Assembly: GCA_902775355.1 (NCBI GenBank)
Contig: CACYLY010000063.1
Coordinates: 374 to 36,631, forward strand
Direction of reading: 5' to 3'
Length of the DNA: 36,258 bases
Source: Oscillospiraceae bacterium
GTDB lineage: Bacteria > Bacillota > Clostridia > Oscillospirales > Oscillospiraceae
The notes under the pieces were generated by a model. It worked only from the letters and a program-made list of their open reading frames with translations, made no database searches and was not told the DNA's origin. Position numbers and translations under genes: made by a program. Positions 1-36,258 of the stretch are shown piece after piece. The number at the start of each line of letters is the position of its first letter. Within the stretch, counting starts at the first letter, position 1.

Positions 1-2
1 TG

Positions 3-101
3 AAGGTGGGCGACATGACCTGGGTCAAGGTCGTGAACATCGGCCCCCGCGGCATCGACCTGAGCCGCAAGGACGCTCTCCGCGAGCGCGGCGAAGCCTG
101 A
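3..101 (+). CDS. pnp: Polyribonucleotide nucleotidyltransferase, C-terminal end (partial)
   Basis: Only the last 32 codons are inside the window; the gene runs in from the left edge and ends with TGA at 99-101. The readable tail (VGDMTWVKVVNIGPRGIDL, then SRKDAL) is the end of an S1 RNA-binding domain, and the closing NLSRKDAL-like motif is typical of the C-terminus of PNPase, the phosphorolytic 3'-5' exoribonuclease of the RNA degradosome. Another S1-domain protein is possible because the catalytic RNase PH domains lie outside the window. An intrinsic terminator follows within 40 bases, so this is probably the last gene of its transcript. Confidence 0.75.
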   Translation, partial: KVGDMTWVKVVNIGPRGIDLSRKDALRERGEA

Positions 102-137
102 GAGGAGTTTTCAGGTTTCAGAGTTCAGTTTTCAGAA

Positions 138-173
138 AATCCCCCGGAAGCTTTCGCTTCCGGGGGATTTTTG
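138..173 (+). terminator. Intrinsic terminator of pnp
   Basis: A 15-bp perfect stem (138-152 with 156-170, loop TTTC) is rich in G/C at its base and flows into a short T run at 168-172. It sits 36 bases after the pnp stop codon. Confidence 0.88.
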
Positions 174-401
174 GTGTGAAAAGGGAAGGTCCTGACACGA
201 AAAACGAATCAGAAGACGAAGCGCACAGACCGAAGGTCTGTCATTGCGAACCAGTGACCGACGTCACTGGTGTGGCAATCCGTGTCTCCGTCCTCTGTTG
301 TAGGGGCCCGGCCACGGGCTCCTCGGCGGCCCGTCGCGTAGCCGCGCTGTATCTGCCGCAAGACGGGGAATAGGGATTTCGGGGTGTTGGAGGGAAAACA
401 A
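174..401. other. Intergenic repeat remnants, no gene
   Basis: No credible coding sequence. The segment holds a palindromic piece around 247-273 (CCAGTGACCGACGTCACTGG core) and, at 299-340, a partial diverged copy of the GTAGGGGCCCGGCTACGAG repeat that occurs twice as a 90-bp unit at 18751-18840 and 18912-19001. It separates the end of pnp from the converging AT-rich cassette. Confidence 0.6.
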
Positions 402-426
402 GGCAGGGAGCGAAGCGCTCCCTGCC
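390..426 (-). terminator. Intrinsic terminator of the AT-rich cassette
   Basis: A perfect 11-bp stem (402-412 with 416-426, loop AAG on the plus strand) lies 9 bases beyond the stop codon of the minus-strand gene at 435. On the minus strand it is followed by TTGTTTTCCC, a fair U tract. Confidence 0.75.
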
Positions 427-434
427 GATTATTT

Positions 435-1643
435 CTAACTAACGGGAGAAAAATCAAAAGTAACGATAAAATGGGCTGATTTCCCGCTATTATTCCCGCC
501 ATTTTCTTTTACATAAAGGTCCATAGTAATTGTAAAGCCGTTCATCAAATCTTCTTCTTTTATCGTATATGATTTCGATGCCTCCCCAACATCGGGATTA
601 CTATCATCCTCCGAGAATTTAGCCCAACAGTTCAGGATGTCATTTGGAGACAGCACCATTGTTGATGTAGGGCGCTCTCCGTTTATCTCGATCTTATAGC
701 TCCATTCATCACCAATGTTGTTATCATCATCACGAGGATGGGTCACTTTTACCTGCATGAGGTGTTTGGTTCCATCAACTGTTATTTCAACAGAAGAGGA
801 AACGCCGTTTGCAGATGAAGCTGTTATTGTAGTCGTTCCTCCACTGAGAGCAGTAATATTGCCCTTTTCATTTATTGTAGCAACAGCTTCATCGCTCGAT
901 ACCCACGAGATAGCTTTATCATCTGCATCCTCGGGAAATATCGAAACGGTTGGGGTAAGGGCTTCTCCAACTGCTATTTCACTCTTCTCGATCGAGATTT
1001 CTATACGCTCTACCTGAATAGGCGTTGGAACAATAACCTTGATTTTTTCTGTTGCTACGCTACCATCTACTGAGCGAACATATACAAACGTTTCGCCTGC
1101 GCCTATCCCTGTAATCTCGTAATAAAACCTTGAAAGTGAATCCTCTGTTAAGCAAATAGTTGCGATTTCGGGATTCTCGCTTATAAATTCAACATCTTCG
1201 GGAGTAACTTCCTTCCCCCCGTTTGCTTTATACTTCACATACTGGCGATACTGATCGCTTGTTGTTTCCCCAACTCTTACAGTAACATCGGAAGTATCAT
1301 AGAAGGATATGGATTTGACATTACCAGCGTCTTCTTTTGTTGCGGCAGTAGCGTCCTTTTTCGACTTTGGGGATAATAAACCGACAAGAAGAAAGAAAGC
1401 GATAAGCCAAAACCACCATCGCTTATAAATCGGTTTTTTTGCTTTTACAGGCGTAGGAGAAGCAGAGCGTTGAGGAGGTATTTGCTGCTGAAAGTAAGTA
1501 ACATTACCTTGCCTTGTTGGCACCTGCTGCTGGTTAGGCGCATTTCTTTGCTGAGTGGATGATTTTGCCCGATTGACAGCAGCACCGCAGTTTTTGCAAA
1601 ATTTAGAGTTTCCTATATCTGCCCCGCAATTCTGACAGAACAT
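435..1643 (-). CDS. Zinc-ribbon membrane protein with Ig-like (BIG2) domains
   Basis: A 402-residue protein. The N-terminal zinc ribbon has two CxxC knuckles (Cys3/6 and Cys16/19), then a Gln/Pro-rich low-complexity linker (about 25-70), one transmembrane helix (about 76-90, WWFWLIAFFLLVGLL), and an extracytoplasmic part with two bacterial Ig-like folds: a degenerate one at about 110-205 and a clear BIG_2 domain at about 211-290 (VGEALTPTVSIFPEDAD, then WVSSDEAVATI). The topology suggests a cytoplasmic zinc-binding head and an external binding stalk; no enzyme motif is seen and the function is unknown. The ATG at 1643 is chosen because AAAGGAG lies 7 bases upstream, whereas the upstream in-frame TTG at 1661 has no ribosome site. 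It is much more AT-rich than the genes outside the cassette and lies 54 bases downstream of the K+ channel gene, probably in one operon. Confidence 0.85.
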   Translation of the reverse strand: MFCQNCGADIGNSKFCKNCGAAVNRAKSSTQQRNAPNQQQVPTRQGNVTYFQQQIPPQRSASPTPVKAKKPIYKRWWFWLIAFFLLVGLLSPKSKKDATAATKEDAGNVKSISFYDTSDVTVRVGETTSDQYRQYVKYKANGGKEVTPEDVEFISENPEIATICLTEDSLSRFYYEITGIGAGETFVYVRSVDGSVATEKIKVIVPTPIQVERIEISIEKSEIAVGEALTPTVSIFPEDADDKAISWVSSDEAVATINEKGNITALSGGTTTITASSANGVSSSVEITVDGTKHLMQVKVTHPRDDDNNIGDEWSYKIEINGERPTSTMVLSPNDILNCWAKFSEDDSNPDVGEASKSYTIKEEDLMNGFTITMDLYVKENGGNNSGKSAHFIVTFDFSPVS

Positions 1644-1697
1644 ATTATTCTCCTTTCTCAACTCTTTGATAAGAAACGGTTGAAAGTTTTATGAAGC

Positions 1698-2441
1698 TCA
1701 ACTTTGCCCCTCATTTTCACCAGACTCTTCATTTTCCTTGCTAATCTCAGTCATATAGCCAGCGGTGATAATACCCGCAGGAAGAGCCACAACGGCTATT
1801 CCTAAGAAGGAAGAACACATCGCTATTGCCCGGCCTATCCAAGAAACCGGGTAAATGTCGCCATAACCCACGGTTGTCAGTGATACCATAGCCCAGTATA
1901 CGGCATCGTAGATACTATCAAATGTATCAGGCTCCACATTGTAGATTACAAGGGCGGAGACATACACATATCCTACCGCAAGGATACCGACTGTTAGGAG
2001 TGCTCTTTTGGACTTTCTGATAACATTGATGATTATTTGTAGATTTTTGGAATAGCGAACGAATTTGAATACCCGCAATACTCGCATCGCCCTGAGCATT
2101 CGCAGGATACGCAGCATCTTAAACCCGCGGTTTAGGATGCTCAATGAAGGCAGAATAGAAAGTAAATCGACTATCGCCATAGGGGTAAAAGGATATTGGA
2201 GGAAGGCAACAGAAGGTTTTTTATCGCTTCCCAAATCAGCGGTAGCCCAACGCATGATATAGTCAAGGATAAATATCCCGGCGGTTATTTTATCTGTTAC
2301 TTCAAAGAAAGGGGTCTCTTCTTTGAAGTTCAGAGGAAGAAGGCTGATAATGATTACAACCATCATGAAGACATCGTAAATACTGCTATACAAATCGCGG
2401 CCATCCGATGCTTCGATGATGCCATGAATACGTTTTCTCAT
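1698..2441 (-). CDS. Voltage-gated potassium channel (6-TM, Kv/KvAP type)
   Basis: A 247-residue ion channel subunit expected to form tetramers in the cytoplasmic membrane. It shows S1 at about 22-36, S2/S3 at about 52-66 and 86-103, an S4 voltage sensor at about 106-130 with basic residues every third position (KMLRILRMLRAMRVLRVFKF), S5 at about 147-170, the pore loop with the K+ selectivity filter TTVGYGD at 189-195, and S6 at about 204-230 (GIAVVALPAGIITAGYM). The length fits minimal bacterial Kv channels and there is no C-terminal RCK domain. The start at 2441 is preferred because GAAGGTG lies 6 bases upstream; the earlier ATG at 2474 lacks a ribosome site. It has its own promoter at 2489-2517 and is the first gene of the AT-rich cassette. 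Confidence 0.93.
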   Translation of the reverse strand: MRKRIHGIIEASDGRDLYSSIYDVFMMVVIIISLLPLNFKEETPFFEVTDKITAGIFILDYIMRWATADLGSDKKPSVAFLQYPFTPMAIVDLLSILPSLSILNRGFKMLRILRMLRAMRVLRVFKFVRYSKNLQIIINVIRKSKRALLTVGILAVGYVYVSALVIYNVEPDTFDSIYDAVYWAMVSLTTVGYGDIYPVSWIGRAIAMCSSFLGIAVVALPAGIITAGYMTEISKENEESGENEGQS

Positions 2442-2488
2442 TGAATACACCTTCAAAATCGAAATAAAAAGCATCTATTAACAGGGAT

Positions 2489-2517
2489 ATTTTACCACAA
2501 GGAATAGAGCAAAACAA
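2489..2517 (-). promoter_or_regulatory. Sigma-A type promoter of the K+ channel cassette
   Basis: On the minus strand, TTGTTT (2512-2517), a 17-base spacer, then TAAAAT (2489-2494). The predicted start of transcription is about 40 bases before the channel ATG. Confidence 0.6.
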
Positions 2518-2524
2518 TCCTTTT

Positions 2525-2546
2525 CCCATATACGACCCATATACGA
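2525..2546. repeat. Perfect 11-bp tandem repeat upstream of the channel promoter
   Basis: CCCATATACGA occurs twice without a gap (2525-2535, 2536-2546), immediately upstream of the -35 box. The period equals about one helical turn, so a regulator could contact both copies on one face of the DNA. No binding protein is identified. Confidence 0.8.
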
Positions 2547-2684
2547 ATAATAAACGAACACAAGATGGAGAGAAAACAGTCAGTCCCTATTGTTTTTATC
2601 TTTCAAATCTTTCGAGGCCCTTGCCTCTACACAAGCGGAAAAGCCGTGCCGGAATGCTTCGTCAAGATCCCCGGGGATTTCCAA

Positions 2685-3065
2685 AAGGGGCCCGCAGGCC
2701 CCTTCTGGTCGTTTCAATTAGGGAGGGTCCAGGGAGGGGAAGAAACCGAAATCTTCCCCTCCCTGGTGTCATTTTCTTTGCTTCTTTCTTTTGGACAAGC
2801 AAAAGAAAGAATGATCGTTTTCCTCTGCGAGACAGTCAAGAACAGGATCTCATCCTTGGTAAGGATGAGGTCCGTCAGCTGCTGGGCAGTATTCGTTTGC
2901 GTTTCTTTTTCGCTTGCGGGGGACGCGAAAAAGAAACAGCGGTATTCGCCAGTGTTTGCACTGGCTCATGCAGGCCCCACCGGGGCCTGCGTACATGATT
3001 CGAATCTGCCCGCTGGGCAGATTCGAACTGCCACAGCGCATAGCGCTTGCGCGCTATACCCTGTG
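2685..3065. repeat. Array of consecutive perfect hairpins with tRNA-Thr fragments
   Basis: No credible gene. Inverted repeats follow each other: 2685-2704; 2729-2743 with 2752-2766 (15 bp); 2782-2793 with 2800-2811 (12 bp); 2901-2913 with 2925-2937 (13 bp); 2970-2978 with 2982-2990; 2999-3011 with 3015-3027 (13 bp); and 3040-3046 with 3051-3057 inside 3032-3036/3061-3065. Pieces of the tRNA-Thr gene at 3167-3242 are embedded: its anticodon arm on the plus strand at 2851-2872, its 3' end in genomic orientation at 2877-2889, and its T arm facing itself at 2999-3032. One more T-arm piece lies beyond, at 3098-3113. Short open frames here look non-coding. Confidence 0.75.
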
Positions 3066-3128
3066 ATGCCGGATCCGCTCGCTGCGCTCGCTCAAAAGGT
3101 CGGCAGTTCGAATACCGACGGACACGAG

Positions 3129-3165
3129 AAAAGCACCGCAGGCCCTTTGGGCTTGCGGTGCTTTT
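3129..3165 (-). terminator. Intrinsic terminator of the tRNA-Asp/tRNA-Thr transcript
   Basis: A 12-bp perfect outer stem (AAAAGCACCGCA at 3129-3140 pairing with 3153-3164) with an inner GGCCC/GGGC(T) hairpin, directly downstream of tRNA-Thr on the minus strand and ending in CTTTTCTCG. Confidence 0.82.
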
Positions 3166-3166
3166 C

Positions 3167-3242
<76 letters not shown>

Positions 3243-3248
3243 AAAGTA

Positions 3249-3270
3249 CATGCCCCCTATTGGGGGCATG
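3249..3270. other. Hairpin between the two tRNA genes
   Basis: A perfect 9-bp stem (CATGCCCCC with GGGGGCATG, loop TATT) fills the 30-base spacer between tRNA-Asp and tRNA-Thr. It lacks a U tract, so it is more likely a processing or spacing element than a terminator. Confidence 0.6.
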
Positions 3271-3272
3271 TG

Positions 3273-3349
3273 TGGCGACCGAGAAGGGACTTGAACCCTC
3301 GACCTCCGGCGTGACAGGCCGGCGTTCTAACCGACTGAACCACTCGGCC
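3273..3349 (-). tRNA. tRNA-Asp(GTC)
   Basis: A 77-nt cloverleaf on the minus strand. The acceptor stem GGCCGAG pairs with CTCGGTC (one G-U), D stem GTTC/GAAC, anticodon stem-loop CCGGC-CTGTCAC-GCCGG with anticodon GTC, T loop TTCAAGT, discriminator G, encoded CCA at 3273-3275. It lies 30 bases upstream of tRNA-Thr in the same orientation. Confidence 0.95.
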
Positions 3350-3784
3350 ACGGCTCAGTTTCAAAAGCCGCGATTTTTTCATATTCGGATCCTTCGACTC
3401 GCCCTGCGGGCTCGCTCAGGATGACAACCAGGAGGATAGGCCCCGCGCCGCCCGTAGCGCCGAGCATCGCTCGGCGAAATCCGCGTGGGGACGCCGGGGA
3501 ATGCCCGGCGCTACGGGCGCGGGCGCGAGACGGCGGGCGCTTCGTGAAGCGCCCCTACGGCAGGGGCCGATCAAGCCGCGTAGGGCGCGATGCCTGTATC
3601 GCGCCGCAGATCACGCATCCAGTCGGTCAACGGCGGGCGACGGTCGGTCGCCCCTACGGCGCATGACGGGGCGTTTGTGCGGATCAGCGGGCGACCACAA
3701 GGGTCGCCCCTACGGGGCCGGTGCGGATCGCGGTTTTGCCTTCCCCGTGCGCGGGGAAGGCTTTGCGTCGGCCCGGGCGGCGCG
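3350..3784. repeat. Cluster of dispersed intergenic repeats
   Basis: No credible gene. From left to right: a TCCTTCGACTCGCCCTGC repeat (about 3388-3425, also at 4948-4983 and, in part, 19147-19183); an element bounded by 12-bp inverted ends CCCGTAGCGCCG/CGGCGCTACGGG at 3451-3517; several GGGCGnnn...nnnCGCCCCTACGG hairpins (about 3535-3560, 3628-3660, 3688-3718); and a CCTTCCCCGTGCGCGGGGAAGG hairpin at about 3740-3762 that may also end the protease transcript on the minus strand. Confidence 0.7.
3451..3517. repeat. Short element with CCCGTAGCGCCG terminal inverted repeats, copy 1
   Basis: 67 bp bounded by CCCGTAGCGCCG and CGGCGCTACGGG, with AGCAT and AATGCC next to the ends. A 121-bp relative with the same ends but a different interior lies at 19020-19140. 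No coding capacity; MITE-like in form. Confidence 0.65.
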
Positions 3785-4708
3785 TCAGGCCGCGGGGGCC
3801 TGGGGGCCGTCCGCCGGGGCCTTGGCCCGGATCAGCACGAATAGCGCCAGGGCCAGCAGCGGGATCCCGGCGATCAGGCCGTTCATGCAGGGGCCCAGGA
3901 TCATCCGGTCGGCATAGTCCGTCTTCCAAAACAGCAGCGGGATCGAGGCGGCGGCGTTGACGGCGCCGTGACCCAGGGAGGGGATCCAGATGCTGCCGGT
4001 CTTTTCGTAGCAGAGATCCAGCAGCAGACCCACGGCGGTGGTGAAGAGGCAGAAGGCGACGGGCCCGAGCACCGGCGCGCCCCAGTAGCGAAGGCCGTAT
4101 TCGTAGCCCGCCAGGAGCATTACCGGCCAGTGCCAGGCGCCCCAGATCACGCCGCCCAGGAGCCAGCCGCCCCGCTTGCCGAAGCGGGCCTTCAGCCGGG
4201 GCAGCATGGCGCCGCGCCAGCCCACCTCTTCTCCCAGGGAGATGAAGGTGTTGATGATCGGCGCGTAGGTCACGGCCTGGACCATGGAAATCAGGGACAG
4301 CAGCATCAGGGAGAGCCCCTTCTCCTCCAACTGGGCCATGGCCTCCGCGGCGCCGGCCTCGCCGACCGAGGCGGTGATCTGGGCCTTGTAGTACTCGCCG
4401 CTGAAATCCAGCTGGCCGGGGAAGAGCAGGAAATAGAGCGCCGCGCCCAGCAGGGCCAGGGCGATGGGCGCCAGCCAGGCGGCCAGGGCCCATTTCCACT
4501 TGCCCTTCAGATGCAGGCCCCAGCCCATGTCCTTCAAGGGGATCCCGGCCAGCACCGTCGCCAGCAGGGGCATGAACATGCAGCCCACCATGATGAGCTG
4601 AAAGGCCAGGGTATTCCCCCGCAGGGCGAAGTACGAGGCCAGGGCCTGGACCGGCCAGGCCAGGGCGAAGGCGAAGAGCAGGTATTTCAATAGCTTCTTG
4701 TCTTTCAT
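3785..4708 (-). CDS. CPBP family intramembrane metalloprotease
   Basis: A 307-residue polytopic membrane protein of the CPBP/ABI (CAAX protease and bacteriocin-processing) family. The three family motifs are present: motif 1 EEVGWR at 160-165 (Glu-Glu and Arg), motif 2 in IWGAWHWP with His193, and motif 3 LGHGAVNAA with His247 and Asn251; these form the buried metal-type active site. About eight hydrophobic segments are visible, and the length is usual for the family. The ATG at 4708 is chosen because AAAGGACC lies just upstream, while the longer frame to 4747 has no ribosome site. Bacterial CPBP proteins serve in peptide maturation, immunity or surface protein sorting; no substrate can be assigned here. 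It stands alone between repeat-filled gaps. Confidence 0.88.
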   Translation of the reverse strand: MKDKKLLKYLLFAFALAWPVQALASYFALRGNTLAFQLIMVGCMFMPLLATVLAGIPLKDMGWGLHLKGKWKWALAAWLAPIALALLGAALYFLLFPGQLDFSGEYYKAQITASVGEAGAAEAMAQLEEKGLSLMLLSLISMVQAVTYAPIINTFISLGEEVGWRGAMLPRLKARFGKRGGWLLGGVIWGAWHWPVMLLAGYEYGLRYWGAPVLGPVAFCLFTTAVGLLLDLCYEKTGSIWIPSLGHGAVNAAASIPLLFWKTDYADRMILGPCMNGLIAGIPLLALALFVLIRAKAPADGPQAPAA

Positions 4709-5035
4709 GGGAACAGGTCCTTTCTGATCGGGAGAGCGATCCTGCAAGATAGACGCCGGGCAAGATCCGGCGCGGATGGCTGCCTCGTGAAGCCGTGACA
4801 GTGGAGGCGGCCCCTTCCGTCATCCGCCTCGCGGAAGATCGGCGGATGACACCTCCCCCGGAGGGGGAGGCAAGAAGCCGAGCACAGAGCAGCGGAAAGT
4901 GTCATGGCGCTGGACGGCAGGCGACCAAAGCGCGCGGCGGGAAAAGAACCTTCGACTCGCCCTGCGGGCTCGCTCAGGATGACAGAGTCGGGGCGCCGAA
5001 ATCTCAAAACACAAAGCTCAAAACGGAGACCCGCC
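4709..5035. repeat. Intergenic repeats between the protease and ABC permease genes
   Basis: 327 bases without a gene. Contains a two-hairpin repeat at 4811-4874 (CATCCGCC...GGCGGATG then CTCCCCC...GGGGGAG and GCAAG) and a TTCGACTCGCCCTGCGGGC repeat at about 4948-4983. Neither has a clear U tract for the minus-strand genes. Confidence 0.7.
4811..4874 (+). repeat. Two-hairpin intergenic repeat, copy at 4811
   Basis: CCCCTTCCGTCATCCGCCTC start, an arm GTCATCCGCC pairing with GGCGGATGAC, then CTCCCCC/GGGGGAG and the terminal GGCAAG. Close relatives lie at 9436, 9655, 19310 and 22471 (plus), 7876 and 22378 (minus), and 7974 and 25361 (variants). Confidence 0.75.
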
Positions 5036-6622
5036 TCACAGCTCCCGGAACACCCGAGGGCCCTTCTTCCGGAGCCAGAGGTAGAGCAGCCCGGACAGGA
5101 CGGCCAGCAGGACGACCATGCCCCAGCCGGCCAGCTCCGGCGTGAACCAGTCACTGAAGAGGACGCACAGCAGCACCGGCAGCAGCACGAAGCCCATGCC
5201 GATAAACATGGTGAGCAGCACGCTGGCCCCGCTCTTCACGGCCTGGGTCTCGTTGATCCAGTTGAAATTGGGGTGGCGCAGGTTTTCAAACAGGCCCAGC
5301 AGGCCGCTGAACACGCCGAAGAGCGGGGGCAGGATCAGCACCAGGACCAGCATCTGGCCCTCATAGCCCAGGGTCAGGGCCGCGGCCACGGAGACCAGCA
5401 CCAGCGGCGGCAGGGCGATGAGCATGTGCAGCCGGAGCTTGGCCTGCAGCACGGTCCAGGCGGATACGGGCAGAGACTTGGGGATCCACAGGTACTTGCC
5501 CTCCAGAGAGATGGAGGGGGCGGTGAGGAAGACCAGGCTCGCCATGTAGCACAGGCCGGCGAGAATCAGAGGCTGCAGCAGGAAAGAGATCATCTGCCAG
5601 TCGGCGGAGGCGGTGAGGGAGCGGCCCTTGATAAGCAGATAGACCGCGGCGGCCAGGGTGAAGAAGCTGCCCAGGGCGCCGTTGAGCAGATACGCGGGGC
5701 TGGACCAGAGCCGGCTCAGCTCGTGGAGCAGCAGCGCGGCGCGGGGAGAGCGGGCCTCGGCGGTCTGCTCCACATAGACCCGCTTGGCGACGGTGGACTT
5801 GGCGGTGGCGGTCTTGATGAAGGTGCGCTGCAGGAGCAACGCGCAAAGACCGAAGGCCGCCAGGGCGATGACCAGCATCAGGCCCAGCAGGTCCAGCCGG
5901 TTCTCGGCGATGGATTTGCTCAGCCAGACCACCGGGGCCGCGGAGCCCAGAGGCTTTTCCAGCATCGAGGGATTCTCGGCCAGGGAGCTCAGGATGCTGT
6001 TCAGCTTGAAGCTGAAAACCATGTATACGCCCAGGAAGCCCAGAGTGACCACCAGGGTGAGCAGGGTCTTGTTCTTGGCCTTGTTGGAGGCCAGGTGCAG
6101 CAGCCAGCCCAGAAGGGAGGAGATGGCCAGGTTCAGCAGGGGCAGGATCAGAACGAAGACTGTCCAGAACGCGAGCTGTCCCGGGAAGCCCAGGGACTCC
6201 GGCCAGAAGAGCAGGCAGGGGACCGCCACGGGCAGCATGATGATCCAGGCCAGCACCAGCAGCAGGAAGAGGCGGCTGAGCAGGATATGAATGGGCTTGA
6301 TGGGCATGCTCAGGAGCAGATCGTTGTCCCGGGCCTCGAAGAGCTGATACTTGGCAAGGATCACGTTGCCGATGAGCATCAGGCCGAAGCTCATGACCAC
6401 CGCCATACCAAAGTACAGCCAGCCCATGCCCAGCATGCTGAGGGGCGTCGCGAGCACCTCAAAGATCCGGGCGAAGAGGATCCCCAGAGAGAACAGGGAC
6501 AGGAGCATCAGCGTCGCAAAGCCGATGAGCTTGCCCTTGCTCTGGGCCTTCTTGGTCCTGCCGGCACCGGTGAGGACGCTGAGCAGGGCCTCTATCCGGG
6601 TACGAAGCAGAATATTAAGCAT
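5036..6622 (-). CDS. ABC-2 type transporter permease
   Basis: A 528-residue integral membrane protein with about twelve hydrophobic helices in two halves separated by a hydrophilic central loop (about 255-300, with charged residues around KTATAKSTVAKRVYVEQTAEARS). This size and layout match large Firmicutes ABC-2 exporter permeases that form both halves of the channel. It begins 8 bases inside the end of the ATPase gene (6615), a translationally coupled arrangement that identifies it as that ATPase's partner. The transported compound cannot be read from sequence; such pairs often export antimicrobial peptides or lipids, or act in membrane-stress responses. Confidence 0.85.
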   Translation of the reverse strand: MLNILLRTRIEALLSVLTGAGRTKKAQSKGKLIGFATLMLLSLFSLGILFARIFEVLATPLSMLGMGWLYFGMAVVMSFGLMLIGNVILAKYQLFEARDNDLLLSMPIKPIHILLSRLFLLLVLAWIIMLPVAVPCLLFWPESLGFPGQLAFWTVFVLILPLLNLAISSLLGWLLHLASNKAKNKTLLTLVVTLGFLGVYMVFSFKLNSILSSLAENPSMLEKPLGSAAPVVWLSKSIAENRLDLLGLMLVIALAAFGLCALLLQRTFIKTATAKSTVAKRVYVEQTAEARSPRAALLLHELSRLWSSPAYLLNGALGSFFTLAAAVYLLIKGRSLTASADWQMISFLLQPLILAGLCYMASLVFLTAPSISLEGKYLWIPKSLPVSAWTVLQAKLRLHMLIALPPLVLVSVAAALTLGYEGQMLVLVLILPPLFGVFSGLLGLFENLRHPNFNWINETQAVKSGASVLLTMFIGMGFVLLPVLLCVLFSDWFTPELAGWGMVVLLAVLSGLLYLWLRKKGPRVFREL

Positions 6623-7328
6623 GGTCGTCCTCCAGTTCCAGGAACACTTCCTCCAGAGATTCGTTGCCCTTGACCTCCTGCATGGAGCCGCTGGCGATCA
6701 GACGGCCCTCCTTGATGATGGCGACCTTGTCGCAGAGCTTCTCCGCCACGTCCAGCACGTGGGTGGAAAAGAAGATGGCGCCGCCCTTGTCGCAGTGCTC
6801 GTGCATCAGCTCCTTCAGCAGGAAGGCAGCTTTGGGATCCAGACCCACGAAGGGCTCGTCCATGAGGATCAGCTTCGGCTCGTGGATCCAGGCGGAGATC
6901 AGCACCAGCTTCTGCTTCATGCCGTGGGAGAAGGCGGACACCGGCTGGGCCAGGTCGCCCTCGATGCCCAGCATCTCGGCGTACTTGTGGATCCGCTCCC
7001 GGCGGACCGCGGGATCTACCCGGAACACGTCCCCGATGAAGTTCAGATAGCGGATGCCGGACATGTACTCGTAGATATCCGGATTGTCCGGCAGATAGGC
7101 CATTTTGCGCTTGCATTCCAGGGGGTCGGACACGATGTCCAGCCCGTCCACGCGGATGCTGCCGCCCTCAAAAGGGAGGATGCCCGCGCAGGCTTTCAGC
7201 GTGGTGGTCTTGCCGGCGCCGTTGTGGCCGATGAAGCCGTAGATCTCGCCCGGGGCGATGTGCAGGGACAGGTCGTCTACGGCCTTTTTGTCGCCGTAGG
7301 TCTTGGTCAGGTGGTTGATGGTAAGCAT
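6615..7328 (-). CDS. ABC transporter ATP-binding protein
   Basis: A 237-residue nucleotide-binding subunit that powers the adjacent permease. Walker A GHNGAGKT at 34-41, a signature-like loop FSHGMKQK at about 133-140 (the usual LSGGQ is degenerate, common in ABC-2 exporters), Walker B LILMDEP at 153-159, D-loop LD shortly after, and switch His190 in STHVLD. YLPDNPD at 79-85 replaces the normal Q-loop glutamine region, as in several drug/ion exporter ATPases. AAAGGAG lies 8 bases before the ATG. It follows the 167-residue membrane protein gene by 31 bases and overlaps the permease, giving a three-gene operon. Confidence 0.93.
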   Translation of the reverse strand: MLTINHLTKTYGDKKAVDDLSLHIAPGEIYGFIGHNGAGKTTTLKACAGILPFEGGSIRVDGLDIVSDPLECKRKMAYLPDNPDIYEYMSGIRYLNFIGDVFRVDPAVRRERIHKYAEMLGIEGDLAQPVSAFSHGMKQKLVLISAWIHEPKLILMDEPFVGLDPKAAFLLKELMHEHCDKGGAIFFSTHVLDVAEKLCDKVAIIKEGRLIASGSMQEVKGNESLEEVFLELEDDHA

Positions 7329-7359
7329 GACATACTCCTTTATCCGATTATTTCTCTTG

Positions 7360-7863
7360 TCACTTTAAGCGGGAGAGGCTGATGAAATAGCGCAGCAGGG
7401 GGACCAGGATCAGCAGCGCGATCGCCAGGCCGATCCAGCCGCTGAAATGCTCCGGGAGGCTTGCGAAGTAGAGCCCCAGGCCGGCGAAGAGCAGCGCCAT
7501 GCTGAGCCGCAGATCCGCCATCAGGTCCCGGACCAGGCGATAGACCCGGGCCCGGTTCAGCACGGTGACGCGCGCGCCCGTGTTCCAGCTCTGGGGGAAG
7601 CGGCCCACCAGGGCCACCACCAGGTCGGTGACCAGGCCGATAATGGGCATCAGCAGCAGGGTGCCCCGGCCGCCATAGCCGTCGATCTCGCCGGAGGCGT
7701 TATAGTGGGTGGGGATCTGCTCGGGCAGTCTATGCCAGAGGGTCAGGATGATGGCGATGGAAGCCAGCAGGATCACCGGGGCCAGAATGCCCGCGATGCG
7801 CTGGTAACGGGTAGGAGGACCGCCGCAGAAGGCGTCCGCCTGAGCCCGGGAGGGAATGAGCAT
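7360..7863 (-). CDS. DUF1648-domain membrane protein
   Basis: A 167-residue protein with about four transmembrane helices. After the first helix (about 24-45) comes the LPEQIPTHYNASGEIDGYG segment characteristic of DUF1648 proteins, the family that includes the N-terminal part of SdpI-type immunity/signalling proteins. Placement ahead of an ABC exporter pair suggests a shared role in peptide or membrane-stress handling (inference). The start at 7863 has AAAGGAG 6 bases upstream; the frame extends further, but only through an intergenic repeat, so upstream starts are rejected. First gene of the operon with the ATPase and permease. Confidence 0.82.
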   Translation of the reverse strand: MLIPSRAQADAFCGGPPTRYQRIAGILAPVILLASIAIILTLWHRLPEQIPTHYNASGEIDGYGGRGTLLLMPIIGLVTDLVVALVGRFPQSWNTGARVTVLNRARVYRLVRDLMADLRLSMALLFAGLGLYFASLPEHFSGWIGLAIALLILVPLLRYFISLSRLK

Positions 7864-7875
7864 GGGAGTCTCCTT

Positions 7876-7953
7876 TCCTTGCAAGCCCCCCTGTGCAAGG
7901 GGGGCTGTCACGGTGCGTCTCACGCAAGTGCCGTGACTGGGGGGTTGTATGCA
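7876..7953 (-). repeat. Two-hairpin intergenic repeat, minus-oriented copy
   Basis: Reading on the minus strand: ACAACCCCCCAGTCACGGCA, a GTCACGG/CCGTGAC arm, then a C-run/G-run hairpin and GCTTGCAAGG. It lies just upstream of the ribosome site of the gene starting at 7863 and faces the plus-oriented copy at 7974. Confidence 0.7.
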
Positions 7954-7973
7954 TGCGTTTCTGAAAGGCGGCC

Positions 7974-8043
7974 ATACAACCCCTCCGTCATTCGGCTCGC
8001 GGGGGATTGCCGAATGCCACCTCCCCTTACACAGGGGAGGTTT
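7974..8043 (+). repeat. Two-hairpin intergenic repeat, plus-oriented copy
   Basis: ACAACCCCTCCGTCATTCGG start, a CATTCGGC...GCCGAATG arm, then CTCCCC...GGGGAGG. It forms a head-to-head pair with the copy at 7876-7953, separated by about 20 bases. Confidence 0.7.
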
Positions 8044-8076
8044 ACTGCCATTCCGTTGTCACGAGATTCCGAATTC

Positions 8077-8280
8077 TTATCCGATGTCCAGCTCGATGGG
8101 CTTGTCGATCTCCTCGCCCACGTATTTTCCGTTCTTTTTCCGCTGCTTGACGCACTCGGTGAGCAGGTACTCGATCTGCCCGTTCAGGGAGCGGAAGTCG
8201 TCCTCCGCCCAGCGGGCCAGGGCGTCATAGAGTTTGGGGGACAGGCGCAGCGGCACCTGTTTCTTCGCATTGTCAGCCAT
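8077..8280 (-). CDS. Arc-like ribbon-helix-helix DNA-binding protein
   Basis: A 67-residue protein. Residues about 8-47 show the ribbon-helix-helix pattern of the Arc/MetJ superfamily: a short strand (KQVPLRLS), helix A ([17 protein letters not shown]) and helix B ([16 protein letters not shown]). Such proteins bind DNA as dimers, inserting the strand into the major groove. It is encoded 24 bases downstream of the SPFH gene, and the shared promoter carries two palindromic boxes one helical turn apart, so autoregulation is a reasonable inference. The tail after residue 50 is acidic and unstructured-looking. Confidence 0.85.
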
Positions 8281-8304
8281 GGCTGCTCCCTTTCATTTCC
8301 CAGA

Positions 8305-9276
8305 TCAATACAGGCTGCCGGAATTGACCACCGGCTGGGCGTCCCGGTTTCCGCAGAGCACCACCAGGAGGTTGGAGACCATGGCGGCCTTCCGCTCCTC
8401 GTCCAGCTCCACGGTGTGGTTCTCGCTGAGCCGCTCCAGGGCCATCTCCCGCTGCAGCATGACCGCCGCGATCTCCGGCGCGTAGGCCAGGTAGGTGATG
8501 CGGGCCTCGATGACTTCGATGCCGGCCTCCTGGACCTTCTGCTGGATCTCGTCCCGGATGCGCTGGGCCACCAGCTCGCTGGAGCCCCGGAGGCTGCCCT
8601 CGTCCGCCACGCCGTCGCCGGTGGTGTCCACCCCGGGGGCCACGTCATAGGGGTAGATGCGCACGATGTTGCGCACCGCGCTGTCGCACTGCAGAGACAG
8701 GTATTCCTTGTAGTTGTCCACGTTGAAGACGGCCTTGGCGGTGTCCACCACCTTCCAGATCACGGCGATGCCGATCTCCACGGGGTTGCCCAGGCAGTCG
8801 TTGATCTTCTGCCGGGAGTTGGAGAGGGTCATGGCCTTCAGGGAGATCTTCTTGTTGGTCAGCTCCGCGTTCTGGGCCGAGCCTGCCAGCAGCACGTTCA
8901 GGGTGCTGTTGGCGGCGCTGCCGCCGTCCACGTCCCCGGACTGGTTCAGCTTGGTCTTGGCCGCCGGGTTCACGCCCACGCAGAAGGGATTGACATAGTA
9001 GAAGCCCTCCTCCTTCAGGGTGCCGATGTACTTGCCGAAGAGGGTGAGCACCAGGGCCTCCTGGGGCTTCAGGATCTTCAGGCCCAGGGCGGGGAGCCAG
9101 CCGATGGAGACCCAGATCACGCCGATCACGAACAGGGGGCCGCCCCAGGCCTGCCCCTTGTCGAAGCCGAAAATGCTGCCCACGACCATGAGAGCCACCG
9201 CCGCCAGATACAGCAGGACGATCAGCAGCAGCATGGACATGCCGTTTTTCTTGTTATTCAACACGATTTCTTTCAT
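8305..9276 (-). CDS. SPFH/band-7 domain membrane protein, apparently missing an internal block
   Basis: A 323-residue protein: two N-terminal hydrophobic segments (about 13-36 and 47-65), then an SPFH domain from about 67 ([20 protein letters not shown] ... GFYYVNPF) through [19 protein letters not shown], ending in the family tail [24 protein letters not shown] proteins form membrane-bound ring scaffolds. Oddity: MLQR is followed directly by EMALERL (junction at 8448/8449), whereas homologues I recall carry about 21 residues (QQASAIIDAR ... GAVGMV) in between; the frame is kept. The start at 9276 has GAAGGAGG upstream; the in-frame extension to 9336 would start upstream of the transcription start. 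Promoter at 9308-9336. Confidence 0.87.
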
Positions 9277-9297
9277 TTCTCGTGCCCTCCTTCGTTT

Positions 9298-9316
9298 TGA
9301 TATCAAAATGATATCA
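9298..9316. promoter_or_regulatory. Candidate operator: two TGATATCA palindromes, 11-bp spacing
   Basis: TGATATCA at 9298-9305 and 9309-9316 with a 3-base spacer. One box overlaps the -10 element and the other the predicted transcription start of the SPFH/RHH transcript. Two palindromic boxes one turn apart fit cooperative ribbon-helix-helix repressor binding. Confidence 0.65.
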
Positions 9317-9336
9317 CCGGGATATGGCTTTGTCAA
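9308..9336 (-). promoter_or_regulatory. Sigma-A promoter of the SPFH-RHH operon
   Basis: On the minus strand, TTGACA (9331-9336), a 17-base spacer, TATCAT (9308-9313). Perfect -35 and 5/6 -10; the start of transcription should be near 9300, about 25 bases before the SPFH ATG. Confidence 0.85.
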
Positions 9337-9435
9337 GGGCTTTGTGAAAAAAATTACAAAGAATCGTCAAGACCTGCGGCGACGCGCAGGCCTCCGCCCG
9401 CAGGGGAGGGGCTTGTGTTGCCCGCGGATACGGTA

Positions 9436-9501
9436 TAACCCCTTCCGTCACCCGGCTTGCGTGAGACGCCGGGCGACACCTCCCCCGGTGGGGGAGGCAA
9501 G
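9436..9501 (+). repeat. Two-hairpin intergenic repeat, copy at 9436
   Basis: TAACCCCTTCCGTCACCCGG, GTCACCCGGC...GCCGGGCGAC arm, then CTCCCCC/GGGGGAG and GGCAAG. Lies upstream of the SPFH promoter. Confidence 0.75.
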
Positions 9502-9654
9502 TACGTTCCGTCCGTCGCGTCTCGCGCCAACGCATCATTCCGCGCCGTAGGGGCTGGCGCCCTCGACAGCCCGCAATCTGTGCCAAGGTCTATTCTCTGC
9601 CGTAGGGGCGACCTCCGCTTCGCTCCGCCCTTGCGGTCGCCCGCGAAGGACGGT

Positions 9655-9720
9655 ACAAGCCCTCCGTCATCCGCCTCGCGGGGGATCGGCGGACGACACC
9701 CTCCGCCTTGCGGTACCCGG
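9655..9720 (+). repeat. Two-hairpin intergenic repeat, copy at 9655
   Basis: ACAAGCCCTCCGTCATCCGC, CCGCC...GGCGG arm, and a degenerate second hairpin (CCCTCCGCCTTGCGG) in place of the C-run/G-run pair. Confidence 0.65.
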
Positions 9721-9869
9721 AAAAATGTTCGCGCATTCGCTTGCTCCATTTTTCCGACCGCTGCGGAAATTGCGGCTTTGCTTCCTCTGCCACTGGCAGC
9801 GCAAAGCCGCAATTCCCCTTGCACAGGGGAGCTTGGATCGCGCCGGCGTTTCGACAGGGCCTCTGATAG

Positions 9870-9909
9870 GGCGCAGCCCCCGGGGACGGCTGTCCTCGGG
9901 GGCTGCGCC
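9870..9909 (-). terminator. Terminator-like hairpin after the Dabb gene
   Basis: A strong 12-bp stem GCGCAGCCCCCG (9871-9882) with CGGGGGCTGCGC (9897-9908), 11 bases past the stop of the minus-strand gene at 9920. No U tract follows, so it may be a 3' stabiliser rather than a classic terminator. Confidence 0.55.
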
Positions 9910-9919
9910 TGTCTTTCCT

Positions 9920-10207
9920 TCAATCTTCGTCGCAGTCGAAGATCGCTTTTTTCGCCACCAGGCCGCCGTATTCGGATTTCCAGCGCAGATGGGGCTCCGA
10001 GAGGTCATAGGCGGGCAGCGCCTCCTTGTCCATGTCCATGACGATCATCAGATCGAAGCGGTTCGGCCGGTCGGAATTGGACAGGCGGAGCTCAACGCTG
10101 CGGATCCCCGGGATGGACAGCGTCTGCTCAAAAATGCCGCGGATCGGCTTTTCCAGCGCGCGCCAGTCCGTCCCCTCCACAAACTTGACGATGATATAAT
10201 GCTTCAT
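9920..10207 (-). CDS. Dabb (stress-responsive alpha/beta barrel) family protein
   Basis: A 95-residue single-domain protein with the ferredoxin-like Dabb pattern: N-terminal strand MKHYIIVKF, a helix, strand GIRSVELRLSNSDRPNRFDLM, and the conserved YDLSEPHLRWKSEYG segment near the C-terminus. Dabb proteins are usually homodimers; the biochemical role of this clade is unknown. A strong ribosome site (AAGGAGG) lies 4 bases before the ATG. It is the last of three minus-strand genes after cysE and the YgjV-like gene, but a hairpin at 10262-10310 separates it from them and could reduce its expression. Confidence 0.83.
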   Translation of the reverse strand: MKHYIIVKFVEGTDWRALEKPIRGIFEQTLSIPGIRSVELRLSNSDRPNRFDLMIVMDMDKEALPAYDLSEPHLRWKSEYGGLVAKKAIFDCDED

Positions 10208-10261
10208 GCTTCCTCCTTCGCGGGCCGGGGAGGGCTCCCCGCCGCATTCTTTCCGATAAAC

Positions 10262-10310
10262 GGAGAAAGCCCGGAAGAGCGCGGCAAAGCCGCCCTTCCG
10301 GGTCTTCTCC
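10262..10310 (-). terminator. Terminator-like hairpin between the YgjV-like and Dabb genes
   Basis: Nearly perfect 16-bp arms (10262-10277 with 10295-10310) around an inner GCGGC/GCCGC stem, starting right after the stop of the gene at 10316. Ends in TTTCTCC on the minus strand; possibly a leaky terminator or mRNA boundary. Confidence 0.55.
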
Positions 10311-10315
10311 TTCGC

Positions 10316-10921
10316 TCAGAGCGCGCGCTCCCAGGCGCCGCCCTTCTGCTCGTAGCCCATCTTTTTCAGATAGCCCACGTGGCCCTCCTCCGCGTGCTCG
10401 TAGCGCAGCAGCTTCAGGCCCTCGTTGGGCAGGTGCTCCAGCAGGTAGCGGCCCTCGGAGCTGTCCCGATAGGTGGGGGTGCTGTAGTCCAGGGCGATGT
10501 CCAGCGCGCCCGCGGTCTCCTTGCCCAGCATGAGGCCCGCGGCCTCGTCCCCGTGGCAGACCAGGAAGGCCCGGTCCAGCGCGTTCTCGTCCCAGTTGCG
10601 GCCGGGGAAGCACTTGGCGATATCCTCCCGGTGCTCCAGCAGGAAGTGGCTCACGTAGCCGTCGGCGGGCCGCAGGCTCACCAGGCGGTAGTTGGGCTCG
10701 CTGTTGCGCAGCTTCCACAGATAGTAGAGGTTGATGAGCACCAGGCAGATGTTCATGATCATGGTGGGATAGGAGTGGATCAGCAGGGCGTAGGCGGCGA
10801 AGATGAAGCTGCCGATGCTGTTGACCACCCGCAGCTTCACCACTGAAGCCAACAGGAAGGAAACCAGCACCAGGGCCGAGCCCACGTAGCCGATGATCGC
10901 GTAAATTGTCGCGGTATCCAT
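10316..10921 (-). CDS. YgjV-like membrane protein with C-terminal acetyltransferase-like domain
   Basis: A 201-residue protein. Residues 1-70 contain three transmembrane helices (about 6-26, 31-48, 53-70) resembling YgjV inner-membrane proteins (GYVGSALVLVSFLLASVVKL, then NSIGSFIFAAYALLI). The soluble part (about 75-201) looks like a GNAT-type fold: LVCHGDEAAGLMLG, DIALDYSTPTYRD and the closing HVGYLKKMGYEQKGGAW, which recalls the final strand-helix of N-acetyltransferases. No acetyl-CoA P-loop (Q/RxxGxG/A) is clear, so activity is doubtful. GGGAG lies 7 bases before the ATG. It follows cysE by 36 bases. Confidence 0.72.
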   Translation of the reverse strand: MDTATIYAIIGYVGSALVLVSFLLASVVKLRVVNSIGSFIFAAYALLIHSYPTMIMNICLVLINLYYLWKLRNSEPNYRLVSLRPADGYVSHFLLEHREDIAKCFPGRNWDENALDRAFLVCHGDEAAGLMLGKETAGALDIALDYSTPTYRDSSEGRYLLEHLPNEGLKLLRYEHAEEGHVGYLKKMGYEQKGGAWERAL

Positions 10922-10957
10922 GCGTATTCTCCCTTTCGTATGTGATATTTGGTTTTC

Positions 10958-11626
10958 TCAGATGATCCAGCTGTCGGGCCGCTCCATCTCCAGCTCGCTC
11001 TCCCGCTTTTTCAGGCGGGCCAGCTCCTCCCGCAGGGCGGCCAGGTCCGAGGTGATGGGGTCGGGCACGTCGTGGACGTGGTCCACTTCCTTGACGTAGT
11101 TGATCTTCTCCCCGGCCAGGCGGACCACCCGGGCGGGAATGCCTACGGCGGTGCTGTTCTCGGGAATGTCCTGCAGCACCACGGAGTTGGCCGCCACGCG
11201 GCTGCCCGAGCCGATGGTGATGGGGCCCAGCACCTTGGCGCCGGTGCCGATGAGCACGTTGTTGCCGATGGTGGGGTGGCGCTTGCCGGTCTCCTTGCCG
11301 GTGCCGCCCAGGGTGACTCCGTGGTAGATCAGGCAGTCGTCCCCGATCTCGGCGGTCTCGCCGATGACCAGGCCCATGCCGTGGTCGATGACCAGGCGCT
11401 TGCCGATCTTCGCCCCCGGGTGGATCTCGATGCCGGTGCGGCGGCGGCTGGCCTGGGAGATCACCCGGGCCAGGAACAAAAGCCCATGGGTGTAGCACCA
11501 GTGGGCCCGACGGTGGCTGCGCACAGCTTTCAGGCCGGGGTAGAGCAGCAGCACCTCCAGCGCGGAGCGGGCGGCGGGGTCTCTGGCCTGATAGGCTTTG
11601 ACGGTATCCATCAAATCATGAAACAT
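10958..11626 (-). CDS. cysE: Serine O-acetyltransferase
   Basis: A 222-residue enzyme that acetylates L-serine with acetyl-CoA to O-acetylserine, the carbon acceptor for cysteine synthesis. An N-terminal helical part (DPAARSALEVLLLYPGLKAV, HRRAHW) leads into the left-handed beta-helix of hexapeptide repeats with the hallmark TGIEIHPGAKIG, DHGMGLVIGET and GVTLGGTGKETGKRHPTIG sequences; the catalytic His/Asp pair is in the DHGMG region. Residues about 185-222 form a charged coil. The size matches the short Firmicutes CysE/EpsC type. GGAAAGGAAG precedes the ATG, and a consensus promoter lies at 11725-11753. The first gene of a minus-strand transcript; no sulfur-assimilation genes are nearby. Confidence 0.96.
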   Translation of the reverse strand: MFHDLMDTVKAYQARDPAARSALEVLLLYPGLKAVRSHRRAHWCYTHGLLFLARVISQASRRRTGIEIHPGAKIGKRLVIDHGMGLVIGETAEIGDDCLIYHGVTLGGTGKETGKRHPTIGNNVLIGTGAKVLGPITIGSGSRVAANSVVLQDIPENSTAVGIPARVVRLAGEKINYVKEVDHVHDVPDPITSDLAALREELARLKKRESELEMERPDSWII

Positions 11627-11724
11627 GGCAAACTTCCTTTCCGTATCATCGTATGCGGAAAGGGCGACATCGGCGCGGAATGAAAAGCATGGCGTGACCT
11701 CGCTGCATCAAGGATCTTTACCGT

Positions 11725-11753
11725 ATTATAGTCCGGGCCGCGGAGACTGTCAA
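11725..11753 (-). promoter_or_regulatory. Consensus promoter of cysE
   Basis: On the minus strand, TTGACA (11748-11753), exactly 17 bases, TATAAT (11725-11730). A perfect match to the sigma-A consensus, leaving a roughly 90-base 5' UTR in which I see no T-box hallmarks. Confidence 0.92.
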
Positions 11754-11787
11754 CCGCAGAAAGCGGCGGTCCGGGCCATCGTTTGCC

Positions 11788-11816
11788 TTGCAAATGGTAA
11801 AAGCCGGTGCTATACT
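11788..11816 (+). promoter_or_regulatory. Promoter of the LRR gene cluster
   Basis: TTGCAA (11788-11793), 17 bases, TATACT (11811-11816); transcription should start near 11823. It is divergent from the cysE promoter, 35 bases away. It also shows that an upstream in-frame ATG at 11807 cannot be the translation start. Confidence 0.78.
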
Positions 11817-11860
11817 ATATTGGTAATACTATCAGAAGTATGCTCTGGGGGTACGGAACC

Positions 11861-13762
11861 ATGAAGAACAACCCTGCGTTGACCAAGCTGATCGGGCTGC
11901 TGTATGTCGCAGCGCTTTTTCTTTTGGGGGTGAGCCCTCCGCGGATCGCTCCCATCGATACGCCGAAGCCTGCCGCTCATGTGGAGCAGGCCTCGGTGAC
12001 CGAAGTCGGAACGGAGTCCGAGGAGACGCCGATGCCGGTGGAGACGGGCAAACCTCTGTGGGAGGCGCTGCAGGAGACGGACGTGACGCTGTCCGCCGGC
12101 GTCTTTTCCTCCGGTTCCACCGATTTGACGCTGGTGCTCCAGCCCGGCGAGACCGCCCTGCTGGACCAGTTTGACAAGCTGCAGAGTCTGGACGCCAGCG
12201 GCAGCACCAACTATGAGGAGCTGCGGGACTGGGGGCTCCAACACCCGGAGGTGGCGCTGCTCTACACGCTGCCTCTGCCCACCGGCCAGGTGCTGGCCAG
12301 CACCGCCCGTGAGGTGGATCTCACCGGCATCCAGAGCGAGCAGGTGGCGGAGACCGCCGGCATGCTGGTCTATGCGCCGGAGCTGAAGACTGTGGAGCTG
12401 GGTACGCCGGACGACGGCACCCTCGTCACCGGCGAGGATCTGGAGCTGCTGCGCCAGATGCTGCCTCAGGCGGAGATCCGCTACACCGTGACCCTCCTGG
12501 GCAAGGAGCTGGATCCCAATACGGAGAGCCTGGATCTCAGCGAGCTGAAGAGCGAGGACGTGCCCGGAGCCGTGGCGGCTCTGTCCGGACTGGGCGCGCT
12601 GAAGGATCTGATCCTCCCCGGCGGCGAGGAGGGCCTCAGCCTGGAGGAGGCGCTGTCCATCGCCGAGGCGGTGCCCGGCGCCCTGGTCCATTACCCGGTG
12701 AGCCTCTACGGCAAGAGCTTTGACCTGGCCGACGAGGGCCTGGACCTGAACCACATCCAGATCCCCGACCAGGGGGAGACCGTGCGGCTGCTGCTGCCCT
12801 GCATGCACGCCTGCACCTGGCTGGACATGGACAGCTGCGGGGTGGACAACGAGCATATGGCCCAGATCCGGGACGAGAATCCCGGGGTGGAGGTCATCTG
12901 GCGCGTCAACTTCGGCACCAACTACTCCGTGCGCACCAACGTCACCAAGATCCTGGCCTCTATGCCCTCCAAGGGCGGCACCCTCTATGACGACGTGGGC
13001 GAGCAGCTGCAGTACTGCACCAAGGTCCGCTATCTGGACCTGGGCCACAACGAACATATCTCGGACTTCGAGTTCATCCGCTATATGCCTGACCTGGAGG
13101 TGGTGGTCATCTCCATGACCGGCATCAGCGACCTGAGCCCCTTCACCGCCTGCCCCAACCTGCTGTATCTGGAGGCCGGCAACACCAAGATCAACGACCT
13201 GAGTCCCCTGGCGGAGTGCAAGAACCTGAAGCATCTGAACATCGGCACCAACATCGGCATCCGGGACATCAGCCCCCTCTACGGCCTGGAGCTGAAGCGG
13301 CTCTGGATCGGCAGCTACACCCCCGTGCCCGCCGAGCAGGTGGCCGAGATGCAGGAGCGGCACCCCACCCTCATCATCAACACCTCCGCCCCCTCCGGGC
13401 TGGAGAAGGACGCCAGGGGCGGCGCGGCCAACGAGGGCTACATCCTGGGCTGGAAGAATTACCAGAACTACCTGACGGCGGACTGGAACTACTACTCCGC
13501 CACCGGCAGCTTCCCCGCCCAGCGGCCCATCGGCTGGTTCAAGGTCATCTTCAAGTGCTTTGAGTACGACAAGGCCCAGGGCGCCTATGCCTTCTCCTGG
13601 AACGACCCGATGTTCAAGGCCCATGACGCCGGGGTGCACCCGGTGAACACCAAGGTGATCGACACCTCCTTCCTGGCGGAGGATTGGGAGGATCCGGGCT
13701 CCATCATCCCGGACGTGCTCAGCGATCCCCCGGGAGAGACCCTGTACGAATCCGAACACTAA
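11861..13762 (+). CDS. Leucine-rich-repeat surface protein 1 (longest paralogue)
   Basis: 633 residues, first of three tandem paralogues. N-terminal hydrophobic signal/anchor at about 9-24 without a lipobox cysteine, a Thr/Glu/Pro linker, then two copies of a cap module (pattern TLVLQPGETALLDQ ... LDLTGI, and LDPNTESLDLSELKS ... LSLEEAL) where the second paralogue has one. A conserved region near residue 315 (ACTWLDMDSCGVDNEHMAQI) leads into SVRTNVTKILASMPS and an internalin-like LRR block at about 390-483 (YLDLGHN, ISDLSPF, INDLSPLAECKNLKHLNIG, DISPLYG). The C-terminal 150 residues are aromatic-rich and end in ETLYESEH. LRR blocks of this kind bind proteins or glycans; no ligand is known. 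GGGGGT precedes ATG 11861, which lies downstream of the promoter start. Confidence 0.85.
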   Translation: MKNNPALTKLIGLLYVAALFLLGVSPPRIAPIDTPKPAAHVEQASVTEVGTESEETPMPVETGKPLWEALQETDVTLSAGVFSSGSTDLTLVLQPGETALLDQFDKLQSLDASGSTNYEELRDWGLQHPEVALLYTLPLPTGQVLASTAREVDLTGIQSEQVAETAGMLVYAPELKTVELGTPDDGTLVTGEDLELLRQMLPQAEIRYTVTLLGKELDPNTESLDLSELKSEDVPGAVAALSGLGALKDLILPGGEEGLSLEEALSIAEAVPGALVHYPVSLYGKSFDLADEGLDLNHIQIPDQGETVRLLLPCMHACTWLDMDSCGVDNEHMAQIRDENPGVEVIWRVNFGTNYSVRTNVTKILASMPSKGGTLYDDVGEQLQYCTKVRYLDLGHNEHISDFEFIRYMPDLEVVVISMTGISDLSPFTACPNLLYLEAGNTKINDLSPLAECKNLKHLNIGTNIGIRDISPLYGLELKRLWIGSYTPVPAEQVAEMQERHPTLIINTSAPSGLEKDARGGAANEGYILGWKNYQNYLTADWNYYSATGSFPAQRPIGWFKVIFKCFEYDKAQGAYAFSWNDPMFKAHDAGVHPVNTKVIDTSFLAEDWEDPGSIIPDVLSDPPGETLYESEH

Positions 13763-13807
13763 TCCTGATCCGAGCGGCCCGGTCCGCTCGCGGATAAGAG
13801 GCGCGAT

Positions 13808-15484
13808 ATGCGAAAAGTCTGTTATATCTGGATAGCCCTCTGCCTGCTCCTGCTGCTGGCCGGCTGCGATCAGCTGCCGACGCCGGACTGGACTCCGCCC
13901 GCCTCCACGGCGGCAGGCCCCGCCCAGACCGGCGGGGACCGGGAGAGCGCGCCCGCCGGGGCGCCGGAGGGGGAGACGGCGGAGCCCGCCGCTCCCACGC
14001 CTGCGCCGGAGCCCCCCACGCCCTCGCCCAGCCCCGCTCCCGTCCGCTTCGCCGCCGGCGAGGCGAGCTGGGACAGCCGGGAGCTGACCCTGGTGCTGCA
14101 GGAGGGCGAGACGGCCCTGCTGGATCAGCTGCCGGAGCTGCAGCGGCTGGACGCCCGGGGCAGCGAATGCTGGGAGGAGCTGCTGACCTGGAGCGAGAGC
14201 CGCCCGGAGGTGGAGCTGCTCTATACCGTGACCCTGCCCGGCCTGGGGCCGGTGGAAGGGGAGACCGAGAGCCTGGATCTCACCGGCCTCGGCCCGGAGG
14301 AGATCCGGGAGGCCCTGCCGCGGCTGCGCTTTCTGCCGGGCCTGAAGGAGCTGAAGCTCCCCGCGGGGGAGGAGGGCGTGGATCTGGATACGGCCCTGGA
14401 GATCGCCGCGGCCCTGCCGGAAACGGTGATCGCCTATCCCTTTACCATCTACGGCCAGGAGGCCGACCTGTCGGACACCGAGCTGGTGCTTTTCCACCAG
14501 AAGGTCTATGACGAGGGCGAGGAGGTGCGCAGGGTGCTGCCCGCCATGCACGCCTGCACCTGGCTGGACATGGACAGCTGCGGGGTGGACAATGAGAACA
14601 TGGCCCGGATCCGGGACGAGAATCCCGATGTGGAGGTCATCTGGCGGGTCTGGTTCGGAGAAAACTACTCGGTCCGCACCAACGTGACCAAAATCCTGGC
14701 CTCCATGCCCTCCCAGGGCGGCCTGATCAAGGACAGCAACAGCGAGGGCCTCTATTACTGCACCAAGGTCCGCTATCTGGACCTGGGCCACAACCACAGC
14801 CTGAAAGATTTCAGCTTTGTGGAGAACATGCCGGATCTGGAGATCGCCGTGATCTCCATGGCCGATATCGACGATCTGAGCCCCTTCGCCTCCTGCAAAA
14901 AGCTCCTGTATCTGGAGATGGGCAACACCAATGTCAGCGATCTGAGCCCCCTGGCGGAGTGCACCAATCTCCGGCATCTGAACATCGGCACCAACATCGG
15001 CATCACCGACATCAGCCCCCTCTACGAGCTGCCGCTGCTGCGGCTGTGGATCGGCAACTACACCCCCATCCCCGAGGAGCAGGTGGAGAAGATGCAGGAG
15101 CTCCATCCGGACTGCGACATCAACACCACCGTGCCCTCCGGCCTGGAAAAGGACGAGAATGGCGGCGCCGCCAACGAGGGCTATACCATCCTCTGGAAGA
15201 GCTATTCCCTTCCCATGGACATGGGCAGCTACTGGATCGGCGCCCGGCCCATCGGCTATTACAAGGTGGTCTACAAGTGCTTTGACTACGGACACAATGT
15301 CCGGGCCTACGCCTTTGCCTGGAACGACCCTAAGTACACGGGCTTTGATCCCTATGTGGAGCCTGCCAACGTGACGGTGTGGGACACCTCCTTCCTGCTG
15401 GAGTACTGGAGGGACCCCCACTCCGACGAGCCGGATGATACGGACGGCCCGCCGGGCGAGGTTTTGTATCGATTCGAACATTGA
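13808..15484 (+). CDS. Leucine-rich-repeat lipoprotein 2
   Basis: 558 residues, second paralogue, 45 bases after the first. The signal peptide ends in a lipobox (LLLLLAGC, lipid Cys at about 20), so it should be anchored to the membrane and face outward. A Pro/Ala/Thr-rich stalk (about 25-78) precedes one cap module (LTLVLQEGETALLDQ), then the shared ACTWLDMDSCGVDNEN motif near 246, SVRTNVTKILASMPS, and LRRs at about 321-414 (YLDLGHN, IDDLSPF, VSDLSPLAECTNLRHLNIG, DISPLYEL). The C-terminal domain matches the first paralogue closely (PSGLEKDxxGGAANEGY, IGYYKVVYKCFDYG). Presumably co-transcribed with its neighbours; the spacer contains no terminator. Confidence 0.87.
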   Translation: MRKVCYIWIALCLLLLLAGCDQLPTPDWTPPASTAAGPAQTGGDRESAPAGAPEGETAEPAAPTPAPEPPTPSPSPAPVRFAAGEASWDSRELTLVLQEGETALLDQLPELQRLDARGSECWEELLTWSESRPEVELLYTVTLPGLGPVEGETESLDLTGLGPEEIREALPRLRFLPGLKELKLPAGEEGVDLDTALEIAAALPETVIAYPFTIYGQEADLSDTELVLFHQKVYDEGEEVRRVLPAMHACTWLDMDSCGVDNENMARIRDENPDVEVIWRVWFGENYSVRTNVTKILASMPSQGGLIKDSNSEGLYYCTKVRYLDLGHNHSLKDFSFVENMPDLEIAVISMADIDDLSPFASCKKLLYLEMGNTNVSDLSPLAECTNLRHLNIGTNIGITDISPLYELPLLRLWIGNYTPIPEEQVEKMQELHPDCDINTTVPSGLEKDENGGAANEGYTILWKSYSLPMDMGSYWIGARPIGYYKVVYKCFDYGHNVRAYAFAWNDPKYTGFDPYVEPANVTVWDTSFLLEYWRDPHSDEPDDTDGPPGEVLYRFEH

Positions 15485-15500
15485 GAGAAGGAGACTGACC

Positions 15501-17120
15501 ATGCGCACCAAACGCATCTGCATACAAGTTCTCTGCCTGCTGCTGCTCTTCAGCCTGCTGGCGGGCTGCAGCCGTATTACCCAGGAGGATCTGACCCCCG
15601 CTGTCGGCGGAGCGGAGCGGCCTGCCGGCGAGACAGCGGAAACCGCCGCTCCCGCCGAGCCGGACCCGGCCGCCCAGGGACAGAGTCCCGCCGCCGGGGA
15701 GCAGAATCCCGCCCCGGCGGAACAGGAGCCCCAGAGCGGGGAGCCGCAGTCCGCGGAAGGGGAGAGCTCCCCCGCGCCGGAGGAAGGCGGGGAGAGCGCG
15801 CCTGACGGCATCAGCCTGCCCGGCGGCGTCAAGCTGCCGGTGGCGGTCACCCTCAGCGGCGGGAGTTATCCCTCGGACACCAAGGAGCTGACGGCGGTGA
15901 TCACCGCGGCGGATATCCCCCTGCTGGAGAACTTCCCCCAGCTGGAGAAGGCCGACTTCAGCGGGAGCCGCTGCCAGAAGGAGCTGAGCGCCTGGGCCCT
16001 GGAGCACCCGGAGATCTCCGTGCGCTGCGAGGTCCGCCTGTCCGACGGGACTCTGATCCCCGCCGACACCCGAGAGCTGAAGCTCTCCGACGAGACGCCG
16101 GGGGAGGAGCTGCTGGCCCTGGTGCTGCTGCCGGAGCTGAAGACCGTGGACCTGGGCGAGTGCCTGGACGCCGCGGAGAGCCCCCTGGACTGGGAGGCCC
16201 TGGCAAAGGCCGAGGCCGCCTGCCCGAAGGCGGAATTTCATTACAGCTTTCACCTCTACAAAAAGAGCTTCGACCTGCAGAGCACCGAGATGGACCTGAA
16301 CCACATCACCATGACCGACGACGGCGCCCTGGTGAAGAAGGTGGCGGCCTGCCTGCCGGATCTGACCCTGCTGGACATGGACTTCTGCGATGTGGACAAC
16401 GAGCATATGGCCCAGATCCGGGATTCCCTGCCCAACACCGAGGTGGTGTGGCGGATCTGGTTCGGGGACAATCCCATCAGCGGCTATTCCGTGCGAACCA
16501 ACGTGACCAAGATCCTGGCCTCCAACCCGGGCATCGGCGGCGAGCTGACCCCGGAGAACACCGAGGCTCTGAAATACTGCACCAAGGTGAAATACCTGGA
16601 TCTGGGCCACAACGACCAGCTGACGGATCTGTCCTTTGTGCGCTACATGCCGGATCTGGAGGTGGCGGTGCTGGCCATGGGCGGCTTCCGGGACCTGAGC
16701 CCTCTGGCGGACTGCTCCAAGCTGGAGTATCTGGAGATCCAGACCGGAGCCATCAGCGACCTGCGTCCGCTGGCGAAGGTGAAGAGCCTGCGGCATCTGA
16801 ACGTGGCCTGGAACTACGCGCTGACGGATATCACACCCCTTTACGAGCTGACCGACCTGGAGCGGCTCTGGATCGGCGCCTTCGATCCGGTGCCCCGGGA
16901 GCAGATCGAGGAGATGCAGCGCCGGGCCCCCAACTGCCAGATCAATTTCACGACCAGGGACCCCACGGCGGAGGGCTGGCGCTATACCGAGTACAATGAG
17001 CTGGGCTACGGCGTGCCCCATCCCCGCTATGAGCTGCTGCGCCAGCAGTTCGACTACGGCAACGCCCCCTGGTGCTATTCCTACATCACCAACGACCCCC
17101 TGTACCGGAAACACGACTGA
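15501..17120 (+). CDS. Leucine-rich-repeat lipoprotein 3
   Basis: 539 residues, third paralogue, starting 16 bases after the second with a strong ribosome site (GAAGGAG). The lipobox LLAGC puts the lipid Cys at about 23. A Pro/Glu/Ala/Gln-rich stalk (about 28-105) is followed by a diverged cap module (ELTAVITAADIPLLENF), LLDMDFCDVDNEHMAQI near 289, SVRTNVTKILASNPG and LRRs at about 364-457. Its C-terminus is shorter and diverged: it keeps a CQINFTTRDPT strand but lacks the GGAANEGY block and the final 30 residues of the other two. Such divergence within a tandem family suggests different ligands or partners (inference). Confidence 0.87.
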   Translation: MRTKRICIQVLCLLLLFSLLAGCSRITQEDLTPAVGGAERPAGETAETAAPAEPDPAAQGQSPAAGEQNPAPAEQEPQSGEPQSAEGESSPAPEEGGESAPDGISLPGGVKLPVAVTLSGGSYPSDTKELTAVITAADIPLLENFPQLEKADFSGSRCQKELSAWALEHPEISVRCEVRLSDGTLIPADTRELKLSDETPGEELLALVLLPELKTVDLGECLDAAESPLDWEALAKAEAACPKAEFHYSFHLYKKSFDLQSTEMDLNHITMTDDGALVKKVAACLPDLTLLDMDFCDVDNEHMAQIRDSLPNTEVVWRIWFGDNPISGYSVRTNVTKILASNPGIGGELTPENTEALKYCTKVKYLDLGHNDQLTDLSFVRYMPDLEVAVLAMGGFRDLSPLADCSKLEYLEIQTGAISDLRPLAKVKSLRHLNVAWNYALTDITPLYELTDLERLWIGAFDPVPREQIEEMQRRAPNCQINFTTRDPTAEGWRYTEYNELGYGVPHPRYELLRQQFDYGNAPWCYSYITNDPLYRKHD

Positions 17121-17123
17121 TAG

Positions 17124-17166
17124 CAAAAACGCATCCCGCCTCTGATGGAGGCGGGATGTGTTTTGT
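17124..17166 (+). terminator. Intrinsic terminator of the LRR cluster
   Basis: A 16-bp stem (17126-17141 with 17148-17163, one G-T pair) flanked by A and T runs (AAAAACGCATCCCGCCT / TTTTGT), a few bases after the last stop. The same stem sequence reappears as the terminator at 19389-19432. Confidence 0.9.
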
Positions 17167-17175
17167 ATAGGGTTT

Positions 17176-17216
17176 CCTGTCATCTTGAGCGAAGGCGAAG
17201 CCGAAGTCGAAAGATC
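17176..17216 (-). repeat. CATCCTGAGCG/GTCGAAGGATC-type intergenic repeat, diverged copy
   Basis: TGTCATCTTGAGCGAAGGC followed by GAAGTCGAAAGATCTT is a diverged, reverse-oriented relative of the repeat at 3388-3425 and 4948-4983. Confidence 0.55.
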
Positions 17217-17304
17217 TTAAGTCTCGGAAACCAGAGCCGGGGGAACGGGCCTTTTGCCTTTCCGTCGGGGCGTCTGCCGCGCTTTCATGGAACGCGCCGG
17301 GCGC

Positions 17305-18105
17305 TCAGCGGATGTACCGCCAGCCGCAGAAACCCATGAGGAATTCCCCCAGGTCCTCCGCAATGTCCAGATCGAAGTCATCAAAAAGCACATAGCCGAT
17401 CTCATGCCGGGCGTCGTTGGTCACCACCAGGAGGCAGCGCTTGTAAAATCTGTCACCGTACAAGTCGTCCCCATCCCCGGGCAGAAGGAAGCGGAAGGAA
17501 TCGTCTCCGATGCTCGTATACGGTTCGATCTGCTTGACTTCCTTACCGGGTGCGGCCCATTCCGTGTCCAGCGGCTCGGTCCGGAACCGGTACCGGGCCT
17601 CCAGCGCCGCCTTGGCTTCGGGATAGTCCGCCTCCCCATAGCGGCAGAGCAGCGTCCGGGAATGGCTTTCAAAGATGAGCGCCGACCACACATAGCTGTG
17701 GCATTCCACGGCTTCCGGCTCCCCCAGCTCCAGGGGGAGGAGCCTGTCTTCCGAAAAAACCTCCCGGCAGGCCGCCTCAAAGCGCTCCTGGGGCCTGATC
17801 CGGGTGCAGCGGTGGAGCTCCCGGGGGAAAAAGAGGGCAAAAAACCAGAGCGGTACCAGCACGATCACCCAAAGGATCGTCCGCCAGGCCTTGCCCGCCG
17901 TCGAGCGCCGGGAGCGGAACAGGAAGACCAGCCGGGTCAGAATGAGCCCGAAGATCGGGACCAGGCAGAAGGTGATCCAGGTCCCGTCGCTCAGGACCAG
18001 ACCGCCCGACACATGCAGGAGCAGCAGCGCCAGGCTGGGCCCGACCCAGATCAGGAGCTTGACCGCCCAGTCCGGCAGACCCCGCTTTTGCTTGACTTCT
18101 TCCAC
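17305..18105 (-). CDS. Membrane protein of unknown function
   Basis: 266 residues. Three hydrophobic helices at about 14-34 (LLIWVGPSLALLLLHVSGG), 43-65 and 74-97 (TILWVIVLVPLWFFALFF) are followed by a soluble, mostly beta/alpha C-terminal region of about 165 residues rich in acidic and aromatic residues, with a terminal IGYVLFDDFDLDIAEDLGEF segment. I do not recognise a family. The GTG start at 18105 is chosen because AGGAGG lies 7 bases upstream; the frame continues to 18243 but lacks any ribosome site there and would run into the neighbouring gene. Encoded 50 bases after the GNAT gene, probably in the same transcript. Confidence 0.72.
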   Translation of the reverse strand: MEEVKQKRGLPDWAVKLLIWVGPSLALLLLHVSGGLVLSDGTWITFCLVPIFGLILTRLVFLFRSRRSTAGKAWRTILWVIVLVPLWFFALFFPRELHRCTRIRPQERFEAACREVFSEDRLLPLELGEPEAVECHSYVWSALIFESHSRTLLCRYGEADYPEAKAALEARYRFRTEPLDTEWAAPGKEVKQIEPYTSIGDDSFRFLLPGDGDDLYGDRFYKRCLLVVTNDARHEIGYVLFDDFDLDIAEDLGEFLMGFCGWRYIR

Positions 18106-18155
18106 GGAAATCCCTCCTTTTCTGTCCGTATAACGGTCAGGGAAGCCGAAAGGTT

Positions 18156-18665
18156 TCAGGCGGATCCGCCTTTTTCGCCGTCTTCCCTTGTGATCTCCAT
18201 GAAAACGTCCTCGTCCGTGCGGTCGTACTCCCGGAAACCGCATTTCTCATAGCAGCGGATGGCCCGGGCGTTGTCCGGATAGACCTTCAGGAAGATCCGC
18301 CGCAGACCCAGCTTTTCCATGCCGTAGGCGACCACGGTCCGCACCGCCTCCGTGCCGCAGCCCCGGTCCTGCATCTTCGCCGTAATGGCGATGCCCAGCT
18401 CCGCCTGGGAATCGGCCGGGTCCATCAGCTCCACGTTGCCGATGAAGGCGCCGCTCCTCTTGTCCAGCATGGAAAAGAGCAGTGCCTGCTCCTCCCGCTT
18501 TTCGCGGACCCAGCGGAGCTCCTTGTCCTCGGAGACAGGCTCGGTCCGCCTGCCGATAAAGCGGCCCACATGCTCGATGTCGTTGACCATCTCCAGGTAA
18601 TCCGGCACCAGCCGCTCCGAGACGGGCACATAGCGGATGTTTTCCGATTCGAACAGCTGTTCCAT
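18156..18665 (-). CDS. GNAT family N-acetyltransferase
   Basis: 169 residues. The RimJ/RimL-like GNAT fold is visible from IRYVPVSERLVPDYLEM through the acetyl-CoA-binding region (ELGIAITAKMQDRGCGTEAV, with the Q/R-x-x-G-x-G/A element DRGCGT at about 112-117) to the closing VYPDNARAIRCYEKCGFREY motif. Likely acetylates an amine or a protein N-terminus; the substrate is unknown. GAAGGAGG precedes ATG 18665; the longer frame to 18701 would overlap the predicted promoter. First gene of a two-gene transcript. Confidence 0.9.
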   Translation of the reverse strand: MEQLFESENIRYVPVSERLVPDYLEMVNDIEHVGRFIGRRTEPVSEDKELRWVREKREEQALLFSMLDKRSGAFIGNVELMDPADSQAELGIAITAKMQDRGCGTEAVRTVVAYGMEKLGLRRIFLKVYPDNARAIRCYEKCGFREYDRTDEDVFMEITREDGEKGGSA

Positions 18666-18691
18666 ATCCGTACCTCCTTCTTTTTTTGTGT

Positions 18692-18720
18692 ATTCTACCA
18701 CGCCCTCCGCCGGAGCGCAA
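18692..18720 (-). promoter_or_regulatory. Promoter of the GNAT gene
   Basis: On the minus strand, TTGCGC (18715-18720), 17 bases, TAGAAT (18692-18697); the start of transcription would lie about 20 bases before the ATG. Confidence 0.65.
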
Positions 18721-18750
18721 GGCGTCGGCGCCGCAGTCCGACCCGCGCCC

Positions 18751-18840
18751 GTAGGGGCCCGGCTACGAGATCCTCGGCGGCCCGTGGATCTGCGCTCACG
18801 ATCAATTTACGGAGCGATCAGGGGATCGCTCCCTACGCGC
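18751..18840 (+). repeat. 90-bp direct repeat, copy A
   Basis: Begins GTAGGGGCCCGGCTACGAGA and ends with a GGAGCGATC...GATCGCTCC hairpin followed by CTACGCGC. Copy B at 18912-19001 differs at one base (CCCGTGG versus CTCGTGG). A shorter diverged relative is at 299-340. Confidence 0.88.
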
Positions 18841-18911
18841 TAACGCCCGTCCTCGTCCGCAGGGGCGACCGACCGTCGCCCGTGTCCCGCGCCGACGCCT
18901 CGTCCAACCTT

Positions 18912-19001
18912 GTAGGGGCCCGGCTACGAGATCCTCGGCGGCTCGTGGATCTGCGCTCACGATCAATTTACGGAGCGATCAGGGGATCGCTCCCTACGCG
19001 C
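18912..19001 (+). repeat. 90-bp direct repeat, copy B
   Basis: Near-identical to copy A with the same orientation, offset 161 bases. The unit has GTAGGG at the left end and CCCTAC near the right end, so each copy is also bounded by a short inverted repeat. Confidence 0.88.
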
Positions 19002-19019
19002 GCCTGCGTCCGTTCCGCG

Positions 19020-19140
19020 CCCGTAGCGCCGAGCATCCCGACGCGCGGGAAGCGTGCGACGATCCAAGCTCTGCTTGCTCGGCATTCCTTCGCTTTGCCG
19101 ATTCGTTCCGTTTTCGCCGGGCAATGCCCGGCGCTACGGG
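19020..19140. repeat. Short element with CCCGTAGCGCCG terminal inverted repeats, copy 2
   Basis: 121 bp with the same ends as the 3451-3517 element (CCCGTAGCGCCGAGCAT ... AATGCCCGGCGCTACGGG) but a different interior. No coding capacity. Confidence 0.65.
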
Positions 19141-19309
19141 GAAAGATCCTTCGACTCGCCCTGCGGGCTCGTGAAGCCATGACAGCGTAGGGGAGGGGCT
19201 TGCCCCCTCCCGCCGTTACCCGTCCGCATGCGTGATTCGCGGCGCGATGAGGGCATCGCGCCCTACGCGGGGTGTCCGCCCCGCGCCGATCCACACCGAC
19301 ACGAGACGG

Positions 19310-19378
19310 ACAACCCCTTCCGTCATCCGCCTCGCGTGAGATCGGCGGACGACACCTCCCCCGGAGGGGGAGGCAAGA
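19310..19378 (+). repeat. Two-hairpin intergenic repeat, copy at 19310
   Basis: CAACCCCTTCCGTCATCCGC, a CCGCC...GGCGG arm, then CTCCCCC/GGGGGAG and GGCAAG. Matches the copies at 4811 and 9436 closely. Confidence 0.75.
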
Positions 19379-19388
19379 CGCGCCCGCC

Positions 19389-19432
19389 GAAAAAAACGCA
19401 TCCCGCCTCCGGTCGAGGCGGGATGCGTTTTG
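19389..19432 (-). terminator. Intrinsic terminator of the BspA-type lipoprotein gene
   Basis: A perfect 16-bp stem (19393-19408 with 19416-19431) followed on the minus strand by a run of at least seven T. Its stem shares the AAAACGCATCCCGCCT sequence with the LRR-cluster terminator at 17124. Confidence 0.92.
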
Positions 19433-19448
19433 TCCGGTAAGGATCGGG

Positions 19449-20618
19449 CTACGGTTCGTCGTCGGCGCAGATCAGGCGGAAGGCGGAAGAGGAGAAGTCG
19501 TTGCCCTGAGCGACGGAGAGGGCCTCCCATTGGGCCCGGGTGCCGGTGAATTCCAGCCTGGTGAGGATGGCGCAGCGATAGAAGGCGTAGGGCTCGATGC
19601 TTTGGGCGCTGCCCGGGACCCGGACAGCCTGCAGGGCAAAGCAGTCATAGCACAGTCCCTCGGGGACCGCGGGCAGCCCCTCGGGCAGCTGAAGCTCCCG
19701 TAGGCAGACGCAGCCCCGGAAGGCATAGGCGCCGAGCTGCGACAGGCTCTCCGGCAACTCCGCGTCGCCCAGCCCGGTGCAGCCGAAAAAGGCGTAGCCG
19801 CCCAGCTCCGTCAGGCCCTGGGGCAGGACCGCCTCCGTCAGGCTGACGCAGTCGGCAAAGGCGTAGTCCCCGATGCTGCGCAGGCTCTCCGGCAGGCTCA
19901 GGACGCGGAGATTCATGCAGCCGCTGAAGGCGCTCGCCCCGATGCGCGTCAGCCCCTCCGGCAGGCGGAGCTCATAGAGCGGGATGCAGCGGGCAAAGGC
20001 GTAGTCCCCCACGGAGACCAGAGAGGCGGGCAGGGAGACCCGGCTCAGCTGCTCGCAGCCGTAGAAGGCGTTGGCCCCGATGGAGCGGACCCCCTCCTCC
20101 GCCACCAGCTGCTGCACGGCGTTGCCCCGCTGGATCCAGGGGGGCTGCCGGCGGGACTGGCCGTAGTCCGTCATGTCCCCCTGGCCGGAGATGGTCAGCA
20201 CACCCCGTTCCAGCCGCCAGAAGAGCCCGTCCTCCGTGACCTGAAAGCCCTCCGGCGGCTCCGGCAGCGGCGTGGGCTCGGGTGTGGGTTCCGGAGTAGG
20301 TTCCGGCGTGGGCTCGGGCGTGGGCTCCGGTGTGGGTTCCGGCGTGGGTTCCGGCGTGGGTTCCGGCGTTGGCTCCGGCGTCAGCGCGGGCGTGGGCTCG
20401 GGTGTGGCCTCCGGCGTGGGTTCGGGCAGAGGCTCCGGCGTGGGTTCGGGCGCGGGCGCGGCGCCGGGGCTGGGGACCGCGGGGGCTTGCATGGCCCCGG
20501 CGCCGCAGGCCGGAAGGCTCAGGAGCAGCAGCGCCGCCAGCAGGCACAAGACCCGGCGCGCCACGGGGGCGACAGCCCCGGCGGCGTTCCGAACAGCGCG
20601 GACGGTGCGGATCTTCAT
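19449..20618 (-). CDS. BspA-type (LRR_5) leucine-rich-repeat lipoprotein
   Basis: 389 residues. Signal peptide with lipobox LSLPAC (lipid Cys38), then a Pro/Glu/Thr linker (about 50-130) made largely of repeated Glu-Pro-Thr-Pro units, a short beta region ([20 protein letters not shown]) and about eight LRR_5 repeats from residue about 180 ([52 protein letters not shown]). BspA-like LRRs fold into a right-handed solenoid used for adhesion and host or matrix contact. The ATG at 20618 has AGGAGG 8 bases upstream. Unrelated in repeat type to the three internalin-like LRR proteins at 11861-17120, although all are surface proteins. Confidence 0.9.
20262..20450. repeat. Coding minisatellite in the lipoprotein linker
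   Basis: 12-base units (plus-strand pattern GGCGTGGGTTCC / GGTGTGGGCTCG) repeated about fifteen times encode the Glu-Pro-Thr-Pro linker. Multiples of 3 keep the frame, so slippage would change stalk length without breaking the protein. Confidence 0.85.
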
Positions 20619-20689
20619 GGGGAAGCCTCCTGTCATCAACGGAAAACGCGGATCGCAGCCTGGTGAAAAACCGGTGCGGCGATCCGCGG

Positions 20690-20740
20690 GATACAGTTCG
20701 CAGCTCGCGTTCTACGAACTACGAACTGCGAACTGCGAAC
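20690..20740. repeat. GAACTGC/GTTCGCAG short tandem and inverted repeats
   Basis: CAGTTCGCAG (20694-20703) pairs with CTGCGAACTG (20726-20735), and the right side is a degenerate 7-8 base tandem (ACGAACT ACGAACTGCGAACTGCGAAC). Lies directly after the stop of the DUF1846 gene; may act as a weak terminator. Confidence 0.6.
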
Positions 20741-22168
20741 TTATTTATGGAACAGCTTCTTGGCCTGGTAGCGGGGCTCGAAGGTGATGTTCACGCCGAT
20801 CTTTTTGAAGAGCTCCTCGTCCACCCGGGCGAGGATGACGCTGGAGTGGGCCTCGCAGCCCCGGAGCTTGTCCAGCTGGTCGATGGCGTAGCCCGCCATG
20901 GGGTTGGTGACCGCGCAGACGGACAGGGCGATCAGCAGCTCGTCGGTGTGCAGGCGGGGGTTGTGGTTGCCCAGGTGCTCCACCTCGATGCCGGCCAGAT
21001 GCTTCAGGGCGTTCATCAGGCAGGCGGAGGCGGCTCCCAGCAGGGGAGAGGTCTTGCCGGTGATGATGGTCCCGTCCGGCAGCTCCATGGCCATGGCGGG
21101 GGCGTCGGTTTCCTCGGCCCGCTGCAGGGCGGCGGCCACTACCGGCCGGTCCGCGGAGGAGAGGTCCAGAGAGTTCATGATCAGCTCGATCCTGCGCATT
21201 TCCGCCGAATCGCTGAGACCCTGGCGGACGGAGACGGCGGCGGCGTACCAGCGGCGGATGATCTCCTGCCTGGAGGCTTCCCGGCAGGCCTCATCGTCAC
21301 AGATGCACATGCCGACCATGTTTACGCCCATGTCCGTGGGGCTCTTGTAGGGGCTGACGCCGTAAATGCTCTTGAAAATGGCCTCCAGCACGGGGAAGAT
21401 CTCCACGTCCCGGTTGTAGTTGACGGTGGTGACCCCGTAGGCCTCCAGATGAAAGGGGTCGATCATGTTCACATCGTCCAGATCCGCGGTGGCGGCCTCG
21501 TAGGCCAGGTTCACCGGGTGCTTCAGGGGCAGGTTCCAGATGGGAAAGGTCTCGAACTTGGCATAGCCGGCGTTGACGCCCCGCTTGTGCTCGTGATAGA
21601 GCTGGCTGAGGCAGGTGGCCATCTTGCCGCTGCCGGGGCCGGGGGCGGTGACCACCACCAGGCGGCGCTCCGTCTCGATATAATCGTTTTTGCCGAAGCC
21701 CTCGTCCGAGACGATGAGGGGGACGTTGGAGGGATAGTCCGGGATGATGTAGTGCTTGTAGGTCCGGATACCCAGGACCTCCAGGCGCTTGATGAACTTG
21801 TCCGCCAGGGACTGGCCCCGGTAATGGGTCAGCACCACGCTGCCGATCATGAGGCCGATGCCCCGGAAGGCGTCGATGAGGCGCAGGGTGTCCTCGTCAT
21901 AGGTGATGCCCAGATCGCCCCGGCGCTTGGAGCGCTCGATATCGTCCGCCGAAATGGCGATGACGATCTCCGCCTCGTCCTTCATCTCCAGCAGCATCTT
22001 CACCTTGCTGTCCGGCTCGAAGCCCGGCAGCACCCGGGAGGCGTGATAATCGTCAAAAAGCTTGCCGCCGAATTCCAGATAGAGCTTGCCGAACTGGGAG
22101 ATCCGGTCCCGAATGTTCTGGGACTGGAGCTTTACGTATTTCGCGTTGTCAAAACCGAGACGGGTCAT
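20741..22168 (-). CDS. DUF1846 (UPF0371) family protein, apparently missing an internal block
   Basis: 475 residues. Strong family features: FDNAKYVKLQSQNIRDRI start, LYLEFGGKLFDDYHASRVLP, the phosphate-loop-like TAPGPGSGK at 174-182, AKFETFPIWNLPLKHPVNLA, DLDDVNMIDPFHLEAYG and the end HNPRLHTDELLIALSVCAVT ... KKLFHK. The function is not established; distant similarity to nucleotide-binding folds has been proposed. Oddity: ALKHLAGI joins EVEHLGNHNPRL directly (junction about 20986/20987), where homologues I recall have about 20 more residues (a PEVxxPIQxLK-type segment); the frame is intact. ATG 22168 is chosen for its GAGGGAGG site and because it lies downstream of the promoter at 22207-22235. 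Confidence 0.88.
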   Translation of the reverse strand: MTRLGFDNAKYVKLQSQNIRDRISQFGKLYLEFGGKLFDDYHASRVLPGFEPDSKVKMLLEMKDEAEIVIAISADDIERSKRRGDLGITYDEDTLRLIDAFRGIGLMIGSVVLTHYRGQSLADKFIKRLEVLGIRTYKHYIIPDYPSNVPLIVSDEGFGKNDYIETERRLVVVTAPGPGSGKMATCLSQLYHEHKRGVNAGYAKFETFPIWNLPLKHPVNLAYEAATADLDDVNMIDPFHLEAYGVTTVNYNRDVEIFPVLEAIFKSIYGVSPYKSPTDMGVNMVGMCICDDEACREASRQEIIRRWYAAAVSVRQGLSDSAEMRRIELIMNSLDLSSADRPVVAAALQRAEETDAPAMAMELPDGTIITGKTSPLLGAASACLMNALKHLAGIEVEHLGNHNPRLHTDELLIALSVCAVTNPMAGYAIDQLDKLRGCEAHSSVILARVDEELFKKIGVNITFEPRYQAKKLFHK

Positions 22169-22206
22169 GGCGGTCCCTCCCTCAAGTGTTTTCTTCACAA
22201 TCAGAC

Positions 22207-22235
22207 ATTGTAGCACAGAAGCCGCGGAGCGGCAA
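22207..22235 (-). promoter_or_regulatory. Promoter of the DUF1846 gene
   Basis: On the minus strand, TTGCCG (22230-22235), 17 bases, TACAAT (22207-22212) with an upstream TG making an extended -10. Transcription would start about 30 bases before the ATG. Confidence 0.7.
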
Positions 22236-22292
22236 GGGGATGGAAAATACAAAAATAGGGACCATAGACTTTTTTTCTTCATAATTATGTGC

Positions 22293-22298
22293 TATACT
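22293..22298 (+). promoter_or_regulatory. Weak candidate -10 element upstream of secA
   Basis: TATACT with an upstream TG (extended -10), but only a T-rich segment at the -35 position. If used, the secA mRNA would carry about 380 bases of repeat-rich leader. Confidence 0.3.
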
Positions 22299-22323
22299 CC
22301 ACTCTGTATTGTTATCGCCTGCT

Positions 22324-22643
22324 TCCAATTCGGAATTCGGAGTTCGGAATTGGAGGCAGAAGCGAGGCGGCGGAGGGGCCTTGCCTTCCCCCCGCAGGGG
22401 GAAGGTGGCGCGCAGCGCCGGATGAGGTCCCCGAGCGAAGCGAGGTCTGCCCGTCAACCGGCGCAAAGAGACCTCATCCGTCATCCGCCTCGCGGGGGAT
22501 CGGCGGATGCCACCTTCCCCGTGCGCGGGGAAGGCTTTGCGGGCGACCAAAGGTCGCCCCTACGGGGCGAAACGGGCCGCGCACGCACAGATCACGAACC
22601 ATTTATTCCGAATTCCGAACTCCGAATTCCGCATTCCGAATTA
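22324..22643. repeat. Composite intergenic repeat flanked by inverted GGAATTC-rich ends
   Basis: No gene. The left end (about 22324-22352) is rich in AATTCGGA/GAATTGG and the right end (about 22605-22643) carries the complementary AATTCCGAACTCCGAATTCC. Between them lie a minus-oriented two-hairpin repeat (about 22378-22432), a plus-oriented one (22471-22540) and a GGGCGACCAAAGGTCGCCCC hairpin (about 22540-22560). The structure resembles a nested MITE-like insertion. Confidence 0.65.
22471..22540 (+). repeat. Two-hairpin intergenic repeat, copy at 22471
   Basis: ACCTCATCCGTCATCCGCCT, CATCCGCC...GGCGGATG arm, then CCTTCCCC-GTGC...GGGGAAGG and GCTTTGC. Faces the minus-oriented copy at about 22378-22432 inside the composite element. 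Confidence 0.72.
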
Positions 22644-22683
22644 CCCCGGCGCCTGCGCCAATCTATACAGGAAGGAACACGAT

Positions 22684-25357
<2,674 letters not shown>

Positions 25358-25360
25358 GAG

Positions 25361-25450
25361 AACCCCTTCCGGCCTCGCCGCAAGCGGTTCGGCCACCTCC
25401 CCCAAAGGGGGAGGCAAGTGCCGGCCGGACCCTGCTCCCCCTTTGGGGAA
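25361..25450 (+). repeat. Variant two-hairpin repeat between secA and pgeF
   Basis: AACCCCTTCCGGCCTCGCCG, an arm GGCCTCG..CGGTTCGGCC, then CCTCCCCCAAAGGGGGAGG and GCAAG, followed by an inverted CTCCCCCTTTGGGGA segment. Begins three bases past the secA stop and may end that transcript. Confidence 0.65.
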
Positions 25451-25543
25451 GCGGCCGAAGGCTGATCGGGGGATTCGATCCGCCGCCGCGGATGAAAGGA
25501 GCATCCCTTCGTCAGAGAAGCGTTCTTATGTTGGAGATTTGAT

Positions 25544-26335
25544 ATGTTTATTGAGAACAAACAGGGCGACCTGATCTATATGACCTCCACGGTCCTCCCG
25601 GCAAGGCACGCCTTTCTGACCCGCTTCGGAGGGGTCAGCGAGGGGATCTTCGCCAGCCTCAACCTGAGCTCCAGCCGGGGGGACGACCCGGAGCGGGTGC
25701 GGGAGAACTACCGCCGGGCCGCGGCCCTGATGGGCGCGGAGATCGACGACTGCGCGGTGACCAAGCAGGTCCACGGCAATGTGGTGCGCATCGTGACCAG
25801 GGCGGACCGGCACCCGGCCCTGAGCAAGGTCCCCTATGAGGCGGACGGCATCGTCACCGCGGAAAAGGGCCTGCCGATCTTCTGCTTCACCGCCGACTGC
25901 GTGCCCGCCCTGCTGCTGGACCCGGAAAACCGCGTGGCCGGGGCCGTGCACTGCGGCTGGCGCAGCTCCGTGGCGGACATCCTGCGGGTGGCCCTGGAGC
26001 AGATGGAGCGCCTGGGCGCGAGAAGAGAGAGCGTCCGTGCTGCCCTGGGCCCGGCCATCGGCGCCTGCTGCTTCGAGACCGACGGGGACGTGCCCGCCGC
26101 CGTCGAGGCGTATCTGGGCGGGGACACGGAGGGACTCTGGACCCGGAAGGACAACGGAAAGTATCTGGTGGACCTGCGGCTTGCCAACAAGCGGCGGCTC
26201 CTGCAGCTGGGGCTTGCGGAGGAGCACATCGACCTGTCGGAGGAGTGCACCTTCTGCAGCCACGGGAAATACTGGTCCCACCGCTACACCAAAGGAAATC
26301 GGGGCAGCCAGGCTGCCTGCATCGTGCTGGAGTAA
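25544..26335 (+). CDS. pgeF: Purine nucleoside phosphorylase / laccase-domain protein (YfiH/YlmD type)
   Basis: 263 residues of the multicopper-polyphenol-oxidase-like family, now known as purine nucleoside phosphorylases with adenosine deaminase activity (LACC1/YfiH). The zinc site residues are all present: His77 in KQVHGN, Cys119 in TADCVPALL and His136 in GAVHCGWR, followed by GPAIGACCFE. The length is usual. A GGAG site lies 8 bases before ATG 25544. It begins a run of five plus-strand genes; the next gene starts 6 bases after its stop. Pairing with a cytidine deaminase two genes on suggests a nucleoside salvage theme (inference). Confidence 0.9.
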   Translation: MFIENKQGDLIYMTSTVLPARHAFLTRFGGVSEGIFASLNLSSSRGDDPERVRENYRRAAALMGAEIDDCAVTKQVHGNVVRIVTRADRHPALSKVPYEADGIVTAEKGLPIFCFTADCVPALLLDPENRVAGAVHCGWRSSVADILRVALEQMERLGARRESVRAALGPAIGACCFETDGDVPAAVEAYLGGDTEGLWTRKDNGKYLVDLRLANKRRLLQLGLAEEHIDLSEECTFCSHGKYWSHRYTKGNRGSQAACIVLE

Positions 26336-26341
26336 AGAACC

Positions 26342-28012
26342 ATGACTAAGAGTAAAAGAAGCCTTTGCCTGCTGCTGGCCCTGCTGATGCTGCTGACCCT
26401 GGCGGCCTGCGGCTCGGGCGTCAGCCCGGAGCAGGAGATCCTGGAGTCCACCGGCGGCAGGGACGTGCAGCGCGCCCCCGCCCTGGACCGAGTCTTCTCC
26501 GTCAACAGCAACAGCAAGTACAGCAAAAACCCCTTTGTGGCCACCAACCACGCCAACCAGCTGATCTGCGCCCTGGTCTATGAGAACATGATCGAGCTGG
26601 ACAACAACTTCGAGGTGATCCGGGGCAGCGGCCTCATCAGCGATTGGAAGTGCGACGACAGCGGCAAGAACTGGGAGCTGACCATCGAGCCGGGCCACTA
26701 TTTCTCCGACGGCACCGAGGTCATGCCCCGGGACGTGAGCTATTCCATGGGCTGGGCCATCAACTCCGACCGCTTCCACGGCCGCTTCGCCAGCTACCAG
26801 GGCGCCTCCCCCGGCGAGGGCGTGGTCTACGTCACCCTGGGCATCGGCGACAGGCAGTTCATCAAGCTCCTGAACCTGCCGGTGATCAAGTCGCCCACCT
26901 ACGGCTATCTGAGCCCCGCCGGCAACACCCCCGTGGGCAGCGGACCCTATTGTTATAATGAAGAGGGCGACGCGCTGATCGCCAACGAGTACTACCCCGG
27001 CTACGAGGACCTGCCGGTGGACACCATCTATCTGAAAGAGTACAACAACGCCGACGCCATCATCAGCGCCTTTGAGGACGGCTACATCGACGTGGTCATC
27101 AACGACCCCTCCAGCTATACCAACCTGGGCTACGCCAGCTCCAACGAGTTCCACACCTACGCCACCACCAACATGCACTACGTGGCCTTCAACGAGGAGA
27201 GCATGCTGGGGCGCTACAGCTACTTCCGCATCGCCATGCAGCACGCCTTTGACCGGGCCTACCTGGTGGAGCTGCTCCACGGCAACGCCGTGGCCGCCGC
27301 CCTGCCCATGTACCCCACCTGCTCGGCCTATCCGGCCGCCCTGGAGGAGAGGCTCAACTATGACCTGGAGGCCTGCAGGAACATCCTGTTCGCCGCCGGC
27401 GTCCAGGATTATGACGAGGACGGGATGCTGGAGTTCATGTCCGGCTCCCCCCAGAAGATCGACCTGCACTTTGTGGTCTGCGCCGACTCCAGCGCCAAGT
27501 GCGGCATCGCCCGCCGCTTCCAGGAGGACATGGCCTCCATCGGGCTGAAGGTCACCGTCCACGAGCTCACCTGGGCCGACTACTGCAAGGCCCTGGACGA
27601 GGGGCAGTTCAAGGCCGGCAAGCAGGTGGTCACCATGGACATGTACTACGCCGAGGTGAAGCTGCGCAACAACTTCGACCTGACCGAGCTGCTGCAGCCC
27701 CGCACCGAGCAGAACGCCATGACCAACCAGAATTTCACCCGCTCCAAGGACGCCACCATCGTCTCCCGGATCGAGCGCTATCTGGCCGCGCCGGACACCA
27801 CCCGGGCGGATGAGTTCTACCAGCTGTGCGACTACATTATGAACACCTCCGGCTCCATGATCGTCATCGGCTTTGAAAAGCAGCAGATCATCACCCGCCG
27901 GGGCGTGTGCCGGGGCATCAACCCCAACTACGGCAATCCCCTCTACGGCTTTGCCAACTGGGAGATCATCCTGGAGGAGCCGGCAAAGCCCCAAAAGGAA
28001 AAAGAAGGATAA
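26342..28012 (+). CDS. Family 5 extracellular solute-binding lipoprotein
   Basis: 556 residues. Signal peptide with lipobox LTLAAC (lipid Cys23). The rest matches the peptide/nickel/oligosaccharide-binding SBP_5 fold: LVYENMIELDNNFEVI near the N-terminus, the FSDGTEVMPRDVSYSMGWAI hallmark, SGPYCYNEEGDALIANEYYP, and the hinge/late segments FRIAMQHAFDRAYLVELLHG and LTWADYCKAL. It would deliver a ligand to an ABC importer, but no OppBCDF-type permease or ATPase genes are in the window. The ribosome site GGAGTAAAG overlaps the pgeF stop, so translation is coupled to pgeF. Confidence 0.9.
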   Translation: MTKSKRSLCLLLALLMLLTLAACGSGVSPEQEILESTGGRDVQRAPALDRVFSVNSNSKYSKNPFVATNHANQLICALVYENMIELDNNFEVIRGSGLISDWKCDDSGKNWELTIEPGHYFSDGTEVMPRDVSYSMGWAINSDRFHGRFASYQGASPGEGVVYVTLGIGDRQFIKLLNLPVIKSPTYGYLSPAGNTPVGSGPYCYNEEGDALIANEYYPGYEDLPVDTIYLKEYNNADAIISAFEDGYIDVVINDPSSYTNLGYASSNEFHTYATTNMHYVAFNEESMLGRYSYFRIAMQHAFDRAYLVELLHGNAVAAALPMYPTCSAYPAALEERLNYDLEACRNILFAAGVQDYDEDGMLEFMSGSPQKIDLHFVVCADSSAKCGIARRFQEDMASIGLKVTVHELTWADYCKALDEGQFKAGKQVVTMDMYYAEVKLRNNFDLTELLQPRTEQNAMTNQNFTRSKDATIVSRIERYLAAPDTTRADEFYQLCDYIMNTSGSMIVIGFEKQQIITRRGVCRGINPNYGNPLYGFANWEIILEEPAKPQKEKEG

Positions 28013-28042
28013 TACATATTATATATAAGGGAGAGAAGAATC

Positions 28043-28429
28043 ATGACGGACAGAGAATTGATGTCTATGGCCAAGGAGGCGTCCCTGAACGCCTACGTTC
28101 CCTATTCCCGCTTTTCTGTGGGCGCGGCCCTGGAGTGCATGGACGGGAAGGTCTTCACCGGCTGCAACGTGGAGAACGCCGCCCTGGGCGACACCATCTG
28201 CGCCGAGCGCACCGCCTGCGTCAAGGCCGTCAGCGAGGGCTACCGGGAGTTCCGCCGGATCGCCATCTACGCCGACAGCCAGAACTGGTGCACCCCCTGC
28301 GGCTCCTGCCGGCAGTTTTTGTCGGAGTTTGCCGGGGAGAACGACCTGGAGGTCCTGTGCGCCAAGGCCGGCGGCCGTTACGTGAGCTATAAGCTCTCGG
28401 AGCTGATGCCCCACACCTTCGGCTTCTGA
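28043..28429 (+). CDS. cdd: Cytidine deaminase
   Basis: 128 residues, the small tetrameric type. Converts cytidine and deoxycytidine to uridine forms in pyrimidine salvage. Zinc ligands Cys53, Cys86 and Cys89 and catalytic Glu55 are in TICAERTA and TPCGSCRQ; the substrate-binding N-terminal YVPYSRFSVGAAL and CNVENAA are intact. AAGGGAGAG precedes ATG 28043, 30 bases after the solute-binding gene. Only 3 bases separate its stop from the next gene. Confidence 0.96.
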   Translation: MTDRELMSMAKEASLNAYVPYSRFSVGAALECMDGKVFTGCNVENAALGDTICAERTACVKAVSEGYREFRRIAIYADSQNWCTPCGSCRQFLSEFAGENDLEVLCAKAGGRYVSYKLSELMPHTFGF

Positions 28430-28432
28430 GCC

Positions 28433-29782
28433 GTGACGGGGAAGCTGAAAAACTGGATCGGGGACCGAGGCCGGGGGAACGCCCCGGCCTGGGCGCTTTT
28501 GGCCCTGTACCTGTTCATGCTGGCGCTGAACCTGATGACCCCCATGGCCGGGGACGACTATGTCCATTACTATGGCATGGACGGGGAGCACATCCGCAGT
28601 CTGTCCCAGATCGCGGAAAACCTGAAGGATCTGTGGCAGAACACCAACGGGCGGGTGCTGGCGCACTTTTTCGTGTATCTGATGCAGATCCCGCCCCGGG
28701 TGGTCTTCTCCCTGCTGAACGCGGTCGTGCTCCCGCTGCTGCTCTGGCTGCTGCTGCGCTTCCTGCCGGAGGGGGAGCGGAAACGCCTGCTCTGGCTTGG
28801 CCTGGGCGGGATGCTGCTCTGGTGCTGGATGCCCGGCTTCGGAGAGGTCTTCCTCTGGCTCACCGGCTCCTGCAACTACGGCTGGAGCCTGCCGCTGCTC
28901 TTCGCCGCCCTGCTGCCCTTTTACCGGGCGGCTGCGGGGGCGGAGCCCGGGGGGAAGCTCTGGCAGACCGCGCTCTGGTGCCTCTGCTGCCTGGCCTGTG
29001 CCGCCTATAACGAGAGCAACGGCGTCTGCCTGCTGGCCGCCGCCTTCCTGCTGGGCCTGTCCGTCTGGATCCGGGAGAAGCGGCTCCCCTGGCGGCTTAC
29101 CGCCGCCTTTGCCTGCGGCTGCCTGGGCTTTCTGCTCCTGCTCAGCGCCCCGGCTACCCTGGCGACCCGGGTGGGCGGACTGTCGCTGCTGAGCCTGGTG
29201 CAGGGGATGAAGGCGTCTCTGGGCTGGCTGGAGACCTGCATGCTGCCGCTCTATCTGTTCTACGCGCTGCTGATGGCCGGGGCGATCGGCCGGGGAGTGG
29301 ACCGCAGACTGCTGCTGGCCTCCGCCGCGCTGCTGCTGGGCGGCCTGGCCTCTGTTCTGGCCCTGTCCGCCGCCGCCTATCTGGTGGGCCGCTCCTTTGC
29401 GGCCTGCGCCTGCCTGACCATCGTGGCCTGCCTGGTGCTGGCCGCCGGCCTGCCGGCGGAGGACCGGCGGGGGCGGGTGGTCCCCGTCGCGGCGCTGCTG
29501 GGCGTGCTCTTTGCCTTCTCCTTCCTGCGGGGAACGGGGGATGTGCTGTCCCTCTATCTCCAGAGCAGGGAGCGGACCGCCGCCGTCTGCGAGGCCCGGG
29601 AGAGCGGCCGGCGGGAGGTGACGCTGAAGCGCTTCGTCACCACCACCGGCTATGCCGAGATCTCCTATGAGGAGCTGGAGGAGTCGCCGGAGTGCTGGTA
29701 CAATGACCTGCTGGCGAAATACTATGGCTTGGAACGGGTCTACGGCCTGCTGCCCGAGACCGGGACCGGGGGAGAGGGATGA
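28433..29782 (+). CDS. Polytopic membrane protein (DUF6056-like), copy 1
   Basis: 449 residues with about 10-12 transmembrane helices. The first periplasmic loop has AGDDYVHYYG and TNGRVLAHFFVYLM, the signature I associate with DUF6056, a family of presumed membrane glycosyltransferases with GT-C-like layout. Further motifs (SCNYGWSLPLLFAALLPFY, YNESNGVCLL) match the second copy at 31250-32593. The GTG start at 28433, 3 bases after cdd, lacks its own ribosome site, implying translational coupling; a later start cannot be excluded. It ends in an ATGA overlap with the PIG-V-like gene. The role is likely envelope glycan assembly (inference). Confidence 0.78.
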   Translation: MTGKLKNWIGDRGRGNAPAWALLALYLFMLALNLMTPMAGDDYVHYYGMDGEHIRSLSQIAENLKDLWQNTNGRVLAHFFVYLMQIPPRVVFSLLNAVVLPLLLWLLLRFLPEGERKRLLWLGLGGMLLWCWMPGFGEVFLWLTGSCNYGWSLPLLFAALLPFYRAAAGAEPGGKLWQTALWCLCCLACAAYNESNGVCLLAAAFLLGLSVWIREKRLPWRLTAAFACGCLGFLLLLSAPATLATRVGGLSLLSLVQGMKASLGWLETCMLPLYLFYALLMAGAIGRGVDRRLLLASAALLLGGLASVLALSAAAYLVGRSFAACACLTIVACLVLAAGLPAEDRRGRVVPVAALLGVLFAFSFLRGTGDVLSLYLQSRERTAAVCEARESGRREVTLKRFVTTTGYAEISYEELEESPECWYNDLLAKYYGLERVYGLLPETGTGGEG

Positions 29783-31131
29783 AGAAGCTGTTTGAGACCA
29801 AGGCGGAGGCCTGGATCTCCTCTCTGGGGCTGCTGGGGCTGGGAGCGCTGTTTTTGCACTGGAGACTGGTGAACAATACGGCCAACCACGCCGGCCGTCT
29901 GCTGGCCGGGCTCTCGGTGCTGCTCTTTGCCTGGGGCTGCCTGCGCTTTGTGCGGCAGTGGATGAGATTCTGGTCCGGGAAGACGGCGCTCGCGCCGGAG
30001 AGCGGGACGGAAACGGGCGTCGCCCTGTGGAAGGTGGCGCTGCTCTCCCTGCTGGCAGCCCTGCTGGAGCTGGCTTTGATCCTGGGACTCCGCGCCTGGA
30101 TGGGCGATCCCGGAGGGCTGGAAGCGAGGCTGCGCTGGTTCGCGGGGGTCGATACCGGCAATTACATGGATATCGCCCGCTGCTGGTACGCGCCAAGCTC
30201 CTTGGCGGAGGAGTGCCGCCTGGTCTTCTATCCTCTGTACCCCCTGCTGACCAGGGGACTCTACCTCCTGGGGATGGAGCTCTATACCGCAGGGACGCTG
30301 GTCGCCCTGGTATTTTACGTGCTTTCCAACTGTGTGCTCTACCGGCTGCTGTGCCTGGACTATCCCGAGGAGCGGGCCAGGTCTGTGATGAAGTATACGG
30401 TGCTGCTTCCGGCTGCGTTCTTTTTCGTCGTTCCCATGAGCGAGAGCGTGTTTTTCTTCTGGTGCCTGCTGAGCATGTATCTGGCCCGGAAGCGCCGCTG
30501 GCTCTGGGCCGGTGCGGCCGGCGCCCTCGCTGCCTTTGCCCGCTCTCTGGGGGTACTGGTATTCGCGCCGCTGCTGTTTGAGGCGGTGGCCGCCTGGATC
30601 TGCGAGCCCGAGCGCGCCCGGAAAGGGGCGTTCAGCGTGGCCTGCTGCTTCCTGGTGCTGCTGGGTCTGGCCGGTTACCTTTGGATCAACGCCCGGTATT
30701 ATGGCGATTCCTTCAAGTACATGGAGGTGGAGGCGGAGCACTGGGGACAGCAGATGGGCCTGTTTTTCCGAAGCGTGGCCTTTCAGATCGATAACGCCCT
30801 GGCGGATCTGCAGCAGCCCTATGCGCTCAAGTCCCTGGGACTCTGGTTCCCCAACGTGCTGTGGATCATGGCGGCGCTGATGCTGTTTGCACTGACGGGG
30901 GGAAAGCTGCGGGCAAGCTACGGCGTGTGGTATATCGTGTACGTCTTTTTCGCCCTGGCGCCTACCTATTTGATCAGCGCGCCGCGCTATCTGGTGGCGG
31001 CGGTGCCGGTGTATCCGGCGCTGGCCTCCCTGAAGCTGAGCAAGGGGCTGGACCGGGCGCTGGCCCTGCTGTGCGCCCTGGCGGCGCTGGCCTATATCCT
31101 GGCCTTTGTCAACAGCCTGGACGTTTTCTGA
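29779..31131 (+). CDS. PIG-V-like mannosyltransferase family membrane protein
   Basis: 450 residues with about ten hydrophobic helices. The luminal-type loop VDTGNYMDIARCWY followed by FYPLYPLLTRGLYLLG matches the PIG-V/GT76 family (lipid-linked GT-C mannosyltransferases), whose catalytic Asp sits in this loop. LLPAAFFFVVPMSESVFFFW and RKRRWLWAGAAGALAAFARS are the expected mid-protein motifs. It overlaps the preceding gene by 4 bases (ATGA), so the two are translated together and probably act on the same envelope polymer. A bidirectional terminator follows. Confidence 0.85.
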   Translation: MKKLFETKAEAWISSLGLLGLGALFLHWRLVNNTANHAGRLLAGLSVLLFAWGCLRFVRQWMRFWSGKTALAPESGTETGVALWKVALLSLLAALLELALILGLRAWMGDPGGLEARLRWFAGVDTGNYMDIARCWYAPSSLAEECRLVFYPLYPLLTRGLYLLGMELYTAGTLVALVFYVLSNCVLYRLLCLDYPEERARSVMKYTVLLPAAFFFVVPMSESVFFFWCLLSMYLARKRRWLWAGAAGALAAFARSLGVLVFAPLLFEAVAAWICEPERARKGAFSVACCFLVLLGLAGYLWINARYYGDSFKYMEVEAEHWGQQMGLFFRSVAFQIDNALADLQQPYALKSLGLWFPNVLWIMAALMLFALTGGKLRASYGVWYIVYVFFALAPTYLISAPRYLVAAVPVYPALASLKLSKGLDRALALLCALAALAYILAFVNSLDVF

Positions 31132-31154
31132 GGGCAGCCCGGACAAGCGGGATC

Positions 31155-31206
31155 AAAAAAGCTGTTCGGCGAATTCAACTGCGAATTCGTCGAACAGCTT
31201 TTTCGG
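31155..31206. terminator. Long bidirectional terminator between convergent genes
   Basis: A 21-bp stem with one G-T pair (31156-31176 with 31183-31203), loop AACTGC, bounded by A and T runs on both sides. Serves the plus-strand gene ending at 31131 and the minus-strand gene ending at 31250. Confidence 0.93.
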
Positions 31207-31249
31207 CTTTCGGTATGCGCTGCCGGGAAACAGCGGCCTTTGCGCCCGG

Positions 31250-32593
31250 TCAGGCCTTGCCGCCGGCAGATCCCGCGGGCGGAAGACCCTGGACTTCTTC
31301 CAAGCCGTAATAGTCTGCCAGGCTCCAGTTGGGCCAGATGCGGCTTTCCTCCATGTTCAGGTCGTCCAGCCCCAGGGCGGCGCTGTATCGGGTCGCGGGC
31401 TCATAGACCTCCAGGGCCACCTTGGTCTCCCCGGCGGCCAGCGCCTCGCGGATACGCGCCTCCCGGAGAAGAAAATGCCGGTGGATCACCAGGACATCCA
31501 GGGCGCCCAGGGAAAAGTTGAAGGCAAAGAGCACTGCAAGAGCGGCTGCCGTGAGCACGGGGAGAAGAGGACGGCGCAGCTCCAGCAGCGCGGAAAAGAG
31601 CAGCAGGCAGGCCAGAACCGTGAAAAAAACCGTAAAGCAGAAGTGCCTGGGCACAAAGTAGCTGGCGAAGAAGAAGGAGGCGAGGGAGCCCAGACCCGCC
31701 AGAAAGAGCACGGCGGAGAGGATCATGCGCCGCCGGTCGGCCCGAAGAAGGAGGCACAGGGCAAAGCACAGGGCAAAGAGAAAAAAGAGCGGGAGCAGCT
31801 GATCCCGGCAGAGATTCAGGATGTATTTGAAGTTTGCTGCCCAGGAGCTGAGATCCAGTCCGGCGGAGCGGCCGCGGGTCGCAGGAGCGGACATCAGGAA
31901 GCAGTAGCCCAGAACGCCCAGCAGCAGCCCCGCGGGGGCCTGCCAGGTCAGGCGCTTCTCCCGCAGCGCCGTGAGCAGGGTGAGGCAGAGGGCCGCAAAG
32001 AGCATGGCCAGGGAGCCGTTTTCCGAATAGGCGCCCACCAGAGGAGCGAAAAGCAGAAAGGCCAGATCCCGGAACAGGCTCTTCTTCCGCTCCCGTCCGA
32101 GAAAAGCCTCGGCATAGGGGAGGAGGAAGAGCAGGAAGAAAACCATGCCCCAGCCGTAGTTCACCGCGCCGTCCAGCCAGAGGACGACCTGACCGAAGGC
32201 GGGCAGCTCGTTAAAGAGCAGCAGGGCGCCCAGCAGCAGGAGAAGGAGGCGGCGCTTATCGTTTTCGGCCCGGGTATAGCGGGCGAAGAGGAGGAAGAGG
32301 AAGACGGCGAGGCAGGCGTTCAAAACACTGAAAACAGCCTTGGGCGCAAGCAGGATCAGCTGCACCAGGGCGTGAGCCACGACGCGGCCGTTGGTGAGCT
32401 GCCGGTGGACGGCCATGGAGGCCGGGATCTGCAGGGGGCTGGTGATCCGGCGGTTGTCTGCCCAGCTGAAGCAATAGGAATAGTCGTCCGCCAGCATGGG
32501 CGTCAGCGCGGTCAGCACCAGCATCACCAGAAAGACAGCCAGGTACAGAAAGACCAGCGCCCGAAAGGCAGGAGAGGATCGGAAGGCTTTCAT
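31250..32593 (-). CDS. Polytopic membrane protein (DUF6056-like), copy 2
   Basis: 447 residues, paralogue of the protein at 28433-29782 and nearly the same length. [48 protein letters not shown] and [13 protein letters not shown] align with copy 1 motif by motif. About 10-12 transmembrane helices. ATG 32593 is chosen (GAGGTG 5 bases upstream); a GTG two codons earlier overlaps that site. It is transcribed toward copy 1 and the PIG-V-like gene, so the locus holds three related envelope GT-C-like proteins. Confidence 0.78.
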
Positions 32594-32805
32594 GCGCACA
32601 CCTCTACACTAAGATTGCCCCCATGCTACCATATGCAGGGTGGAAAAGCAACGCAAAGGGGGAAATTTTGTGTTCCGGCCCGCATTTCCGCTTTTCCGCC
32701 CGGCGGACAGGGCGGCAAGAGGCGGCTTGTTACCGTTCTGCCACTATTTTTGTCGCCCTGCACAAAAACATCAAAAAAATTTCTCCGAAAACAACAAAAT
32801 TCTTC
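32594..32805. other. Divergent intergenic region upstream of the S10 operon
   Basis: 212 bases, no gene. The right half is strikingly AT-rich (CACAAAAACATCAAAAAAAT and AAAACAACAAAATTC), which may act as an UP element for the strong promoter at 32806. A moderate minus-strand promoter candidate is at 32623-32651. Confidence 0.5.
32623..32651 (-). promoter_or_regulatory. Possible promoter of DUF6056-like copy 2
   Basis: On the minus strand, TTGCTT (32646-32651), 17 bases, TAGCAT (32623-32628). Weak match to consensus but well placed, about 35 bases before the ATG. Confidence 0.4.
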
Positions 32806-32834
32806 TTGACATTCAGGGGATGGCCTGCTATACT
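32806..32834 (+). promoter_or_regulatory. Promoter of the S10 ribosomal protein operon
   Basis: TTGACA (32806-32811), 17 bases, TATACT (32829-32834), preceded by an A-rich tract. Start of transcription near 32841, leaving a leader of about 300 bases before rpsJ. Confidence 0.9.
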
Positions 32835-32840
32835 AACGAA

Positions 32841-33144
32841 GCGCCTGTGCGGAAAGCAGGGCGTATTATGCGAGGAAGCGGGAGATTGCTCGGGATTCCG
32901 AGGTAACTTCCGTGGAGTATGTCCGGTGTCGGAGGCATATCCGGCACGCAATCGGGCGGCTGAAACCTGTTTTTGTACACGCGTATATCGCGTGCACGGG
33001 GATCGACCGGCCATCTGGCCGGTTTTGTTTTTCGGACACGGCCTGATACGCACGGTTGTGTGTGCAAAAATTGTTTCATCCGTACGCATAAGGGAGGCGG
33101 ACCCAATGCCGCCGAAAAACGTACGAAAAAAGGAGAAATCACCC
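32841..33144 (+). promoter_or_regulatory. Structured S10 operon leader with terminator-like hairpin
   Basis: Three hairpins are readable: GTGTCGGA (32926-32933) with TCCGGCAC (32940-32947); GTACACGCG with CGCGTGCAC (about 32976-32998, one mismatch); and ACCGGCC-ATCT-GGCCGGT (about 33007-33024) followed by TTTGTTTTT, which has the form of an intrinsic terminator 120 bases before rpsJ. This suggests transcription attenuation. In E. coli L4 controls the S10 leader; no such link is established for this lineage and the structure here is different. Confidence 0.65.
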
Positions 33145-33459
33145 ATGGCAAGCAACAAGAACATGATCCGCATCCGCCTGAAGGCCTATGACCACCAGCT
33201 CATCGACAAGGCCGCCGAAACCATCGTGGAAGCCGCCAAGCGCACCGACGCCAAGGTCTCCGGCCCCATCCCCCTGCCCACCAAGACCGAGATCGTCACC
33301 ATCCTGCGCGCCGTTCATAAGTATAAGGACAGCCGCGAGCAGTTTGAGCGCCGCACCCACAAGCGCCTGATCGACATCATGAGCCCCACCCAGAAGACCG
33401 TGGAAGCCCTGATGAACCTGGAAGTCCCCGCCGGCGTGGAGATCGAGATCAAGCTCTAA
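33145..33459 (+). CDS. rpsJ: 30S ribosomal protein S10
   Basis: 104 residues, full length. [39 protein letters not shown], the [10 protein letters not shown] loop and [10 protein letters not shown] are typical S10; it sits in the 30S head and also acts as NusE in antitermination. AAAAGGAG lies 8 bases before ATG 33145; an upstream in-frame ATG at 33106 lacks a ribosome site. First gene of the operon. Confidence 0.97.
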
Positions 33460-33605
33460 GAGGCAGGGGAGCCAAAGAGGAAAAACCATTTCAATGACCC
33501 ATGGTCCGCAGCTTGCGAATGCGGACGGGTTAAGTTGCCAGCCTCTGGACGGGCGGACCACCCGGGCTAAGCGAGGCAACCAATAACCGAAGGAGGAAAT
33601 ACCAG
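33460..33605 (+). promoter_or_regulatory. Structured rpsJ-rplC spacer, possible cis-regulatory RNA
   Basis: 146 bases between two genes of an otherwise tightly packed operon. A 7-bp hairpin GTCCGCA (33504-33510) with TGCGGAC (33520-33526), and a larger stem GTTGCC (33534-33539) with GGCAAC (33575-33580) that competes with GCCTC (33541-33545)/GAGGC (33573-33577). No U tract. Ends with GAAGGAGG before rplC. Confidence 0.55.
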
Positions 33606-34256
33606 ATGAAGAAAGCCATCATTGGCAAGAAGGTCGGCATGACGCAGATCTTCGACGAGACGGGCAAGGTCATTCCCGTCACTGTCATCGAGGCTGGCCC
33701 CTGCACGGTGGTCGCCAAGATGAGCAAGGAAAAAGAGGGTTACGAGGCTGTTCAGTTCGGCTTTGAGGAAGTCGGCGAGAAGAAGCTCTCCAAGCCCGAG
33801 GCAGGCCACCTGAAGAAGGCCGGCGTTGCCGCAGTCAAGCACCTCAAGGAGTTCCGCCTGGAGGATACCGCAAAGTTTGAAGTGGGCGATACCGTCAAGG
33901 CCGACATTTTCGCCGAGGGCGACAAGGTCGACGTGACCGGCATCAGCAAGGGCCACGGCTACGCCGGCGTCATCAAGCGCTTCGGCCAGGGCCGCACCCC
34001 CACCAGCCACGGCGGCGGCCACATGGGCGTGGATCAGGTCACCGTGCAGAACCTGGACATCGTCAAGGTCGACGCCGAGCTGAACCTGATCGCCATCCGC
34101 GGCGCCGTTCCCGGCCCCAAGGGCAGCATCGTCTACATTAAGAATACTGTGAAGACCCAGCCCGTCAAGAAGGGCGAGGCCGCCGCAGTCAGCGTCAACC
34201 CGCAGAAGCAGTCCGCGCGTGTCAACCCGCAGAAGGCTTCCGCCCGTACCAAGTAA
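33606..34256 (+). CDS. rplC: 50S ribosomal protein L3, apparently missing its central loop
   Basis: 216 residues. N-terminal [40 protein letters not shown] and [18 protein letters not shown] are clear L3. Oddity: SHGGG is followed immediately by [12 protein letters not shown] (junction 34011-34022). Normal bacterial L3 carries about 26 residues here (RH..GSMG ... PGKKLPG), the extension that reaches toward the peptidyl transferase centre and contains the methylated Gln region. The frame is intact and a GGCC microhomology is possible at the joint. The C-terminus instead carries an unusual tail ([20 protein letters not shown]) with an internal VNPQK-x-SAR duplication. Confidence 0.93.
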
Positions 34257-34276
34257 AAGAAAGGAGAGCAGCATAA

Positions 34277-34900
34277 ATGCCTATTGCGAATCTGTTCAAT
34301 ATGGCTGGCGAGAAGATCGGCGAGATCGAGCTCTCCGAGGCCATCTTCGGCATCGAGCCGAACAAGAGCGTGCTGCATGATTCCGTCAAGAATCACCTGG
34401 CCAATTGCCGGCAGGGCACCCAGAGCGCTCTCACCAAGGGTGAGGTTTCCTACACCACCAAGAAGCCCTGGCGCCAGAAGGGCACCGGCCGCGCCCGCGC
34501 CGGCTACGCCGGCTCCCCCGTGTGGTACCACGGCGGCGTCGCTTTCGCCCCCAAGCCCCGGGATTACAGCTACCGCCTCAACAAGAAGGTCCGCCGCCTG
34601 GCTCTCAAGTCCGCCCTGTCCGCCAAGGCTCAGGAGAATGAGATCCTGGTCGTCGACGGCCTGAAGGTCGAGGAGATCAAGACCAAGCCCTTCCAGAGCT
34701 TCCTGACCAAGATCGGCGTGGAGGGCAAGGCCCTGGTCGTCACCGAGAATGTGGACGAGAAGGTCGTCAAGTCCGCCCGCAACATCGAGGGCGTCAGCAC
34801 CACCACCGCCACCATCCTCAGCCCCTATATGATTCTCACCAACGGCAAGATGGTCATCGACAAGGCCGCCCTTGCCAAGATCGAGGAGGTGTTCGCCTGA
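34277..34900 (+). CDS. rplD: 50S ribosomal protein L4
   Basis: 207 residues, full length. FGIEPNKSVLHD, the KKPWRQKGTGRARAGYAGSP loop that lines the exit tunnel, AFAPKPRDYSYRLNKKVRRL and the IEEVFA end are typical. The usual GGG before KPWRQKGTG is replaced by YTTK. A GGAG site precedes ATG 34277; the stop overlaps the rplW start (TGATG). Confidence 0.97.
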   Translation: MPIANLFNMAGEKIGEIELSEAIFGIEPNKSVLHDSVKNHLANCRQGTQSALTKGEVSYTTKKPWRQKGTGRARAGYAGSPVWYHGGVAFAPKPRDYSYRLNKKVRRLALKSALSAKAQENEILVVDGLKVEEIKTKPFQSFLTKIGVEGKALVVTENVDEKVVKSARNIEGVSTTTATILSPYMILTNGKMVIDKAALAKIEEVFA

Positions 34901-35196
34901 TGAAGACCGCATACGACGTTATCATCCGCCCCATCATCACCGAGCAGTCCATGGAAGACCTGGACATCAAGAAGTACGCGTTTGAGGTCGCCAAGGACGC
35001 GAACAAGATCGAGATCAAGAAGGCCATCGAGGAGATCTTCGGCGTGACCGTCGTCAAGGTCACTACCGAGAACGTGCGCGGCAAGGCCAAGCGCACCGGC
35101 GCTTACCCCATGGGCAAAACCGCTTCCTGGAAAAAGGCCGTCGTGAAGCTCAGTGCCGACTCCAAGAACATTGAGCTGTTCGAAGGCATGGCCTAA
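34900..35196 (+). CDS. rplW: 50S ribosomal protein L23
   Basis: 98 residues, full length. [36 protein letters not shown]-like [20 protein letters not shown] and WKKAVVKL are typical. L23 lines the exit of the peptide tunnel and docks trigger factor and SRP. Its ATG overlaps the rplD stop by one base, so it is translationally coupled. Confidence 0.97.
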
Positions 35197-35210
35197 GGGA
35201 GGGAAACAGA

Positions 35211-36014
35211 ATGTCTATCAAAACCTACAGACCGACTACCCCCGCCCGGCGCAACATGACCGTTTCCGGCTTCGACGGCGTCGATAAGCACGCCCGTCCC
35301 GAGAAGAGCCTGACCGAGGTCCTGAAGAAGAACGCCGGCCGCAACAGCTACGGCCACATCACCGTCCGCCACCAGGGCGGCGGCAACCGGCAGAAGTACC
35401 GCGTCATCGACTTCAAGCGCAACAAGCTGGACGTCGAGGGCAAGGTCCTCCGCCTGGAGTACGACCCCAACCGCAGCGCCTTCATCGCCCTGGTGGAGTA
35501 CACCGGCCTGAACGTGGGCGACACCGTCCTGGCGTCCCCCGCGGCCGACATCAAGGCCGGCAACGCCCTGCCCATGGCCAACATCCCCGTGGGCACCGTG
35601 ATCCACAACATCGAGCTCTACCCCGGCAAGGGCGCGCAGCTTGTCCGCAGCGCCGGCGTCGCCGCCCAGCTCATGGCCAAGGAGAACGGCATGGCCACCG
35701 TGCGTCTCCCCTCCGGCGAGATGCGCAAGGTCCGCCTGGAGTGCTACGCCACCATCGGCCAGGTCGGCAACATCGACCACGCCAACGTTCACATCGGCAA
35801 GGCCGGCCGCAAACGCCACATGGGCATCCGCCCCACGGTCCGCGGCTCCGTCATGAACCCCTGTGATCACCCCCACGGCGGCGGCGAGGGCAAGAGCCCT
35901 GTCGGCCGTCCCGGCCCCGTAACTCCTTGGGGCAAGCCCGCGCTGGGTTACAAGACCCGCAAGACGAAGAACAAGACCGATAAGTTCATCGTCAAGCGCC
36001 GCAACGCGAAGTAA
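35211..36014 (+). CDS. rplB: 50S ribosomal protein L2, apparently missing about 11 residues
   Basis: 267 residues against the usual 273-280. [73 protein letters not shown] (with the His critical for peptidyl transfer) and [12 protein letters not shown] are all typical. Oddity: ALVEY runs straight into TGLNVGDTV at 35500-35503, whereas nearly all bacterial L2 have a xDGExRYILAP segment between them, part of the RNA-binding domain. The deletion keeps the frame. AGGGAGG precedes ATG 35211. Confidence 0.95.
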
Positions 36015-36027
36015 GGAGGGAACGTAA

Positions 36028-36258
36028 ATGAGCAGAAGCATTAAGAAGGGCCCCTTCGCCGCTCCCGAGCTGCTGAAGAGAGTCGATGAAATGAACAAGA
36101 GCGGCAGCAAGCAGGTCGTCAAGACCTGGAGCCGTTCCTCCACCATTTTCCCGTCCTTCGTCGGACACACCATCGCCGTCCATGACGGCCGCCGTCACGT
36201 TCCCGTGTATGTCACCGAGGATATGGTCGGTCACAAGCTGGGCGAGTTCGCCCCGACC
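36028..36258 (+). CDS. rpsS: 30S ribosomal protein S19 (partial, cut by window end)
   Basis: 77 codons visible. [40 protein letters not shown] and [21 protein letters not shown] match S19 from its start almost to its end; about 15 residues lie beyond the window. AAGGAGG precedes ATG 36028, 13 bases after rplB. Follows the standard S10 operon order. Confidence 0.96.

What the first reader, a model, noticed from the sequence alone, without database searches (positions are those of the whole stretch)
8305..36014. Five conserved genes each lack one block of family-conserved residues
SPFH (about 21 residues at 8448), DUF1846 (about 20 at 20986), SecA (about 33 codons at 23674), L3 (about 26 at 34011) and L2 (about 11 at 35500) each read as two well-conserved halves joined with a middle block absent. 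Four joints preserve frame; secA does not. Two are core ribosomal proteins. Either the assembly systematically dropped 30-100 base segments, or the organism carries real deletions in essential genes. Neighbouring S10, L4, L23, CysE, Cdd and PgeF look complete, so the effect is not universal.
Basis: partly seen in the sequence, partly recalled or inferred. Interest (0 to 1): 0.85.

Follow-up and report, generated by a model that had tools for sequence, protein, structure and literature searches.

The report
Assembly gaps mimicking gene deletions
Five conserved genes in this draft genome of an uncultured gut bacterium do lack a short internal block, but every relative compared has the blocks and the joins look like assembly errors, so this is most likely not biology.

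Summary
In detail: SPFH, DUF1846, SecA, L3 and L2 lack 63, 54, 98, 78 and 33 bases. Each block is present in every fetched relative with both flanks aligned: 8/8, 10/10, 11/11, 20/20, 20/20 genomes. The source is a draft metagenome assembly of 92 contigs, 87.5% complete. No second copy of DUF1846, secA, L3 or L2 was found in it. Joins are blunt, microhomology at chance against the nearest sister. Four further blocks are missing at one place on contig C2. Three of the nine losses break frame. This assembly shows 9 losses in 91 kb, sister assemblies 6 in 354 kb, one of them at a 7-N gap. Without the window the figure is 4 in 73 kb, one cluster. Eight of nine joins lie in the 23% of alignable sequence at least 90% identical to a sister. 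Elsewhere this assembly has an NNN between two identical 65-base copies, an error described for IDBA-UD and CLC assemblies (PMC7111523, passages). Best reading: local scaffolding errors. Raw reads would settle it; none were available.

The parts
8305..9336 (-). SPFH/Band_7 gene with a 21-codon block missing
   Evidence: Pfam Band_7; 63 bp absent; present in 8 of 8 relatives and 80 of 80 named loci
8449..8450 (.). blunt join in the SPFH gene (63 bp absent)
   Evidence: 7 of 7 sister loci placed, microhomology 0-1
20741..22282 (-). DUF1846 gene with an 18-codon block missing in DUF1846_C
   Evidence: Pfam PF08903 and PF20921; 54 bp absent; present in 10 of 10 relatives
20984..20986 (.). join in the DUF1846 gene (54 bp absent)
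   Evidence: 9 of 9 sister loci placed; microhomology 1 against the nearest sister, up to 6 against others
22507..23674 (+). 5' part of secA up to the join (the open frame runs on out of frame to 24165)
   Evidence: SecA_DEAD and SecA_PP_bind; SecA models match up to residue 389 of the open frame
23674..23675 (.). blunt join in secA (98 bp absent, frame lost)
   Evidence: 11 of 11 sister loci, microhomology 0 in the seven rows printed; present in 11 of 11 relatives
23675..25357 (+). 3' part of secA after the join (first ATG of this frame at 23741)
   Evidence: P-loop_SecA and SecA_SW
33606..34256 (+). rplC (L3) with a 26-codon block missing
   Evidence: TIGR03625; 78 bp absent; present in 20 of 20 relatives
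34016..34020 (.). join in rplC (78 bp absent)
   Evidence: 19 of 19 sister loci placed; microhomology 1 against the nearest sister, up to 7 in the rows printed
35211..36014 (+). rplB (L2) with an 11-codon block missing
   Evidence: TIGR01171; 33 bp absent; present in 20 of 20 relatives
35503..35505 (.). join in rplB (33 bp absent)
   Evidence: 16 of 16 sister loci placed; microhomology 1 against the nearest sister, up to 5 in the rows printed

Best explanation
The five short genes are local assembly (scaffolding) errors in a metagenome-assembled genome. Inferred mechanism: where genes are nearly identical between co-occurring related species, the short-read assembly graph breaks into short contigs; read pairs link neighbouring contigs; the pieces are then placed end to end without the 30-110 bases between them. 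The living organism most likely has full-length genes. Shown here: exact losses not shared by any relative compared, blunt joins, more losses than in sister assemblies, concentration in stretches very close to sister species, and one likely scaffold-gap error elsewhere in the assembly. Inferred: the graph-break step and which program did it.
For: Draft assembly, 92 contigs, 87.5% complete. Blocks present in all fetched relatives with both flanks and, for SPFH, in 80 of 80 named loci. Searching the genome with the sister region for DUF1846, secA, L3 and L2 gave no second copy and no hit on the missing blocks (40 of 374 first-look candidates were scored; one 35-base match on C11 to another part of the DUF1846 stretch): with secA frame-broken, the sequence taken literally leaves the cell without an intact SecA. 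Microhomology against the G036 sister sums to 8 over nine joins, 7.8 expected, P=0.50. Three of nine losses break frame (98, 53, 50 bp). Rate 9 in 91.1 kb against 6 in 354.5 kb in 93 sister loci, one of the six at a 7-N gap in the same SPFH gene of G016. Identity to the best of four sisters is 0.895 or more at all nine joins; 8 of 9 lie in 23.1 kb at 90% or more, 0 in 59.8 kb at 60-85%. NNN between identical 65-bp copies on C67, a pattern described for IDBA-UD and CLC assemblies in PMC7111523 (passages). Remaining parts of the five genes: dN/dS 0.12-0.29 against G036.
Against: No raw reads, no second assembly. No N at the joins. The excess rests partly on the window, which was chosen for its losses; without it G000 has 4 in 73.5 kb, all within 1 kb of C2. 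Six of nine losses are multiples of three (binomial P about 0.04, my arithmetic), four of five in the window. The missing blocks are not the most conserved part of their genes (percentiles 0.25-0.88). Against other sisters some joins show microhomology up to 7. The assembler of this genome is not known.
Confidence: 0.95

Rival explanations
1. Real deletions in the living organism, in essential genes, recently fixed or in a decaying lineage.
For: The sequence as deposited shows them; 6 of 9 losses are in frame.
Against: secA loses its frame and no other copy was found; the L3 and L2 blocks are kept in 20 of 20 relatives; microhomology at chance against the nearest sister; two of four C2 losses also break frame; remaining parts show purifying selection. 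The assembly is incomplete, so absence of a second copy is not final.
Confidence: 0.03
2. Short forms typical of the clade or family, misread as deletions.
For: None found.
Against: The fetched relatives with both flanks (for L3 and L2: 19 same-genus genomes and one of the same order) all carry the blocks; 80 of 80 named SPFH loci do.
Confidence: 0.005
3. Deletions made in a sub-population or in library DNA by slippage between short repeats or at hairpins, and assembled faithfully.
For: Sizes are plausible.
Against: Microhomology at chance against the nearest sister. Would not explain the concentration in sequence close to sister species. Hairpins were not tested.
Confidence: 0.015

Closest known systems
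Local assembly errors at scaffold joins in metagenome-assembled genomes (Chen et al. 2020, PMC7111523; passages seen)
   Same: Wrong local sequence at joins, incomplete genes in public records, and Ns inserted despite overlapping flanks (a likely case seen here on C67)
   Different: The passages shown (12 of 16 places) do not describe blunt joins without N that lose 30-110 bases; their diagnostic, lack of read support, could not be tested
Scaffold gap with N in a sister assembly (G016:C42, SPFH gene)
   Same: Same gene, bases missing at a join
   Different: Carries 7 explicit Ns; the window carries none

Membership tests
local assembly error in a metagenome assembly | loss seen in one assembly and not in relatives | tested here: met
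local assembly error in a metagenome assembly | join not supported by reads | not testable with these tools
   no reads available
local assembly error in a metagenome assembly | scaffold-gap errors elsewhere in the same assembly | tested here: inconclusive
   one NNN between identical 65-bp copies on C67, the only short N run in 285 kb sampled of 2.86 Mb; a true tandem copy cannot be excluded
local assembly error in a metagenome assembly | Ns at the joins themselves (usual, not required) | tested here: not met
   window holds no N
deletion between short direct repeats | microhomology at the join above chance | tested here: not met
   against G036: 8 observed, 7.8 expected over nine joins; other sisters give 0-7 per join, not tested statistically
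selected in-frame shortening of proteins | frame kept at all joins | tested here: not met
   98, 53 and 50 bp break frame; 6 of 9 do keep it
clade-specific short protein form | shared by close relatives | tested here: not met
   block missing in 0 of 8, 0 of 10, 0 of 11, 0 of 20 and 0 of 20 relatives

The most novel reading that the evidence does not exclude
The organism truly carries blunt internal deletions in secA, rplC and rplB, and either lives with shortened ribosomal proteins and a split SecA or is a lineage in rapid decay.
Probability: 0.02. Interest if true: 0.85.

Novelty: not a real feature. Interest (0 to 1): 0.07.

Why it matters
Only as a caution: in draft metagenome genomes, conserved genes close to those of sister species can lose 30-110 bases at joins with no N to mark it. 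Gene trees, deletion screens and essential-gene claims built on such records can mislead. Comparing with sister genomes exposes it quickly.

Tried and rejected
Conserved-block trigger: I expected each missing block to be the most conserved stretch of its gene. They are not (percentiles 0.88, 0.38, 0.88, 0.73, 0.62, 0.25, 0.40, 0.38, 0.76); only the surrounding 400 bp is unusually close to a sister. Direct-repeat deletion: no excess of microhomology against the nearest sister. A rescue copy elsewhere: none found for DUF1846, secA, L3 and L2 (SPFH was not in that query). Mirror error, unmerged duplications: one window-specific extra stretch near 8304; perfect tandem duplications in four sampled stretches were not followed up. 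PMC6785717 (passages only) mentions one rumen genome from IDBA_ud and co-assemblies with MEGAHIT; whether this genome belongs to that set is unknown. Two paper searches were read as listings only.

Dropped before counting: L207 (C17) was searched but aligned mostly in short pieces; no sister stretches were fetched for it and it is not in the 91 kb. Of the 20 stretches, five (L204, L205, L206, L212, L218) are in the count; L218 was picked because it holds the NNN. Event rule: 15 bp or more, 80% or more of covering genomes, two or more covering genomes. Earlier runs: cover of three or more gave 3 events in 178 kb of sisters against 5 in the window; one search gave 2 in 86 kb of the second set of sister loci.

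Full report
What was checked. The window is bases 374-36631, up to the end, of contig C63 in a 2.86-Mb, 92-contig draft genome, 87.5% complete. The best two SPFH matches are metagenome-assembled genomes, an Oscillospiraceae bacterium from goat omasum and an uncultured Clostridiales named RUG166. Same-genus sister genomes, up to 94% identical over the L3-L2 region, were found and matching stretches fetched.

In each of the five genes the two halves match sisters closely and a block is absent at a sharp point: SPFH 63 bp, DUF1846 54 bp, secA 98 bp, L3 78 bp, L2 33 bp. Every sister locus placed by the anchor test gave the same length: 7 of 7, 9 of 9, 11 of 11, 19 of 19 and 16 of 16. At protein level the block is present in 8 of 8, 10 of 10, 11 of 11, 20 of 20 and 20 of 20 genomes with both flanks; one more genome lacked a DUF1846 flank. 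The L3 and L2 set is 19 same-genus genomes and one of the same order. The raw alignment count for L2 was lower (19 of 20, 16 of 20), which I take to be the aligner splitting the 33-base gap; one search found the block in all 20. The best 80 named SPFH loci, of 585 or more, all carry the 21-residue block.

It is rare in sister assemblies. With one rule (loss of 15 bp or more against at least 80% of covering genomes, at least two of them), the window plus five stretches of other contigs give 9 losses in 91,137 alignable bases; 93 sister loci give 6 in 354,474. The window was chosen for its losses. Without it the figure is 4 in 73,476, all within 1 kb at the start of C2: 53, 50, 39 and 111 bp (113 against one of four sisters), in an FAD-dependent oxidoreductase-like gene and the gene after it (the name is my reading, no family search was run). 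Four other stretches (L205, L206, L212, L218; 59 kb) show none. So the effect is patchy, and nine is not nine independent events.

The joins look technical. Microhomology against the G036 sister is 0, 1, 0, 1, 1, 0, 0, 2 and 3 bases; random placement gives the same total (8 against 7.8, P=0.50). Against other sisters single joins reach up to 7. Three of nine losses break frame. Against this reading, six of nine are multiples of three, more than the three expected (P about 0.04, own arithmetic). The rest of each of the five genes is under purifying selection (dN/dS 0.12-0.29).

Where they fall. Using the same four sisters for all six stretches, eight of nine joins lie in the 23.1 kb at least 90% identical to a sister over 400 bp, one in the 19.3 kb at 85-90%, none in 59.8 kb at 60-85%. 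The blocks themselves are not more conserved than their surroundings. This fits assembly graphs breaking up where related species in one sample share near-identical sequence; that step is inference.

Scaffold traces nearby. On C67 of the same assembly an NNN is flanked by two identical 65-base copies. Chen et al. 2020 (PMC7111523, passages) describe Ns inserted despite overlapping flanks, seen by them in IDBA-UD and CLC assemblies, and suspect that local assembly errors are prominent in IDBA-UD output. In sister G016 the same SPFH gene carries a 7-N gap with bases missing. The other sister events (G030 three, G033 one, G034 one of 90 bp) may be the same error at a lower rate; they were not examined further.

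No rescue found. Searching the genome with the sister region for DUF1846, secA, L3 and L2 returned this contig for those genes, repeats elsewhere, one 35-base match on C11 to another part of the DUF1846 stretch, and no hit on the missing blocks (40 of 374 first-look candidates scored). Taken literally the cell would have no intact SecA, which is essential in bacteria (established knowledge). The genome is incomplete, so this is supporting, not decisive.

Verdict. Raw reads would settle it.

Noticed in passing
window 22382-22577, 25360-25475, 9657-9835, 20249-20456: Stretches matching many dispersed copies in sister genomes, mainly G021 and G036: repeat families of the genus.
   Followed up: no
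L218 7401-7403 (G000:C67): NNN flanked by two identical 65-base copies: likely unmerged contig overlap, or a true repeat.
   Followed up: partly
L218 16735-16864; ends of several G021 contigs: A repeat of about 130 bp with 19 longer matches (about 94 bp or more) listed in G021, and shorter pieces of about 50-60 bp at several G021 contig ends.
   Followed up: no
L204 592-1590 (G000:C2): Four more blocks missing (53, 50, 39, 111 bp) in two adjacent redox-like genes; two break frame.
   Followed up: yes
L186 4172 (G034); L179 3394, L237 4590, L275 331 (G030); L239 1399 (G033): Genome-specific losses in sister assemblies at a lower rate.
   Followed up: no
window 13808-17120: Two neighbouring large frames with leucine-rich repeat (LRR_4) matches.
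   Followed up: no
window 8304: About 17-23 extra bases beside the SPFH stop codon relative to 7 of 8 sisters.
   Followed up: no
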